Assembly: GCA_021323315.1 (NCBI GenBank) | Contig: JAJTCQ010000008.1 | Location: forward strand, 30,160-94,159 | Length of the DNA stretch: 64,000 nt | Direction of reading: 5' to 3' | Source of the DNA: Gaiellaceae bacterium | GTDB lineage: Bacteria > Actinomycetota > Thermoleophilia > Gaiellales > Gaiellaceae | Shown: in pieces, positions 1 through 64,000 of the stretch | Numbering within the stretch: position 1 is the first letter of the stretch | How the letters are laid out: each line of letters opens with the position of its first letter | Program-made: the position numbers and the translations under genes | The notes under the pieces: generated by a model | Seen by the model: the letters and a program-made list of their open reading frames with translations, nothing else | What the model was told of the DNA's origin: nothing | Database searches by the model: none

Positions 1-502
1 CCACTCCGAAGGCGATGACCGGCCACGGGTACCCGAGCGCGACGACGAGCACCGCAAGCAGGCACGCGGTCAGGATCGTCGCGACAGAGGCGTACCGCGT
101 CACTGCGAAGACGAGAAGCCATGCGAGGACGCAGCACACGAAGACCAGCGGCGCGAGCGCGAACGTCGCACCACCTGCGGTGGCGGCCATCTTTCCCCCT
201 CTCTCGAAGCGTAGAAAGACCGGGCGCGCATGACCGATCATGGCGGCCCCCGCCGCCAGTACCCCGATCAGCGCGCCGCCGACCCAGAGTCCCAGCGCCG
301 CCGCGGCGAAGCCCTTCGCGATGTCGAGCAGCGCAACCGGGATACCGAGCGACTTTCCGTAGACGCGAAACACGTTCGACGCGCCGACGTTCCCGCTCCC
401 CTTCGTGCGGATGTCCTCGTGGCGGACGAGGAGTGGCACCCAGTAGCCGAACGGCATCGACCCCAGCAGATACCCGCCCAGCACGGCGAGTGCTTCGGTC
501 AT
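1..502 (-). CDS. plsY: Glycerol-3-phosphate acyltransferase PlsY, C-terminus truncated by window edge
   Basis: Reverse-strand translation MTEALAVLGGYLLGSMPFGYWVPLLVRHEDIRTKGSGNVGASNVFRVYGKSLGIPVALLDIAKGF...; KGSGNxGxSNVxR motif and multi-TM pattern of PlsY; not in ORF track because it has no stop inside the window. Confidence 0.88.
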   Translation of the reverse strand, partial: MTEALAVLGGYLLGSMPFGYWVPLLVRHEDIRTKGSGNVGASNVFRVYGKSLGIPVALLDIAKGFAAAALGLWVGGALIGVLAAGAAMIGHARPVFLRFERGGKMAATAGGATFALAPLVFVCCVLAWLLVFAVTRYASVATILTACLLAVLVVALGYPWPVIAFGV

Positions 503-505
503 GCC

Positions 506-1117
506 CTACTCGGTCGGGATGCGGTAGGACGCGACCCAGCTATTGACGACTCCCCAGTCGAGGTTCCGCAGGAACGCCTCGATGTAGGCCGCGCGATCGG
601 TCTGGTAGTCGAGGAAGTACGCGTGCTCGTAGACGTCGAGCGCCACCAGCGGCGTCGCGTTCCAGACGGGGAACGTGTTCTGCGCATCGCCGATGTAGTT
701 GAACAGCCGGCCCTCGTCCCAGTCGTACGCCGTCCAGGCCCAGCCGCGTCCGCCCATCCCGGTTGCCCGGAGATCGGCGCGCCACGCATCGGCGGAGCCG
801 AAGTCGCGCTCGATGAGCCCGCCGACCGCACCGTCCGGGTCGCCCCCTTCGCCGCCGAGGTGCTCGAAGTAGAGCTCGTGGTTCTTGATGCCGCCGACGG
901 CGAACGTGAGGTCGAGCTTCAGCGCGCGGACCTCCGAGTACACCTGGTTCGCCGCGCCGAGGTCCACCGTCGCGAGCTTGCCCAGGATCTCGTTCCGCTT
1001 CCCGACGTAGCCCTGGTAGAGGCGATAGTGCGCCTCGATCGTCGTCCTTGAGATGCCGTCGAGCTCCAGGAGCGCCGGCGAGAGGTCGCGGGGCCTGATC
1101 TCGACGAAGTTGGACAT
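506..1117 (-). CDS. Fe/Mn-family superoxide dismutase-like protein, atypical N-terminal half
   Basis: [44 protein letters not shown]...[11 protein letters not shown]...[37 protein letters not shown]-terminal DVxEHAYF metal motif. Confidence 0.85.
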
Positions 1118-1196
1118 CGTTTCCTCCAGGAGCGGGGCGGGAACGCGCGGAGCATATCCTTGCCCGGACCGCACTCGTATCGAGAGGAGAGCAGGC

Positions 1197-1802
1197 ATGG
1201 CGTTCACCGTTCCCCCACTTCCCTACGACTACGACGCCCTCGAGTCGACCATCGACGTCGAGACGATGAAGCTCCATCACGACAAGCACCATCAGGCTTA
1301 TGTCGACAACGCGAACAAGGCGCTCGACGGGACCGACCTGGCGGACGCGTCCGTCGAGGAGGTGCTCCGCAACCTCGATCAGCTGCCCGAGGACAAGCGG
1401 ATGGCGGTGCGCAACAACGCCGGAGGCCACGCCAACCACTCGTTCTTCTGGGAGATCATGGGCCCGCAGGCCGGCGGCTCGCCCACAGGCGAGCTCGCGA
1501 GCGCGCTTGACTCCGCGTTCGGCAGCTTCGACTCCTTCAAGGAGACGTTCAACCAGAACGGCGTCACCCGGTTCGGGAGCGGCTGGACCTGGCTCGTGTG
1601 GAACGGCAGCGCGCTCGAGGCGTACTCGACTCCCAACCAGGACTCGCCGATCCTCCAAGGTCACGTACCCGTGCTCGGCAACGACGTCTGGGAGCACGCG
1701 TACTACCTGACCTACCGAAACCGCCGCCCGGAATACCTCGACGCCTGGTGGAACGTCGTCAACTGGGACGCGGTCGCGGCCCGCTACGCGTCGGCCTCGT
1801 AG
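1197..1802 (+). CDS. sodA: Superoxide dismutase (Fe/Mn family), canonical
   Basis: [40 protein letters not shown]...[30 protein letters not shown]. Confidence 0.95.
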
Positions 1803-1818
1803 TCGACGCCGCCAAGTC

Positions 1819-2385
1819 GTGGCGGGGATGAAGGAGAGGATGCTGCGCGGCGAGCTCTACCTCGCGGACGACCCGGAGCTCGCCGCCGACTCCGCCCGCG
1901 CGCAGGCGCTGCTCGAGCGGTACAACCTGACGCTCCACACGGAACGAGACGAGCGGGACCGGCTCCTTCGCGAGCTGCTCGGCGAAGTCGGCGAGGGCGT
2001 CGTCGTGAAGCCGCCGTTTCGGTGCGACTACGGCCTGCACGTCGCGATCGGCGCGCAGACATTCGTCAACTACGGCTGCGTCATGCTCGACGTCGTGCCG
2101 ATCCGCATCGGAGCCGCCTGCCAGGTCGCCACGAACGTGCAGCTGCTCGCCGCGACGCACCCGCTCGACCCGGCGCCGCGGCGCGACGGGTGGGAGTACG
2201 GCCAACCGATCACGATCGGCGACAACGTCTGGCTGGGCGGCAGCGTGATCGTCTGTCCGGGCGTCACGATCGGCGACGACACGGTCGTCGGCGCCGGAGC
2301 CGTCGTGACGCGCGACCTGCCGGCGGGCGTCGTCGCGGTCGGCAATCCGGCACGCGTGCTTCGAGAGCTCGGCGACGCCGGATGA
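1819..2385 (+). CDS. Maltose/galactoside-type O-acetyltransferase (hexapeptide repeat)
   Basis: MKERMLRGELYLADDPEL..., left-handed beta-helix repeats ITIGDNVWLGGSVIVCPGVTIGDDTVVGAGAVVTRDLPAG. Confidence 0.9.
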   Translation: MAGMKERMLRGELYLADDPELAADSARAQALLERYNLTLHTERDERDRLLRELLGEVGEGVVVKPPFRCDYGLHVAIGAQTFVNYGCVMLDVVPIRIGAACQVATNVQLLAATHPLDPAPRRDGWEYGQPITIGDNVWLGGSVIVCPGVTIGDDTVVGAGAVVTRDLPAGVVAVGNPARVLRELGDAG

Positions 2386-2479
2386 ACGCAAACCGTTGCG
2401 ACCACGAGGGCGTAGCAATCCACACATGGCGTCGACGGTCGCACTCCGGGCCGGTTCCGGCCGGCCGGAACCGGGAATC

Positions 2480-3034
2480 ATGCACCTCGTGGAGCTTCCC
2501 GAGTCGACCGACGGGCAGCTGATCGTCCGCATCGCAGGCGGCGACCGGGGCGCGTTCGATGAGCTCCACGGCCGCTACGCCCGAGCGGTGCTCGGGCTCG
2601 CGCTGCGGCGGCTCGGCGACCGTGGCCGCGCCGAGGATGCGACGCAGGAGGCGTTCGTCGCGATCTGGCGCTCAGCGCGGACGTACGACCCGGCTCGTGG
2701 TCGTGGCGCAGCATGGCTCTACGCCGTCGCGCGCAACGCGATCACGGACGGTCTGCGCCGCACGCCAGAGCCCGTCGCGGAGCTCGAGGACGGCCCCGGT
2801 CGCGATCCCGATCCGGCGGACGAGGCCGAGGCGTCCTGGACCGCATGGCGCGTCCACCGCGCGCTCGAGGTGCTCCCGGATCACGAACGGCCCGTCATCG
2901 CGCTCGCGTACTGGCGCGGCCTCTCGCAGAGCGAGATCGCCGACGTGCTGGCGATCCCGCTCGGCACGGTGAAGACGCGGACGCGGAGCGCGCTCGCGCG
3001 GCTCGCCGACGCCCTCGACGGAGAACTGGGATGA
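2480..3034 (+). CDS. ECF-type RNA polymerase sigma factor
   Basis: Sigma70 r2 ([42 protein letters not shown]) and r4 ([44 protein letters not shown]). Confidence 0.9.
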
Positions 3035-3582
3035 GGCCCGACTTCGAGGATCTCGTCGGCAGCGACCTCGACCCGCAGGAGCGGGCGCGCCTCGAGCGCG
3101 TCCACGACCTGCTCATCGCCGCCGGCCCGCCACCCGAGCCATTCCGGGAGCTCGTCGCGCTCCGGCCCGCTCGTCGTCGCGGTGCGCTGCTGGCCCTCGC
3201 CGCCGCACTCGCGGTCGCTGCGTTCGCTCTGGGAGCCGCGCTCGTCGAGGGATCGAGCGGACGCACCGTCGACTTCACGGAGACGATGGCCGGAACCGCG
3301 GCGGCGACCGATGCAACGGCATCCCTCGCGATCTACGAGCTCGACGACGGCGGGAACTGGCCGATGGAGTTGTCGGTCTCCGGACTGCTTCCGTCCCAGA
3401 GCGGTCGTCCATTCGAGCTGTGGCTCACGCGCGGAGGAGCGCTCGCAGCCCTATGCGGCGGCTTCTTCACCAGCGCGAGCGGCGATGCGTTGGTTCCGAT
3501 GAACGCCCCGTATCGCTTCGACGAGTTCGACGGCTGGGTGATCGTCGAGGAAGGATCGGAGACCCCGCTCCTCACGACGTGA
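3031..3582 (+). CDS. Anti-sigma factor, RskA-like (single TM, extracytoplasmic domain)
   Basis: ATGA overlap with upstream sigma gene; TM helix followed by [34 protein letters not shown]...[17 protein letters not shown]. Confidence 0.75.
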
Positions 3583-3824
3583 GGGTCAGCGCCCGCGCGC
3601 GAGCGTGCTGTCGTCCCGGTCACCAGGTTCACTCGGCGGACCGCGGAACCGGCTCGGTCGGGGCGACGAGAAGGGATCCGTCCGGAGCGAGCGCGAGCGC
3701 GCTCGGCAGCACCGGCGCTGCCAGCGCCCGGCCGTCGCGGTGCGGACCGAGCCGAGGCACTGCTACATCGCGCCGCGCGGTTCCGGGCACGGGGCATCGC
3801 CGGGCTCCGCGGTATCGTCGGAGC

Positions 3825-4622
3825 GTGGCCCAGTACGAGGACTTCGTCCGTCACGTGCTCGCGGAGGGCGAGCCGAAGAGCGACCGCACCGGAACCGGGA
3901 CGCTGAGCACGTTCGGCTACCAGATGCGCTTCGATCTGTCCGACGGCTTCCCTCTCGTGACGACGAAGAAGGTGCACTTCAAGTCGCTCGCCGTCGAGCT
4001 CCTCTGGTTCCTGCGCGGCGACTCGAACGTGCGTTGGCTGCAGCACCAGGGCGTCACGATCTGGGACGAGTGGGCCGACGAGAGCGGCGAGCTGGGACCC
4101 GTGTACGGCGTCCAGTGGCGCAGCTGGCCGACGCCCGACGGCGCGCACGTCGACCAGATTGCCGAGGTCGTGCGGCTGCTTCGCGAGGACCCCGACTCGC
4201 GCCGGATCATCGTGAGCGCCTGGAACGTCGGGGAGCTCCCGCGCATGGCGCTCGCCCCGTGCCACGCCTTCTTCCAGTTTCACGTCGCCGGGGGGCGGCG
4301 CCTCTCGTGTCAGCTCTACCAGCGCAGCGCCGACGTCTTCCTCGGCGTTCCGTTCAACATCGCGAGCTACGCCCTCCTCACCCACATGCTCGCGCAGCAG
4401 TGCGACCTCGAGCCGGGCGATCTGGTCTGGACCGGCGGCGACTGCCACATCTACGACAACCACCGCGAGCAGGTCGAGACGCTGTTGTCCCGCGAGCCGT
4501 TCCCGTATCCGACGCTGCAGCTCCTCCGCCGACCCGCCTCGATCTTCGACTACGAGCTCGAGGACTTCGAAGTCGCAGACTACGAGCATCATCCGGCGAT
4601 CCGCGCGCCGGTCGCAGTGTGA
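3825..4622 (+). CDS. thyA: Thymidylate synthase
   Basis: [38 protein letters not shown]...[12 protein letters not shown]...[26 protein letters not shown]. Confidence 0.96.
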
Positions 4623-5608
4623 CGGTCACCCTCGTCGCCGCGGTCGCCCGCGGTGGTGTGATCGGGCGCGACGGTGGGATCCCGTGGCAACTCCAGGAGG
4701 ACATGGCGCGATTCCGCGAGCTCACCATGGGTCACCCGGTCGTCATGGGCCGGCGGACCTGGGACTCGCTCCCAGACCAGTTTCGTCCCCTCCCCGGCCG
4801 TGACAACATCGTCATCACTCGTGATCCCGACTGGAGCGCGCAGGGCGCCGACCGGGCGGGCTCGATCGAAGACGCTCTCAGGCTGGTCGGTTCGGATCCC
4901 CATGTCTTCGTGATCGGCGGTGGTGAGATCTATGCCGCCGCGCTCCCCTTCGCCGACGAGCTGCACCTGACCGAGATCGACGCCGATGTCGAGGGTGACA
5001 CGACATTCCCGAGATGGGAATCCGGCGCGTTCGAGGAAACGTCGCGACAGAGCCAGGTCACTGCGGACGGGACGCAGTTCAGTTTCGTCACGTACCGGCG
5101 CACGGCTGCCGCGCGGCAGCTCGCCGCTCTCGCGGACGTCGGCCGCCTCCTCGACCAGCTCGGCGTTGACCGCTGGTTGTTCGGCGGCTGGGCAGTGGAC
5201 TTCTACGCGGGCCGGATAACACGGCCGCATTTCGACGTGGACCTGGCCGTCTGGCTCGACGACGTCCCTCGCATCGGAGTCGCGCTCGAAGGCGACGGCT
5301 GGCGCCACGAGCCAGACCCCGGCGAGAACGGAGGAACGGGCTACGAGCGCGGTGGTGTCCGGCTCGAGCTGACGTACCTCGTGCGCCGCGACGACGGGCG
5401 GATCATCACGCCGCTCCGCGACTCCGAGGCGAGCTGGCCCGAAGACGCATTCGGCGCGGACACGCGCGAGCTCGGAGGCGTGCGCGCGCGGCTCGTCGGG
5501 CTCGACGCGCTCGGGAGCGGCAAGTCGTCACCGCGGGACGACCCGGACGACGCGGCGAAGGATCGGGCCGACTTCGACGTCCTGTCCGAGCTCGGAGACG
5601 GCAGCTAG
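4619..5608 (+). CDS. folA: Dihydrofolate reductase fused to a C-terminal aminoglycoside-nucleotidyltransferase-like domain
   Basis: GTG start overlapping thyA stop; DHFR part [49 protein letters not shown]; continues without stop into [31 protein letters not shown] (ANT(2'')/LinB-like GGWAxD...TRxHxDxDL motif). Confidence 0.88.
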
Positions 5609-5619
5609 CATCGGCGGCC

Positions 5620-6180
5620 GTGAGCACCGACCTTCACGTGCCGCGCGAGAGTCTCGATCCGCACCTGCCGGCGCTCCGCGCACTGTCGAGCCAGCAGGGC
5701 ACGCTCGAGCTCATCGTCGTCCGGCCGGCGGAGGGCGACCGCGAGCTGCCGGAGACGGCCGAGCTCGCGCTCGAGGAGGGCCTCGTCGGCGACCGCTGGC
5801 GCGCCTCCGCCCACCTCCGCGAGGACGGGCACGTGAGCCGGGAGAACCAGCTCACGATCGCGTCGACGCGCCTGCTCGAGCTCATCGCCGAGCCGGAGCG
5901 CTGGCCGCTGGCGGGCGACAACCTGCTGGTGGACATCGGCCTCGACAAGGCGAGCCTTCCGGTGGGCAGCCGTCTCGCGATCGGCGACGAGGTGATCGTC
6001 CAGATCTCCGAGATCCCCCATACCGGGTGCGCGAAGTTCTCGGCGCGCTTCGGGAGCGACGCGCTCAGGTTCATCAACTCGCCGGAGGGCCGCGAGCTCC
6101 GGCTGCGCGGCGTGAACGCCCACGTGATCGTCCCCGGCACGGTGTCGACCGGCGACACCGTCCGCCGAATCTCGCTCTAG
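5620..6180 (+). CDS. MOSC domain-containing protein
   Basis: LVGDRWRASAHLREDGHVSRENQLTIASTRLLELI...GDNLLVDIGLDKASLPVGSRLAIGDEVIVQISEIPHTGCAKFSARFG. Confidence 0.8.
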   Translation: MSTDLHVPRESLDPHLPALRALSSQQGTLELIVVRPAEGDRELPETAELALEEGLVGDRWRASAHLREDGHVSRENQLTIASTRLLELIAEPERWPLAGDNLLVDIGLDKASLPVGSRLAIGDEVIVQISEIPHTGCAKFSARFGSDALRFINSPEGRELRLRGVNAHVIVPGTVSTGDTVRRISL

Positions 6181-6401
6181 GCCGCATCCAGACCCGAGAC
6201 CTCGAGCGCGGCCCGGCCCCGCTCGGTCACGACAACGCTCGCACGCGATCCGTCCCGAACGACCTCGATCAGCTGCCCGTCGATCGCGTCCTCCCAGACG
6301 GAGTGCTGCGGGCAGTTGGTCCGCCACACGTCGATGGCGTCCGGATACGTCCGTGGCTCTTCGGCGATCCAGGAAAGAAGCTCGAGGGTCGCCGGGCTCA
6401 T
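6177..6401 (-). CDS. Small conserved hypothetical protein, winged-helix-like
   Basis: MSPATLELLSWIAEEPRTYPDAIDVWRTNCPQHSVWEDAIDGQLIEVVRDGSRASVVVTERGRAALE; upstream of and same strand as neighbouring greA. Confidence 0.65.
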   Translation of the reverse strand: MSPATLELLSWIAEEPRTYPDAIDVWRTNCPQHSVWEDAIDGQLIEVVRDGSRASVVVTERGRAALEVSGLDAA

Positions 6402-6408
6402 CCGCAGT

Positions 6409-6861
6409 TCACGCGCGCCGGATCGCGAGCACGCGGGCCTTCCACGAGCCGCTCGGCGCCTGGACGTCGACCACGTCGCCAACCGCAGCGCTCATGAGCG
6501 CCGCGCCAAGCGGTGAATCGGGCGATACGCCCCCGACCGCGGAGATCTCGACGTCCATCTCGTCCCCGTCCTCGTCGGCGATCGTCACGGTGGAACCCAC
6601 ACCGACGTGCTCGTCGGTGTCGTGCTCCACCGTCACCGCGTGATGCAGGCGCTCGCGCAAGGCGCGGATGCGCGCCTCGAGGAGGCCCTGCTCGTTCTTC
6701 GCCGCGTGGTACTCGAAGTTCTCGGAGAGGTCGCCGAACTCGCGCGCGGTCTTGATGGCCTGGATTGCCGCCTTTCGACGGGGTCCTTCGAGCTCGGCCA
6801 GCTCCGCCTCGAGGGCGGCGCGCTGGTCGGCGGTGAGGTGTTCGGCTCTCGGTTCGCTCAC
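6409..6861 (-). CDS. greA: Transcription elongation factor GreA
   Basis: LEAELAELEGPRRKAAIQAIKTAREFGDLSENFEYHAAKNEQGLLEARI...VGVGSTVTIADEDGDEMDVEISAV...SPDSPLGAALMSAAVGD. Confidence 0.94.
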   Translation of the reverse strand: MSEPRAEHLTADQRAALEAELAELEGPRRKAAIQAIKTAREFGDLSENFEYHAAKNEQGLLEARIRALRERLHHAVTVEHDTDEHVGVGSTVTIADEDGDEMDVEISAVGGVSPDSPLGAALMSAAVGDVVDVQAPSGSWKARVLAIRRA

Positions 6862-6929
6862 GGGAACGGAACGCTAGTTACTCGATTAGGCTCGCGCAGG
6901 ACAACGCGGAAGAGCAAAGGAGGAGAGCG

Positions 6930-8327
6930 GTGGCGACGGACCTGGAGCGTTTCGTCGACGCGGACGGTCGGGCGGAGCTCGTGAAGGACGCCCGGAAGAA
7001 GATCGACGCCGAAGGCGTCACGTACGTCTACTACCAGTTCATCTCTGTCACCGGTCGCATCATGGGCAAGGGCGTGCCGGCCCCCCATTGGGAGACGATC
7101 GCGCAGAAGGGCTTCCAGCTCGTCTACGGCTCGACCGCCAACCTCTTCACGGATCGCCATGGCGGCTACATCGGCTACGGCCCCGAGGCCTGGGAGCTCG
7201 TCGGGATCCCGGAGCCAGAGACGTTCGAGGTCCTCCCCTGGGACAACCGCGTCGCGCGTGTCTGGTGTACCTGCTTCCGCAACCGCGAGGATCGCGACGG
7301 ACCGGGGGCGTTCCTGACCTCGGACTGCCGCGGGAACCTGCGCCGCATCCAGGAGGAGTTCGAGGGCCGCACCGGGATGCACCTCCGCGCCGGGATGGAA
7401 CCGGAGATGATGTGGCTCCGCCTCAACCCGGACGGCACGCCCTCGGTCGAGGGCAAGACGAAGCCCTACTGCTACCACATCGACCAGTTCTCCGAGCTCC
7501 AGCCGATCATCCACAAGATGGTCGAGTACGGGCAGAAGCTGGGGCTCGACATGATCCAGGGCGACCACGAGGACGCGCCCGGGCAGATCGAGCTCAACTT
7601 CGGGTTCGACCGCGCAGAGCGCACCGCCGACAACCTCTCCACCTTCCGTCAGATCGCCAAGCAGGTAGGTCGTGAGGAGGGCGCGTTCCCGTGCTTCATG
7701 CCCAAGCCGTTCATGGGCGTCTCGGCGAACGGCTGCCACACGAACATCTCACTGTGGAAGGACGACGAGAACGTCTTCCTGCCGGACGGAGACGACGTGC
7801 ACATGCCGAGCCAGGTCGGCCTCCACGCCGTCGGCGGGATCCTCGAGCACCTGCGCGCTCTCACCTGCGTCACCGCGTCGACCGTGAACTCGTACCGCCG
7901 GTTCTGGGAGACCGGCTTCTGGGCGCCGGTCTTCGCCGACTGGGGCTACCAGAACAGGACGACCGCACTGCGGATCTCGTCGCCCGACCGCTTCGAGTAT
8001 CGGTCCGTGGACTCCGCAGTCAACCCGTACCTGGCCCTCGCGGGGCTGATCAAGGTGATGGACGACGGCATTCAGCGCGAGCTCGATCCCGGTCCGCCCG
8101 AGGAGTCGAACATCTACGAGGCGATCGAAGCCGGCAAGACGGTGAAGCGGGTGCCGATGACGCTCGGCGAGGCTCTCGAAGAGCTCGAACGGGACGACGT
8201 CGTCAAGAGCGCGCTACCGGACGAGATGTACCGTGTGTTCATGCACTACAAGCGCGACGAGTGGGAGCGCTATTGCGCCACCGTCTCCGACTGGGACGTG
8301 CAGGAATACCTCGACGTGCTGCCCTGA
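6930..8327 (+). CDS. Glutamine synthetase family protein (cluster 1; candidate gamma-glutamyl-amine ligase)
   Basis: GTG start; GS catalytic motifs HEDAPGQIELNFGF, FMPKPFMGVSANGCHTNISLW, TVNSYRRF, FEYRSVDSAVNPYLALAGLI; adjacent to split GOGAT genes. Confidence 0.88.
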   Translation: MATDLERFVDADGRAELVKDARKKIDAEGVTYVYYQFISVTGRIMGKGVPAPHWETIAQKGFQLVYGSTANLFTDRHGGYIGYGPEAWELVGIPEPETFEVLPWDNRVARVWCTCFRNREDRDGPGAFLTSDCRGNLRRIQEEFEGRTGMHLRAGMEPEMMWLRLNPDGTPSVEGKTKPYCYHIDQFSELQPIIHKMVEYGQKLGLDMIQGDHEDAPGQIELNFGFDRAERTADNLSTFRQIAKQVGREEGAFPCFMPKPFMGVSANGCHTNISLWKDDENVFLPDGDDVHMPSQVGLHAVGGILEHLRALTCVTASTVNSYRRFWETGFWAPVFADWGYQNRTTALRISSPDRFEYRSVDSAVNPYLALAGLIKVMDDGIQRELDPGPPEESNIYEAIEAGKTVKRVPMTLGEALEELERDDVVKSALPDEMYRVFMHYKRDEWERYCATVSDWDVQEYLDVLP

Positions 8328-8348
8328 CGAGAGACGGAGCGGACGCCC

Positions 8349-9284
8349 ATGTGCGGCATCGCAGGGATCATCTACCGGGACGGCTCGGAGCACGCCATCG
8401 GCGCCGAGATGACGCGGATGCTCCAGTCGATGAAGCACCGCGGGCCCGACTCGACCGGCTTTGCGTTGTACGGGAACGGCGAGAACGGCAACCTCGTCAT
8501 GCGCTACAAGCTCGCGGACGCGAACACGCCCCGCGACTTCGACTTCGAGGATCGCCTCCGTAGGCATCGCACCGAGGTCGAGGCACGACTCGTTGCGCTC
8601 GGCGGCCGCATCGACGAGGTCGAGGAGGAGACGCCGTACGCATTCCGCGTCTCGTTCGGCTACGACGGCGACCTGAAGCTGCTCGCCGACTTCGTCGAGG
8701 ACATCCCCGAGGCCGAGGTGCTCTCGCTCGGCCGCGCGCTCGAGATCGTCAAGGACCTGGGCGACGCCGAGTCCGTCCACGATCAGTACGGCCTCGCCGA
8801 CTTCAAGGGCACGCACGCGATCGGGCACGTGCGCATGGCGACGGAGTCGGAGGTCGATATCGCCGGCGCGCACCCGTACTGGGCGTATCCCTACTCCGAC
8901 GTCGCGGTCGTGCACAACGGCCAGCTCACGAACTACTTCATGTGGCGCCGCCGGCTCGAGCGCGCAGGTCGCCGCTTCATGTCCGAGTGCGACTCGGAGA
9001 TCATCGCCGTCTACCTCGCGGAGGAGATGTCGAAGGGCGCCTCCCTCCAGGAGTCGATGCACAAGTCGCTCGACGAGCTCGACGGCGTCTTCACGTACAT
9101 CGCGGTGACGAAGGACGAGCTCGGCGTCGCGAAGGACGAGCTCGCCGCGAAGCCGCTCGTGCTCTACGAATCCGACGACCTCGTCGCGCTCGCCTCCGAG
9201 GAGATCGCGATCCGGCAGCTCGTGGACCACGAGATCGAGACGTACGACCCGTACGAGCGGGAAGTGTTGGTTTGGCAGCGGTAG
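8349..9284 (+). CDS. Class II glutamine amidotransferase (GOGAT N-terminal domain-like; GlxB/MgsA-type, cluster 1)
   Basis: MCGIAGIIYRDG with N-terminal Cys2 nucleophile; MKHRGPDSTGFALYG; HAIGHVRMATES...VVHNGQLTN. Confidence 0.88.
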   Translation: MCGIAGIIYRDGSEHAIGAEMTRMLQSMKHRGPDSTGFALYGNGENGNLVMRYKLADANTPRDFDFEDRLRRHRTEVEARLVALGGRIDEVEEETPYAFRVSFGYDGDLKLLADFVEDIPEAEVLSLGRALEIVKDLGDAESVHDQYGLADFKGTHAIGHVRMATESEVDIAGAHPYWAYPYSDVAVVHNGQLTNYFMWRRRLERAGRRFMSECDSEIIAVYLAEEMSKGASLQESMHKSLDELDGVFTYIAVTKDELGVAKDELAAKPLVLYESDDLVALASEEIAIRQLVDHEIETYDPYEREVLVWQR

Positions 9285-10060
9285 GCGAGCGGCAGATCTC
9301 GTACGACGCGCGCGGGCTCGCCGAGCCGGTCGCGGATGCACCGAGAACCGCGGTCGTCGAGGACGGCGTCGCGACCTTCGACGCGCGCGAGCTCACGACG
9401 CGGACGATCAACCTCGAGCTCCGCCGACTCCTGTACGAGGAAGGCGTCGGAGAGGTCGTCGTCCAGAACCCGCAGGGCCGCCATTCGCTCGGAGTCGGGA
9501 TCCTGCGCCGCTGCCGGATCCGCTTCGAGGGCTCGCTCGGCTACTTCGCGTGCGGGCTGATCGACGGGCCGGAGATCCACATCACGGGCCGAGTGGGCTG
9601 GTCCGCCTGCGAGAACATGATGTCCGGCGTCGTCGTCGTCGACGGGAACGGCGGCTCGCTCACCGGCGCTGCCATGCGTGGAGGCGACCTTCTGGTGAAG
9701 GGCCGTGTCGGAGCGCGCACCGGGATCGACCAGAAGGGCGGCACGATCATCATCGGCGGGTCGGTCGGCTCGATGACCGGGTTCATGATGCAGCGCGGAC
9801 GCATGATCATCTGCGGCGACGCCGGCCCGGGCCTCGGCGACTCGATGTACGACGGCACGATCTACGTCGCGGGCACGGTGAAGTCGCTCGGCATCGACTG
9901 CGTGCCCGGCGAGTGGACGGACGCGGACACCGAGCTCATCGAGCGGAAGTTCCGGATCTACGGTCTCGGCTCTCCGCCGGAGTTCCAGAAGTTCGTGTGC
10001 GGGAAGGTCCTCTACAACTACGACTCGCTCGAGCCCTCCGAGAAGAAGCTGGTGATCTAG
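9272..10060 (+). CDS. GXGXG-domain protein (GOGAT C-terminal domain-like; GlxC/MgsB-type, cluster 1)
   Basis: Beta-helix GXGXG repeats GRVGWSACENMMSGVVVVDGNGGSLTGAAMRGGDLLVKGRVGARTGIDQKGGTIIIGGSVG; probable TTG start overlapping previous stop. Confidence 0.85.
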   Translation: MAAVGERQISYDARGLAEPVADAPRTAVVEDGVATFDARELTTRTINLELRRLLYEEGVGEVVVQNPQGRHSLGVGILRRCRIRFEGSLGYFACGLIDGPEIHITGRVGWSACENMMSGVVVVDGNGGSLTGAAMRGGDLLVKGRVGARTGIDQKGGTIIIGGSVGSMTGFMMQRGRMIICGDAGPGLGDSMYDGTIYVAGTVKSLGIDCVPGEWTDADTELIERKFRIYGLGSPPEFQKFVCGKVLYNYDSLEPSEKKLVI

Positions 10061-11506
10061 ATGCCCACCGAGAACGGCGGCCCGTCCCAGAAGGACGTCC
10101 TCGGTCGCAGCCGCATCTTCACGCCCGAGGTCGTCAACGACATCCACATCAAGGCCGAGCTCGGGCGCTACCGCATGCGGGGCTTCTCGATCTTCAAGCC
10201 GATGCCGCACTGGGACGAGCTCGTGTTCCTTCCCGGCACGCTGACGCGCTTCGTCATCGAGGGCTACCGGGAGAAGTGCGACACGACGACGGTGCTCGGC
10301 GCGCGCTTCGCGAAGAACCCGATGGAGCTCGACATCCCAATCTACATCACCGGCATGTCGTTCGGCGCCCTCTCGCTCGAGGCGAAGATGGCGCTCGCGA
10401 AGGGCGCGTCCATGGCCGGCACGGCAACGTGCTCGGGCGAGGGCGGGATGATCCCGCCGGAGCGCGACTACTCGACGAAGTGGTACTACCAGTGCATCCA
10501 GTCGCGGTACGGGTTCAACCCGCACCACCTGATGCTCGCGGACGCGTGCGAGTTCTTCATCGGGCAGGGCTGCAAGGTCGGCCTCGGCGGCCATCTGATG
10601 GGGCAGAAGGTCACCGAGCAGGTCGCGGAGATGCGCTCGCTCCCTGCGGGGATCGACCAGCGCTCGCCCGCGCGGCACCCCGACTGGCTCGGTCCCGACG
10701 ACCTCTCGCTCAAGGTGCAGGAGATCCGCGAGGCGACCGACTACCGGATCCCGATCCAGCTCAAGCTCGGCGCCTCGCGGGTGTACGACGACGTGCGCAT
10801 GGCCGCGAAGTGCGGGCCGGACATCATCTACCTCGACGGAGCCGAGGGCGGCACCGGCGCCGGCCCGCACATCGCGACCGAGGAGACTGGCATCCCGCTG
10901 ATGGCGGCGATCCCCGAGGCGCGGCGAGCGCTCGAAGACGTCGGACTCGCGGACGAGATCGACCTCGTCGTCGCGGGCGGGATACGCAACGGCGCCGACG
11001 TCGCGAAGTGCCTCGCGCTCGGCGCGAAGGCCGTCGCGCTGGGGCACTCGGCGCTCATGGCGCTGAACTGCAACAAGGAGATCCCTGGCGTCACGGATTA
11101 CGAGGGGACGGTCGGCGTCCCCGCGGGCCAGTGCTACCACTGCCACACCGGCCGCTGCCCGGTGGGCATCACCACCCAGGACCCGGAGCTCCGCAAGCGC
11201 CTGGTCGTCGAGGACGCCGCGAACCGCGTCTACAATTTCCTCACCGCGCTGACCATGGAGCTGCAGATGCTCGCGCGGGCATGCGGCAAGACGAACGTGC
11301 ACTCCCTCGAGCCGGAGGACCTCGCGGCGCTGACGGTCGAGGCCTCGGCGATGGCGCGAGTGCCGCTCGCCGGAACGACCTACACGGTCGGCCAGACCGA
11401 GCGTGAGATCCTCTCCGAGGTGCAGCGCCTGCTCGCGATCAAGGCCGAGGAGGAGCTCGCCGCCAACCCGACCGCGCAGGTCGCCGACCTCCACTCGGTG
11501 GAGTAG
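10061..11506 (+). CDS. FMN-binding glutamate synthase family protein (GlxD/MgsC-type, cluster 1) with Cys-rich CYHCHTGRC motif
   Basis: ITGMSFGALSLEAKMALAKGASMAGTATCSGEGGMIPPER...LGGHLMGQKVTEQVAEMRSLPAGIDQRSPARHPDW...VVAGGIRNGADVAKCLALGAKAVALG...QCYHCHTGRCPVGITTQ. Confidence 0.9.
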   Translation: MPTENGGPSQKDVLGRSRIFTPEVVNDIHIKAELGRYRMRGFSIFKPMPHWDELVFLPGTLTRFVIEGYREKCDTTTVLGARFAKNPMELDIPIYITGMSFGALSLEAKMALAKGASMAGTATCSGEGGMIPPERDYSTKWYYQCIQSRYGFNPHHLMLADACEFFIGQGCKVGLGGHLMGQKVTEQVAEMRSLPAGIDQRSPARHPDWLGPDDLSLKVQEIREATDYRIPIQLKLGASRVYDDVRMAAKCGPDIIYLDGAEGGTGAGPHIATEETGIPLMAAIPEARRALEDVGLADEIDLVVAGGIRNGADVAKCLALGAKAVALGHSALMALNCNKEIPGVTDYEGTVGVPAGQCYHCHTGRCPVGITTQDPELRKRLVVEDAANRVYNFLTALTMELQMLARACGKTNVHSLEPEDLAALTVEASAMARVPLAGTTYTVGQTEREILSEVQRLLAIKAEEELAANPTAQVADLHSVE

Positions 11507-11956
11507 ATGAGCTCCCACGATCTCGCCTACACCGAGCCCGAGAAGATCAAGTCGCTCGACGCCGAGTTCCTGTCCGGCCACCGCTTCCCGTACCAGGAGG
11601 ACCTGTCCCTCGTCGAGGACGTCGATCTCATGGCGTCGACGCCGGGCGAGGACATCAACTGGCTCGAGGACGTCGCACTCCTCGAGGAGGACGGCGTGCC
11701 CGCGGTCTTCGACCGCTACTCGAACGCCTTCCTGAAGATCTACTTCCCGATCCCGGAGGGGCGGGAGGACGAGATCGCCCGCAAGGTTCTCGTGACGCAC
11801 CTGCAGTCGGGCAACTCGTACGGCATCCTGCTCAAGGAGCTCCACTGCAAGTTCCCCCAGCCCGAGCTCGGCCCGTGGGTCGAGGGCTCGAGGACCGTCG
11901 GCACGGACTACTCGCCGCCCGTCCTTGAGGGCTGGGAAAAACCCGCCGGGCATTAG
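11507..11956 (+). CDS. Uncharacterised 149-aa protein at the end of cluster 1
   Basis: Start directly abuts upstream stop; MSSHDLAYTEPEKIKSLDAEFLSGHRFPYQEDLSLVEDVDLMASTPGEDINWLED...; acidic, no recognised family. Confidence 0.75.
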   Translation: MSSHDLAYTEPEKIKSLDAEFLSGHRFPYQEDLSLVEDVDLMASTPGEDINWLEDVALLEEDGVPAVFDRYSNAFLKIYFPIPEGREDEIARKVLVTHLQSGNSYGILLKELHCKFPQPELGPWVEGSRTVGTDYSPPVLEGWEKPAGH

Positions 11957-12070
11957 CCGAGTTGCGAGACGCCGCCTCGGCATCGAGCATCGCCGACGGC
12001 GACGAACCCGCCGACGGCACGAACCGCGACAGGATGAGAGGCGCGTGTTGTTCACGCGGGTGGAGATAAC

Positions 12071-12790
12071 GTGCCGCGCGTCGTGCGAGCACTCGTCCTT
12101 CAGCACATCGCCTGCGAGCCACCCGGGGTGTTCGAGGACGTGCTGCGCGAGCGCGACGTCGAGCTTCACCGCGTCGAGCTCGACGAAGGGGACGCACTGC
12201 CCGACTGGCGCGACTTCGATGCGATCGTCGCGATGGGCGGACCGATGTCCGTCAACGACGACGCGGAGCTTCCGTGGCTGAGAGAGGAAAGGGGGGCGAT
12301 CGGCGATGCGGTTCGCGCCGGGAGGCCGTACTGGGGAGTCTGCCTCGGGGTCCAGCTCCTGGCCGCGTCGCTCGGTGCTCGCGTCTATCCGGGGCCGGAG
12401 CCCGAGGTGGGGCTACTGCCTGTGAGCATGACGGGCGAAGCTCGCTCGGATCCAGTATTCGGCGAAGCACCGCACGAGCTCGTGACGCTGCAGTGGCACG
12501 GCGACACGTTCGAGCTCCCGGACGGCGCGGTCCGACTCGCGAGCTCGCCCGCGTACGCGAACCAGGCCTTCCGCTTCGAGCGCGCGTACGGCGTCCAGTT
12601 CCACCTCGAGGTCTCGGCCGAGATGGCGCGCGAGTGGGCCGAGGTGCCCGCGTACGTGAGCTCGCTCGAGCGGACGCTCGGCGCGGACGGCGCTCCCGCC
12701 TTCCTCGCGTCGATCGAGGAGAAGGCCGACCAGATGCGCGCCGCTGGACGCTCGCTCTTCGAGCGCTGGCTCGACCGCGTCGCGACATGA
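12071..12790 (+). CDS. Type 1 glutamine amidotransferase (GuaA-like GATase1)
   Basis: FDAIVAMGGPMSVNDDAELPWL...GRPYWGVCLGVQLLAASLGARVYPGPEPEVG...YGVQFHLEV; catalytic Cys in GVCLG, His in QFHLE. Confidence 0.87.
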   Translation: MPRVVRALVLQHIACEPPGVFEDVLRERDVELHRVELDEGDALPDWRDFDAIVAMGGPMSVNDDAELPWLREERGAIGDAVRAGRPYWGVCLGVQLLAASLGARVYPGPEPEVGLLPVSMTGEARSDPVFGEAPHELVTLQWHGDTFELPDGAVRLASSPAYANQAFRFERAYGVQFHLEVSAEMAREWAEVPAYVSSLERTLGADGAPAFLASIEEKADQMRAAGRSLFERWLDRVAT

Positions 12791-12829
12791 CAGGGAAAGC
12801 CGGGACCGGCTCCCGAAGGGCACTCACCA

Positions 12830-12855
12830 CGAAGCCTCGCGGTCGGCGGGCTTCG
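12830..12855. terminator. Strong hairpin between convergent genes, candidate bidirectional terminator
   Basis: CGAAGCCtCGC-GGTCG-GCGGGCTTCG inverted repeat between stops at 12790 (+) and 12877 (-); no T-tract, so not a classical intrinsic terminator. Confidence 0.4.
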
Positions 12856-12876
12856 CACTGAGACCGGTCGCGGTCG

Positions 12877-13218
12877 CTAGGTAGAGACCGGAACCTTCCC
12901 TTCCGGAGTCACCTTGTCGATGACATCCTGTAGGACGTCGGCCGTTCTCTGCGCAGCCGTGTCGACGTCGACCCCGGCCTTGTCCGCCACCGCCTGCAGC
13001 TTCTGGGGATCCACCGTCTTCTTGATGTCCTCGGCAGTCGCCGGCGTGTTCGGGCCGGTCGAGATCCACGAGTCCACCTTGTCCCCGAGACCGCTCGACT
13101 CGAACTTCTGCCTGAGCGAGCTCACGTCGATGTCGCCGACCAGGTCCTTGAGCTGGCTCTGCAGCTTGCCCGTGTCACCGGTCGAGATTGCCGCCTTCAG
13201 GTCGTCGAAGGGGCTCAT
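12877..13218 (-). CDS. YidB/DUF937-like small protein
   Basis: MSPFDDLKAAISTGDTGKLQSQLKDLVGDIDVSSLRQKFESSGLGDKVDSWISTGPNTPATAEDIKKTVDPQKLQAVADKAGVDVDTAAQRTADVLQDVIDKVTPEG. Confidence 0.8.
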   Translation of the reverse strand: MSPFDDLKAAISTGDTGKLQSQLKDLVGDIDVSSLRQKFESSGLGDKVDSWISTGPNTPATAEDIKKTVDPQKLQAVADKAGVDVDTAAQRTADVLQDVIDKVTPEGKVPVST

Positions 13219-13399
13219 GTCCACTCCTTCCTGACGCAGATAGGGCACTTCTCGCATGCCCCGTGCCGCACGCCGAAACCGACCAGCGGGTCGACGACTG
13301 GAGTCGACCGCGATGAGCGACGTAGCGCCGCGTGGCGCTGCCTCTGCGGGGCGGTGAGCTACGACTGCGCGGGTCGCTGCGCGCCATCTGCGTCTGGCA

Positions 13400-15472
13400 T
13401 TGCCCCGAGTGCAGCATTGGAGCGGTGCTGGACCGAGGCTTGTTGCGAAGTCGGCACGGAGACCGCCCGAAGCGATTCCTATACTCGCCCGCCTGACCGA
13501 TCTCGCCTCCCCGCTCCGCGAGCTCTTCGGCTTCGACGCCTTCCGGCAAGGGCAGGAGGACGTCGTCCGCGCCGCGATCGCCGGGCGAGACACGCTCGCG
13601 CTGATGCCGACCGGGTCGGGCAAGTCGCTGACCTACCAGCTCGCGGCGATGCTCCGCCCGGAGCCCACGCTCGTCCTCTCGCCGCTCATCGCGCTGATGA
13701 AGGACCAGGTGGACAAGCTTCCGCACCAGATCGCCGCGACGGCGACCTTCGTGAACTCGTCCCTCTCGCAGGATGAGACGGCGGAGCGCCTCGCAGCGGT
13801 CGAGCTGGGCGAGACGCGGCTCGTCTACGCGGCGCCGGAACGACTCCGCCAGGCGCGCTTCGTCGAGCTCCTCTCGACAGTCGGGATCGGGCTCGTCGTG
13901 GTGGACGAGGTGCACTGCGTGAGCATGTGGGGGCACGACTTCCGCCCCGACTACCTCTTCATCCGGCGCGGCCTCGAGGCACTCGGCGACCCGACGCTCC
14001 TCGGAATGACGGCGACGGCGACGCCGGAGACCGCACGCGACATCGGGCACGCGCTCGGGCGCGAGCTCGAGGTCGTGCACACGAGCGTCGTGCGCCCGAA
14101 TCTCCGCTACGACGTGCAAGAGGTCGCGAACGCCGAGGATCGAATCGAGATACTCGTCGAGCGCCTGCGCACGCTCCGCGGCGGCTCCGCGATCGTCTAC
14201 TCCAGATCGCGCCGCTCGACCGAGGAGCTGGCACGCGTCCTGCGCGGCCACGGCTTCCGCACCGAGCACTACCACGCGGGCCTCCAGCCGGCCGAGCGGA
14301 CCCGCGTCCAGGACGACTTCGTCGCCGATCGCGCGCAGGTCGTCGTCGCCACCACTGCCTTCGGGATGGGCATCGACAAGCCCGACGTGCGGCTCGTCTG
14401 TCTCGTGAGCTACCCGGACTCGCTCGAGGGTTACGTGCAGATGGTCGGACGAGCCGGGCGCGACGGCGAGCCGAGCCAGACGCTCCTGCTGGCGAGCCCC
14501 GCGGACGCAGGGACGCTCAGGCGCTTCGCGGTCGCCGACGTGCCCTCGCTGACGGAGCTTCGCTCGGTCTACGGCGCGCTCCGGGTCGCGCAGGGCCTCG
14601 TCGATCCCGACGAGCTCTCCGCCGTGGTGCCCGATCGCGACGCACGCGTGCTCGTCGGGATGCTCGAGCAGGCGGGTCTCCTCCGTCGCGACTTCGACGA
14701 AGGACGACGCATGCGGATCTCGCTCGATGCCGCGCCGCGCGACGCGCCCGAGCGCGTCGAGACGCTGCTGGAGCGCGCGCGGCTCGTCGCGGAGTCGCGT
14801 GCGGACCGGGTCGTCGCGTTCGCCGAGACGCGCGTCTGCCGCCACGAGCAGGTCGCCGTGCACTTCGGGGAGCGGTTCGACGCGCCGTGTGGAAGCTGCG
14901 ACGTGTGCGCCCCGCTCGCGCGTGGATCGGCGTCGATCTCGAGCCCGCCACCTCCCCTGCCGGAGGACGTCGGAGTTGCGATCGTCGACGCCGTCGCGTC
15001 GCTCACCTGGCCGCTCGGGCGACGGAGCCTCCTGGCGACGCTCCGCGGGTCGTTGAAGGCGCCGCCGTCGGCGCGCAGGTCGCTCGCGTACCGGATCCTC
15101 GCGGCCGCAAGCGACGCCGAAGTGCGTCGCTGGGTCGAGCTCGTCCAGCGGTCAGGAGCTTTAGTCGAGGTGACCACGCCTGACGGGTTCCGCGTCCTCC
15201 ACGTCGATCCGGCCGTACCGCCGCCGCGCATCGGAACCGGCATGGCCGCCGACGTCGACGAGGACCTCGTCGCGCGACTGCGCAGCTGGCGCCTGGAGCG
15301 CTCGCAGGAGGACGCCGTGCCGGCCTACGTGGTCCTCCACGACGCCACGCTGCGCGAGCTTGCGGCAGTTCGTCCACGGACGCTCGACGAGCTCGCAGGG
15401 ATCAAGGGATTCGGCCCGGTGAAGGTCGACCGCTACGGCGACGCCCTGCTCGCCGTTCTCGCCACGGCCTAG
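13400..15472 (+). CDS. recQ: ATP-dependent DNA helicase RecQ family (helicase + zinc/RQC + HRDC); exact start uncertain
   Basis: LFGFDAFRQGQEDVVRAAIAGRDTLALMPTGSGKSLTYQLAAM...VVDEVHCVSMWGHDFRPDY...GYVQMVGRAGRDGEPS; C-terminal HRDC LRELAAVRPRTLDELAGIKGFGPVKVDRYGDALL. Confidence 0.93.
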   Translation: MPRVQHWSGAGPRLVAKSARRPPEAIPILARLTDLASPLRELFGFDAFRQGQEDVVRAAIAGRDTLALMPTGSGKSLTYQLAAMLRPEPTLVLSPLIALMKDQVDKLPHQIAATATFVNSSLSQDETAERLAAVELGETRLVYAAPERLRQARFVELLSTVGIGLVVVDEVHCVSMWGHDFRPDYLFIRRGLEALGDPTLLGMTATATPETARDIGHALGRELEVVHTSVVRPNLRYDVQEVANAEDRIEILVERLRTLRGGSAIVYSRSRRSTEELARVLRGHGFRTEHYHAGLQPAERTRVQDDFVADRAQVVVATTAFGMGIDKPDVRLVCLVSYPDSLEGYVQMVGRAGRDGEPSQTLLLASPADAGTLRRFAVADVPSLTELRSVYGALRVAQGLVDPDELSAVVPDRDARVLVGMLEQAGLLRRDFDEGRRMRISLDAAPRDAPERVETLLERARLVAESRADRVVAFAETRVCRHEQVAVHFGERFDAPCGSCDVCAPLARGSASISSPPPPLPEDVGVAIVDAVASLTWPLGRRSLLATLRGSLKAPPSARRSLAYRILAAASDAEVRRWVELVQRSGALVEVTTPDGFRVLHVDPAVPPPRIGTGMAADVDEDLVARLRSWRLERSQEDAVPAYVVLHDATLRELAAVRPRTLDELAGIKGFGPVKVDRYGDALLAVLATA

Positions 15473-15539
15473 TTCTTGCCGCAACTCGTCGGCACTGCCT
15501 AGGATGAACGGCGAGAACGCCAATCCGGTGGAGGTGAGC

Positions 15540-16940
15540 ATGTCCGAGAAGATGTGGGGAGGAGAGCCGTTCTGGGGGCTCGGCTACGAATGGGATCCGG
15601 ACTGGGTCCTGACCGACCGCCAGAAGGAGCTCCGCGCGACGCTGATCGAGCTCTGCGAGAAGGAGATGCGCGCGAACGCGAAGCGCTCCGACGACGAGCT
15701 GCTGTTTCCGCGTCGCAACCTCGAGCTTCTCGGCGAGCACGGGTTCCTCGCCCTCACCGTGCCGGAGGAGTACGGCGGGCTCGGCGAGAACCACGTCGCC
15801 TACTCGATGACCTGCGAGACGATCGCGCGCTACGGGTGCGCGTCCACGGCGATGTGTTACGTCATGCACATCGGGGCCGTGAACGCGATCATGCTCCGTC
15901 CCACCGACGAGCTGGTCGAGCGCTACATCCGACCGCTCAGCTCCGGGAAGATCGGCACGCTCTCCTACTCCGACCCGGAGACCGGCTCGCACTTCTGGTA
16001 CCCGATCTCGTCCGGGGCCGAGCGCGTGAACGGCGGGTTCAAGGTGCGCAAGAAGGCGTCGTGGACGACCTCGGCCGGCTTTGCCGACTTCTACGTCGTG
16101 CAGACGACGAGCCCTGACTTCTCGGGCTACGACGACCTCTCCGTCTTCGTGATCGACGGCGAGGAGGCGCAGGCGCAGCCAGCGCTCTGGGACGCGCTCG
16201 GGCTCCGCGGGAACCAGTCCGGCCCGCTCGAGGTGCCCGACGTCGAGATCTCCGGTGACCAGATCGTGGGCCCCGTCGGCGACGGCGCGGCGTCGAACGA
16301 CGAATCCGTCGACCCCTGGTTCCTCATCGGCTCCTCGTCGGTGTGGAACGGCATTGCCCTCGGCACCATCGACATCGCGAAACGGCACACGACGCGCAAG
16401 CGCCATGTCGACGTCGGATTGCGCGTCGCCGACTACCCGACGATCCAGGACTACGTCGGCGAGGCGCTCATGGACACGAACGCGTCCCGCCTCTTCGTCC
16501 TCTCCGTCGCCCAGGCGATGGACGACGCGACCGACAACAACACGAAGGTGCTCGCCGTCGGCGAGCTCGCGCGCGCCGACTTCCTGCACTGGGCCTGGCA
16601 GATCAAGTTCGAGGCAGCGAAGAACGTCGCCCACGTCGTGGACAAGATGCTCCACGCCTGCGGAGGTTCCGGATACAAGCGCGACATGGAGCTCGAGCGC
16701 TACCTCCGCGACGCCAAGGCTGGCTGGGTCATGGGGCCGACGAACGAGGTGCTCCGCCAGTTCGTCGGCAAGGCCGTCCTCCTCGGCTTCGAGGCGCTCG
16801 ACTACTGGAACCAGTCGTACAACCGCCGCGCCGTCGAGAACGAGGTGAAGAAGCTCGACGCGGAGGGCAAGCGCGAGCTGGCCGAGAAGCTCATGGCCGA
16901 GGCGGCCGAGATGGAGGCGAAGGCGCCCGCGAAGGCCTGA
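15540..16940 (+). CDS. Acyl-CoA dehydrogenase family protein
   Basis: LTVPEEYGGLGENHVAYSMTCETIARYGCASTAMCYVMH...GSGYKRDMELERYLRDAKAGWVMGPTNEVLRQFVGK. Confidence 0.88.
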   Translation: MSEKMWGGEPFWGLGYEWDPDWVLTDRQKELRATLIELCEKEMRANAKRSDDELLFPRRNLELLGEHGFLALTVPEEYGGLGENHVAYSMTCETIARYGCASTAMCYVMHIGAVNAIMLRPTDELVERYIRPLSSGKIGTLSYSDPETGSHFWYPISSGAERVNGGFKVRKKASWTTSAGFADFYVVQTTSPDFSGYDDLSVFVIDGEEAQAQPALWDALGLRGNQSGPLEVPDVEISGDQIVGPVGDGAASNDESVDPWFLIGSSSVWNGIALGTIDIAKRHTTRKRHVDVGLRVADYPTIQDYVGEALMDTNASRLFVLSVAQAMDDATDNNTKVLAVGELARADFLHWAWQIKFEAAKNVAHVVDKMLHACGGSGYKRDMELERYLRDAKAGWVMGPTNEVLRQFVGKAVLLGFEALDYWNQSYNRRAVENEVKKLDAEGKRELAEKLMAEAAEMEAKAPAKA

Positions 16941-16941
16941 C

Positions 16942-19254
16942 GTGACGCAGACGCTCATTCGAGGGCTGCTTCCCGAGGATCCGTTTCTCGAGCTGTACCT
17001 CGTGCGTCCCGGTGGCGCGACGGTGTTCGCACTCGGTCCCGACGAACGGATGACCGTCGTCGACACGCGCGGCAACCAGACCGCCGAGATCTCGGTGCTG
17101 GGTGCCGACGGGCGCGACGACGCGGCCGCACTCGAGGCGACGGCCGACGCGCCCGCGACCGTGGTCAGGGCAGCACTCGCCGACCGCAACGGCAGCCTCC
17201 TCGCGCACGAGCTCGGCTCGCGCGGGCTCGATCCCGCCGATGCGCTCGCCATCCGGCTGTTCGGCGAGTTGTCGCCCGCGGGTTCGGCGCAGACGTTCCG
17301 TGCGGAGCGCGCCGTGACGGTGGTCGTCGCCGCGCCGGCGGGCCGCATCGTCGACGGCGCGCCGCCGCCCTCGGAGCTCCTCGTCGAGGTGCGGCGCGTG
17401 ACGCCGCGCACCTACGAGCAGCAGGAGCTCCCTCCGCCACTCGCGGAGCCGCGACTCGACGTGCGCGTCGACTCGGCGACCGCCCTCGCGTACGAGGTGC
17501 GCGCCGGCGAGTTCATCCAGGTGATCGACATCGAGGGCAAGCAGTGCTCGGACTTCCTCGCGTTCCACCGCGGGAAGCTCGAGTCGGGACTCGAGCGCGG
17601 GCTCGACGCGACGACGACGCGCTCGCTCATGGGCCAGGCGTACCCGCAGCCGGGACTGCAGGGGAAGTTCTACGACGTCGACCAGGATCCGCTGATCGAG
17701 GTCGTCCGCGACACGGTCGGCCGGCATGACACCTTCGGCCTCGCCTGCACGGCCAAGTACTACGAGGACAAGGGCTATCCCGGCCACGTCAACTGCAGCG
17801 AGAACTTCAACGGGCAGGTCAAGCGATACGGCGTCGCGCCGCGCATGGGCTGGGAGGCACTCAACTTCTTCTACAACACCGGCTTCGACGCGAACAACGT
17901 CTTCGTCATGGACGAGCCATGGTCGCGTCCCGGCGACTACGTGCTCCTGCGGGCACTGAGCGATCTGGTGTGCGCGTCGTCATCGTGCCCGGACGACATC
18001 GACCCGGCGAACGGTTGGCAAGTCACGCCGATCCACGTGCGCGTGTACGCCCCGGACAACAGCTTCTCCGTGGCGATCGCGCGTCGCGTGACCCCGGACG
18101 CCGATCCCGTGCTCACGAAGGAGACGACCTTCCACCCCCGCACGAGCGAGCTCACGAAGAGCTTCGTCGAATACCGCGGTTACTGGCTCCCGCACTGCTT
18201 CGACAACGAAGGAGTCATTGCGGAGTACTGGGCGTGCCGTGAGCGCTCGGCGGTCATGGATCTCTCGCCACTCAGGAAGTGGGAGGTGCTCGGCCCGGAT
18301 GCAGAGGCGCTGATCCAGCACGCGATCACGCGCGACGCGCGGCGACTCTCGGTCGGCCAGGTGACGTACACCGCGCTCTGCAACGAAACCGGCGGGATGA
18401 TCGACGACGCGACCGTCTACCGCCTCGGGCAGGACAACTTCCGCTTCGTGGGCGGGGACGAGTACGACGGGGTCTGGCTGAACGAGCTCCGCGCGAAGCT
18501 CGAGCTCAAGGCCTGGGTGAAACCCTCGACCGATCAGCTTCACAACGTCGCCGTCCAGGGACCCGAGAGCCGTGGGCTCCTGGAGAAGATCGTGTGGACG
18601 CCGCCGACGCAGACCTCGCTCGAGGATCTCAAGTGGTTCCGCTTCACGGTCGGGCGGATCGGGACGTACGACGGCATCCCGATCGTCGTCTCCCGCACCG
18701 GCTACACGGGGGAGCTCGGCTACGAGGTCTGGTGCCACCCCTCCGACGGGCCGGCGGTCTGGGATGCGATCTGGGAGGCCGGCTCCAAGCATGGCCTGAC
18801 GCCGCTCGGTCTGGAAGCGCTCGACATCCTGCGCATCGAGTCCGGGTTGATCTTCGCCGGCTCCGAGTTCGACGACCAGGTCGACCCATTCGAGGCGGGG
18901 ATCGGCTTTGCGGTCGACCTGAAGACCGACGACGACTTCGTCGGACGCGCTGCGCTCGAGGACCGCCAGGCGCATCCCCAGCGCGTCCTCGTCGGGCTCG
19001 AGCTGGAGGGCAACGAGACCGCCGGACACGGAGACGAGGTCTACGTCGGCCGGCAGCGTGTCGGCGTCGTCACGAGCGGCACGCGGAGCCCGATCCTGAA
19101 GAAGAACATCGCGCTGGCACGCATCGCGGTGCAATACGCGGACCTCGACACGAAGCTCGAGGTGGGCAAGCTCGACGGGCTGCAGAAGCGGATTCCGGCG
19201 ACCGTCGTTCGCTTCCCCTTCTACGACCCGGAGAAGACCCGGCCGCGCTCGTAG
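16942..19254 (+). CDS. DUF1989 (urea-carboxylase-associated) x2 - GcvT aminomethyltransferase fusion
   Basis: Two DUF1989-like segments (GPDERMTVVDTRGNQTAEISVLG and AGEFIQVIDIEGKQCSDFLAFHRG...NCSENFNGQ), then GcvT: VMDLSPLRKWEVLGPDAEALIQHAITRDARRLSVGQVTYTALCNETGGMIDDATVYRLGQDNFRFVGG...SRTGYTGELGYEVW. Confidence 0.85.
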   Translation: MTQTLIRGLLPEDPFLELYLVRPGGATVFALGPDERMTVVDTRGNQTAEISVLGADGRDDAAALEATADAPATVVRAALADRNGSLLAHELGSRGLDPADALAIRLFGELSPAGSAQTFRAERAVTVVVAAPAGRIVDGAPPPSELLVEVRRVTPRTYEQQELPPPLAEPRLDVRVDSATALAYEVRAGEFIQVIDIEGKQCSDFLAFHRGKLESGLERGLDATTTRSLMGQAYPQPGLQGKFYDVDQDPLIEVVRDTVGRHDTFGLACTAKYYEDKGYPGHVNCSENFNGQVKRYGVAPRMGWEALNFFYNTGFDANNVFVMDEPWSRPGDYVLLRALSDLVCASSSCPDDIDPANGWQVTPIHVRVYAPDNSFSVAIARRVTPDADPVLTKETTFHPRTSELTKSFVEYRGYWLPHCFDNEGVIAEYWACRERSAVMDLSPLRKWEVLGPDAEALIQHAITRDARRLSVGQVTYTALCNETGGMIDDATVYRLGQDNFRFVGGDEYDGVWLNELRAKLELKAWVKPSTDQLHNVAVQGPESRGLLEKIVWTPPTQTSLEDLKWFRFTVGRIGTYDGIPIVVSRTGYTGELGYEVWCHPSDGPAVWDAIWEAGSKHGLTPLGLEALDILRIESGLIFAGSEFDDQVDPFEAGIGFAVDLKTDDDFVGRAALEDRQAHPQRVLVGLELEGNETAGHGDEVYVGRQRVGVVTSGTRSPILKKNIALARIAVQYADLDTKLEVGKLDGLQKRIPATVVRFPFYDPEKTRPRS

Positions 19255-19265
19255 GAGTCGCGACC

Positions 19266-19691
19266 ATGGCCCGGCGCGTCCTCCTCTGCCTGCCCTCCGG
19301 CACGGCGCTGATCGACCCCGACCCGGACGAGACCGCGAGGCGCGACGTCGAGCTGGCGACGGAGTGGGGCGGGAGCGCCGCCGGCATCATCGGCTGGTCC
19401 GAAGGTGGCTGGACCGCCGTCGACCTCGCCGCGCAGCACGGCGACCTCGTCGATCGGCTCGTACTCGTGTCGACACCCGTGCCCGGCGAGGGGGCCGCCG
19501 CGCCGAGCGCGGTGACCGCGAAGACGCTCCTCCTGTACGGGTCTCGTGACGGAGGCAATGCACAGGCACGGTGGTGGCAGAACGCCGTTGGCGGCAGGAT
19601 CGAGATGCTTCCGGGTGAAGGGCGTGACATCCTCGGGCGCGTCTGGGCGCGCGCGCTCTCGCACGTCGCTCCCGGGCGCCTCCGGAAGTAG
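19266..19691 (+). CDS. Short alpha/beta-hydrolase-like protein
   Basis: IIGWSEGGWTAVDLAAQHGDLVDRLVLVSTPVP nucleophile elbow (GWSEG); only about 141 aa. Confidence 0.65.
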   Translation: MARRVLLCLPSGTALIDPDPDETARRDVELATEWGGSAAGIIGWSEGGWTAVDLAAQHGDLVDRLVLVSTPVPGEGAAAPSAVTAKTLLLYGSRDGGNAQARWWQNAVGGRIEMLPGEGRDILGRVWARALSHVAPGRLRK

Positions 19692-19700
19692 CGTTCCCCC

Positions 19701-20558
19701 ATGGTCGAGTCCTTCTCGCTCGAGCAGGTCGACTCGTTCCAGCGCGACGGCTTCCTGATCGTCGACGAGGGCCTTGTGTCCGAGCGCGGGCTCGAGCTCC
19801 TCCGCGAACGCTACGTCCCGCTCTTCGAGGGCGAGTACGAGACCGGGATCCGGCCGGACGAAGTGAACTGGGTGGCCGGGCGCGATCCCGAAGACCGCAC
19901 GCGCCAGCTCTGCAACGCCTGGAAGGCCGACGACGTGATCGCAGCCCAGGTGCTGTCCGAGCGGACCGGGCGCCTCGCCGCGCAACTCGCAAGCTACCGG
20001 GGCGTGCGGATCCTCCAGGACAACGTGCTCTGGAAGCCGCCCGGCACGAAGGCGATCGGTTTCCACCAGGACTCCTCGTACGCGGACTACCTCGTCCCGC
20101 CGGAGATGATCACGTGCTGGATCTCGCTCCACGAGACGCAGGCCGACGCGGGGCCGATCGAGTTCGTCCGCGGCTCTCACACGTGGCCGAAGTCGCCGCC
20201 TGAGCGCACCCAGTTCCACGCCCCGGCCGACTGGCTCGCCGGGCCGCGGGCGGCCGCACCGGAAGGCGTCGAGCTCGAGACGGTTCCGGTCGTCGTGAAG
20301 GCGGGCGGCGGCTCGTTCCACCACGGCCTGACCTGGCACGGCTCGGCGCCGAACTCTTCGGGAACGGTCGCGCGCATGGCGCTGGTCTCACACTTCCTGC
20401 CGGTCGAAGCGCGGTTCCACGAAACGAACGTCGACGTCAACTACTCGCGCTACCGGCGTCGCGGCGACCTCTCGATGGACGAGTCGTTCTTCCCGGTCGT
20501 CTGGACGGAGTCGGGCTACCGCACGCCCTGGCTCGCCGAGCTGCCCGACCTGGGCTAG
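19701..20558 (+). CDS. Phytanoyl-CoA dioxygenase (PhyH) family Fe(II)/2OG oxygenase
   Basis: GFHQDSSYADYLVPPEMITCWISLHETQADAGPIEFVRGSH...GGGSFHHGLTWHGSAPNSS: HxD...H facial triad. Confidence 0.87.
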   Translation: MVESFSLEQVDSFQRDGFLIVDEGLVSERGLELLRERYVPLFEGEYETGIRPDEVNWVAGRDPEDRTRQLCNAWKADDVIAAQVLSERTGRLAAQLASYRGVRILQDNVLWKPPGTKAIGFHQDSSYADYLVPPEMITCWISLHETQADAGPIEFVRGSHTWPKSPPERTQFHAPADWLAGPRAAAPEGVELETVPVVVKAGGGSFHHGLTWHGSAPNSSGTVARMALVSHFLPVEARFHETNVDVNYSRYRRRGDLSMDESFFPVVWTESGYRTPWLAELPDLG

Positions 20559-21016
20559 CCGGGGAGGAATTCCCCGAGGCTCTCGAGCGTCTCGAGGATG
20601 AGCCACGGAGGCACCGTCTCGGCGGCGCGGCGTACGAGCGGTGCGACGAGTCCGGGCAGAGACCCCGCCTCCTCCGCGTCGTCGACCGCGCGCACGAGGC
20701 CGTCCGTGATCGCCCGCTCGAGCTCGTCGCGGTCGAGCCCTTGCTCCTCGGAGAACGCGGTCAGCGCGTCCTCGCTGCGCAAGGCGAGCACGAGCTCCTC
20801 GCGCGAGACGCCGAGCTCGCAGGCCACGCCGTCGACACCGGCGAGCGCGATCCGCTCCAGCGTCTCCGCCACCCCGTCGGCGTCCGGCCGCTCGCGCAGC
20901 TCGCACGGGTCGGCGATGGGCGCCGGCTCGAACCGCCCCCCGCCGAGCGCCAGGTACGGGACGACGACGGCCGCCACGAGCCCGAGGGAGACGAGTAGCG
21001 GCGCGGCTCGTCTCAC
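20555..21016 (-). CDS. Membrane-anchored/secreted hypothetical protein
   Basis: VRRAAPLLVSLGLVAAVVVPYLALGGGRFEPAPIADPCELRERPDADGVAETLERIALAGVDGVACELGVSREELVLAL...; overlaps MFS stop. Confidence 0.7.
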   Translation of the reverse strand: MRRAAPLLVSLGLVAAVVVPYLALGGGRFEPAPIADPCELRERPDADGVAETLERIALAGVDGVACELGVSREELVLALRSEDALTAFSEEQGLDRDELERAITDGLVRAVDDAEEAGSLPGLVAPLVRRAAETVPPWLILETLESLGEFLPG

Positions 21017-22329
21017 GCCACCCGCCTCCGCATGAGCGCCACCGGGACGAGCGCGCACAGCGTCAGTGCCGCTGCGAGTAGGAACGGGCCCGAGAACGCG
21101 CTCGTCACTGCCCGATCGAGCTGCTCCTGGAGCCCGTCGATCAACGCCCGCCACTCGTCGTCGTCGGGCCGCCCCTCGAACGCGCGCTCCACGTCGGGAA
21201 GCTCGCCGACCTCGTTCGCGCGGTCGACCTCGGCCAGGACGTCCTGCGCGACGCCGAGTTTGTCGAGCGGCGGGATCTCGCTGTCCAGGACGACGGCCGC
21301 ACCGGCGCGAATCGCCTCGTCGCGGTTCTCCTCGAGCGCGGTGGTCAGCACGGGCGCGAGTAGGACGAGTCCGACCACGACGCCTGCGTGGCGCGCCGCG
21401 ATCGTCCACCCACCGTGGACGACCTGGTCGGGCCGGTTGCGCAGCGCGTGCTCGGTGAGGCCGCCCACGGTGAGCCCGAGGCCCGCCCCGACGAGGATCT
21501 GCGGCGGAATCGTCCAGCCCCAGCCGGCCCGCGGCATGAGCGCGAGCGCGGCGAGCCCACCTGCGAGCAGGATCACGCCGCACGCGACGCCCTGGACCGG
21601 CGCAAGGCTCGCCGGGCGCAGACGTCCGACGACGATGGCGACGAGCGGCATCGCCGTGACGACGACTCCCGCCGCCGCCGGAGACATCCCCCACCCGTCC
21701 ACGAGGAGCAGGACGACGAGGAACAGCGCCGCAACGAGCCCGCCGGCGACGAACAGCAGCGCGGAGTTGGCGGTGAGGGAGGGCCGGCCGGCCGGTGTAC
21801 GCGTCGGGCGGCCGGTCACGCCGCGCACGGAGAAGAGGAGCGCCAGCGAGAGCGGCACCTGCACGAGGAAGATGGACTCCCAGCCGAGGATCTGGGTGAG
21901 GATCCCGCCCGCAGCGGGCCCGAGTGCGGCGCCCAGGATGCCCGCGGCGACCCACGTACGGAGCGCCCGTTCGTCGCCCTGAACCTCCGCGAGAAGGTCG
22001 AGCGCCGCCGTGACGACGAGCGCCGCGCCGACGGCCTGCACGCAACGGGCTCCGACGAGCACCTCGAAGGAGGGCGCGAGGCCGCAGGCCAGCGAGGCGC
22101 CGGCGAACACGACGCTCCCGGTGACGAACGCTTCGCGTGGTCGGCGCCTGGAGACATACGCTGCGGGAACGGCGAGGAGCGCAAGGACGAGGTTGAACGA
22201 CGTGAGCACCCATGCGACCGACGTGATTGCGACGTCGAACTGGCCGAGGATCTCGGGGAGCGCGAGCGTGACGATGGAGGAGTCCGCGAGCGCGAGCCCG
22301 ACGGCAACCCCGAGCAGTCGCGCGCGCAT
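21013..22329 (-). CDS. MFS transporter (DHA2-like)
   Basis: LADSSIVTLALPEILGQFDVAITSVAWVLTSFNLVLALLAVPAAYVSRRRPREAFVTGSVVFAGASLACGLAPSFEVLVGARCVQAVGAALVV. Confidence 0.87.
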   Translation of the reverse strand: MRARLLGVAVGLALADSSIVTLALPEILGQFDVAITSVAWVLTSFNLVLALLAVPAAYVSRRRPREAFVTGSVVFAGASLACGLAPSFEVLVGARCVQAVGAALVVTAALDLLAEVQGDERALRTWVAAGILGAALGPAAGGILTQILGWESIFLVQVPLSLALLFSVRGVTGRPTRTPAGRPSLTANSALLFVAGGLVAALFLVVLLLVDGWGMSPAAAGVVVTAMPLVAIVVGRLRPASLAPVQGVACGVILLAGGLAALALMPRAGWGWTIPPQILVGAGLGLTVGGLTEHALRNRPDQVVHGGWTIAARHAGVVVGLVLLAPVLTTALEENRDEAIRAGAAVVLDSEIPPLDKLGVAQDVLAEVDRANEVGELPDVERAFEGRPDDDEWRALIDGLQEQLDRAVTSAFSGPFLLAAALTLCALVPVALMRRRVA

Positions 22330-22683
22330 GACGCGAGTCTAGGAGTCCGGCTAGCGTCCGCCGGTGCGCCGCAGGCTGGTCGCCATCCCTTATCGCCGGC
22401 GGGGTCGTCGGCGCAGACGCAGATCGTCGAGGGCCGGCCACGGGTCGTCGTCCGTCCCTCGTCGTCGGACATGCGTGCGTCGGGGGCCGTGTGGTCACTG
22501 GTGTGGGTCGTCGGAGAGGACAGAACGTTCGGTTCTCGATGATCTGGCAGCGCTGCACCGATACGTGCCGGCAGATCGGCTCGGACGCCGTAGCGGCTGC
22601 GGGCAACCGCGACGCACCGAGTCCGAGCCCTCGTGGAGGCAGGTCGGCGTGGCGCCCATGCTCACTCGCGTCGTCAGGGAGCG

Positions 22684-23691
22684 CTAGGCCGTCTCGCGGA
22701 AGCGGGCCGCGAGCACTTCGATGAGAGCGATTGCCGCGCGCGGATCGGCCTCAAGGGCAGAGAGGAGCTGCTGCCGCGACACGCCGATGGTCCGCACGTG
22801 GCCGACCGCATGGATGTCGGCGATCCTGCCGCCACCTGGATCGAGCACCTCGATCTCGCCGATCAGCTCACCCGGGCCCAGCGTGAGCGAGCGCCCCGGC
22901 CGCTCGACGTTCGCGTGGCCTTCGACGAGCAACAGGAGGTCGCAGCCCGCCTCCCCCATCTGCATGATCGGCTCCCCGTCGGCGTACTCGCGCTCCTCAC
23001 CGAGCGCGAGGATCGGGTCGAGCAGCTCGCGCGGGAGGAGCGAGAAGACGCGCGGGTCCTCGATGAGCCGCTCGTAGCGTCCGCCGTGGAAGAGGAGCGG
23101 GCGTCCCTCGCCGTAGCGGGCGAACTCGACCTGACCGAGGAACAGCGAATGATCGCCGCCCCAGTACGAGCGCACCACACGCGCGACGAGATGTGCGAGC
23201 GCCCCCTCGACGAGCGGCGTCTCGTGGACGATCTCGAACGTCGCCTCGGGGAGGTCCTCGGCAACCCGCCCGGCGAAGCGATCCGACAGGCCGGTCTGCT
23301 TCGCCTCGAGCACGCTGACGCCGAAGCGCGTCCCCTCGTGCAGGAGCGCGCCCATCCTCGCGCGACGGTCGATCGAGATGAGGACGAGCGGGGGCCGCAG
23401 GGACACGGACATGAAGGCGTTCGCCGTCATGCCGTGCACCTGCTCGGCGGCGCGCGTCGTGAGCACCGTCACCCCGGTCGCGAACATGCCGAGCGTCTTG
23501 CGGAAGGCGAGTGCGGGATCCCCTTCGAGGCCTTCGCCGAGCTCGAGTGCCCCCGCGGACGGCGCAGCGTCGAACGACGCGCCGAACGCCTCCGGCGCCG
23601 AGATCGCGTCGGAGACGTCGATCGCGAACTCCGTCGGCCTCGAAGCTTCCACGGTCGGGATTCTGACCGAGTGGCCGCTGCCTTCCGTCAT
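22684..23691 (-). CDS. Flavin-reductase-like (FMN split-barrel) domain fused to cyclic-nucleotide-binding domain
   Basis: FRKTLGMFATGVTVLTTRAAEQVHGMTANAFMSVSLRPPLVLISIDRRARM... then LILALGEEREYADGEPIMQMGEAGCDLLLLVEGHANVERPGRSLTLGPGELIGEIEVLDPGGGRIADIHAVGHVRTIGVSRQQL. Confidence 0.85.
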   Translation of the reverse strand: MTEGSGHSVRIPTVEASRPTEFAIDVSDAISAPEAFGASFDAAPSAGALELGEGLEGDPALAFRKTLGMFATGVTVLTTRAAEQVHGMTANAFMSVSLRPPLVLISIDRRARMGALLHEGTRFGVSVLEAKQTGLSDRFAGRVAEDLPEATFEIVHETPLVEGALAHLVARVVRSYWGGDHSLFLGQVEFARYGEGRPLLFHGGRYERLIEDPRVFSLLPRELLDPILALGEEREYADGEPIMQMGEAGCDLLLLVEGHANVERPGRSLTLGPGELIGEIEVLDPGGGRIADIHAVGHVRTIGVSRQQLLSALEADPRAAIALIEVLAARFRETA

Positions 23692-23839
23692 CCGAACTTG
23701 AAATCCGCGTGACGTGCCACTGATAATCGGCAACCGTAGTGGGCAACCACTTCCACCGGGAGACCTGGAGCCGTTCGAACGCGTGTCGTGAGCGCGCCCA
23801 GAGCCGCCCGGCCCCTGTCCAGATCGAAAGGAGTCGCCG

Positions 23840-25359
23840 ATGCAGCTAGCCGCCTGGCTCGCGCAGGCATCACCCCAGTTCCCCGAACAGGTGACGACGA
23901 GCACGCTCCTGCAGAACGTCGTCTACGCGTCGGGCACCGTCGGTGCGATCGTGATCCTGGCCGGCCTCATGCTCGTGGACGTCGGCGGCGTGCGCCGTGT
24001 GAACGTCTTCGCCGCGGCGGCGGAGAAGATGATCGGCTTCTTCATCGGCTTCGCGGTCTACTTCCTCGTCGGCTTCGCGATCTGGAACTGGCAGTACTAC
24101 GTCGCATTCGAGATCGAGAGCCCGTACTGGCAGGCGATCAAGGACTGGTGGCTCGGCGGGACCTTCGCGAACGACTTCGCGCAGAACGTGGATCCCGCCA
24201 GCATGGGCGCGAACCTGAACAACCAGCAGATCTTCATCTTCTTCCTCGCGGCGTTCGCCGGCATCGTGAACGTTCTGCTCCACCTATCGGTCACGGAGCG
24301 AATGAAGCCGGCCGCCTACTACATCATCTGTGTCGTCGCGGCGGTCATGTCGTCGGTCCTCAGCTGGATGACGTGGGGATCGACCGGCCCGCTGACGAAC
24401 CAGGGCTTCCACGACTTCTTCGGGATCGCGTTCGTGTACCTGTTCCCCGCGGGCATGGCTCTCGTTCTCGTGCGCCGAGTCGGGGCACGACCGGGGATGT
24501 ACGCGCCGCACCCCAAGGTGCCCGCGTACCGCTCCTACAACCTGGGCCTGACGACCGTCGGCGTGGCCCTCATCTTCAGCGGCCTCCCGATGGTGATCCT
24601 CTCCTGTCTCTTCTTCTTCGCTCCCGAGCAGTACGCCGTCAGCGTGACGATGGCGGAGACGAGCGTCGGTGTCGCGTTCAACAACCTCGGCAGTACGCCG
24701 TCAGCGTGACGATGGCGGAGACGAGCGTCGGTGTCGCGTTCAACAACCTCGGGCTCGCCTGGGCAGGTGGTGCGCTCACCGGCGCTGCGATCGCGTACTG
24801 GAAGAAGAGCTACATCTACCTGCTGCTGGGGCCACTCGGCGCGTACGTCGCCGGAGCTCCCGCGTTCGACATCTACCAGCCCTGGCAGATGTTCCTCGTC
24901 GCGCTCGGCGCGCCGTTCGCCTGCTACGTCGTGTACGAGTTCAGCCAGCGCCGCGGCTGGGACGAGCACAAGCTCACGCCGCTGTTCCTGGGCGCGGGCA
25001 CGTACGGCCTGCTCATGGTCGGCCTCATCAAATGGGGTGAGCCACAGGGTGGGTACTTCGGAGTCACGGAAGGCGAGTTCGCGTTCCAGAACGCCGAGGT
25101 GAACCTCTTCTGGCAGGCGCTGGGCCTCGTCGTCGCGATCGGCCTCGGCGTCGTGACGGCCGCCGTCATGGCGTTCATCCTCGAGCGGACGATCGGCCTG
25201 AGGCTGTCCGAGGAGGAGCAGGTCGCGGGCATCGACGGGCCCGTATGGGGTCTCGACCCCGACCTGGCGATGTACACGGGCGGAAACGGCGCTCCGTCGA
25301 CGCCGGCGCCGCCGTCGGGCGCGCCGGCGCCCGTCCCGGCGGCTCCCTCGGACTCGTAG
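23840..25359 (+). pseudogene. Ammonium-transporter (Amt)-family paralog interrupted by a 62-bp tandem duplication (frameshift); ORFs 23840-24709 and downstream to 25359
   Basis: N-part MQLAAWLAQASPQFPEQV...FFFAPEQYAVSVTMAETSVGVAFNNLG then premature stop; next frame repeats QYAVSVTMAETSVGVAFNNLG and continues LAWAGGALTGAAIAYWKKSY...; deleting one 62-bp copy restores a full ORF. Confidence 0.8.
24628..24752 (+). repeat. Exact tandem direct repeat, period 62 bp, two copies
   Basis: cagtacgccgtcagcgtgacgatggcggagacgagcgtcggtgtcgcgttcaacaacctcgg at 24629-24690 and 24691-24752, identical. Confidence 0.97.
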
Positions 25360-25367
25360 CGCGAGAA

Positions 25368-25401
25368 GCGGCCAGGGCGCGCGGCGACGTGCCCTGGCCG
25401 C
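25368..25401. terminator. Hairpin downstream of Amt paralog, candidate terminator
   Basis: GCGGCCAGGGC-N12-GCCCTGGCCGC perfect 11-bp stem, 8 bp after the stop codon. Confidence 0.5.
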
Positions 25402-25438
25402 CTACGCCGGTGGTACCATGGCGCCGTCGGCAACGGAA

Positions 25439-25453
25439 TTGCACTGAACGCAA
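25439..25453. promoter_or_regulatory. Candidate operator copy 1 (TTGC-N7-GCAA) abutting the oxidoreductase start codon
   Basis: gaaTTGCACTGAACGCAAtg; shares GAATTGCAC-N5-GCAA with 36480-36494. Confidence 0.35.
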
Positions 25454-26772
25454 TGAGCACCCCGCCCCGCGCCTTTCCCTACGTCGTCGTCGGCGCCGGG
25501 ATCCATGGGCTCTCGACCGCGTACCATCTCGCCAAGGAGCTGCGTTCGCGCGGGGCGGGTTCAGGCGCCGATGTTGTCGTCCTCGACAAGTCGAAGCCCG
25601 GGGCGGGCGCGTCGGGGATCGCGTGCGGCGTCGTCCGCAACAACTACTTCCAGCCTGCGATGAGCGAGCTCATGCAGGCCTGCGTCGAGGTGTGGGAGTC
25701 GGACCCCACCGCGTACCACTACAACCCAGTCGGATACATCGCCCTCGGCGCCGCCGTGCAGGAGTCGGACCTCGAGGCGACGTTCGAGCGACAGGAGCGG
25801 ATCGGCTACCGGTCCGACCTGATCTCGGGCGAGGCCGAGGTCGACGTGCACATGAGGGCGCTCTTCCCCGACTGGCGCGCGAAGGGCGTCACGATCTGCC
25901 TGCACGAGCACCAGGGCGGGTTCGCGTTCAACGTCGAGTCCGTGCTCGGTCTGCGCGACAAGTGCCTCGCCGAGGGCGTCTCGGTGCTCGAGGGCCTCGA
26001 GGTGACCGGCCTCGTGTCACGCGACGACGGGTCGGTCTCAGCGGTCGAGACGGGCGCGGGCGAGATCGAGGTCGGTGAGCAGGTCGTGATCGCGCCCGGT
26101 CCGTGGGCCGCCCGCTTCTGGTCGCTGCTCGGAATGCCCGACATGATCGACATTCGCACGCCGTCGGGCGACGTCGTCCGCGACCGGCCGATGTGGACGT
26201 ACTGGAACCTCCAGGAGGGCGAGATCACGGTCGACCCGCTGCTGTTCACAACCGCCGACGGCGGGTCCCCGCCCGTGATCCATCTCGACACGGACGCGCC
26301 GCTGTACACGGACGACGGCCGTCTGGTCACGGACGAGCTGTGGGGCATCTACTTCAAGCGGGATCGTCACGGCGTGCAGGGGGGCGCCTCGCCGCTCGTC
26401 GTGGAGGGCGACGTCGAGCTCGACCCCTACCCGTCGACCACGGACGTCGACCCGAGCTTCCCGGACATGTGGTGTGCCGCGCTCTCCCACTCCATGAGCC
26501 GCTTCGAAGGCTGCCGGGCCCAGTACAAGCAGGCCCGCTCGGGCGGCGTCGGCGCGTTCACCGCGGACAACTTCCCGGTCTTCGACTACGTACGGCCGAA
26601 CGTGTACGGGATCTTCGACTCGAACCACGGCTACAAGATGATCGGCGTCGGCCGGGAGGTGGCGTCCGTCCTCCTCGGCGACCACTCGAGGCTTCTCTAC
26701 CCGTTCCGCTACGAACGCTTCGCGACGGGTGACCTCCACCCCGTCTCGTCGTCGCCGTACCCCTGGTCCTAG
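25453..26772 (+). CDS. DAO-family FAD-dependent oxidoreductase (sarcosine oxidase beta/glycine oxidase-like)
   Basis: FPYVVVGAGIHGLSTAYHLAKEL...VVVLDKSKPGAGASGIACGVVRNNYFQPAMSEL...VGAFTADNFPVFDYVRPNVYGIFDSNHGYKMIGVGREVA. Confidence 0.87.
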   Translation: MSTPPRAFPYVVVGAGIHGLSTAYHLAKELRSRGAGSGADVVVLDKSKPGAGASGIACGVVRNNYFQPAMSELMQACVEVWESDPTAYHYNPVGYIALGAAVQESDLEATFERQERIGYRSDLISGEAEVDVHMRALFPDWRAKGVTICLHEHQGGFAFNVESVLGLRDKCLAEGVSVLEGLEVTGLVSRDDGSVSAVETGAGEIEVGEQVVIAPGPWAARFWSLLGMPDMIDIRTPSGDVVRDRPMWTYWNLQEGEITVDPLLFTTADGGSPPVIHLDTDAPLYTDDGRLVTDELWGIYFKRDRHGVQGGASPLVVEGDVELDPYPSTTDVDPSFPDMWCAALSHSMSRFEGCRAQYKQARSGGVGAFTADNFPVFDYVRPNVYGIFDSNHGYKMIGVGREVASVLLGDHSRLLYPFRYERFATGDLHPVSSSPYPWS

Positions 26773-26807
26773 TTGCGCCGTCCGCGCGCCTCGTAGACGA
26801 TCACGGC

Positions 26808-27026
26808 GTGCTGTGGTTCCTGCTGCTCCCCGAGGTGCCGTGGCTGCTCGTGCTGGCGCTCGCCGTGGTCCTGTGGCTCACGGTGGTCGAGCTCCTCGAG
26901 TGGCGGCCGCACTACGTGTGGTGGTTCTGGTGGCTCCTCATCGTCTTCATGACGAGCTTCGTCGGCTACCTCTTCCTTCGGGCCTACCGTGTCTACCAGC
27001 GCTGGAACGCCCCCAGAACCGAGTGA
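26808..27026 (+). CDS. Small 2-TM membrane protein
   Basis: MLWFLLLPEVPWLLVLALAVVLWLTVVELLEWRPHYVWWFWWLLIVFMTSFVGYLFLRAYRVYQRW. Confidence 0.65.
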   Translation: MLWFLLLPEVPWLLVLALAVVLWLTVVELLEWRPHYVWWFWWLLIVFMTSFVGYLFLRAYRVYQRWNAPRTE

Positions 27027-27378
27027 CGGCCGGCCTCCGGCCGCCGCGGCGCCGCGGAAGGACCTCCGCGACAGCCTGTGGGGCCGGGCGCTGATCCTTG
27101 GACTCCTGCTCCTGTTCACGCTGCTCGTGTCGAAGACGTGCGCGTCCAACCGTGACGACATCTCGCAGCAGGAGGCTGTCGACCTCGCGGTCGCAGAGGC
27201 GTCGTTCACGCCATGCGAGCGCGAGATCTGCCGCCAGGTGCGCTTCCTCAACCAGGGTGTCCCGCCGGTGGGCTACTGGGGCGTCGTGCTGTCCGAGAAG
27301 ATCGACGCCGACGGCCAGCCGAACCGCACCGAGAGCTTCCTCGTCAACGCGTCCACGGGCGACGTCGAGAAGCAGTGA
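26989..27378 (+). CDS. Single-TM anchored hypothetical protein
   Basis: DSLWGRALILGLLLLFTLLVSKTCASNRDDISQQEAVDLAVAEASFTPCEREICRQVRFLNQGVPPVGYWGVVLSEK; PepSY-like tail suggested by eye. Confidence 0.6.
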   Translation: MSTSAGTPPEPSDGRPPAAAAPRKDLRDSLWGRALILGLLLLFTLLVSKTCASNRDDISQQEAVDLAVAEASFTPCEREICRQVRFLNQGVPPVGYWGVVLSEKIDADGQPNRTESFLVNASTGDVEKQ

Positions 27379-27500
27379 CGCTGTGTGCGCCCTCCACATA
27401 GGTGCAGGCCAAACCTAGGCCGGATCGGACATGGAAACGGGGTAGCCCGGTTCGTACGGTCTTCCCACCCGGTAACGCTGCCTGAGGAAGAGAGGGTGGA

Positions 27501-29000
27501 ATGATCACGTCGCTGGTCCCGGCCTGGCTCGCGCAAGCGCCGACGCCCGATGAGCTGAAGACCCAGATCGACCTCAGCGCGAACATCCTGCTCGAGCAGT
27601 TCTACTTCTGGACGGTCGTCGTCATGTGGCTCATCCACGTGGGCTTCATGGCATACGAGGGCGGTGCCTCCCGGCGCAAGAACCTCATGTCGACGGCCAT
27701 GAAGAACATCCTCACGATCGCCGTCGTCACTCCGACGTTCTACTACGTCGGCTGGTACATCTACGGCTGCTTCGAGCCGGGCTTCCCGACGGTCGGGCCC
27801 GATTCGCAGGACGGCCACGCGGGTCCCGTTCAGTTCCCGGGTTTCTGCGGACAGACGGCGCCCTGGGCCGACGAGATGGGGCCGAACCTGCAGAACCACC
27901 TCAACGCGGTCTTCTTCCTCGCGTTCCTCCTCTTCTCCTGGACGACGGGGTCGATCATGTCCGGGGCGCTGATCGAGCGCGTGCGCCTCTCCGCGTACCT
28001 CATCCTCACGGCCATCCTGGGCTCGTTCGTCTGGATCCTGGATGCGGCCTGGGGCTGGAGCGCCGGCGGCTGGCTGACGATCCGGTTCGGGTTCCACGAC
28101 GCGATCGCCTCCGGAGTCGTCCACGGCGTGGCGGGGCTCTTCGCCCTCGGTGTCCTGCTGAACCTCGGGCCGCGAATCGGCAAGTACACGAAGGAGGGCA
28201 TGGCGCGCAGCTTCCGAGGGCACAACACCCATCTCACGCTCATGGGCCTCATGCTCATCTTCACGGGCTTCTACGGGTTCTACGCGGCCTGCCTCTTCAT
28301 CACGCCGACGGTCTTTCCGGGCTGGCTCAACATCTACGGCTCACCGACGACCCTCGGTGCGATCGCCTTCGTCATCACCGTCGGCTTCGCCGGCGGCTTC
28401 ACGGGCGGCTGGTTCGCGAGCAAGGGAGACCCGTTCTGGACGCTGTCCGGAGGTCTCGCGGGCGTGATCTCGGTCTCGGCCGGCGCCGACGTCTATCACC
28501 CGTCACTCGCCTACCTGCTCTCGATCTCGGGCGCGATCGTCGCTGTCTGGGCCGGGAACTTCATCGAGAAGCGGCTCCGCATCGACGATGCCGTCGGCGC
28601 GGTGGCAGTCCACGGCGTGTGCGGCTTCTACGGCGTCTTTCTGGTGGGCATCTTCGCAGGCGGTTACCCGACGGGCCTCGCGAACGTCGAGTCGTCGATG
28701 GGCGGGCAGCTCATGGGAATCATGGCCTTCATCCCGCTCGCCTTCCTCCCCGGCTACTTCTTCAGCTGGATTCTCAAGAAGCTGAACCTGCTGCGCGTGC
28801 CGCCCGAGGTGGAGCTCGAGGGCCTCGACCTCGCCGAGTTCGGCATGGACTTCTACCCCGAGTTCGAGCGAGTCCCGGAGGTCATCGTCGAGCCGGACGG
28901 GCGCGAGGTCGACAGTGCGCCGGTCTTGCTCGACTCATACTGGGAGACGAACGGCCGAGCGCCGGCCGGCGCCGGAGTCGGCGCCGAGGAAAGGAGCTAG
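27501..29000 (+). CDS. amt: Ammonium transporter (Amt family) with C-terminal extension
   Basis: MITSLVPAWLAQAPTPDELK...LLFSWTTGSIMSGALIERVRLSAY...FHDAIASGVVHGVAGLFALG...IDDAVGAVAVHGVCGFYGVFLVGIFAGG; both twin-His positions (VVH, AVHG) present. Confidence 0.9.
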   Translation: MITSLVPAWLAQAPTPDELKTQIDLSANILLEQFYFWTVVVMWLIHVGFMAYEGGASRRKNLMSTAMKNILTIAVVTPTFYYVGWYIYGCFEPGFPTVGPDSQDGHAGPVQFPGFCGQTAPWADEMGPNLQNHLNAVFFLAFLLFSWTTGSIMSGALIERVRLSAYLILTAILGSFVWILDAAWGWSAGGWLTIRFGFHDAIASGVVHGVAGLFALGVLLNLGPRIGKYTKEGMARSFRGHNTHLTLMGLMLIFTGFYGFYAACLFITPTVFPGWLNIYGSPTTLGAIAFVITVGFAGGFTGGWFASKGDPFWTLSGGLAGVISVSAGADVYHPSLAYLLSISGAIVAVWAGNFIEKRLRIDDAVGAVAVHGVCGFYGVFLVGIFAGGYPTGLANVESSMGGQLMGIMAFIPLAFLPGYFFSWILKKLNLLRVPPEVELEGLDLAEFGMDFYPEFERVPEVIVEPDGREVDSAPVLLDSYWETNGRAPAGAGVGAEERS

Positions 29001-29003
29001 CCG

Positions 29004-29273
29004 ATGTTCGACGCGTTCCCGTACGACGAGTGGGGCGAGGACATCGCCGGCTTCTGGACGTTCGGGCCGGGGAGCTCGACCGGGACCTACATCCTCACGG
29101 GGATCGGAGTCGCGGTCATGCTGATCGCGTTCGTCTGGTTCGTCCGCCTGGAGAACGGGAAACTGTTGCGACAGCAGGCGGCACTGCGGGCGTCGGGCGC
29201 GCTCGACCGGCCGCGCGGCGCAGCAGTCGTTGTCGAGACCACCACGACGATCATCACCGACACCGAGCGCTAG
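29004..29273 (+). CDS. Small single-TM protein downstream of amt
   Basis: MFDAFPYDEWGEDIAGFWTFGPGSSTGTYILTGIGVAVMLIAFVWFVRLENGKLLRQQ; RBS ggaaaggagctagcc, 3 bp after amt stop. Confidence 0.75.
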   Translation: MFDAFPYDEWGEDIAGFWTFGPGSSTGTYILTGIGVAVMLIAFVWFVRLENGKLLRQQAALRASGALDRPRGAAVVVETTTTIITDTER

Positions 29274-29283
29274 GGAGACGCGA

Positions 29284-29436
29284 ATGGCTGACAAGCAGAT
29301 CGACTTCCCGCCCTTGCAGAAGGAGGATTCCCGGGTCGTCCCGTTCATGCTCGGGCTGTCGCTCGTGTGCATCGTGATCGTCACGATCATCCTCGCCACC
29401 GACGTCGTCGAGGGATCGTGGCTCGGTCCCTGGTAG
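29284..29436 (+). CDS. 50-aa single-TM protein
   Basis: MADKQIDFPPLQKEDSRVVPFMLGLSLVCIVIVTIILATDVVEGSWLGPW; RBS agggag. Confidence 0.7.
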   Translation: MADKQIDFPPLQKEDSRVVPFMLGLSLVCIVIVTIILATDVVEGSWLGPW

Positions 29437-29456
29437 CGGTGAGTAGCCTGTCGTAG

Positions 29457-29702
29457 ATGTCGCGCCTCTACCTCGTCTGCGCGATCTGCAGCAGGCGGCA
29501 GGCGGAAGGACTGCTCTCGGGCGCTGCTTGGGGACGGCTTGCGCTTCCACCGGGCGTGGAGGTCGACCATCCGGCGCTGAAGGGCTCGCACCTCTGCTGC
29601 TGCCCGTCCTGCGTCCAGCGCCACCCCGGCTGGCAGGAGGAGCTCCTCGCCTCGCTGGGACTGTCGCAGCACAACGGCCCGCCCCAGTCGGCGGCTCGGT
29701 AG
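29457..29702 (+). CDS. Small Cys-rich (zinc-ribbon-like) protein
   Basis: VCAICSRRQAEGLL...HLCCCPSCVQRHPGWQEELL: CxxC...CxxC. Confidence 0.6.
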   Translation: MSRLYLVCAICSRRQAEGLLSGAAWGRLALPPGVEVDHPALKGSHLCCCPSCVQRHPGWQEELLASLGLSQHNGPPQSAAR

Positions 29703-29732
29703 CGAGCCAACGACCCTGACCACGGAGGCTCG

Positions 29733-30113
29733 ATGAACATCCTGCTCGCGTACAACGACACCGACGTCTCGAACCGGGCCCTCGAGCGCGCCGTGCAGCT
29801 CGCGAAGCTGTACGAGGCGAAGCTCGTCGTGACGAGCGTGACGCCGGTCGCTGTAGGCACCGCGCCGGACATGACGCCGGGGCCGGAGCTCCGGAAGGCC
29901 GAGGAGCGTGTGCGCGAACTCGGAGTCGAGGCCCAACTCGTCGAGGCGATCGGCGACATCGCATCCGCCCTCGTCGAGGCGGCCGAGGAGCACGACGCCG
30001 GGCTCATCGTGATCGGGACGCGCGAGCCGAGCCAGGTCGAGCGGATGCTAGGGCACTCGGTCTCGGAGCAGGTCCAGCGCATGGCGCACTGCGATGTCCT
30101 GATCGTTCATTAG
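29733..30113 (+). CDS. Universal stress protein (UspA)
   Basis: MNILLAYNDTDVSNRALERAVQLAKLYEAKLVVTSVTP...AGLIVIGTREPSQVERMLGHSVSEQVQRMAHCDVLIVH. Confidence 0.9.
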   Translation: MNILLAYNDTDVSNRALERAVQLAKLYEAKLVVTSVTPVAVGTAPDMTPGPELRKAEERVRELGVEAQLVEAIGDIASALVEAAEEHDAGLIVIGTREPSQVERMLGHSVSEQVQRMAHCDVLIVH

Positions 30114-30196
30114 CGCAAGACCGCAAATCCGCTCGCGCGGAGTTTCGGTCGCGCAGGAATCCCTCAAGCCGGCCGCATCGCCGGCCGGGTCGCAGC
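30114..30196. repeat. Two-hairpin intergenic element, copy 1
   Basis: GCGCAAGACCGcAAATCCGC-TCGC-GCGGAgTTTCGGTCGCGCAGGAATCCCTCAA-GCCGGC-CGCATC-GCCGGC; similar to 58071-58150 with compensatory stem changes. Confidence 0.6.
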
Positions 30197-30207
30197 CAAG
30201 GAAGCAC

Positions 30208-31875
30208 CTAGAACAGGCCGACGGTCTCACCGTTCTCGTCGATGTCGATGGCGTAGGCGGCCGGCGACTTGCCGAGGCCGGGCATCGTCATCATGTCCCC
30301 GCACAGGGCGACGAGCCAGCCCGCGCCGGTGTACGGGCGCAGGTCGCGGACGGTCACGGTGAAGCCCGTCGGCGCGTTCTTGAGCGCCGGGTCGTGCGAG
30401 AGCGAGAGGTGCGTCTTCGCCATGCAGATCGGGAGCCGCGCGAGATCCGAGCCGGCCCAGTCGGCGGCCTTCTTCTTCGCCGGCGGCAGCAGCTCGACGC
30501 CGTCCGCGCCGTAGACGCGCGTGGCGATGAGGCGGATCTTCTCCTCGATCGGGGCGTCGAGCGGATACGCGTAGTCGAACTCGTTCGCCTCGTCCGCAGC
30601 TGCGACGACGGCCTCCGCGAGCGCTGTCGCGCCCGCTCCCCCGTTCTCGAACGCCGTGTTGATCTCAGCGGCGTACGCCCCGGCCTCGGTCGCCAGGCGG
30701 CGGACGAGCTCGAGCTCGTCCGCCGTGTCCGTCGGGAACTTGTTCACCCCGACCACGGCCTGCAGGCCGAAGCCGTTGACGATCCCGATGTGCCGCGCGA
30801 GGTTGGCGGCGCCGGCTTCGATCTCCGCAGCGCCGCCCTCGAGGTCGCCGCCGTGGTGCTTGAGTGCCCGGACCGTCGCGACGAGGACGACCGCGCTGGG
30901 TCGCAGCTCGCCGATGCGGCAGGTGATGTCGAAGAACTTCTCCATTCCCATGTCGGAGGCGAACCCGGACTCGGTGAGCAAAAACTCGCCGAGCTTGAGG
31001 CCGACGCGGTCGGCGACGAGCGAGTTGTTGCCATGCGCGATGTTCGCGAACGGCCCGCAGTGGACGAACGCCGGCTGGCCCTCCAGCGTCTGTACGAGGT
31101 TCGGCTTGACCGCGTCCCTCAGCACGACGGCCATCGCCCCGGCGGCGTCGATGTCCTCGGCGGTCACCGGCTCGCCCTCGTAGGTCTGGCCGACGGTGAT
31201 GCGGCCAAGTCGCTCGCGGAGATCTGCGAGATCGCGCGCAACGGCGACCAGTCCCATGACCTCGCTCGCCGCGGTGATGTCGAAGCCGGTCTCGCGGGGA
31301 GCGCCGTGGGCGCGGCCGCCGAGCCCGGTGATGACGTTCCGGAGATTCCGGTCGTTCATGTCCATGCAGCGCCGCCACGAGATCGCAAGCGGGTCGAGGC
31401 CGGCGGGGTTGCCGTGGTGGAGGTGCGCGTCGATGAGCGCCGCGAGCAGGTTGTTCGCGGCCGTGATCGCGTGCAGGTCGCCGGTGAAGTGGAGGTTCAG
31501 GTCCTCCATCGGGACGACCTGCGCGTAGCCGCCGCCGGCGGCGCCCCCCTTCACGCCGAAGACCGGGCCGAGCGACGCCTCCCGCAGGCACAGCACCGGC
31601 TTCCGTCCGAGCTTCCCGAGACCCTGCGTGAGCGAGACCGAGGTCGTGGTCTTGCCCTCGCCCGCAGGCGTGGGCGTGATCGCCGTGACGTTGATCAGCT
31701 TCGCATCGGGCCGGTCCGCGAGCCGATCGATCACCGACAGATCGACCTTCGCCTTGTACCGCCCGTACGGCTCGACTTCCTCGTGCTCGAGGCCGAGCTC
31801 GTCGGCGATGTCGCCGATCGGCCGAAGCGTCGCAGCCTGGGCGATCTCGAGGCTCGTGGGCATGACGGTTTCCAT
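30208..31875 (-). CDS. fhs: Formate--tetrahydrofolate ligase
   Basis: LINVTAITPTPAGEGKTTTSVSLTQGLGKLGRKPVLCLREASLGPVFGVKGGAAGGGYAQVVPMEDLNLHFTGDLHAITAANNLLAALIDAHL. Confidence 0.96.
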   Translation of the reverse strand: METVMPTSLEIAQAATLRPIGDIADELGLEHEEVEPYGRYKAKVDLSVIDRLADRPDAKLINVTAITPTPAGEGKTTTSVSLTQGLGKLGRKPVLCLREASLGPVFGVKGGAAGGGYAQVVPMEDLNLHFTGDLHAITAANNLLAALIDAHLHHGNPAGLDPLAISWRRCMDMNDRNLRNVITGLGGRAHGAPRETGFDITAASEVMGLVAVARDLADLRERLGRITVGQTYEGEPVTAEDIDAAGAMAVVLRDAVKPNLVQTLEGQPAFVHCGPFANIAHGNNSLVADRVGLKLGEFLLTESGFASDMGMEKFFDITCRIGELRPSAVVLVATVRALKHHGGDLEGGAAEIEAGAANLARHIGIVNGFGLQAVVGVNKFPTDTADELELVRRLATEAGAYAAEINTAFENGGAGATALAEAVVAAADEANEFDYAYPLDAPIEEKIRLIATRVYGADGVELLPPAKKKAADWAGSDLARLPICMAKTHLSLSHDPALKNAPTGFTVTVRDLRPYTGAGWLVALCGDMMTMPGLGKSPAAYAIDIDENGETVGLF

Positions 31876-31887
31876 CGGCCGAGAACG

Positions 31888-33108
31888 CTAGTGGCTCACC
31901 GCTGCGGCGGCCAGCTCGGACACGAGGGTGTCCGTGTGGAAGCGCTCCATCGCGAAGGGCGCGATCAGATCGGGCGTCCGCCCGCTCGCGACGAGCTCGG
32001 CGAGCGTCACGCCGACGATCGGGGCGGCCTTGAACCCGTACGTGCCCCAGCCGGTCGAGACGTGGAAGTTGTCGATTTCCGTCTTCCCGAGGATCGGGCT
32101 GTAGTCCGGCGAGAGGTCGCAGAGCCCCGTCCACGTGCGCAGCACCTTCGCGCGCTCCAGCTGCGGGAGGAGCTCGAGCGTATGCGCCGCCGAGTACTCG
32201 AGGAACGAGAGCGTGCCCGTGCTCTTGTACGTCGTGTACGGCTCGATCTCGGCGCCGATCAGGAACTCGCCGCGGTCGGTCTGCGAGACGTAGACGTGCA
32301 GTTGCGACGAGACGAGGACGACGTCGAGGAAGGGCTTCACGGGCTCGGTCACGAACGCCTGGAGGATGTGCGTCGTGATCGGGAGGCGTATCCCGACCAG
32401 GCGGCCGACGAGCGACGACCAGCCCGCGGTAGCGCTCACGACCTGACCGCACTCGACCCGCCCGCGACTCGTTTCGACGGAGACGATCCGGTCGCCGCTC
32501 CGCGCGAAGCCCGTGACTTCGGTGTTCGGATGAATCTCGACCCCGCGGCTGTCGGCCGCGCGCGCGAAGCCCCAGACGACCGCGTCGTGGCGAATGATCC
32601 CGCCGGGCGGGTGGTAGAGGGCGCCGACGACCGGGTACGCAGGGCGCTGTGAGAGGTCGAGCTCGGGGCAGAGCTCCGCGATCCGCGGCGGGTCGATCAC
32701 GCTCGACCTGATCCCGAGGAGCCTGTTGACCTCCGCGCGCTCCTGCATCGTGATCATCGCCCGGTCCGAGTGCGCGAGCGTCAGGTGCCCGTGCTGCGAG
32801 AACATGAGGTTGAAGTCGAGCTTGTCCGATAGACCCTCGTACAGACGAACGCTCTCCCCGTAGAACGCTGCTCCCTCGGGCGTGCGGTAGTTCGAGCGGA
32901 TGATCGTCGTGTTGCGGCCCGATGCGCCCGAGCCGACGTACGACTTCTCGAGGATGGCGACGTCGGTGATCCCGTGTCGCTTCGCGAGGTAGTACGCCGT
33001 CGCGAGCCCGTGCGAGCCGCCTCCGACGATCACGACCTCGTAGCGTCGCTTCAGCTCCGGCCGCGGCCGCCACATCCGCTTCGGGAAGAAGATCTCGCTC
33101 AGCGCCAC
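31888..33108 (-). CDS. soxB: Sarcosine oxidase beta subunit-type / N-methylglutamate dehydrogenase-type FAD oxidoreductase
   Basis: YEVVIVGGGSHGLATAYYLAKRHGITDVAILEKSYVGSGASGRNTTIIRSNYRTPEGAAFYGESVRLYEGLSDKLDFNLMFSQHGHLTLAHSD. Confidence 0.93.
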   Translation of the reverse strand: MALSEIFFPKRMWRPRPELKRRYEVVIVGGGSHGLATAYYLAKRHGITDVAILEKSYVGSGASGRNTTIIRSNYRTPEGAAFYGESVRLYEGLSDKLDFNLMFSQHGHLTLAHSDRAMITMQERAEVNRLLGIRSSVIDPPRIAELCPELDLSQRPAYPVVGALYHPPGGIIRHDAVVWGFARAADSRGVEIHPNTEVTGFARSGDRIVSVETSRGRVECGQVVSATAGWSSLVGRLVGIRLPITTHILQAFVTEPVKPFLDVVLVSSQLHVYVSQTDRGEFLIGAEIEPYTTYKSTGTLSFLEYSAAHTLELLPQLERAKVLRTWTGLCDLSPDYSPILGKTEIDNFHVSTGWGTYGFKAAPIVGVTLAELVASGRTPDLIAPFAMERFHTDTLVSELAAAAVSH

Positions 33109-33617
33109 GTGGTCTGCTCCAGTCCGGCGAGCGCATCGAGGACGGCCTCCGCCACGTAGTGGCCGAGCTCCTGCTGCACGTAGACGTGGAACCATCCGTC
33201 CGTCCCGCGACGGAAGACCGCGCTCACGCGGGCGAACGGCCCCGCGGTCGGGATCGAGTCGAGGTCGAGGTCGGTCAGGCGGCGTAGTACGCGCTCGTTC
33301 GCGATCGCGATGCCTGCGAGCGCACCCGTCGCGTCGTAGGCGAGTGCGCCCTGCCCACGCACGCGTGCGACGACCTCCGCCGGGTCGCCGCCGGTGAACA
33401 GGAACGCGCGACGAGGTGAGAGGGTGACGAGCTCTTCGCCCGCGCCCGGTGAGACCGCGGACGCGTTCCCACGAACCTCGACGACGCCTTCGAGAGACAG
33501 ATCGCGGACCTGCTCGGGCTCGCCGAGATAGGACGACCAGCCGACGCGCCCGAGCGAGCGGGCCAGGGGCGACGCGAGCGTGCCGGAGGCGCACCGCGAT
33601 GGCGAGAGGAAGTTCAC
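33099..33617 (-). CDS. soxG: Sarcosine oxidase gamma subunit-type
   Basis: Between soxA and soxB with overlapping ends; YLGEPEQVRDLSLEGVVEVRGNASAVSPGAGEELVTLSPRRAFLFTGG...LTDLDLDSIPTAG. Confidence 0.75.
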   Translation of the reverse strand: MNFLSPSRCASGTLASPLARSLGRVGWSSYLGEPEQVRDLSLEGVVEVRGNASAVSPGAGEELVTLSPRRAFLFTGGDPAEVVARVRGQGALAYDATGALAGIAIANERVLRRLTDLDLDSIPTAGPFARVSAVFRRGTDGWFHVYVQQELGHYVAEAVLDALAGLEQTTWR

Positions 33618-36205
33618 GAGCGCATCCGCGCCCCGGAGGGATCGAAGAAGGCGCCGTCGGTGATGCGTGCGCCGCGGCGCAGCCGATCGACCTGTATCTC
33701 AACGCGCGTCCCGGGCTCCGACCGCTCTCCCGGCACCCAGGCGAGCCCGATCACCTGACCGACCGCCTCGCTGTGCCGCGCGCTCGTCACGCGGCCGACG
33801 GGCATCCCGTCGACGACGATCTGCGCCCCCTCGGCGGGTACGACGTCTTCCTCCATCGTGAACCCGACGAGCTGCTCCTTCTCCTCCCGCTGCACGAAGT
33901 GCTCGAGCGCGAACTTCCCGACGAAGTCGTCCTTGTCCAGCTTCGGCAGCCACGACATGCCCGCGGAGTAGAGGTTGGACTCCGAGTCCGTGTCCTGGCC
34001 CACGATGACGTGGCCCTTCTCGAGGCGGAGCACGCGCTGAGGCTCGAGGCCGAAGGGCCGGGCGCCCTCGCCGACGAGCGCATCCCAGAGGTGCTCGCCC
34101 GCAGGGCTCGGGAAGTGCAGCTCGTAGCCGAGCTCGCCCACGAAGCCGATCCGCAGCGCGAGCGTGGGGACCCCCGCGACGACGAGCTCGTGTGCGTCGA
34201 GATACTTGAAGTCCTCGGCCGACACGTCGTCCGGATCCTCGACGAGGCGTCCGAGCGCCTCTCTCGCACGCGGCCCGGCGAGGTTAACGGCGGCGAGCGC
34301 TCCCGTCACGTTCACGATCTCCGCGTCATAGGCCCAGACGGCGTTCCACCACTGGAACCACGCGGTGACGGCGTCGGCGCCGGTCGACGTCGTCGTCACG
34401 TAGAAGAGGTCGTCCGCGAGCCGCGCGATCGTGCCGTCGTCCATGATCCGACCGCCGTCCGAGGTGAGGACGCCGTAGCGGATGCGGCCCGGCTTCATGT
34501 CGCCGAAGCGGCTCGGATACAGGCGCTCGAGAAGCTGGACGGCCTCGCGCCCCTCGACGAGCAGCTTTCCGAGCGTCGAGACGTCGATGACGCCGAGGGA
34601 CTCATGTACCGCCCGCACCTCGTCCTCGGGGTGCTCGCCGTAGGCGTAGGGGCGTTTCCACGGGCCTGCCCACTGGATCGTCGCCCCGGCTTCCTGGTGG
34701 CGCCAGTGGATGGAGCCGCGCCGCGTGGGAGTCAACTCGCGCCCGGCGAGCAGGCCGAGCTCGACCGGCGCCCAGGGCGGGCGCGCGGTCGTCGTCCCGA
34801 TCGCCGACTCGAACATCCGGGTCTCCTCGGCATATACCCGGATACTCGAAAGGTGGCAGAGCTTGCCCTGGCAGGGCCCCATCGTCGTCGTCGTGTAGCG
34901 CTTCGCGAGCTCGATCGAGTCGAAGCCCTCTCCGATCGCACGCTTCATGTCCTTCGTGGTGACGTCCTCACACACGCAGACGAAGCACTTGCCCTTGCCC
35001 TCGTACGCGGGCTCGGGCGCGATGCGCGGGAGCCCGGCGCCGGTGACACTCCCGACCGCCTCAACCCCGTCCGGCAGCTCGGTCGGCACGAAGACGCCGA
35101 GCGAGTCGTCGAACTCCACGCGCGCACCCGCCTGGGCGAGCAGCGAGTACGCGGGCTGCCGGCCACCGGATGCGACGAGCAGGTCGCAGCCGTAGCGCTC
35201 GCCGTTCAGGACGAGCCGCCGCACGCGGCCCTTGCCGCCCTGCGCCGAGAGCTCGCGTGGCCGGACGTCACGGAGGTCCACCACCTTCTCGACCTCGACC
35301 CCGACGTCCATGAGCTCGTCCGCGATCGCCAGCGTCTCGTCGTCCGAGCCCAGCACGACCGCGCGCTCACCCGGCCTGATGGAGTAGTCGCCGATCAGTC
35401 GGCGAACGCCGTCGGGCAGCATCACGCCGACGAGGTCGTTGCCCGGGAACACGAGCGGCTGCTCGGTCGCTCCCGTCGCGACGACGATCCGCTCGGCGCG
35501 GAAGCGGTAGAGGACCGTGTCGGCATCGACCGGGACGAGCCCGCCCTCCCAGATCCCGAGCGCGCGGGCCGGCGCGAGCACCTCGACGCCCGGAAGTGCG
35601 AGGTCGCGGTTGCGAGGGTCCTCGTCCACCAAGACGACTCCTGGCCCCGCCTGCGCCGCTTCCAGCGCAGCCGCCCGGCCGGCGGCGCCGCCGCCGACGA
35701 CGAGCACGCGAGCCCTCCGATGCTCGGTGTCGTAGCGCCTCGTGTGACCTGCGTGTGGATCGAGCGCGCCGAGCCCGGCCGCACTCCGCAGGAACTTCTC
35801 GTACAGCGGCCACGCGGCTCGCGGGCGGATGAAGGTGCGGTAGTAGAACCCGACCGGCGTGAACGGGCCGCCGATCTTGTCGGTCAGCGACATGAAGTCG
35901 AAGTCGAGCGACCAGCGGACGTTCTGGCCCTCGACGACGGCTCCCTCGCGGATCGGCTCGGTGCACACGCGCACGTTCGGCACGCCGTCGACCGTCATCT
36001 GACAGTTCGGGCAGTGGCCCGAGCAGCAGAGGAGGCCGCGCGGCCGGTGGTACTTGAACGAGCGGGAGAAGACACGCTTCCCGGCAGCGAATGCAGCCGT
36101 CGCGATCGTGTCCCCTTCGAAGCCCGTGATCCTCCAGCCGGCGAACGTGAACGACACGGCCCTCGAACGGTCGATCCGCTCGCCGTCGCGCCGCTCCAAC
36201 CTCAT
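33614..36205 (-). CDS. soxA: Sarcosine oxidase alpha subunit-type (Fer2-like N-term, FAD/NAD domain, GcvT C-term)
   Basis: GDTIATAAFAAGKRVFSRSFKYHRPRGLLCCSGHCPNCQMTVDGVPNVRVCTEPI...LVVGGGAAGRAAALEAA...CVCEDVTTKDMKRAIGEGFDSIELAKRYTTTTMGPCQGKLC; C-terminal GcvT. Confidence 0.94.
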   Translation of the reverse strand: MRLERRDGERIDRSRAVSFTFAGWRITGFEGDTIATAAFAAGKRVFSRSFKYHRPRGLLCCSGHCPNCQMTVDGVPNVRVCTEPIREGAVVEGQNVRWSLDFDFMSLTDKIGGPFTPVGFYYRTFIRPRAAWPLYEKFLRSAAGLGALDPHAGHTRRYDTEHRRARVLVVGGGAAGRAAALEAAQAGPGVVLVDEDPRNRDLALPGVEVLAPARALGIWEGGLVPVDADTVLYRFRAERIVVATGATEQPLVFPGNDLVGVMLPDGVRRLIGDYSIRPGERAVVLGSDDETLAIADELMDVGVEVEKVVDLRDVRPRELSAQGGKGRVRRLVLNGERYGCDLLVASGGRQPAYSLLAQAGARVEFDDSLGVFVPTELPDGVEAVGSVTGAGLPRIAPEPAYEGKGKCFVCVCEDVTTKDMKRAIGEGFDSIELAKRYTTTTMGPCQGKLCHLSSIRVYAEETRMFESAIGTTTARPPWAPVELGLLAGRELTPTRRGSIHWRHQEAGATIQWAGPWKRPYAYGEHPEDEVRAVHESLGVIDVSTLGKLLVEGREAVQLLERLYPSRFGDMKPGRIRYGVLTSDGGRIMDDGTIARLADDLFYVTTTSTGADAVTAWFQWWNAVWAYDAEIVNVTGALAAVNLAGPRAREALGRLVEDPDDVSAEDFKYLDAHELVVAGVPTLALRIGFVGELGYELHFPSPAGEHLWDALVGEGARPFGLEPQRVLRLEKGHVIVGQDTDSESNLYSAGMSWLPKLDKDDFVGKFALEHFVQREEKEQLVGFTMEEDVVPAEGAQIVVDGMPVGRVTSARHSEAVGQVIGLAWVPGERSEPGTRVEIQVDRLRRGARITDGAFFDPSGARMRS

Positions 36206-36468
36206 GACGTCTTCCTCGATTCCGGGAGCATCACCTCGAGCACCTCGTTCGTCCGCGTGTCACGGTCGGCGAGGAACCACTCGCCGCAGCCCGCCCGATG
36301 CTGCCACCACTCGCGCTGCACGCCGGCGAGGTTGTCGCGGAAGTACACGTACTCGGTCAGCTCACGGAGCGTGGGCGAGCCGGACGGACGTTTCGTGACC
36401 TCGCCGAAGTAGGCGTACTCGTCGACTGGCCGCGGACCACAGAAGGGGCAGGCAAGAAGGAAGGACAT
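36202..36468 (-). CDS. soxD: Sarcosine oxidase delta subunit-type (zinc)
   Basis: MSFLLACPFCGPRPVDEYAYFGEVTKRPSG...LTEYVYFRDNLAGVQREWWQHRAGCGEWFLADRDTRTNEVLEV. Confidence 0.9.
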   Translation of the reverse strand: MSFLLACPFCGPRPVDEYAYFGEVTKRPSGSPTLRELTEYVYFRDNLAGVQREWWQHRAGCGEWFLADRDTRTNEVLEVMLPESRKTS

Positions 36469-36479
36469 CAGGGCTTGAA

Positions 36480-36494
36480 TTGCACCTTGAGCAA
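36480..36494. promoter_or_regulatory. Candidate operator copy 2 (TTGC-N7-GCAA) in soxD-iclR divergent intergenic region
   Basis: gaaTTGCACCTTGAGCAAcg, 60-bp intergenic region between soxD start (36468) and IclR start (36528). Confidence 0.4.
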
Positions 36495-36527
36495 CGCTGT
36501 GCCAGAATCCGCAACGAACCTACATCG

Positions 36528-37304
36528 ATGTCGCGCACCCGTCAACCGTCTACCCGCCGAATTGGCGCTGCCGCGCGAGCGATCACCGTGCTCGACACCC
36601 TCGCGGACGGCGGGGAGCTCGGCACCAACGAGATCGCACGCCGAACCGGGATGACACCGAGCACCGTCTCGCGCCAGCTCGGCACGCTCGCTGCGTCGGG
36701 GCTCGTCGAGCGGGTCACGTCCACCGGACGCTATCGCCTCGGCATTCGCCTCGTTCACCTCGCGAACGCGGTCCTCGCGCGCCTCGACGTACGCGAGGTC
36801 GCGCGGCCGCATCTCGTCGCGCTCGTCGAGGCGACGGGCGAGACCGCGACGCTCTCCGTGGCCGGCGACGAGGATGCGATCACGGTCGACTTCGTCGCCG
36901 GCACTCACCAGATCCAGCCGGTGTCGAGGCTCGGCCGCCCGTCGATCGCGCACGCGACGTCGGCCGGGAAGGTGATGCTCGCCTTCTCCGGCCGCGAGCT
37001 GCCGCAGGGCCCTCTCCGCGCGTACACGACACGCACGATCACGGATCCGCAGGTCCTGGCCACCGAGATCGAGACCGCACGCGAGCGTGGCTACGCGCAG
37101 GCGGTCGGGGAGCGCGAGCCCGGGCTGACCGCGATCGCCGCCCCCATCCGGTCGGCCCGCGGCGAGCTCGAGGCGATCGTCGCGCTCCAGGGGCCGAGCA
37201 CGCGCTTCGACAGCGCCGCCGTCGATGCGGCGCTGCCGCTCCTCCTCGAGCGCTCCGTCTCGATCTCGCGCGAGCTCGGCTGGACCACCGAGCCGCCGAC
37301 GTAA
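36528..37304 (+). CDS. IclR-family transcriptional regulator
   Basis: AITVLDTLADGGELGTNEIARRTGMTPSTVSRQLGTLAASGLVERVTSTGRYRLGIRLVHLAN...GREPGLTAIAAPIRSARGELEAIVALQGPSTRF. Confidence 0.92.
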   Translation: MSRTRQPSTRRIGAAARAITVLDTLADGGELGTNEIARRTGMTPSTVSRQLGTLAASGLVERVTSTGRYRLGIRLVHLANAVLARLDVREVARPHLVALVEATGETATLSVAGDEDAITVDFVAGTHQIQPVSRLGRPSIAHATSAGKVMLAFSGRELPQGPLRAYTTRTITDPQVLATEIETARERGYAQAVGEREPGLTAIAAPIRSARGELEAIVALQGPSTRFDSAAVDAALPLLLERSVSISRELGWTTEPPT

Positions 37305-37358
37305 GGCCCGCACCGCACGCGACACCAATCCCCAGGCAACCAAGGAGGAGCACATGCC

Positions 37359-37565
37359 GTGGGGGGCTGGATCAGCGAGCTTCCGACCGAGTTCTTCATG
37401 GTCGTACACATCGCGGGCTTCGCGATCGGTTCGACGTTCGCGTGGGCGGCGTTCAAGCGCGAGCTCACGCTTCTCGGTCTCGGGTTCTCGCTCGACGCAG
37501 CGGCCGAGGTTGTCCACATGACGCTGCGCAGCCAGGACATGGACGGCGAGGTCGTCGTCCGGTGA
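37359..37565 (+). CDS. Small hypothetical protein
   Basis: MGGWISELPTEFFMVVHIAGFAIGSTFAWAAFKRELTLLGLGFSLDAAAEVVHMTLRSQDMDGEVVVR; overlaps next GTG start. Confidence 0.55.
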   Translation: MGGWISELPTEFFMVVHIAGFAIGSTFAWAAFKRELTLLGLGFSLDAAAEVVHMTLRSQDMDGEVVVR

Positions 37566-37972
37566 CCGATCGGGCCGCCCTCCGCCGGGACGTCGTCGTC
37601 GTCGCGTGCGCACTCAGTGCGGGCATCCACGCGGCGCTCGCCCCGTCCCATCTGGACGAGGGCAGCGCTGCCGGCGGCGCCTTCCTCGCCGCCGCGGTCC
37701 TGCTCGGAGCGTTGATGGTAGTCCTGACGCGACACGCGAGCGCGCCGCTGATTGCCCTCGCGGCAGTGACCCTCGCCGCGCTGATCACGAGCTATGGGGC
37801 CGCGATCACGTCCGGGTTCCCGGTCCTCCATCCGAGTCCCGAGCCGGTCGAAGGCCTCGCCGTCGCGACGAAGCTCGTCGAGGCCGTCGGGCTCGCCGCC
37901 GCACTCGATCTCCTCTGGCGCGGCCGTCCGGCCGTCGCCTTCCACCCAGCACGGAAAGGAACGACGACATGA
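37562..37972 (+). CDS. 4-TM integral membrane protein
   Basis: VTDRAALRRDVVVVACALSAGIHAALAPSHLDEGSAAGGAFLAAAVLLGALMVVLTRHASAPLIALAAVTLAALITSY... Confidence 0.7.
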   Translation: MTDRAALRRDVVVVACALSAGIHAALAPSHLDEGSAAGGAFLAAAVLLGALMVVLTRHASAPLIALAAVTLAALITSYGAAITSGFPVLHPSPEPVEGLAVATKLVEAVGLAAALDLLWRGRPAVAFHPARKGTTT

Positions 37973-38649
37973 AGACGACCACGAATCGCCCGATTCCGCT
38001 CGGGCTGACCATGCTGATCGCGCTCTTCGGAGCGCTCCTCGCGCTCGCCCTGTCGGGAGGGCACGACGCCTCGGCGCAGGACGACGCGACTCACGCCTCG
38101 TCCGCCATCTCGGAGAAGGAGCTCGCGCTGCGTCAGGACATGCGAAAGCTCTGGGAGGACCACGTCACGTGGACGCGCCTCACGATCATCAGTCTGACCA
38201 CGGACGCGCCTGACACGCAGGCGACGGTCGGGCGGCTGCTGACGAACCAGACGCACATCGGAAATGCGGTCAAGCCCTTCTACGGCAAGCAGGCCGGGAA
38301 CCAGCTGACTGCGCTGCTGAAGGAGCACATCGCCATCGCCGCCGACCTCATCGCGGTCGCGAGGAAGGGCGACACGGCGGCGGTCTCCTCCGAGCAGAAG
38401 CGCTGGCAGGCAAATGCCGATGCAATCGCCGCCTTCCTCTCGAGGGCCAACACGAACTGGAAGCCCGCCGCGATGAGGGCGATGATGCGGAGCCACCTCC
38501 GCCTGACGACCAACGAGGTCGTCGCGCGGCTCACGAAGGACTGGGCGGCCGACGTCCGGGCGTACGACCGCATCCACGTTCAGATCCTCCACATGGCCGA
38601 CATGCTCTCGGACGGGCTCGTTGCCCAGTTCCCCGCGAGGTTCCGGTAA
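37969..38649 (+). CDS. Secreted all-helical protein of the family often (mis)annotated as acetylglutamate kinase/glycosyltransferase
   Basis: Signal peptide then ELALRQDMRKLWEDHVTWTRLTIISLTTDAPDTQATVGRLLTNQTHIGNAVKPFYGKQAGNQLTALLKEHIAIAADLI...YDRIHVQILHMADMLSDGLVAQFPARF. Confidence 0.75.
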   Translation: MKTTTNRPIPLGLTMLIALFGALLALALSGGHDASAQDDATHASSAISEKELALRQDMRKLWEDHVTWTRLTIISLTTDAPDTQATVGRLLTNQTHIGNAVKPFYGKQAGNQLTALLKEHIAIAADLIAVARKGDTAAVSSEQKRWQANADAIAAFLSRANTNWKPAAMRAMMRSHLRLTTNEVVARLTKDWAADVRAYDRIHVQILHMADMLSDGLVAQFPARFR

Positions 38650-38725
38650 GTACCCCGCGTCGCGGAGACACCAAGAGACAGACGATGAAGCCCCCACGAG
38701 ACACGAGCAGGGCGCCAGGGACGTC

Positions 38726-38905
38726 GTGACGACGTGGCGTCGCAACCAGCTCGCCGCGGCCGGGTTCACCCTCCCGGAGGCAGGGCGACTGGCGCGCGAC
38801 CCGCGATACGACCTCCACGCCCTGCTCGAGCTCGTGGACCGTGGCTGCCCGCCCGACCTGGCGGTGCGCATCCTCGCTCCGCTCGACGAGTCGGATGCGG
38901 CATGA
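38726..38905 (+). CDS. Small hypothetical protein
   Basis: VTTWRRNQLAAAGFTLPEAGRLARDPRYDLHALLELVDRGCPPDLAVRILAPLDESDAA; overlaps start of sigma gene. Confidence 0.6.
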   Translation: MTTWRRNQLAAAGFTLPEAGRLARDPRYDLHALLELVDRGCPPDLAVRILAPLDESDAA

Positions 38906-39591
38906 GCCGCGCTACTCTCGCGGGGAAGGTGTCAGCTCCGCGACAGAACCCCGCGGTCGTGGTCGACCTCGATCCCGAATCGCAAGAGTGGATCCACGAT
39001 CTGCGCGCCGACGGCGCGACCAGGGACGAGGCGGTCTCGCGCCTCCATGAGCTCCTGCTCCGCGCCGCTCGCTTCGAGGTCGCGCGGCGCGCGGCGGCCA
39101 TGCCGCACGTCCGGGGCAACGACCTCGACGACCTCGCGGTGCAGGCTGCCGATGACGCGCTCATGAGCGTCCTGCGGCGGCTCGACGACTTCCGCGGCGC
39201 GAGTCGCTTCACGACCTGGGCCTACAAATTCGCCCTCCTCGAGGCCGCGGTGAAGCTTCGCAAGCGAGCGTGGCAGGGCAAGGAGATACCGCTCGAGGAC
39301 GACGCCTGGAGCGCGTTCTCGAGCACCCGGCCGACGCCTGACGCCGAGACGGAGCAGGGTGAGCTGCTGATGACGCTGCGGGACGCGATCGACCGCATCC
39401 TCACCGCGCATCAGCGGCGCGTCCTGATCGCGTTGGCGATCGACGGCGTCCCGATCGACGTCCTCGCGGACCGACTCGACACGACACGCGGCGCCCTGTA
39501 CAAGACCCTGCACGACGCACGACGAAAGCTACGACGCCATCTCGAGGAGTCCGGTCTCGCAGCCGACTCCCTGCTGCAGGAGACGAGCTGA
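38902..39591 (+). CDS. Sigma-70 family RNA polymerase sigma factor
   Basis: DLDDLAVQAADDALMSVLRRLDDFRGASRFTTWAYKFALLEAAVKLR...LTAHQRRVLIALAIDGVPIDVLADRLDTTRGALYKTLHDARRKLRRHL. Confidence 0.85.
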   Translation: MSRATLAGKVSAPRQNPAVVVDLDPESQEWIHDLRADGATRDEAVSRLHELLLRAARFEVARRAAAMPHVRGNDLDDLAVQAADDALMSVLRRLDDFRGASRFTTWAYKFALLEAAVKLRKRAWQGKEIPLEDDAWSAFSSTRPTPDAETEQGELLMTLRDAIDRILTAHQRRVLIALAIDGVPIDVLADRLDTTRGALYKTLHDARRKLRRHLEESGLAADSLLQETS

Positions 39592-39815
39592 TGGAGCACG
39601 CCAATCTCAACCGAGCACTCGGGCGCTTGCTCGGCCCGGAAGGCCCCGAGATCGGGTGCGATGTCTGCTTCGAGGAGCTCGACCGCTACGTCGACCTCGA
39701 GCTCGCGGGCAAGGACGCCGATGCGGCGATTCCGGGACTGCGCGCGCACCTCGCGGGGTGCCCGGCGTGCCGCGAGGAGCACGACAGCCTGTACGCGCTC
39801 GTCGCCGGCGAGTAG
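39591..39815 (+). CDS. Zinc-finger anti-sigma-like protein (zf-HC2)
   Basis: CDVCFEELDRYVDLELAGKDADAAIPGLRAHLAGCPACREEHDSLYALV: HLAGCPACxEE motif; adjacent to sigma gene. Confidence 0.75.
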   Translation: MEHANLNRALGRLLGPEGPEIGCDVCFEELDRYVDLELAGKDADAAIPGLRAHLAGCPACREEHDSLYALVAGE

Positions 39816-39849
39816 TCCGGCGGGCGAGCCAGGAGCCGCGTGTGTCCTC

Positions 39850-39884
39850 GGCCCCGGCCACCCCGTGTTTGTCCGGCTGGGGCC
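39850..39884. terminator. Hairpin between convergent genes, candidate terminator
   Basis: GGCCCCgGCC...GGCtGGGGCC inverted repeat between stops 39815 (+) and 39903 (-). Confidence 0.4.
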
Positions 39885-39902
39885 TGATCGTTCGCTGCCG
39901 GG

Positions 39903-40853
39903 TCAGGCGGACTCGGCCAGGCGGTCGGCGAGCGCACGGATGCTCGTGCGCAACTCCTCCGGCCTGACGATCGTGAAGCCGCACCCGAGGCCGGCGAGGA
40001 CGCTCGCGGCCCAGTCGAGCGAGCCCACGCGGATACGGAGCAGGGTCCCACCATCGGCCTCGACGAGCTCGGCGAGCGTCGCGGGCACGCGTCGCGCAGC
40101 CTCGTCGAAGGGAAGGTCGAGCAGGACCTCGACCTCCCAGCGCCAGGGAGTGCGCGCAAGCGACGTCGACACGTACGCGACGGCGTCGAATCCCGCCGGC
40201 GGCGGGAGTGCCGGCTCGTCGTCGAGGACGGGCCGGCGGATCCGGTCGGCCCTGAACGTGCGGAGGTCCTCGCGGCCGTGGTCGAACGCCGCCAGGTACC
40301 ACCGCCCGGTGTGGACGACGAGCCCGAGCGGGCTCAGCTCGCGCTCGGTCTCTTCACCCGCGTACGAGCGGTACGCCATGCGGAGCCGTCGGCGGCGCCT
40401 GATCGCCTCCGCGAGGAGCAGCACCGTCTCGCCGCCGACCGGCGCGGAGCCGCGCGCGCTCGCGGTGAAGTCCAAGGTCTCCTCGAGAGCCTCGACCCGC
40501 CGTCGGAGGCCGTCGGGGAGTACGCGGTGGATCTTCGCGAGCGCCCCGTCGACCGACTCGGCGGAGCCGGTGAGCCCGAGCCGGCCCGCCGCGAGCGTAC
40601 CGAGCGCGACCACGACGGCCTCGTCGTCCGTGAGCATGAGCGGCGGGAGCCGGAAGCCGGGACGGATGCGGTATCCGCCGCCCACGCCGCGCTGGCCCTC
40701 GATCGGGATGCCGAGATCCTGGAGGGCGGCGATGTAACGTCGAGCCGTCCTCCGGTCGACCCCGAGCCGGTCGGCGATCTCACCACCGGTCAGGAGCGGT
40801 TGTGCCTGCAGCAACTCGAGGAGCTCGAGCAGCCGGGCCGTCGGAGTCGACAC
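39903..40853 (-). CDS. HTH + WYL-domain transcriptional regulator (YafY-like)
   Basis: LLELLELLQAQPLLTGGEIADRLGVDRRTARRYIAALQDLGIPIEGQRGVGGGYRIRPGFRLPPLMLTDDEAVVVALGL...LRMAYRSYAGEETERELSPLGLVVHTGRWYLAAFDHGREDLRTFRADRI. Confidence 0.92.
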   Translation of the reverse strand: MSTPTARLLELLELLQAQPLLTGGEIADRLGVDRRTARRYIAALQDLGIPIEGQRGVGGGYRIRPGFRLPPLMLTDDEAVVVALGTLAAGRLGLTGSAESVDGALAKIHRVLPDGLRRRVEALEETLDFTASARGSAPVGGETVLLLAEAIRRRRRLRMAYRSYAGEETERELSPLGLVVHTGRWYLAAFDHGREDLRTFRADRIRRPVLDDEPALPPPAGFDAVAYVSTSLARTPWRWEVEVLLDLPFDEAARRVPATLAELVEADGGTLLRIRVGSLDWAASVLAGLGCGFTIVRPEELRTSIRALADRLAESA

Positions 40854-40942
40854 GCGTCGAAGTGAAGCAGAGATAGAGGGCGGTAGTTGCCCTATTTCCT
40901 CGATAGCGTCACGGGGTCAGACAGCGATCCGAAGGAGCGCCG

Positions 40943-41443
40943 ATGAGAGCGGATGTGAGAGAGCGGGCGAGCTCGCAGGACTTCGACTTCTTCATGGGGC
41001 GGTGGGAGGTACACAATCGCCGCCTCGTCGAGCGGCTTGCCGGATCGGACGAGTGGGACGAGTTCGGCTCGAAGGTGGCCGTACGCCAGCTGCCCGGCGG
41101 GCTCGGCAACGAGGACGTCTTCTGCGCCGACTACGGCGGAGGCTTCGTCGGGATGTCGTTCCGCTTCTACGATCCCGAGACGGGCGCGTGGTCGATCTAC
41201 TGGGCGGACAGCCGCCGGCCAGGGCTGCTCGACCCGCCCGTGATCGGCTCCTTCTCGGGGGACACGGGCATCTTCGAGGGAGCGGACACGTTCGAGGGCA
41301 GGCCGATCCGAGTGCGATTCACCTGGTCGCGGGTCACGTCTCCGACTCCGCGCTGGGAGCAGGCGTTCTCCGACGACGATGGGGAGACGTGGGAGACGAA
41401 CTGGATCATGGACTTCGCGCGCACGCTGGAGGCTGCGTCGTGA
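40943..41443 (+). CDS. DUF1579-like hypothetical protein
   Basis: DFDFFMGRWEVHNRRLVERLAGSDEWDEFGSKVAVRQLPGGLGNEDVFCADYGGGFVGMSFRFYDPETGAWSIYWADSR. Confidence 0.75.
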   Translation: MRADVRERASSQDFDFFMGRWEVHNRRLVERLAGSDEWDEFGSKVAVRQLPGGLGNEDVFCADYGGGFVGMSFRFYDPETGAWSIYWADSRRPGLLDPPVIGSFSGDTGIFEGADTFEGRPIRVRFTWSRVTSPTPRWEQAFSDDDGETWETNWIMDFARTLEAAS

Positions 41444-41946
41444 GCGCACTCGAGCAGTCGAGCAGCGTCACGCCCGAGTACCGGCACGTCGAGAAGGTCG
41501 TCACGCCGGAGCCGAGCCTCGCGCTGGAAGGAACGATCCTCAAGTGGTACGACATCGCGCCCGACGATGCCCCCGTTCCGCTCGCGATCCGAGCCCTCGC
41601 ACGCCGCAACCTGCGCGACGCGGCCCACGACCGGACGCTCGGCGACCTCGGCGACCTCGGCTTCGTGGTTCTCCACCGCTGCGGTGAGGACTTCTACTTC
41701 CTGCTGCTCTGCACCTGGCGCAACGAGAACGAGCTCTGGGAGACCGTCTGGGCGAAGAACGGCGCCGGCGACGTCTTCTTCCGGCCGTGGCCGACGGACG
41801 CGGCCCACCGCCCCACGTTCTGCGTCTGGGAACTCGGCGCCCTCTGTCACGAGCGGGATGCCTGGGGCGAGTACCTCTGCTCGGCCCGCGACGAGACAGC
41901 GCGAAAGACGTACTTGCGCTCCTCGTACGAGGGAGTCGTGTGCTGA
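41440..41946 (+). CDS. Hypothetical protein
   Basis: GTG start overlapping upstream stop; VSALEQSSSVTPEYRHVEKVVTPEPSLALEGTILKWYDIAPDDAPVPLAIRALARRNL. Confidence 0.7.
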   Translation: MSALEQSSSVTPEYRHVEKVVTPEPSLALEGTILKWYDIAPDDAPVPLAIRALARRNLRDAAHDRTLGDLGDLGFVVLHRCGEDFYFLLLCTWRNENELWETVWAKNGAGDVFFRPWPTDAAHRPTFCVWELGALCHERDAWGEYLCSARDETARKTYLRSSYEGVVC

Positions 41947-42260
41947 TGGCGAGCGCGCAGGAGGGTCAGGAGCTCTTCCTCGTCCGGGTCGAGCGCGGCG
42001 GCCCGTGGGACTGGTCGAAGGACATGCGCGAGCAGGAGCAATGGCCGGAGCACGCGCGGTTCATGAACTCCCTCGTCGACGACGGTCTCATCCTCCTGGG
42101 CGGCCCGGTCGAGGGTGAACGCGGTGCGTTCCACGTCGTGGACGCGGCCTCGGAGGACGCGCTGCGCGCACGATTCGCAGAGGATCCATGGGCCAGGAAC
42201 GGGATGCTGACGATCGCGAGCGTCGAGCGCTGGACCATCCTTCTCGCTCCCGAGGAGTGA
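41946..42260 (+). CDS. YCII-related domain protein
   Basis: LFLVRVERGGPWDWSKDMREQEQWPEHARFMNSLVDDGLILLGGPVEGERGAFHVVDAASEDALRARFAEDPWARNGMLTI. Confidence 0.8.
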   Translation: MASAQEGQELFLVRVERGGPWDWSKDMREQEQWPEHARFMNSLVDDGLILLGGPVEGERGAFHVVDAASEDALRARFAEDPWARNGMLTIASVERWTILLAPEE

Positions 42261-42285
42261 GGACGCCCCCGGTAGCGTCCGGGCA

Positions 42286-42696
42286 GTGCAGTTCGACACG
42301 AAGCTCGCGGTCATCCTCCGCGACGACCTCGCCGTGTGGCAGAAGACGAACGTGACGGCCTTCCTCGTGAGCGGGATCGCCGCGACCGAGCCGGGAGTGG
42401 TGGGCGAGCCGTACCGAGACGGGTCCGGCAACGAGTATCTGCCGATGTTCGTCCAGCCGGTGCTCGTCTACGAGGCCGACGCACCAGCGCTACGGCGGGC
42501 GTACGAGCGGGCACTGAGCCGCGGCGTCCAGCCGGCCGTCTACACGCGCGAGCTCTTCGAGACGAACCACGACGAGGCGAATCGCGCAGCCGTCGCCACT
42601 GTGCCCGCCGACCAGCTCGACCTCGTCGGCCTCGCCTTCCGGGCGGACCGCAAGGTCGCGGACAAGATCGTCGACCGTCTGCGCTTCCACCCGTGA
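42286..42696 (+). CDS. DUF2000 family protein
   Basis: FDTKLAVILRDDLAVWQKTNVTAFLVSGIAATEPGVVGEPYRDGSGNEYLPMFVQPVLVYEAD. Confidence 0.8.
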   Translation: MQFDTKLAVILRDDLAVWQKTNVTAFLVSGIAATEPGVVGEPYRDGSGNEYLPMFVQPVLVYEADAPALRRAYERALSRGVQPAVYTRELFETNHDEANRAAVATVPADQLDLVGLAFRADRKVADKIVDRLRFHP

Positions 42697-43568
42697 CCGC
42701 CGCCACGCGGACCGTAGGAGTCGTCAGTCCGGGCGCGATGGGAAGCGCGGTCGGTGCCGTGCTCGCTCGTGGTGGAGCACGGGTCGTCGCGACGCTCGCG
42801 GGTCGAAGCGAGCGGACGCGCCGGCTCGCGGAGCGCGCCGGCATCGAGCTCCTGCCCGACCTCGAATCGGTCGTACGCGAGGCGAACGTCGTTCTCTCCA
42901 TCGCGCCGCCCGAAGCTGCCCGTGCGATCGCGGCCGACATCCGCAGCACGGCGGGCATGGCGGCGGCGCAGCCCCTCGTCGCCGACCTCAACGCCGTCGC
43001 CCCGGCGACCGCGCTGGCGATCGCAGACGAGCTGTCGCGCGCGGGGCTCGACCTCGTCGACGGGTCCATCTCCGGCTCGCCGCCGTGGAAGCCCGGGACG
43101 ACTCGCATCTACCTCTCCGGGGCGCGAGCACACGAGCTCGCCGACCTTCCGATGGAAGGCGTTCAGCGCATCGTGGTCGGCGACGAGGTCGGCACGGCTT
43201 CGGCCGTGAAGATGAGCACCGCAGCGGTCTACAAGGGCACGTCCGCGCTGCTTGCCCAGGCACTGGTCGCCGCGCAGGCCAATGGGGTCGTCGAGCACGT
43301 GCTCGACGACCTGCGGGCGGGGGCGCCCGAGCTCGTCGCAAATCTCGAGCGGAGGCTGACGAGCTCGGCGTCGAAGTCGGGTCGCTACGTCGGCGAGATG
43401 CGCGAGATCGCGACGACCCAGAAGGCTGCCGGCCTCACGCCGGCGCTCTTCGAGGCGATGGCTGAGGTGTTCGGGTCGCTGTCGGCGACCGAACTCGCGC
43501 GAGCGACGTTCCCCGAAGACCTCCCCGAGGGGCTACCGCTCGCGCAGGTGCTCGACCGGCTGCGCTAG
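42693..43568 (+). CDS. NAD(P)-binding 6PGDH-like / DUF1932 protein
   Basis: VGVVSPGAMGSAVGAVLARGGARVVATLAGRSERTRRLAERAGIELLPDLESVVREANVVLSIAPPEAARAIA...VDGSISGSPPWKPGTTRIYLSG. Confidence 0.82.
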   Translation: MTAATRTVGVVSPGAMGSAVGAVLARGGARVVATLAGRSERTRRLAERAGIELLPDLESVVREANVVLSIAPPEAARAIAADIRSTAGMAAAQPLVADLNAVAPATALAIADELSRAGLDLVDGSISGSPPWKPGTTRIYLSGARAHELADLPMEGVQRIVVGDEVGTASAVKMSTAAVYKGTSALLAQALVAAQANGVVEHVLDDLRAGAPELVANLERRLTSSASKSGRYVGEMREIATTQKAAGLTPALFEAMAEVFGSLSATELARATFPEDLPEGLPLAQVLDRLR

Positions 43569-44893
43569 GAGGCGCTGCCCGGGATCCAGTTGGTCCCGGC
43601 GAGCGGGACCTTGGCCATGGCAGCGGCCTCGACCGTCAACGCGACGAGGTCCTCGGGCTCCAGGTTGTGGACATGCGACTTCCCGCACGCGCGCGCGAGC
43701 GTCTGCGTCTCGAGGGTGAGCACGCGCAGGTAGTTCGCGATGCGGCGGCCGCCGAGGATCGGGTCGAAGCGCGCCGCAAGCTCGTCGTCCTGCGTCGAGA
43801 TCCCGGTCGGATCGCGTCCGGCCTGCCAGTCGTCGTAGAACCCGGCGGCACTGCCGATCTCACGGTACGCCTCGTCGTGCTCGGGCGCGTTGTCGCCCAT
43901 CGCCACCAGCGCGGCCGTCCCGATCGACACGGCGTCCGCCCCGAGTGCGAGCGCTTTCGCGACATCTGCCCCGCTCCGGATCCCGCCCGAGACGATCAGT
44001 TGCACCTGCCGGTGCATGCCGAGCTCCTGCAGCGCCTCGACCGCGATCCTCGTCGCCGGAAGGGTCGGGATGCCGACGTGCTCGATGAAGACGTCCTGGG
44101 TGGCGGCCGTTCCACCCTGCATGCCGTCGACGACGATGACGTCCGCGCCCGCCTTGACGGCGAGCTGGACGTCGTAGTACGTCCGCGTAGCGCCAACCTT
44201 GACGAAGATGGGCTTCTCCCAGTCCGTGATCTCGCGGAGCTCGTGGATCTTGATCTCGAGGTCGTCGGGGCCTGTCCAGTCGGGGTGTCGCGACGCCGAC
44301 CGCTGGTCGATGCCCTTCGGTAGCGAGCGCATCTCGGCGACGCGGTCGGAGATCTTGTGGCCCAGGAGCATTCCGCCGCCTCCCGGCTTGGCACCCTGGC
44401 CGACCACGACCTCGATCGCGTCCGAGCGGCGCAGGTCGTCGGGGTTCATTCCGTAGCGGCTCGGAAGCAGCTGATAGACGAGCGTCTTGGAGTGCTCGCG
44501 CTCCTCGGGCGTCATGCCGCCGTCCCCCGTGGTCGTCGAGGTGCCCACCTCGGTCGCCCCGCGCCCGAGCGCCTCCTTCGCGGGCGCGGAGAGCGCGCCG
44601 AAGCTCATGCCGGCGATCGTCACCGGGATCTTCAGCTCGAGCGGCTTCCTGGCGAACCGTGAGCCGAGGACGACGTCGGTGGCGCACCGCTCTCGGTACC
44701 CCTCGAGGGGATAGCGCGAGATCGACGCGCCCAGGAAGAGGAGGTCGTCGAAGTGCGGGAGACGCCGCTTGGCGCCGAACCCGCGGATGTCGTAGATGCC
44801 CTCGGTCGCGGCCCGCTGGATCTCGGCGATGACCGTGCGGTCGAAGAGGTACGACTCGCGGAGATTCCAGGGGTGCCCGCCCTGCGTCGCCAT
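43565..44893 (-). CDS. glxD: FMN-binding glutamate synthase family protein (GlxD/MgsC-type, cluster 2), lacks the Fe-S cysteine motif
   Basis: IAGMSFGALSAPAKEALGRGATEVGTSTTTGDGGMTPEER...IFVKVGATRTYYDVQLAVKAGADVIVVDGMQGGTAATQDVFIEHVGIPTLPA...GSAAGFYDDWQAGRDPTGISTQ. Confidence 0.88.
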   Translation of the reverse strand: MATQGGHPWNLRESYLFDRTVIAEIQRAATEGIYDIRGFGAKRRLPHFDDLLFLGASISRYPLEGYRERCATDVVLGSRFARKPLELKIPVTIAGMSFGALSAPAKEALGRGATEVGTSTTTGDGGMTPEEREHSKTLVYQLLPSRYGMNPDDLRRSDAIEVVVGQGAKPGGGGMLLGHKISDRVAEMRSLPKGIDQRSASRHPDWTGPDDLEIKIHELREITDWEKPIFVKVGATRTYYDVQLAVKAGADVIVVDGMQGGTAATQDVFIEHVGIPTLPATRIAVEALQELGMHRQVQLIVSGGIRSGADVAKALALGADAVSIGTAALVAMGDNAPEHDEAYREIGSAAGFYDDWQAGRDPTGISTQDDELAARFDPILGGRRIANYLRVLTLETQTLARACGKSHVHNLEPEDLVALTVEAAAMAKVPLAGTNWIPGSAS

Positions 44894-44898
44894 GTTCG

Positions 44899-44922
44899 TA
44901 GGGCGAGGCTTGCCTCGCCCTA
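44899..44922. promoter_or_regulatory. Perfect palindrome/hairpin between the glxC and glxD-type genes of cluster 2
   Basis: TAGGGCGAGGC-TT-GCCTCGCCCTA, 11-bp arms, overlapping the glxC stop codon and 6 bp upstream of the glxD start. Confidence 0.6.
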
Positions 44923-45636
44923 GTACTCCGCAGCGTGGTCGACGTGGAAGTTGTACAGCTGCCGCGCGGAGCCGTATCGCCGGAACTCGCTCGGGTCGGC
45001 GTCGATCTCGGCCGCCTCGAGCAACGCGCGCACGTGCTCGACGTGCTCCTCGCGAAGCTCCTTCTCGATGCAGTCGGCCCCGAGGCTCGCGACCGAGCCG
45101 CGGACGTACAGCCGCGCCTCGTAGATCGAGTCGCCGAGCGCCTCACCGGCGTCGCCACAGACCACGAGACAGCCTGTCTGCGCCATGAACGCGCTCATGT
45201 GGCCGACCGACCCGCCGACGACGATGTCGATCCCCTTCATCGAGATGCCGCAGCGCGACGAGGCGTTTCCACGCACGACGAGGAGCCCGCCGCGCCCGGT
45301 GGCTCCCGCCGACTGACTCACGTTCCCGTCGACGACGACTTGCCCGGACATCATGTTCTCCGCGATCCCCGTGCTCGCGTTGCCGTGAACGCGTACCGCC
45401 GCGCGCTTGTTCATGCCCGCGCAGTAGTAGCCCACGTGCCCGTCGATCTCGACCTCCACGTCGGCGTCGAGCCCGCACGCCACGGCGTGCGCGCCGCTCG
45501 GGTTGACGACGCGGAAGCGCCGCGGCCCCGGCGCTCCGCTCGCGAGGTCGTGCAGGCGCTGGTTGAGCACGCGGACCGAGGTCGTCGAGAGGTCGACGAC
45601 CTCGACCGCGGCGTGCTCGCGCTCGGCAACGGTCAT
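44920..45636 (-). CDS. glxC: GXGXG-domain protein (GlxC/MgsB-type, cluster 2)
   Basis: VEIDGHVGYYCAGMNKRAAVRVHGNASTGIAENMMSGQVVVDGNVSQSAGATGRGGLLVVRGNASSRCGISMKGIDIVVGGSVGHMSAFMAQTGCLVVCGDAGEALGDSIYEARLYVRG. Confidence 0.87.
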   Translation of the reverse strand: MTVAEREHAAVEVVDLSTTSVRVLNQRLHDLASGAPGPRRFRVVNPSGAHAVACGLDADVEVEIDGHVGYYCAGMNKRAAVRVHGNASTGIAENMMSGQVVVDGNVSQSAGATGRGGLLVVRGNASSRCGISMKGIDIVVGGSVGHMSAFMAQTGCLVVCGDAGEALGDSIYEARLYVRGSVASLGADCIEKELREEHVEHVRALLEAAEIDADPSEFRRYGSARQLYNFHVDHAAEY

Positions 45637-46541
45637 CCGACGAGCTCCTTCTCCCACGCATAGACGACCCCGGGCTCGGGCTCCCACGCGGCCGCGTCCG
45701 CCGCGCCGGGGAGCACTGCGATCGACCGCCACTCCGACGACATCGCGACCCAGTCGTCGGTCTCGGCGAGGACGGCCGGCTTGCACGCGATCGGATCGCG
45801 CAGCACGGCGAATCCGTCGGCCGTTCCGACCGCAAACGTGTAGAAGCCGTCGAGGTCCTCGAGACAGCCCTCGAGCGCTTGCTCGAGCGTGGCTCCCTCA
45901 CGGAGCCGCCACGCCAGGTAGCCCGCCGCGACCTCGGTGTCGTTCTCGGTCCGGAACTCGATGCCCGCGCGTCTGAGGTTCTCGCGGAGGCGATTGTGGT
46001 TCGAGAGCGAGCCGTTGTGGACGAGGCAGAGGTCGAAACCCGTCGAGAACGGATGAGAGCCTTCGGTCGTGACACGGCTCTCCGTCGCCATGCGCGTGTG
46101 GCCGAGTGCGTGCGTCCCGCGCATGTCCTCGAGCGCGAATCGTCGCGCGAAATCCTCCGGCAGGCCGGTCTCCTTGTAGATCTCGATCACGCGCCCGGCG
46201 CTCATGACGCGCAGTCCGGGGCGGTTCGCGCGAACCCATGACTCGGCCTCGTCCGCCGTCTCACCGACGACGAACACGGCGTGGCTGGCGCGGACGGAGG
46301 GGTCCGAGCACTCGCCGAACGCGTCTCGCAACGCATCTCTCACCTGCCCCCACGGCTCGCCCGGGTCGGCCGAGTACAGCGTCAGCTTGCTCGCATCGTT
46401 CCCCGCCGAGTCGCGATACACGGCGACACCGGCCGAATCGGGGCCGCGGCTCGACATCTGGACGAGCATCCCAGAGAGGTGGGCACCCAGGCGATGTTCG
46501 ATCTCGGGCGACTTCGCGAACAGGCCGACGATTCCACACAT
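45633..46541 (-). CDS. glxB: Class II glutamine amidotransferase (GlxB/MgsA-type, cluster 2)
   Basis: MCGIVGLFAKSPEIEHRLGAHLSGMLVQMSSRGPDSAGVAVY...HALGHTRMATESRVTTEGSHPFSTGFDLCLVHNGSLSNHNRLRENLR. Confidence 0.9.
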   Translation of the reverse strand: MCGIVGLFAKSPEIEHRLGAHLSGMLVQMSSRGPDSAGVAVYRDSAGNDASKLTLYSADPGEPWGQVRDALRDAFGECSDPSVRASHAVFVVGETADEAESWVRANRPGLRVMSAGRVIEIYKETGLPEDFARRFALEDMRGTHALGHTRMATESRVTTEGSHPFSTGFDLCLVHNGSLSNHNRLRENLRRAGIEFRTENDTEVAAGYLAWRLREGATLEQALEGCLEDLDGFYTFAVGTADGFAVLRDPIACKPAVLAETDDWVAMSSEWRSIAVLPGAADAAAWEPEPGVVYAWEKELVG

Positions 46542-46613
46542 GTGGTCAGTATCTCCACATCGACGTGCCCTTTTTCACGTTATTTCGCCTAAGCGTATGG
46601 AGAAAAGCGACAC

Positions 46614-47993
46614 CTAGAACCGCGTCAGGTACTCCCGGATCTCCCAGGGCGTGACCTGCTCGTGGTACCGGAACCACTCGTCGCGCTTCACGCGCGCGAA
46701 GTAGTCGACATAGTCCTCGTCGCGGCCGCGTCCGAGCGCGGCGCGGAGCACGTCGTCGCCCTCGAGCTCGCCGATCGCCTCGAGCAGGTTCGCCGGGAGG
46801 GACTGCAGGCCGCGCGCCCGAAGATCCTGCTCGGGGACCGTGTAGAGGTTCTCGGAGTTCGGCTCGCCCGCGTCCAGCCCGCGCTCGATCCCGTCGAGCC
46901 CGGCGGCGAGCACGGCCGCCGCCGCGAGGTACGGATTGCAGGAGCCGTCGATCGTGCGATCCTCGATCCGTCCCGGCCCCGGGATCCGAAGCATCTGGGT
47001 GCGGTTGTTGTAGCCGTAGGAGATCCAGACCGGCGACCAGGTGGCGCCGCTCGACGTCGTCCCCAGCTTGAGGCGCTTGTACGAGTTCACCGTCGGCGCC
47101 GTGACGCCGCTGTACGCCCGAGCATGCGCGCGCAGGCCGCCGATGAACTTGTACGCGGTGTCCGAGAGCCCGAGCCCGCGCGGATCGGATTCGTCGAGGA
47201 AGAGGTTCGTGCCGCCGTCCCACAGCGACATGTGGAAGTGGCAGCCGTTCCCCGTCAGGTGCGAGAACGGCTTCGGCATGAAGGTCGCGATCATCCCGTG
47301 CTGCTCGGCGAGCGTATGGACCATGTAGCGGAAGAAGATGGCGCGATCGCAGGAGACGAGCGCGTCGTCGTAGGTGAGGTTCTGCTCGAACTGGCCGTTC
47401 GCGTCCTCGTGGTCGTTCGCGTAGTTGCCCCAACCGAGGCCGTTGCAGAATCGGGAGACGGTCGTCAGGAAGTCATAGCGCCTCGTGAGCCCGGCCATGT
47501 CGTAGCAGGGCTTCTCGAGCGTGTCGTACGCGTCCGCGATCTCGATCGAGCCGTCGTCACGCTGCCGCACCAGGAAGTACTCGAGCTCGAGCCCCATCCG
47601 GAATTCGAAGCCCTTCTCCTTGGCCCGCGCGAGGACGCGCCGGAGGATCGTGCGCGGGCAGTACGCCCACTCCTCTCCCTCCACCGTGACGTCGCAGGCG
47701 AACCGCGCCAGGTTCGGCTGCCAGGGCACCGGCGTGTAGCTGGCGAGATCGGGGATCGCCGCGATGTCCGGGTCGCTCGGCACCTGCCCGATCTCGCCGG
47801 CGGCGAACCCCGCGAAGCCCGCGCCGTCCTCGAGGAGCCCGTCGAACGCCTCGCGCGAGCCGACGGGCACGAGCTTCGCGCTCGGCCTCGCGTACATGTC
47901 GACGAACTGCGCGAACACGAACTCGACCCCACGCCCCTGCATGTCCTTCCAGATCGCATCCGCCGTTGGCACTGCCGTACCTCCCTCTGACAT
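46614..47993 (-). CDS. glnT: Type III glutamine synthetase GlnT-like / candidate gamma-glutamylmethylamide synthetase
   Basis: VEFVFAQFVDMYARPSAKLVPVGSREAFDGLLEDGAGFAGFAAGEIGQVPSDPDIAAIPDLASYTPVPWQPNLARFACDVTVEGEEWAYCPRTILRRVLARAKEKGFEFRMGLELEYFL...NDHEDANGQFEQN...FMPKPFSHLTGNGCHFHMSLWD. Confidence 0.9.
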   Translation of the reverse strand: MSEGGTAVPTADAIWKDMQGRGVEFVFAQFVDMYARPSAKLVPVGSREAFDGLLEDGAGFAGFAAGEIGQVPSDPDIAAIPDLASYTPVPWQPNLARFACDVTVEGEEWAYCPRTILRRVLARAKEKGFEFRMGLELEYFLVRQRDDGSIEIADAYDTLEKPCYDMAGLTRRYDFLTTVSRFCNGLGWGNYANDHEDANGQFEQNLTYDDALVSCDRAIFFRYMVHTLAEQHGMIATFMPKPFSHLTGNGCHFHMSLWDGGTNLFLDESDPRGLGLSDTAYKFIGGLRAHARAYSGVTAPTVNSYKRLKLGTTSSGATWSPVWISYGYNNRTQMLRIPGPGRIEDRTIDGSCNPYLAAAAVLAAGLDGIERGLDAGEPNSENLYTVPEQDLRARGLQSLPANLLEAIGELEGDDVLRAALGRGRDEDYVDYFARVKRDEWFRYHEQVTPWEIREYLTRF

Positions 47994-48059
47994 CGGGCCA
48001 ATAGCCCTACCAGCCCGTCACGGAGGAGTGAAGGTACGCATCGCACACCTTCGACGGTG

Positions 48060-49715
48060 CTATGTGTGCGGTTTCGCCGCTCCGAGAGCCTGTTGCAGCT
48101 TCACCATCTTCACGGCGATCTCGATGGCGAGCCACTCGTCGCGCCGCAGGTCGAGCCCCGACAGCTCGCCGATGCGCCGCAGGCGCTGGCGGAGCGTGTT
48201 CGGGTGGACGTACAGCGCCTCCGACGTGGCGCTGATCGAGCCGTGCCGCCGGAGGAACTCCTCCAGCGTGGCGAGAAGCTGGGCACCGCGCTGCGCGTCG
48301 TAGTCGGCGAGCTTCGCAACCGCGTCGACGGTCGCGTCGCGGACGCCGCCGTCGACGGCGACACGCAGGAGGTACTTGTACGCGCCGAGGTCGTCGTAGG
48401 CCAGCACGCTCGGCGAGCCGGACAGGACGACCGTGCCGACGAGCGCCTGCTGCGCCTCCGCGAACCCGTCGGCGAACGCCGTCCCCCCCTGGCAGACGCT
48501 CGAGACGCCGACCGAGATGGGCTCCGCGAGCTCGGCGTGGGCGCGACGCAGTCGCTCGAGAAACGAGCCGCTCGAGGCCGTAGCGATGCGGACGAGCGCA
48601 CGCAGCGAGTCATCTCGGTGGTCGAAGAGAGACCCGGGCGCGGCCAGGCGGAGCGCCCGCACGAGCGTCTCGCTCCAGGGCTCGGCGACGACAACGACGT
48701 GCGGTTGGTCGAGATCGCAGCCGAGACGGGCAGCGCGTCCCTCGAGGTCTCCTCGCGAGCGACCGCCGGCCAGCTCCTCGAAGAAGTCCTTGATCAGGTT
48801 CTTCTCCGTGAGCTGCTCGATGACCTGCACCTTCTTGATGCCAACGGCGACCTGGCTCGCGATCGTGCGGCCGAGCTCGACACGAGTGCTCCCTTCCGCG
48901 ACGAGCAGGCCGATGAGCTCGCCCGTTGCCACGAGCGGGATCGCGAGCCGTGTGCTCCTCCCGCCGCGTGCGAGCTCGGGCCCGAGCTCGGCGAGCCCGA
49001 GCGTCGGACGCGCGTCTCCCGGCTCCGGGTCGCTCGCGGCGCGGTCGAGCTCCTCTCGCGCCGGGTCGAGGAGATAGATGTGGCACGCACGTGCGCCAAG
49101 GAGCGCCCGCGCGTCGGACGCGACCGTGTCGAGCAGCTCCTCCAGCCCCTCGGCCCGCGCGATCGCCTCGGCGAGTTCGGTCAGTCGCTCGAGCTCGGCG
49201 ACGCGCACGCGCGCTTCCTCGTAGAGCCGCGCGTTCTCGATCGCGCTGGCGACGAGCGAGGCGGAGGTGACGATGAAGTCGACCTCGTCGTCCGCGAACT
49301 CGCGCGGCGCCTCGGTGTGCGCCGTAATCGCGCCGATCGCCTGGCCGTCGCGGCCCACGATCGGGACCGCGAGCAGCGACTGGTAGCGCTCCTCCTCGAG
49401 CTCGGGCACGTATTTCACGCGCGGGTCTGCGAGCGCGTTGTCGCGGATGAACGCCGGCTCGCCGTGCTCGATCGCCCACCACGCGAGGCTCTCGCCGCGT
49501 CTGAACACAACCTCCCCGATCTGGTCCTCGTACGGCGACGAGGCGGCGCGCATGACGAGCTGGTCGTCTTCGACGAGGTAGACGAAGCAGCCGTGGACGC
49601 CGCTCGCATCGGACATCAGCCGGACGACCGCGGGCAACACCTCGGCGAGCTCGATCGACGACGCGACCGTGGAAACGATCTCCTGCAGGAACTTCTCGTT
49701 CGTTTGCAGGGACAT
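48060..49715 (-). CDS. GAF-domain PucR/CdaR-type transcriptional regulator
   Basis: Two GAF-like domains then C-terminal PucR HTH: LLATLEEFLRRHGSISATSEALYVHPNTLRQRLRRIGELSGLDLRRDEWLAIEIAVKM. Confidence 0.88.
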   Translation of the reverse strand: MSLQTNEKFLQEIVSTVASSIELAEVLPAVVRLMSDASGVHGCFVYLVEDDQLVMRAASSPYEDQIGEVVFRRGESLAWWAIEHGEPAFIRDNALADPRVKYVPELEEERYQSLLAVPIVGRDGQAIGAITAHTEAPREFADDEVDFIVTSASLVASAIENARLYEEARVRVAELERLTELAEAIARAEGLEELLDTVASDARALLGARACHIYLLDPAREELDRAASDPEPGDARPTLGLAELGPELARGGRSTRLAIPLVATGELIGLLVAEGSTRVELGRTIASQVAVGIKKVQVIEQLTEKNLIKDFFEELAGGRSRGDLEGRAARLGCDLDQPHVVVVAEPWSETLVRALRLAAPGSLFDHRDDSLRALVRIATASSGSFLERLRRAHAELAEPISVGVSSVCQGGTAFADGFAEAQQALVGTVVLSGSPSVLAYDDLGAYKYLLRVAVDGGVRDATVDAVAKLADYDAQRGAQLLATLEEFLRRHGSISATSEALYVHPNTLRQRLRRIGELSGLDLRRDEWLAIEIAVKMVKLQQALGAAKPHT

Positions 49716-49976
49716 CGAGCGGATCGTATGCCGCTCGGGCGCGTTCAGTCCAGCGCCGATCTCGGCGGGATGCTTTCCGACGTCCGCGCGGCCCATGCCG
49801 ACGCGTCGCGGGCGGCCGGACGGCGGCGAACACGTGCTGGGTGTCCCGCCCGCACAGCCTTTGCGCAAACTCCACACGGTGACGAACACGCCGACCCACG
49901 GCGCCTTGGATCTGCACTGAGAACTTCCACGCTTTGACCAGGTAGAGGCCGCACCTGAAAGGACCTCGGACCCTCG

Positions 49977-51134
49977 CTAGTGCACGGCCGCTGTTCCGAG
50001 GTGAGGCTCGTACGCGCCCGTGCCGACGATCTCGACGATCTGGTCGACCGCCAAGCGAAGCTCGTCGTCCGTCGTGAAGAAGTGCGGGCCGAGGCGGATG
50101 CCGGCGCCGGGTCGGAAGTCGCCGAGGATGCCTCGCAACTCGAGCTCGGCGTAGACCGCGGCGCCCTCCGGGACGTCAATGGTCACCGTGCCGCCTCGCC
50201 GGCCCGGATCGCGCGGGCTCCGGACCTCGAGTCCAGCCTTGTCCGCGTGCCCTATGAGAAGTTCAGTCTGCCGCAGCGAGTTCTCCCGGATCCGCGAGAC
50301 GCCGACCTCCTCGATCAGGTCGTAGCCGGCCGTGCCTGCCATGTGCGCAGCGGGATTCGGTGTACCCGTGAGGAAGCGCGCGGCGCCGGGCGCGTACTCC
50401 ATGTCCTCCTCGAACGCGAACGGCCGATCGTGCGCCTGCCAGCCCGTGAAGGTGGGCTCGAGCTGCTCCGCCAATTCGGGCCGCACGTACAGCCAGCCGT
50501 TCGCCGGCCCGCCGCAGAGCCACTTCACCGAGCCGCCGACGGCGAAGTCGACGCCGAGCGTCGTGACGTCCATCGGGACGATCCCGGCCGACTGGTAGCA
50601 GTCGAGGATCACATGCGCGCCGACCTCGTGCGCTCGGCGGACGATCGGCTCGACGTCCTGGATCTCCGACTCCTTGAACAGAACGTGGCTGATCGGGACG
50701 AGGAGCGTGCGCTCGTCGATCCGCTCGACGATCTCCTCGTCGTCCTCGCAGACGACGACCTCGAGGTCGGGCTGCGCCTGGTACAGGTAGCGGACGGACG
50801 GGAAATTCGCGCGCTCGTAGACCACGCGGTTCCGCGCCGGATCGATCGGCCGGAAGCACGAGAGCACGATCGCCTCCGCGATCGCCACGTTCTGCTCCAT
50901 CACCGTCGATCCGGCAGGCGCACCGATGATCCGCCCGACCTGGTCACCGACGCGCATCGGCGTCGCCCACCAGCCCTCGTCCCAGGAGCGGATCCCGCGC
51001 TCGGCCCACATCTGCGCGAACTCGGCGAGCAGCTCCGGCGCGCGTCGCGGCATCGGGCCCAGCGTATGGCTCGCGAGATAGGTCGTCTGCTCGAGGATCG
51101 GGAACTCGGAGCGGTAGTCCAGTAGCCCTCGCAT
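49977..51134 (-). CDS. PLP-dependent aminotransferase class V / kynureninase-like
   Basis: FPILEQTTYLASHTLGPMPRRAPELLAEFAQMWAERGIRSWDEGWW...VGAHVILDCYQSAGIVPMDVTTLGVDFAVGGSVKWLCGGPANGWLYVRPEL (SxKW Schiff-base Lys). Confidence 0.85.
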   Translation of the reverse strand: MRGLLDYRSEFPILEQTTYLASHTLGPMPRRAPELLAEFAQMWAERGIRSWDEGWWATPMRVGDQVGRIIGAPAGSTVMEQNVAIAEAIVLSCFRPIDPARNRVVYERANFPSVRYLYQAQPDLEVVVCEDDEEIVERIDERTLLVPISHVLFKESEIQDVEPIVRRAHEVGAHVILDCYQSAGIVPMDVTTLGVDFAVGGSVKWLCGGPANGWLYVRPELAEQLEPTFTGWQAHDRPFAFEEDMEYAPGAARFLTGTPNPAAHMAGTAGYDLIEEVGVSRIRENSLRQTELLIGHADKAGLEVRSPRDPGRRGGTVTIDVPEGAAVYAELELRGILGDFRPGAGIRLGPHFFTTDDELRLAVDQIVEIVGTGAYEPHLGTAAVH

Positions 51135-51166
51135 CGCGCGAGGGTAATGGACTAGGCTCGCGCGCG

Positions 51167-52828
51167 GTGCGCGTCCAGTTCGACCGCTTCTACACCTACG
51201 CCGAGCTGACGGAGACGCTCGAGGCCTGGGCCTCCGAGTTTCCAGGGCGGTTCTCCCTCGAGTCGATCGGCAAGTCGTACGAGGGCCGCGACATCTGGCT
51301 CTGCACGGTCACGAACACCGAGACCGGCCCGCCGGACGAGAGGCCCGCCGTATTCATCCACGCTCAGATCCACGCGATGGAGTTCACCGGGACGACGGCC
51401 GCGCTCCACCTTCTCGACCATCTCCTCCACTCCGACGATCCCCGCGTGCGCCATGCTGTGGACACGCGCACGTTCTACGTCGTCCCGCGCGTCAACCCGG
51501 ACGGCGCGGACGCAGGGCTTGCAGACGGGCGCTTCCGGCGCTCGAGCGTGCGGCCATATCCCCGCGACGAGCCCGAGGACGGCCTCCACCGTGCGGACGT
51601 CGACGGCGACGGTCGCGTCCTCTTCATGCGCATGAAGGATCCGAACGGATCGTGGAAACCGCACCCGGACGATCCGCGGGCGCTCATCGCACGCCGCCCG
51701 GACGACGTCGACGGCGACTTCTTCCGCGTCCTCCCGGAGGGGACGATCCACAACTGGGACGGCGTGACGATCCCGATCGCGCGGCCGCTCGAGGGCCTCG
51801 ATCTCAACCGCAACTGGCCCGCCGACTGGGCGCCGGAGGCCGAGCAGCAGGGCGCCGGGCCGTTCCCGACCTCAGAGCCCGAGGTTCGCGCGCTCGTGGA
51901 GGCGATCGTCGCGCGCAAGAACATCACGTCCTACGTCGGGTACCACACGTTCTCGGGAGTCCATCTGCGGCCGTGGTCGGGCCGCTCGGACGACGAGTTC
52001 CCCGTACCCGACCTGCGCGCGTTCAAGATCATCGGCGAGGAGGCGACCCGCCTCACGGGGTACCCGTCCATCTCGATCTTCCACGACTTCAAGTACCACC
52101 CGAAGATGGTGATCAAGGGCGGCGACGTCGACTGGATCTACGACCACCTCGGCGCCTACGCGTGGGTGACGGAGTTCTGGAGCCCGCAGCGCGCCGCCGG
52201 GCTCTCCGAGTACCACTTCATCGACTGGATTCGCGAGCACTCCCCCGAGGACGAGCTCGCCGTGCTGAAGGTCGCCGACGAGCTCGGCGACGGCTACGTC
52301 GACTGGTACCCGTTCGAGCATCCGCAGCTCGGACCGATCGAGCTCGGCGGCTGGGACCTCGTCCGCTTCTGGTTCAACCCGCCTCTCTCCCGCCTCGAGG
52401 AGGAGGTGAAGCCGCACGCCGACTTCGCGCTGTACCTCGCGCTCATCTCGCCGCTCCTCGAGATCCGCTCGTTCGAGACCGAGCCGATCGGGGACGGCGC
52501 GCACCGCCTGCGGCTCGTGCTCGAGAACGCCGGCTGGCTGCCGACGAACGTGACCGAGAAGGCGATCGAGCGGAAAGTCGTGCGGCCCATCCAGGTCGAC
52601 CTCGAGCTCCCGGAAGGGGCCCGGATCGCCGCCGGCAAGGAGCGTGAGGAGGCGGGCCAGCTCGGGGGCCGCGTGGAGCGGCGGCAGATCACCTGGTGGA
52701 ACACCGACCACTCGACGTCGGAGCGGACGCTCGTCGAGTGGGTCGTCGAGGCCAGGGCCGGCGACCGCGTCTCGGTGGTCGCACGCCACGAGCGCGCCGG
52801 CGCGGTCCGCGCAGAGCTCGTGCTCTAG
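51167..52828 (+). CDS. M14-family zinc carboxypeptidase
   Basis: FDRFYTYAELTETLEAWASEFPGRFSLESIGKSYEGRDIWLCTVTN...VFIHAQIHAMEFTGTTAALHLLDHLL...LEGLDLNRNWPADW. Confidence 0.9.
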   Translation: MRVQFDRFYTYAELTETLEAWASEFPGRFSLESIGKSYEGRDIWLCTVTNTETGPPDERPAVFIHAQIHAMEFTGTTAALHLLDHLLHSDDPRVRHAVDTRTFYVVPRVNPDGADAGLADGRFRRSSVRPYPRDEPEDGLHRADVDGDGRVLFMRMKDPNGSWKPHPDDPRALIARRPDDVDGDFFRVLPEGTIHNWDGVTIPIARPLEGLDLNRNWPADWAPEAEQQGAGPFPTSEPEVRALVEAIVARKNITSYVGYHTFSGVHLRPWSGRSDDEFPVPDLRAFKIIGEEATRLTGYPSISIFHDFKYHPKMVIKGGDVDWIYDHLGAYAWVTEFWSPQRAAGLSEYHFIDWIREHSPEDELAVLKVADELGDGYVDWYPFEHPQLGPIELGGWDLVRFWFNPPLSRLEEEVKPHADFALYLALISPLLEIRSFETEPIGDGAHRLRLVLENAGWLPTNVTEKAIERKVVRPIQVDLELPEGARIAAGKEREEAGQLGGRVERRQITWWNTDHSTSERTLVEWVVEARAGDRVSVVARHERAGAVRAELVL

Positions 52829-52837
52829 CCTCACACC

Positions 52838-53830
52838 ATGCGCGCGATGGTGCTCGGTGCGCAGCGCACACCGTTGCGCGCCGCCGAGGTCGCCGATCCG
52901 GAGCCCGCGGCCGGACAGGTCCTCCTCCGCGTACGTGCTTGCGCCGTGTGCCGGACCGATCTTCACATCGTCGACGGCGACCTTGCGCGCCCGAAGCTGC
53001 CGCTGGTGCCAGGGCACCAGATCGTGGGCGAGGTCGTCGGCGGCGGCGAGCGGTTCGAGCCGGGAACGCGTGTCGGCGTGCCCTGGCTCGGATGGACCTG
53101 CGGCGAGTGCCGGTTCTGCGTCGCCGGCCAGGAGAACCTCTGTGACCGGGCGCGCTTCACCGGATACGACCTCGACGGCGGCTATGCGGACCTGGCAGTG
53201 GCAGACGAGCGCTACTGCTTCTCGATCCCGACGGACTATCCCGACGAGCAGGCCGCACCGCTTCTCTGCGCCGGGCTCATCGGCTACCGCTCCCTCCGCC
53301 TCGCCGGAGACGCGGAACGTATCGGTCTGTACGGGTTCGGAGCGTCCGCCCACATCGTCTGCCAGGTCGCCGTCGCTCAGGGACGTGCCGTTTTCGGCGG
53401 CACGCGCGCCGGCGACGCGGAGACGCAGGAGTTCGCGCGCTCGCTCGGGGCGACCTGGGCGGGTGATGCGCTTGCCGGCCCTCCGGTGGAGCTCGACGCG
53501 GTCATCGTGTTCGCGCCGGTGGGCGAGCTCGTCCCGCCGGCACTCCGCCACGTCCGTAAGGGCGGTTCGGTCGTCTGCGCGGGGATTCACATGAGCGACA
53601 TCCCGGCGTTTCCGTACGACTGGCTCTGGGGCGAGCGGATGATCCGCTCGGTCACGAACCTCACCCGGGCCGACGGGGAGGAGTTCCTCGCGCACGCGCG
53701 AGCGAGCCCCGTCCGGGTGGAGGTCGAGACGTTCCCACTCGAGGAGGCGAACGTCGCGCTCGCCCGGCTCCGCAGCGGCGCGCTGCGCGGTGCCGCCGTC
53801 CTCGTGTGCGACGCTACGAGTGAACGATGA
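52838..53830 (+). CDS. Zinc-dependent alcohol dehydrogenase
   Basis: VRACAVCRTDLHIVDGDLARPKLPLVPGHQIVGEVVGGG...GVPWLGWTCGECRFCVAGQENLCDRARFTGYDLDGGYADLAVADERY. Confidence 0.92.
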   Translation: MRAMVLGAQRTPLRAAEVADPEPAAGQVLLRVRACAVCRTDLHIVDGDLARPKLPLVPGHQIVGEVVGGGERFEPGTRVGVPWLGWTCGECRFCVAGQENLCDRARFTGYDLDGGYADLAVADERYCFSIPTDYPDEQAAPLLCAGLIGYRSLRLAGDAERIGLYGFGASAHIVCQVAVAQGRAVFGGTRAGDAETQEFARSLGATWAGDALAGPPVELDAVIVFAPVGELVPPALRHVRKGGSVVCAGIHMSDIPAFPYDWLWGERMIRSVTNLTRADGEEFLAHARASPVRVEVETFPLEEANVALARLRSGALRGAAVLVCDATSER

Positions 53831-54465
53831 CGACGCACGACGCTCCCTCTGCAGCCAGCGGCCCGCTCGTTCTCGCCGACATCAGCGGCTACAGCTCCTT
53901 CCTGCGATCCGTGGCCGACGAGCACCGCAATGACGCCTTCGCCGACGGAGCCGTTCCAGACGGGTACCGCGTCATCTCGAGCCTGCTCGACGGGATCGTC
54001 TCGCATTTCGTCCCGCCGTTCACGCTGTCGAAGCTCGAGGGTGACGCGGTCTTCGCGTACGCCACGGATCCCGAGGAGCTGCCGCGTGGGCAGGCCATGT
54101 TCGACCGTGTCAGAGAGTGCTACGCCGCCTTCCGGCAGCGCGTCGAGACCGCGCAGTCGAAGTGGCAGTGCTGGTGCGAGGCCTGCGCGAAGATCGACGA
54201 GCTGGATCTGAAGTTCGTGCTCCACGCAGGGCCGTTCGTGATCCAACCGATCGCCGGTCGGCCGGAGCTCGCTGGGTCGGAGGTGGTCGTCGCGCACCGC
54301 CTCCTGAAGTCGCGTGCGGGCGATCTTCTCGATCGAAGCGGCTTCATGCTCGTCACCGACGCCGCGTCCGACTGGTTCGACCTGCCGGCCGGCGGTGGCG
54401 TCCCGCTCGTCGAGACTCTCGAGGGGTGCGCGCCTCTCGGCGCGCGGGCGTTCGGGTTCGCCTGA
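53827..54465 (+). CDS. DUF2652-like protein (nucleotide-cyclase-like fold)
   Basis: LVLADISGYSSFLRSVADEHRNDAF...VISSLLDGIVSHFVPPFTLSKLEGDAVFAYATDPE...LKFVLHAGPFVIQPIAGRPELAGSEVVVAHRLLKS. Confidence 0.82.
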   Translation: MTTHDAPSAASGPLVLADISGYSSFLRSVADEHRNDAFADGAVPDGYRVISSLLDGIVSHFVPPFTLSKLEGDAVFAYATDPEELPRGQAMFDRVRECYAAFRQRVETAQSKWQCWCEACAKIDELDLKFVLHAGPFVIQPIAGRPELAGSEVVVAHRLLKSRAGDLLDRSGFMLVTDAASDWFDLPAGGGVPLVETLEGCAPLGARAFGFA

Positions 54466-54468
54466 GCG

Positions 54469-55365
54469 CTAGCCGAACCGCTCCATCTCGACGAGCGCCG
54501 CCTCACCCGCATGATCGACCTGGAGCGTCGTGTGGTCGATCCCGAACTCGACCTGCAGGAGGCGCTCGAGCTCCCGACGCCGACCGTGGCAGTCCTCGCC
54601 GGGCCTGACGAGGACGTGCGCGGAGAGCGCCGGGAACCCCGACGTGATCGTCCACACGTGAAGGTCGTGCACCTCGACGACCCCGGGCGCCGAGGCCAGT
54701 CGCCGCCCGAGCGCCGCGGCGTCGATCCCGCGCGGCGTCGACTCCAGGAGGATTTCGGTCGAGTCGCGCAGAACCGACCATGCGCTCGCGAGTATGAGAA
54801 TGCCGATGAGGATGCTCACGAGCGGGTCGGCCTCGACCCAGCCCGTCGTGAGGATCAGGACGGCCGCGACCGCGACGCCGAAGGAGCCGAGGAGATCTGC
54901 GAACACGTGTCGGAACGCGGCCTCGACGTTCAGGCTGTGGCGACGCGCGCGCGAGAGGATCAAACCGGCACCGACGTTCACCGCGAGGCCGACGAGGGCG
55001 ATTGCGAGCATCCACCCGCCGAGGACGTCCCCCGGATCGCGCAGCCGCACGACCGCCTCGACGAAGATCCAGATCGCGAGCGCGACCAGCATGACGCCGT
55101 TCGCGAGTGCGGCCAGCACCTCCGCGCGCTTGAAGCCGAAGCTGCGCTCCGGCGTCGACGGCTTCGTGGCGAGCCAGGCCGCGACGAGCGCGACCCCGAG
55201 CGCGATGTTGTCGGAGAGCATGTGCACCGCGTCCGCGAGGAGCGCAAGGCTGCCGGCGAGCACGCCGCCGACGACCTCGACGACCGTGTACGAGGCGGTC
55301 AGCGCCAGCGCGGCACCGAGCGCGCGCCGGCTCTCCACCCGCCCGTGGTCGTGACCGTGCCCCAC
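54469..55365 (-). CDS. Cation diffusion facilitator transporter (CzcD/ZnT-like)
   Basis: MGHGHDHGRVESRRALGAALALTASYTVVEVVGGVLAGSLALLADAVHMLSDNIALGVALVAAWLATKPSTPERSFGFKRAEVLAALANGVML. Confidence 0.93.
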   Translation of the reverse strand: MGHGHDHGRVESRRALGAALALTASYTVVEVVGGVLAGSLALLADAVHMLSDNIALGVALVAAWLATKPSTPERSFGFKRAEVLAALANGVMLVALAIWIFVEAVVRLRDPGDVLGGWMLAIALVGLAVNVGAGLILSRARRHSLNVEAAFRHVFADLLGSFGVAVAAVLILTTGWVEADPLVSILIGILILASAWSVLRDSTEILLESTPRGIDAAALGRRLASAPGVVEVHDLHVWTITSGFPALSAHVLVRPGEDCHGRRRELERLLQVEFGIDHTTLQVDHAGEAALVEMERFG

Positions 55366-55374
55366 GTGGACGTT

Positions 55375-56673
55375 CTACCGGGCCGAGCCGGCATTTGCCG
55401 CAGGCGGCTCGACAGGCGGCGGCGCGGCGTTCGTGAGAATCGCCGCGGCGAGCAGCACCGTGAGCGCGACCGCCGCCTCACCGGCGAGGCTGTGCCGCAC
55501 GTCGGGCTCGCCACCCGCCTCGAAGCGCGGGCGCACGACGAAGTGATGGGCCGCACCCCAGGTGAGCGCGAGCGCGACGATGCCGAGCTTCAGCAGGAGG
55601 AGACGACCGTACTGCGTCTGCCACAGGTCGCTCGCCTCGGGAAGCCGGGTGAGTGCCAGGTACGATCCCGCCAGCACCATCGCGCCGACGAGCAGAACAG
55701 CAAGACGGGCGAACCCGAGGAAGGCGTTTCGCCGTAGGGACGGCGCGAGCGGCCACACGAGGAACGCGAGCGCCACCAGACCGCCGGCCCACACCGACGC
55801 AGCGACGAGATGGAGCCAGTCGGCAGCTTGCGAGAGCCAGCCCGCATTGTCCTCCGTCGCCTGGTGGCCCGACAGCGACAGGCCTGACGCGAGCGCCAGC
55901 GAGAGAACGAGGGCGGGCCACCGCAGCTCCGGCCGTTCGAGGATCCAGGCAAGCAGGAGCACCGCTGCCACGATCCCGAAGCCGAGTGTCATTGCGAGGA
56001 AGGCGATGCCGAAGCGCGTCTTCTCGGCGAAGGGCTGCAGGTCTCCGTACAGGAGGTCGCCGAGCGGGAGCTGCAGCGCATTCGACGCGCGTACGACGAA
56101 CGCGACGATGCCGACGTCGATCACGAGGAACGCAGAAACCACGCCGAGCAGATGGAAGCCGCGCTCGACGCGAGCGGGTACCGGGCCACGGACGACGACC
56201 AGGCGCACGACGAGCGGCCCGATCAGGAGGGCGAGCGCGACGAACAGGGCCCAGCGTGTGACGTCGTCGCGCCAGGTCGCAGCCACCGCGCCCACCGCCT
56301 CGGTCGGCGGCGGCGCGGGGACGCCTACGCCGAAGGTGAAGACGCCTGCGGGGGCGTGCCCGTCCCCGCCGATCACCCGCCAGCGCACGGTGTAGCCAGC
56401 CCCCCGCACGACGCGCGAGACCGGCGCCGTGACCACCCGGCCTTCCTCCGAGGTCGTCGCGGTTCCCGACAGCAGAGTCCCGTCGGGCGCGAGCACCTGG
56501 ATCGCTCCTGGCGACACCGTCACCGCCTGGTTGAAGCGGAGGCGGATCTCGTTCGGCGGCGCCTCGAGCCGCGACTGCGTCACCGGCTGCGAGCTCTCGA
56601 GGATCACGTGCCCGAGCGCGGCGGTCGGTGCGACCAGCGCCGCGACGGCACAGAGGAGAAGCGCACGCCTCAC
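55375..56673 (-). CDS. CopC-CopD domain fusion, copper resistance/import-type membrane protein
   Basis: ALGHVILESSQPVTQSRLEAPPNEIRLRFNQAVTVSPGAIQVLAPDGTLL...VRWRVIGGDGHAPAGVFTFGV then 8-TM CopD with GHQATEDNAGWLSQAADWLHLVAASVWAGGLVALAF. Confidence 0.9.
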   Translation of the reverse strand: MRRALLLCAVAALVAPTAALGHVILESSQPVTQSRLEAPPNEIRLRFNQAVTVSPGAIQVLAPDGTLLSGTATTSEEGRVVTAPVSRVVRGAGYTVRWRVIGGDGHAPAGVFTFGVGVPAPPPTEAVGAVAATWRDDVTRWALFVALALLIGPLVVRLVVVRGPVPARVERGFHLLGVVSAFLVIDVGIVAFVVRASNALQLPLGDLLYGDLQPFAEKTRFGIAFLAMTLGFGIVAAVLLLAWILERPELRWPALVLSLALASGLSLSGHQATEDNAGWLSQAADWLHLVAASVWAGGLVALAFLVWPLAPSLRRNAFLGFARLAVLLVGAMVLAGSYLALTRLPEASDLWQTQYGRLLLLKLGIVALALTWGAAHHFVVRPRFEAGGEPDVRHSLAGEAAVALTVLLAAAILTNAAPPPVEPPAANAGSAR

Positions 56674-57242
56674 GGCGCACCTGCCCCGAAGCGGCCGAAG
56701 ATCGTCGCGGAGTCGCGATCGGCGAAGAGGAGCACGGCCAGCAGGACGAAGGTCACGGCGAACCCGGCCCGCCACACCAGCTGGCGCGGACGGAGCGCCT
56801 GTCCGAGCGGGAAGAGCGCCGAGATCACGAGCAGCCAGCCGATCGCGTGGTGGAGGAACGCGGACCGCGAGTACAGCCAGTCGTTCGGCTCGTGCACGAG
56901 GAAGGCGGCACCCGAGACGAGGAGCGCGACTCCCGGCACGAGCGACCATGCGGGGCTCGTGAGCTTTCCGCGGACCAGCGCCAGCTGAACCGCTCCCGCC
57001 GAGAGCGCTGCCTGCGCCCACACCGCGTGCGCGAGCAGGTGCATCGTCGAGAACGTCGAGAAGATCGTGATCAACCAGAGCAGGACGCTCGACGCGATGA
57101 CCACGGCGGGGAACAGGTACGCGCGCCACGGCCGCCGGCGGAAGACCTCCGGTCCGACGAGCACCTCGGAGACGAGGAGCAGACCGAGCAGAAGCGAGAC
57201 CGCTCCGGCGATCCAGTGGGCACCCTCAGGACGGGGAACCAT
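56670..57242 (-). CDS. Multi-TM membrane protein associated with CopCD
   Basis: MVPRPEGAHWIAGAVSLLLGLLLVSEVLVGPEVFRRRPWRAYLFPAVVIASSVLLWLITIFSTFSTMHLLAHAVWAQAALS. Confidence 0.7.
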   Translation of the reverse strand: MVPRPEGAHWIAGAVSLLLGLLLVSEVLVGPEVFRRRPWRAYLFPAVVIASSVLLWLITIFSTFSTMHLLAHAVWAQAALSAGAVQLALVRGKLTSPAWSLVPGVALLVSGAAFLVHEPNDWLYSRSAFLHHAIGWLLVISALFPLGQALRPRQLVWRAGFAVTFVLLAVLLFADRDSATIFGRFGAGAP

Positions 57243-57528
57243 GTCGCTCCGTCTCCTCCAGGTCCTCGACGAGGCCGGGCGCGATCGCGAACGTGAACAC
57301 GAGCCCGACCGCCATCGCCAGCAGCGGCCCCTGGAACAGGTAGTCGTAGAACCCGCTTCCGTCACGGGCGAGAAGAACGATGCGGTACGGCTGGGCGACC
57401 GCCCACACGAGGCCGCCGACGATGGTCAGTGGGCCGAGAAGCTGGAGGGCGAGTGCCCTCCACGGCCGCCTGGCTGAGCGGTGTCGTGCGTCCTCCCTCG
57501 GGATGCCGGTCGCAACGTCGGAGTTCAC
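57226..57528 (-). CDS. Small 2-TM membrane protein
   Basis: RPWRALALQLLGPLTIVGGLVWAVAQPYRIVLLARDGSGFYDYLFQGPLLAMAVGLVFTFAIAPGLVEDLEETERHGSPS. Confidence 0.65.
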   Translation of the reverse strand: MNSDVATGIPREDARHRSARRPWRALALQLLGPLTIVGGLVWAVAQPYRIVLLARDGSGFYDYLFQGPLLAMAVGLVFTFAIAPGLVEDLEETERHGSPS

Positions 57529-57628
57529 CCATACCTCCCGTCCCGAAAAGTCTTGCGGCGTCGGGACAGGCTATGCAAGCAGAGTCTGTTCAGGAACTCG
57601 CGCGGCCCCCGTGAGGCATCATGGGGTC

Positions 57629-58069
57629 GTGCGTCTACGGATCCTCCCGGTCGTCGGCGTCGTCAGCCTGGCAGCGGCGGCGGGCGTCGTCGCCGTGGCG
57701 AGCTCGTCGGCGAACGGCCTCCCCTCGTACACGAACGGCTACGCGAAGTGGCCCCGGATCAACAAGAAGCCGTTCACGAGCACCGACCCGCTCTCCAGCG
57801 CGCACCAGGGCGTGAAGAACGTCTACGCGAGCAGGAGGAAGGTCGGCAAGCGCTACCCGAACGGCACCGTGATCGTGAAGACGATCCAGGCCGCCGGCCG
57901 CATGGGCCCGCCCGGCCAGGTCGCCGTCATGCGCAAGCTGAACGGCAGGTGGCGGTACGTCGAGTACGGGCTCTCCGGAACCCGGTACGGCATCCTCGCG
58001 CAGGGACAGCTCTGCCAGAACTGTCACATGGCGGCACGCGCGAACGACTACGTCTTTACGCGCAAGTAG
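57629..58069 (+). CDS. Secreted mono-heme c-type cytochrome, P460-like
   Basis: N-terminal TM/signal, NGTVIVKTIQAAGRMGPPGQVAVMRKLNGRWRYVEYGLSGTRYGILAQGQLCQNCHMAARANDYVFTRK with CQNCH heme motif. Confidence 0.78.
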   Translation: MRLRILPVVGVVSLAAAAGVVAVASSSANGLPSYTNGYAKWPRINKKPFTSTDPLSSAHQGVKNVYASRRKVGKRYPNGTVIVKTIQAAGRMGPPGQVAVMRKLNGRWRYVEYGLSGTRYGILAQGQLCQNCHMAARANDYVFTRK

Positions 58070-58070
58070 C

Positions 58071-58150
58071 GCGCAAGATCGGGATCCGCTCTCGCGGATC
58101 ACCGATCGCGTAGAAGGAACCCTGAAGCGGCCGCGTTCGCGGCCGGTCGC
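58071..58150. repeat. Two-hairpin intergenic element, copy 2
   Basis: GCGCAAGATCGG-GATCCGC-TCTC-GCGGATC-aCCGATCGCGTAGAAGGAACCCTGAAGCGGCCGC-GTTC-GCGGCCGGTCGC. Confidence 0.6.
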
Positions 58151-58151
58151 G

Positions 58152-58325
58152 TCAGGATCCCGTCGCCGGGTACTTCCTGCGCCGGTACGTCATCCAGAGC
58201 GCCATGATCCCGCCGATGATGAGGATCATGCCGATGATGATTCCGACGAAGTTCAGGAAGTACATGAAGAGGATCCCGGCGAGGATGAGGCCGAGACCCA
58301 CGATGTTGACGGGCCAGTTATCCAT
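58152..58325 (-). CDS. 57-aa small membrane protein
   Basis: Reverse-strand translation MDNWPVNIVGLGLILAGILFMYFLNFVGIIIGMILIIGGIMALWMTYRRRKYPATGS; below ORF-track cutoff. Confidence 0.65.
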   Translation of the reverse strand: MDNWPVNIVGLGLILAGILFMYFLNFVGIIIGMILIIGGIMALWMTYRRRKYPATGS

Positions 58326-58373
58326 GGCCGCACATTCGTCGCCGCCTGGCGAACTCCTCGTCCCCTGATCGGG

Positions 58374-59549
58374 TTACTCGGGCCTCACTCGGCGGAAGGC
58401 GTCGATCGCGCGGTCGAGGTGCTCCTGCTCGAGCGCCGCGGACATCTGCACCCGCACGCGAGCCGTCCCCTCCGGAACGACCGGAAACCCGAATCCGGTC
58501 ACGAAGACGCCCTCGTCGAGCAGCCGCGCCGACAACGCCATCGCCTCGGCGGTCTGGCCGACGATGATCGGCACGATGGCCGCCTCGCCGTCCAACGGGG
58601 CGTAGCCGGCGTCGGCGAGCAGTTCTCGGAAGACGCGGATGTTCTCCCGCAGGCGCCGCAGGAGCTCCGGCTGCTCGAGCATCAGCTCGATCGAGCGGAG
58701 CGCGCTGCAGGCGACCGTGGGTGGAAGGGCGTTCGAGAAGAGCTGCGGCCGCGAGCGCTGCGCGAGGACGTCGCAGACCTCCTCCGATGCGGCGACGTAC
58801 CCGCCGGCCGCGCCGCCCAGCGCCTTTCCGAGCGTCCCGGTGATGACGTCGACCTCGCCCAGGAGGCCGAAGTGCTCCACGGTCCCGCGACCCGTCTCCC
58901 CGAGGACCCCGACCCCGTGCGAGTCGTCCACGACGACGACCGCGTCGTGCTCGCGCGCGAGCTCGACGATCTCGGGCAGCTTGGCGAGATCGCCCTCCAT
59001 CGAGAACACGCCGTCCGTGACGACGAGCTTGCGCGAGCCGCGGGGCGCGGCCTCGAGGCCCTCGCGCAGCGCGGCCATGTCCGAGTGCGGGTAGATCACC
59101 TTGGAGGCGGGCCGGGAGAGCCGGATCGCATCGATGAGGCTCGCGTGGTTCAGCTCGTCGGTGAGGATGACGGTGGTCTCGTCGGTGAGGCTCGGGATGC
59201 ATGCCTCGTTCGCGTTCCAGCACGAGACGTACGTGAGCGCCGCCTCGGTGCCGGACAGGTCTGCAAGCGCGCGCTCGAGGGCGAGGTGCGGTTCGAAGGT
59301 CCCGCAGATGAAGCGCACGGAGGCCGTGCCGGCGCCGTAGCGCTCGAGCCCCTCGATGCCGGCGCGCACGACTTCCGGGTGTCCGGCGAGCCCGAGATAG
59401 TTGTTCGACGAGAGGACGATCACCTCGCCGCGTCCTTCCATCTGCACGACCGCGCCCTGTCGCGACTGCAGCGTGAGGAAGCGCTTGTAAGTCCGGGCAT
59501 CGCGAAGCGCGTCGAGCTCCGCGCCGAGCTGCTGGTCGAGTGCGGTCAC
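58374..59549 (-). CDS. kbl: Glycine C-acetyltransferase (2-amino-3-ketobutyrate CoA ligase)
   Basis: VVQMEGRGEVIVLSSNNYLGLAGHPEVVRAGIEGLERYGAGTASVRFICGTFEPHLALERALADLSGTEAALTYVSCWNANEACIPSL...VDDSHGVGVLGETGRG...GTLGKALGGAAGGYVA; overlaps tdh. Confidence 0.9.
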   Translation of the reverse strand: MTALDQQLGAELDALRDARTYKRFLTLQSRQGAVVQMEGRGEVIVLSSNNYLGLAGHPEVVRAGIEGLERYGAGTASVRFICGTFEPHLALERALADLSGTEAALTYVSCWNANEACIPSLTDETTVILTDELNHASLIDAIRLSRPASKVIYPHSDMAALREGLEAAPRGSRKLVVTDGVFSMEGDLAKLPEIVELAREHDAVVVVDDSHGVGVLGETGRGTVEHFGLLGEVDVITGTLGKALGGAAGGYVAASEEVCDVLAQRSRPQLFSNALPPTVACSALRSIELMLEQPELLRRLRENIRVFRELLADAGYAPLDGEAAIVPIIVGQTAEAMALSARLLDEGVFVTGFGFPVVPEGTARVRVQMSAALEQEHLDRAIDAFRRVRPE

Positions 59550-60595
59550 GGGGTCGCTCCGTTCGGTCGCAGGACGATCTTGCAGGCCTCGCCCGACTCG
59601 AGGAGCGCGAACGCTTCCTCGTAGCGCTCGAGCGGGAGCTCGGCGGTGATCAGCGGGCGCAGATCGACGACGCCGTGCTCGAGCAACCAGCGGGTCGTGT
59701 ACCACGTCTCCCAGATCTCCCGCCCGTTCACGGCGGTCACGGTCAGGTTCTTGAAGATGAGCGACTCGGCGATGTCGATCGTCGCGGGGCGCGCCGGGAT
59801 CCCGAAGAGGACGACGTTGCCTCCGTGCCGCACGATCCCGAACGCGTCCTCGATGGCGCGCAGCGCCCCGGACATCTCGAAAACCACGCCGACGCCGATG
59901 CCGTCGTTCTGCCGGGCGAACCAGCCCGGTACGTCGTCCACCTCGTCCACGTCGACGACCGCGTCGGCCCCCAGCGTCCGCGCGAGCTCCATCCGGAACG
60001 GGACATGGTCGGACGCGAGGAGCCTCCCCGCGCCGAACGCCTTCGCGATCGCGATCGTGAAGAGCCCGACCGGCCCGCAGCCGAGCACGGCGACCGCGCG
60101 GCCGGCGAGGTTCTGCGTCGACGTCGCGAACACCGCGTTGCCGAACGGCTCCTGCAGACACGCGATCTCGGGCGGAAGCTTCGCGCGATCGTTGCGCCAT
60201 ACCACCGACGCCGGAATTGCGGCGTAGTCGGCGAAGCCGCCGTCGCGGTCGACGCCGAGTATCTGCGTCTGCTCGCACATGTGCGCCTTTCCGGTGCGGC
60301 AGTGGAAGCACACGCCGCACGTGACGTGGCTCTCGGCCGAGACGAAGTCGCCCTCGTCGAGGTCGCGGACCGCGCCGCCGGCCGCGACGATCGTCCCACA
60401 GAGCTCGTGACCCAGCGTCAGCGGTGGCTTCACGCGCTCGGAGGACCACTGGTCCCAGCGCCCGATGTGCAGGTCGGTGCCGCAGATGGAAGCCGCCTCG
60501 ATCCGGACGAGAACCTCGTCCGGGCCCGGTGTCGGTACGGGAACCTCGTCCAGCGTGAGCCCCGGCGCGGACTCCCGCTTGCGGATGGCGCGCAT
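59546..60595 (-). CDS. tdh: L-threonine 3-dehydrogenase
   Basis: MRAIRKRESAPGLTLDEVPVPTPGPDEVLVRIEAASICGTDLHIGRWDQWSSERVKPPLTLGHELCGTIVAAG...SAESHVTCGVCFHCRTGKAHMCEQTQILGVDRDGGFADYAAIP. Confidence 0.92.
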   Translation of the reverse strand: MRAIRKRESAPGLTLDEVPVPTPGPDEVLVRIEAASICGTDLHIGRWDQWSSERVKPPLTLGHELCGTIVAAGGAVRDLDEGDFVSAESHVTCGVCFHCRTGKAHMCEQTQILGVDRDGGFADYAAIPASVVWRNDRAKLPPEIACLQEPFGNAVFATSTQNLAGRAVAVLGCGPVGLFTIAIAKAFGAGRLLASDHVPFRMELARTLGADAVVDVDEVDDVPGWFARQNDGIGVGVVFEMSGALRAIEDAFGIVRHGGNVVLFGIPARPATIDIAESLIFKNLTVTAVNGREIWETWYTTRWLLEHGVVDLRPLITAELPLERYEEAFALLESGEACKIVLRPNGATP

Positions 60596-60674
60596 CGTCT
60601 CCACGGCGCGCTCATCCTGCCATGCGGCATGCGCGCGTCGGGGCGGTCGGCGCCTCCGCGACCGGGTAACGTCA

Positions 60675-61115
60675 GTGACCGTGGGACCTGTCCTCTGCGC
60701 GGCCGACGACTCCGATGGCGCGCGCGCGGCCCTGCAGGTTGCGCGCGACCTCGCAACCCGGTTCGGGACAACGCTCGTGCTCGTGCACGCCGAGCCGCCG
60801 ACCGTCGTCCCGGGCGTCAGCGCCGCGCTCGCCGGGCAGGAGCGGCTGCGCAAGACGGAGATCGAGGACGCCGAGAAGCTGCTCGCATGGCTCGCGCAGG
60901 AGGAGAAGCTGGACGACGTCAGCTTCCTGGCGGCCATCGGGAGCGCCTCCGACGTCATCCTCGACGCGGCGCGCGAGCTCGGAGCGGCGTTCGTCGTCAT
61001 CGGCTCGCACGGACGACGGGGGCTGCGGGCAGCCGTGCTCGGCAGCGTCTCGCACGCGGTGGCGACGTCGGCGCCGTGTCCGGTGGTGATCGTCCCTCCC
61101 GCCTCACGCTCGTGA
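60675..61115 (+). CDS. Universal stress protein (UspA)
   Basis: VGPVLCAADDSDGARAALQVARDLATRFGTTLVLVHAEPP...AAFVVIGSHGRRGLRAAVLGSVSHAVATSAPCPVVIVPP. Confidence 0.88.
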   Translation: MTVGPVLCAADDSDGARAALQVARDLATRFGTTLVLVHAEPPTVVPGVSAALAGQERLRKTEIEDAEKLLAWLAQEEKLDDVSFLAAIGSASDVILDAARELGAAFVVIGSHGRRGLRAAVLGSVSHAVATSAPCPVVIVPPASRS

Positions 61116-61209
61116 GGGACGTCGAGCGCACTTCGAGGATCTCGAGAACCGAACGACGATCCGCTCGAGCGCCTTCAGCTGCTCGGCGGCGGCGCGCACC
61201 TCCTCGCTC

Positions 61210-62508
61210 TCACGTGCGGCGCAAGGCCAACGCGGATAGGAACGATCCCGCGGACGCCGTCGGCCCGGAGAGCCGGCCGTCGCTCGGCGTGACCGAGCAG
61301 CGGACGCGCTTCCCCGCGCCAGCGAGACCCTTCCGCAGGACGTCGGACAGGGCCGCGCTCTGCACCGCGCGCACGAGCTTGCCGTCGACCGTCCAGCGGT
61401 AGCGGTAGCGCACGATCTCGAAGTCGGGATCCTCCGTGACGAGCGACGTCCGCACGAGGCACTGCACGGGACGCGACGGCGACGGCGACGCCGGCACGAG
61501 CTCGACGGACACGGCTCGCGGCGCACGGTTGCGGATCTGAACCGTCTTTGCGACGACATCGAATGGCACGTCGGCGAGGACTTTCTCGTCGAGATCCACG
61601 ACCAGGCGCCAACGGGCAACCCTGTCGAGCCGCACCTCCAGCGGGAACCACCAGAAGCCGCGTCCATGAACCGTCCGTACGGCCGTCGTCACACCGCCGA
61701 CCGCATTCCCGCTCGGCCGGTAGACCCGCAGCCGAAGGATCCCCGGATCGGGATCGAACGCGGCCGCGAGCTCAACGCGCGCATAGAACGTGCGCGTCCC
61801 GCGCGCGAACGTTCCCGTACGTACGGCCCGGTCGTACGGCAGGTCTCGCTGCCCCGACATCGGCTTCGTGCTGAGCGTGAGATCCCGCAGGTAGGCCTCG
61901 GTCGGGATCGGGACCTGCTCCGAGTAGCCGCTCGGACCGTCATTGCACGGCCCCGAGAACGGCTCCTGGATCTGGCTCGCGACCTGCGACGTGAAGTGAA
62001 GGTGCGGCCAGGTCGAATTTCCGCTCGAGGCCGTCCAGCCGATCTGCCGCCCGGCCACAACCCGGTCGCCACGACGCAGCTCGATCCCTTCCCGGAGGTG
62101 TCCGTAGATGGTGAATCGGCCCGGCCCGTGCTCGAGGACGACGTGATTGTCGAACCGGGACCCGGTCGGACCGAAGTTGCGATCGAAGTGGCCGTCCTGC
62201 ACCGAGATGACACGGCCATCGAGGGCGGCGAAGACGGGGACGCCGATGTCCATCTCGCGGAAGCTCCGGATGTCCGAGTCCGTGCCCGTGTGGCCGTCGT
62301 AGGTCTGCGTCCCGCACGCATAGTCGCGCACGCCCTGACCGGGATCGAGGTCGACGAAGTTGTTCGGGTAGAGATCGCGCCAGAGGATGCCGGCCTGGGG
62401 GTAGAAGGTGAGCTCGCCGGCGCCGTTTGCCCCTCCGGCCCCCGAAGCCGGCACGCAGACGAAGAGGGCGAGGAAAGAGATGACGACGAGTCGGAGCCTG
62501 GCGGTCAA
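61210..62508 (-). CDS. Secreted M23-family peptidase (LytM-like)
   Basis: Signal peptide; GHTGTDSDIRSFREMDIGVPVFAALDGRVISVQDGHFDRNFGPTGSRFDNHVVLEHGPGRFTIYGHLREGIELRRGDRVVAGRQIGWTASSGNSTWPHLHFTS. Confidence 0.88.
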   Translation of the reverse strand: MTARLRLVVISFLALFVCVPASGAGGANGAGELTFYPQAGILWRDLYPNNFVDLDPGQGVRDYACGTQTYDGHTGTDSDIRSFREMDIGVPVFAALDGRVISVQDGHFDRNFGPTGSRFDNHVVLEHGPGRFTIYGHLREGIELRRGDRVVAGRQIGWTASSGNSTWPHLHFTSQVASQIQEPFSGPCNDGPSGYSEQVPIPTEAYLRDLTLSTKPMSGQRDLPYDRAVRTGTFARGTRTFYARVELAAAFDPDPGILRLRVYRPSGNAVGGVTTAVRTVHGRGFWWFPLEVRLDRVARWRLVVDLDEKVLADVPFDVVAKTVQIRNRAPRAVSVELVPASPSPSRPVQCLVRTSLVTEDPDFEIVRYRYRWTVDGKLVRAVQSAALSDVLRKGLAGAGKRVRCSVTPSDGRLSGPTASAGSFLSALALRRT

Positions 62509-62529
62509 GCCCGGCAGGCTATCCGGAGG

Positions 62530-63600
62530 TCAGCGGACCGCGACCGGCGTGCCGACGTCGACGAAACGGTAGACGCGTTCGGCCTCGCCCTCGGGCAGCC
62601 GAACACAGCCGTGGGACGCTGGGTAGGAGGGGACGTCCGGCGACTGGTGCGTCGCGATGCCTCCTCGGAAGTACGCGGCAAACGGCATCCAGACCTGGAA
62701 CGGCACCGACCACGAGTAGAGCACCTTGGCGTAGACAGCGAAATTGCCGACCGGCGTGGCCCCACCCGCACCCGTCGACGTGTGCACGGCGCGCACGACC
62801 CGGCCGTCCTCGACCATGAGCAGGACGCCGAGGTCGCGGTGGATCTCCACCCGGCGGCCCGGACGGCGCGCTGCCGGGATCGGTCGCGCCGCACGGAACA
62901 ACGCAAGCTGTGTCTGGCCCGTCACCGTCCCCGTGCGGTCGAGGTCTTCCCAGCCCTGGAACGCGAGCAGGGCTTGCTCGGTGAGGTAGTCATCCGCAGC
63001 GCCCGCGTCGGAGGCGTCGAGATACCCGAGTGCTGCGAGCCGCAACTCGACGCCGCGCGGGGCATACCGGTAGTCGTTCTCGCCGCTTTCGCCGCGCCAG
63101 GCTCCGGGCCTGACGCCGAGGCGGAGCATGGTCGCGAAGCGCCCTTCGGCCGCTACCACCGCGTAGTCCTTCTCCCCGTGCGGCGCGAGCGTGGCCGCGA
63201 TCTGCCAGAGGCGCATCCGCTTCGTCTCCGCGGAGCCGGAGGCCAGCGTCGCGCGGGAGAAGCTGGCGAACCAGGTCTGGGCGTCGGCTCGGAGCGAGCG
63301 GAGCCGCGCACGCTCGGGGAGCGCGGTTCGGATCCCCGTGCGTCGCTCAGCCGCGGTCGGCCCCTGCGTGAGCTCGCGAAGCGCGACGTCCGCGGGCCTG
63401 GACCCGGTCGGCACGATCCTGTCGACGCGGACGACCCAGCCGTTGCGCACGAAGGCGACCTCCACGGTGTCGGGAGCCGGCCTCGGCACGGTGACGCGCA
63501 CCGGCTGCGCCACGGCCGCGCGCGAGGTCGACGCGGGCTCGAGATCCACGGCGAGCAGGCCGGCGAACGCGAGAAGGAGAACGACGAGCAGCACGCGCAT
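62530..63600 (-). CDS. GerMN - peptidoglycan-binding - L,D-transpeptidase (YkuD) protein
   Basis: VEVAFVRNGWVVRVDRIVPTGSRPADVALRELTQGPTAAERRTGIRTALPE (GerMN); QALLAFQGWEDLDRTGTVTGQTQLALFRA (PG_binding_1); HQSPDVPSYPASHGCVRLPEGEAERVYRFVDVGTPVAV (YkuD). Confidence 0.9.
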   Translation of the reverse strand: MRVLLVVLLLAFAGLLAVDLEPASTSRAAVAQPVRVTVPRPAPDTVEVAFVRNGWVVRVDRIVPTGSRPADVALRELTQGPTAAERRTGIRTALPERARLRSLRADAQTWFASFSRATLASGSAETKRMRLWQIAATLAPHGEKDYAVVAAEGRFATMLRLGVRPGAWRGESGENDYRYAPRGVELRLAALGYLDASDAGAADDYLTEQALLAFQGWEDLDRTGTVTGQTQLALFRAARPIPAARRPGRRVEIHRDLGVLLMVEDGRVVRAVHTSTGAGGATPVGNFAVYAKVLYSWSVPFQVWMPFAAYFRGGIATHQSPDVPSYPASHGCVRLPEGEAERVYRFVDVGTPVAVR

Positions 63601-63668
63601 CCGGCGGTTCTGATTCGCCGCACCAGCGAAAATGCCTGCAAAGCGGCGCTGGCACTATCGTCGCCGCC

Positions 63669-64000
63669 ATGCGAACGCTCACCCTGCGAGAGCTGAATCG
63701 CGCCACGCTCGCGCGACAGCTTCTCCTCCGACGGCACCGAGTGTCGGTCACGAAGGCGATCGAGCGGACAGCAGGGCTGCAGGCGCAGTGGCCGCCGTCG
63801 CCCTACCTCGGGCTGTGGTCGCGGCTGGACGGCTTTCAGCCGGAAGATCTCGTGCGCGCGATCCGGCGGAGGCAGGTCGTGAAGGCGACGCTCATGCGCA
63901 CGACGCTCCACCTCGTCACGGCGCGGGACTACCTCGCGTACGCGGGGATCTACCGCGCGAGCCGGATCCGCGCGCTTCAGCGCCAGCTCGAGGCACTCGG
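63669..64000 (+). CDS. Winged-helix DNA-binding domain protein (HTH_42/AlkZ-like), truncated by window end
   Basis: MRTLTLRELNRATLARQLLLRRHRVSVTKAIERTAGLQAQWPPSPYLGLWSRLDGFQPEDLVRAIRRRQVVKATLMRTTLHLVTARDYLAYAGIY; no stop within window. Confidence 0.85.
   Translation, partial: MRTLTLRELNRATLARQLLLRRHRVSVTKAIERTAGLQAQWPPSPYLGLWSRLDGFQPEDLVRAIRRRQVVKATLMRTTLHLVTARDYLAYAGIYRASRIRALQRQLEAL

Follow-up and report, generated by a model that had tools for sequence, protein, structure and literature searches.

The gene island in the window, a stretch of 64,000 nucleotides from an uncultured actinobacterium of the Gaiellaceae, serves the use of methylated amines, probably through two parallel glutamate-linked routes. 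It holds two similar clusters, of which cluster 1 is probably an undescribed route for dimethylamine (DMA). The island is explained by its TMAO demethylase (Tdm), and we give a probability of about 0.55 to the reading in which Tdm acts together with a DMA route formed by GS1, MgsABC1, u149 and the oxidase DAO, and with a methylamine route formed by cluster 2, the two merging at N-methylglutamate. The genes, their conserved order, the active-site residues and the patterns of presence and absence are observed features, from which we infer DMA as the substrate of cluster 1. Tdm would convert TMAO to DMA, and cluster 1 with DAO would take over the DMA step, for which the DMA monooxygenase (DmmDABC) is missing: GS1 would ligate DMA and glutamate to gamma-glutamyldimethylamide, MgsABC1, perhaps with u149, would form N,N-dimethylglutamate by transferring the dimethylamine to 2-oxoglutarate, and DAO would remove one methyl group oxidatively, yielding N-methylglutamate. 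Each of these intermediates, and the role of u149, is hypothetical. Cluster 2 (GmaS and MgsABC2) would bring methylamine by the known route to N-methylglutamate, from which a SoxBDAG-like dehydrogenase would form glutamate and methylene-tetrahydrofolate, upstream of Fhs. DMA is a poor substrate for canonical GmaS, with a Km of 16 mM versus 27 uM for methylamine (PMC7948447).

A preliminary description had placed in this DNA two clusters of glutamine synthetase-like (GS), amidotransferase, GXGXG and FMN-GOGAT genes, and both were recovered with all their parts and correctly positioned: cluster 1 (GS1, MgsABC1 and u149; 6930-11956, + strand) and cluster 2 (43565-47993, - strand) (Table 1). Each contains an MgsABC trio (amidotransferase, GXGXG and FMN-GOGAT subunits) adjoining an amine ligase. 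Their gene order is kept across many related genomes, thus neither is a chance arrangement. Between them, the soxD-A-G-B-fhs run described earlier (30208-36468) is present with all five genes on the - strand, as are the two Amt-family genes, of which Amt_b is intact and Amt_a is frameshifted in the window assembly and intact in relatives. The GcvT-type proteins announced for this interval are two, SoxA and the protein that turned out to be a full-length Tdm. The preliminary description had mentioned neither Tdm as a TMAO demethylase, nor u149, nor DAO as a member of the cluster 1 module.

Table 1. Features of the methylated-amine island (positions in the window)
Feature	Position	Strand	Assignment and support
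GS1	6930-8327	+	divergent amine:glutamate ligase, glutamine synthetase superfamily; PF00120, 298 bits
MgsA1	8349-9284	+	class II glutamine-amidotransferase-like subunit, N-terminus MCGI; PF13522
MgsB1	9272-10060	+	GXGXG subunit; PF01493, 44.9 bits; putative start TTG at 9272 (start scan)
MgsC1	10061-11506	+	FMN glutamate-synthase-like subunit, three-Cys motif; PF01645, 313 bits
u149	11507-11956	+	conserved 149-aa protein directly after MgsC1; uncharacterised
Flavoprotein	15504-16940	+	acyl-CoA-dehydrogenase fold, directly upstream of tdm; PF02771/PF00441
Tdm	16942-19254	+	TMAO demethylase (TMAO to dimethylamine and formaldehyde); NF053776, 1174.7 bits (cut-off 1100)
Amt_a	23840-25299	+	ammonium-transporter family; two tblastn pieces in two frames
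DAO	25453-26772	+	FAD amine/amino-acid oxidase; PF01266
Amt_b	27501-29000	+	ammonium-transporter family, intact; PF00909, 200.7 bits
Fhs	30208-31875	-	formate-tetrahydrofolate ligase; NF010030, 783 bits (cut-off 652)
SoxB-like	31888-33102	-	TIGR01373, 475.7 bits (under cut-off 529)
SoxG-like	33099-33617	-	no Pfam match; assigned by position, flanked by SoxA and SoxB; conserved in G006 and G003
SoxA-like	33614-36205	-	Fer2, A3 and GcvT domains (PF13510, PF17806, PF01571); TIGR01372, 652.8 bits (under cut-off 1164)
SoxD-like	36202-36468	-	TIGR01374, 80 bits (under cut-off 116.5)
IclR-type regulator	36480-37304	+	between Sox operon and cluster 2; PF01614
MgsC2	43565-44893	-	FMN glutamate-synthase-like subunit; PF01645, 295 bits
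MgsB2	44920-45636	-	GXGXG subunit; PF01493, 40.8 bits; start scan
MgsA2	45633-46541	-	class II glutamine-amidotransferase-like subunit, N-terminus MCGI; PF13522
GS2	46614-47993	-	TIGR03105, 598.9 bits (cut-off 469.6); best solved relatives are GmaS structures
PucR-type GAF regulator	48060-49889	-	directly upstream of GS2; PF13185, PF13556

Judged by sequence, cluster 2 and SoxDAGB-Fhs together resemble the usual N-methylglutamate route for methylamine. The indirect methylamine pathway suggested earlier is supported for cluster 2, whose ligase exceeds the TIGR03105 cut-off and groups with GmaS, and not for cluster 1. In a tree of the ligases, one part of the phylogeny that had been proposed as a check, GS2, a probable gamma-glutamylmethylamide synthetase (GmaS), groups with RhGmaS and 9qur (support of 0.97 and 0.99), and GS1 falls in a separate clade. 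GS2 keeps the GmaS residues Lys30, Ala48, Tyr147, Asp177, Glu179, Glu186, Asn188 and Trp300; Gln175 is replaced by alanine, as in 10 of 17 GS2 homologues. The SoxA, SoxB and SoxD proteins all score under the cut-offs of the sarcosine oxidase families, and the SoxB-like protein is a probable N-methylglutamate dehydrogenase subunit. The SoxBDAG-like genes adjoin cluster 2 in the genome G006, where the IclR-type regulator is the sole gene between Sox and Mgs2, and form a single run with it in G073, while the PucR-type regulator adjoins GS2 in G006, G039 and G003.

Cluster 1 is a conserved module distinct from cluster 2, comprising GS1, a second MgsABC set, u149 and DAO, and it is found in Actinomycetota and Proteobacteria, often adjoining tmm and tdm. 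GS1 scores 325 bits against TIGR03105, under the cut-off of 469.6, fails the GmaS type III model and forms a clade of its own, apart from characterised GmaS. Nevertheless, its family has a GmaS-type active site, with Lys30, Tyr147, Asp177, Glu179, Glu186, Asn188 and Trp300 present in all 88 homologues and Gln175 in 85 of them. The three-Cys motif of MgsC1 is kept in 69 of 74 homologues. Directly downstream, u149 occurs in 52 of the 80 GS1 loci; it has no Pfam, PDB or fold match, and when its AlphaFold model, predicted with moderate confidence (mean pLDDT 71.7), was compared with the PDB by Foldseek, no meaningful match resulted (best E of 0.83). The DAO family, whose relatives are the sarcosine oxidase beta subunit and dimethylglycine oxidase, is present in 37/80 GS1 loci and adjoins the GS1 operon in other genomes.

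The assignment of Tdm passes the curated equivalog cut-off at full length (residues 17-769), and its solved relative 9q59 gives 889 bits. The flavoprotein gene is also adjacent to tdm in G006, G039 and G003, at 85-91% identity. In marine alphaproteobacteria, and likewise in Actinomycetospora, the neighbours of the GS1 operon include tmm and tdm genes whose identity was verified. The type strain Actinomycetospora cinnamomea DSM 45771 combines tmm, tdm, amt, GS1-MgsABC1-u149 and a folD-like gene in one place and gives no PF11927 match. Among 121 window relatives, all 11 tdm-containing genomes carry both GS1 and GS2, and PF11927, used here as a stand-in for DmmA only, was found in none of the 121, including the window's own genome (53% complete). 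In an alphaproteobacterial class set of 289 genomes, 19 of 24 tdm-containing genomes have GS1; PF11927 gives a weak match in one of these 19 and a convincing DmmA in none, and the five tdm-containing genomes without GS1 all carry PF11927, one of them weakly. PF11927 is absent from 43/46 named GS1-containing genomes. Four GS1-containing genomes (G125, G138, G151 and G431) give strong PF11927 matches, and over all 289 genomes GS1 and PF11927 show no significant mutual exclusion (p 0.22). The Fisher p-values are too small, since the genomes are not independent. DAO tracks GS1 (24 of 30 DAO-containing genomes), and five GS1-containing genomes of the class set lack it at the cut-off used. As to other DMA enzymes, a TMADH/DMADH-type oxidation was considered and rejected for five of seven genomes checked, in which PF00724 is absent; it may still operate in G006 and G039, which have one match each, that of G039 being closest to trimethylamine dehydrogenase (203 bits).

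The preliminary description had offered for the divergent copy either adaptation to another amine, which cluster 1 supports and which its gene context narrows to DMA as the likely amine, or plain glutamate synthesis. The latter is disfavoured, as GS1 lacks the ammonia-site aspartate and the Glu flap in 88/88 homologues. That the two clusters simply encode glutamine synthetase and glutamate synthase for ammonia assimilation, as the generic family names (PF00120, PF01645) would allow, is very improbable given the residues and the tree: Asp50' and the Glu-flap glutamate are replaced in both GS1 and GS2, by Val or Ala and by Trp, whereas the separate GlnA of the same genome retains both. A second methylamine route in cluster 1, a GmaS/Mgs isoform of other affinity or regulation with an unrecognised enzyme elsewhere turning DMA into methylamine, is unlikely, although it is the strongest of the alternatives. 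The methylamine-binding residues of RhGmaS are kept in GS1, and five genomes with tdm and GS1 have no GmaS match at the cut-off used (G214, G237, G243, G339 and G434), so GS1 might serve methylamine there. However, GmaS accompanies GS1 in 14/19 tdm-containing genomes of the class set and in the 11 window relatives, the gene present where GS1 is missing is PF11927 and not GmaS, and DAO lies outside the known methylamine route.

We consider it somewhat less likely still that cluster 1 handles another amine (e.g. ethylamine, or one derived from choline or ethanolamine) and owes its place near tdm only to a tendency of nitrogen-scavenging genes to cluster. A plasmid search for GS1 returned only relatives 33-48% identical, some of them accompanied by gamma-glutamyl hydrolases and aldehyde dehydrogenases, a choline-kinase-like gene lies near GS1 in the locus L110, and tdm is missing from ten GS1-containing genomes of the class set; against this stand the strong association of tdm and GS1 in two separate genome sets and the complementarity with PF11927 within tdm-containing genomes. 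The three plasmid regions read were other amine-ligase clusters, and such related clusters use hydrolases, with no glutamate-synthase-like complex. An improbable variant keeps DMA as the substrate and lets a flavoenzyme, either DAO or the protein resembling acyl-CoA dehydrogenases, demethylate gamma-glutamyldimethylamide to gamma-glutamylmethylamide, which MgsABC would convert to N-methylglutamate. The flavoprotein gene does directly precede tdm, and a single MgsABC set beside both ligases, as in L110, could serve one shared intermediate, but an acyl-CoA-dehydrogenase-like gene is near GS1 in only few of the loci examined, and DAO belongs to the amine and amino-acid oxidases, which usually do not attack amides.

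In bacteria that do not carry dmm, the aerobic TMA pathway as it is known stops at DMA, and many TMAO degraders have no known enzyme for this step. Lidbury et al. described this step as a metabolic bottleneck, since SAR11 possesses tmm, tdm and gmaS while lacking dmmDABC (PMC5520151); yet strain HTCC1062 of SAR11 can use TMAO as its nitrogen source for growth, for which an unknown isoenzyme was proposed (PMC8918994). If our reading is correct, a GS1-type pathway would offer many bacteria without dmm a concrete answer that can be tested, and it would weaken the argument that DMA builds up in surface waters, which rests on the scarcity of dmm genes. More tentatively, this pathway could run aerobically from DMA to N-methylglutamate without passing through free methylamine, u149 being a new component of the synthase, and it could be a general alternative to DmmDABC in TMAO degraders of several phyla. 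Within the literature covered (published papers, few of them by subscription), dimethylamine is nowhere mentioned along with either dimethylglutamate or glutamyldimethylamide, which is weak evidence of novelty.

Among the closest known systems is the N-methylglutamate pathway for methylamine (GmaS, MgsABC and MgdABCD), with the same kinds and order of enzymes: ligase, amidotransferase, GXGXG and FMN-GOGAT subunits and a SoxBDAG-like dehydrogenase. Cluster 2 fits this pathway, whereas cluster 1 departs from it by its separate ligase clade, by u149, by a monomeric-type FAD oxidase and by its distribution, which goes with the presence of tdm and the lack of DmmA. The gamma-glutamylputrescine and GlnA4 ethanolamine routes likewise activate the amine with glutamate through a glutamine-synthetase-like ligase. 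Where other amines are gamma-glutamylated, the routes proceed through oxidation and a gamma-glutamyl hydrolase; cluster 1, in contrast, has a glutamate-synthase-like complex. The Tdm and GmaS steps are shared with the marine TMA/TMAO pathway of Ruegeria pomeroyi (Tmm, Tdm, DmmDABC and GmaS), where dmmDABC is found in the gene context of tmm, tdm and gmaS (PMC13390433), the same context in which marine alphaproteobacterial loci hold the GS1 operon. Unlike R. pomeroyi, the island is devoid of DmmDABC, and the DMA step, which we assign to GS1-MgsABC1-u149-DAO, would use ATP and glutamate and no oxygenase.

The analysis confirms both GS-GATase-GXGXG-GOGAT clusters and finds every gene named in the preliminary description at, or very close to, the position given. 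The contig that holds the window is 94 kb long and belongs to a 53% complete assembly of 1.5 Mb. Its close relatives are Thermoleophilia and other Actinomycetota MAGs. The gene order of both clusters and of much of the interval is conserved in relatives, including the same-genus single-contig genome G006. The amt gene that is broken over two frames in the window assembly is intact in the relatives G006 and G003; the break could be genuine or could stem from misassembly. The segment of about 6 kb from the IclR gene to cluster 2 is missing at the matching site in G006, and, at the place of the amidotransferase and helicase genes downstream of u149, genome G039 carries a DAO relative instead.

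Coordinates of the features discussed (window positions unless a locus is named)
Feature	Coordinates	Strand	Remark
Cluster 1 (GS1-MgsA1-MgsB1-MgsC1)	6930-11506
MgsC1	10061-11506
u149	11507-11956		149 aa
u149 to acyl-CoA-dehydrogenase-like gene	12071-15472		class I glutamine amidotransferase, RecQ-type helicase
Acyl-CoA-dehydrogenase-like flavoprotein	15504-16940		one base upstream of tdm
TMAO demethylase (Tdm)	16942-19254		770 aa
Amt_a	23840-25299		broken over two frames
DAO	25453-26772		13 kb from cluster 1
SoxBDAG-like genes and Fhs	30208-36468
IclR gene to cluster 2	37606-43568
WYL-type regulator	39903-40853	-	within 37606-43568
DUF1932/NAD-binding dehydrogenase	42336-43568	+	within 37606-43568
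Cluster 2 (GS2-MgsABC2)	43565-47993
MgsC2	43565-44893
Weak cytochrome P460 domain	57380-58069		32.6 bits, above cut-off 27
Family f16 (locus L110)	15055-15600		~180 aa
Plasmid GS1 relative (L164)	7650-10470
Plasmid GS1 relative (L165)	8977-10392
Plasmid GS1 relative (L166)	7523-10470

The indirect methylamine pathway proposed for this lineage is supported for cluster 2; cluster 1 is something else. GS2 exceeds the TIGR03105 cut-off (598.9 against 469.6). The solved structures that match it best are those of Rhodovulum GmaS (7cql) and a glutamate-methylamine ligase (9qur), and the tree places it with both (support 0.97 and 0.99). A single IclR-type gene parts the Sox operon from the Mgs2 operon in G006, and the GS2, Mgs and Sox genes of G073, another genome compared, stand together in a single row. 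Cluster 2 with the Sox genes fits the known N-methylglutamate pathway. The scores of SoxA, SoxB and SoxD stay under the cut-offs of the sarcosine oxidase families.

GS1 reaches only 325 bits on TIGR03105 and forms a clade of its own. Methylamine binding and catalysis were assigned to polar residues of Rhodovulum GmaS (RhGmaS), whereas glutamine synthetases rely on an Asp50' loop and a Glu flap (PMC7948447). Among the 88 GS1 homologues collected, Lys30, Tyr147, Asp177, Glu179, Glu186, Asn188 and Trp300 of RhGmaS are conserved in all, Gln175 in 85, and the ammonia-binding Asp is replaced by Val in all; thus GS1 is, as judged by sequence, an amine ligase. GlnA of the same genome carries the glutamine synthetase residues.

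We also identified a full-length TMAO demethylase, absent from the preliminary description. It scores 1174.7 bits where the curated threshold is 1100, and 889 bits against the solved enzyme 9q59. TMAO demethylase yields DMA and formaldehyde, and therefore the island begins two steps above methylamine. The neighbouring acyl-CoA-dehydrogenase-like gene adjoins tdm across the genus, and adjoins GS2 in genomes G080 and G089.

GS1 loci were sampled as the best 80 of at least 571 confirmed relatives in named bacterial genomes, a sample skewed to close relatives. Most complete loci read GS1, MgsA1-MgsB1-MgsC1, u149; the last is present in 52 of these best 80, was not seen beside GS2 clusters in relatives of the window, and its family has no Pfam, PDB or fold match. 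Judged by gene order, u149 may act with MgsABC1, either as a subunit of it or as a partner. MgsC1 carries a three-Cys motif (69/74 homologues) similar to the iron-sulfur site of glutamate synthase; the window's MgsC2 and some homologues have lost it. The DAO family adjoins the GS1 operon downstream in Acidimicrobiia and upstream in Proteobacteria. Among solved proteins, DAO is closest to the beta subunits of sarcosine oxidase and to dimethylglycine oxidase. Family f16, with no Pfam match, occurs in the vicinity of GS1 at 11 loci of Proteobacteria.

In 21 of the same best 80 loci, tdm and/or tmm lie in the flanking sequence retrieved around GS1; many of the loci are short contigs. The marine alphaproteobacterial locus L110 reads proV-type ABC transporter, tmm (741.8, cut-off 675), tdm (1119, cut-off 1100), DAO, GS1-MgsABC1-u149, GmaS-type ligase and amt; that of Actinomycetospora cinnamomea DSM 45771 reads tmm (805.6), tdm (1186.3), two amt, GS1-MgsABC1-u149 and a folD-like gene.

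Locus L110 belongs to genome G163. Among 289 genomes sampled from that genome's class, tdm occurs in 24, GS1 in 29 and PF11927 (the DmmA family) in 37. GS1 is present in 19 of the 24 tdm-positive genomes, of which only G196 has PF11927 (a weak match, 51 bits); the five others all have it, with a strong match in four and a weak one in G424 (59 bits). The Fisher test for this exclusion (p 4.7e-4, strong matches only) and the associations tdm-GS1 (p 2.8e-18) and DAO-GS1 (p 9e-25) assume independent genomes, which these are not. The exclusion is limited to tdm-positive genomes, being not significant over all 289 (p 0.22). PF11927 is absent from all 121 genomes related to the window's; the 11 of these with tdm all have GS1 and GS2, two with GS1 only ~54% identical. 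PF11927 is likewise lacking in 43 of 46 named GS1-positive genomes. PF00724, which includes TMA/DMA dehydrogenases, was not found in G003 (97% complete), G163, G372, G196 or G000; G006 and G039 have one gene each.

From this context we infer that the substrate of cluster 1 is DMA, which Tdm would supply with no DMA monooxygenase present. Canonical GmaS handles DMA poorly (Km 16 mM, against 27 uM for methylamine; PMC7948447). In place of Dmm there would be another amine ligase, also conserved, together with a glutamate-synthase-like complex of its own and an oxidase of the N-methyl-amino-acid type. In the simplest chemistry, with every intermediate hypothetical, GS1 would convert DMA to gamma-glutamyldimethylamide, MgsABC1 would convert this to N,N-dimethylglutamate, DAO would yield N-methylglutamate and SoxBDAG glutamate. 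Demethylation might instead occur at the amide level. Cluster 1 could also be a second methylamine route, as the retained RhGmaS residues would allow. A further rival is that cluster 1 acts on another amine. Plasmid relatives of GS1 (44-48% identical) sit in other gene sets, with paired ligases, an amidotransferase and a P450 in Ruegeria, and paired ligases, hydrolases and aldehyde dehydrogenases in Paracoccus and Rhodococcus, which suggests other amines for these relatives; the loci with tdm and tmm speak for DMA.

The individual parts of the module are of known kinds; in the literature searched, neither their combination nor a role for it as a substitute for DmmDABC was found. The cluster 1 route would fill a documented gap, as SAR11 lacks dmmDABC (PMC5520151), yet HTCC1062 can use TMAO as its nitrogen source for growth, for which an unknown isoenzyme was proposed (PMC8918994).
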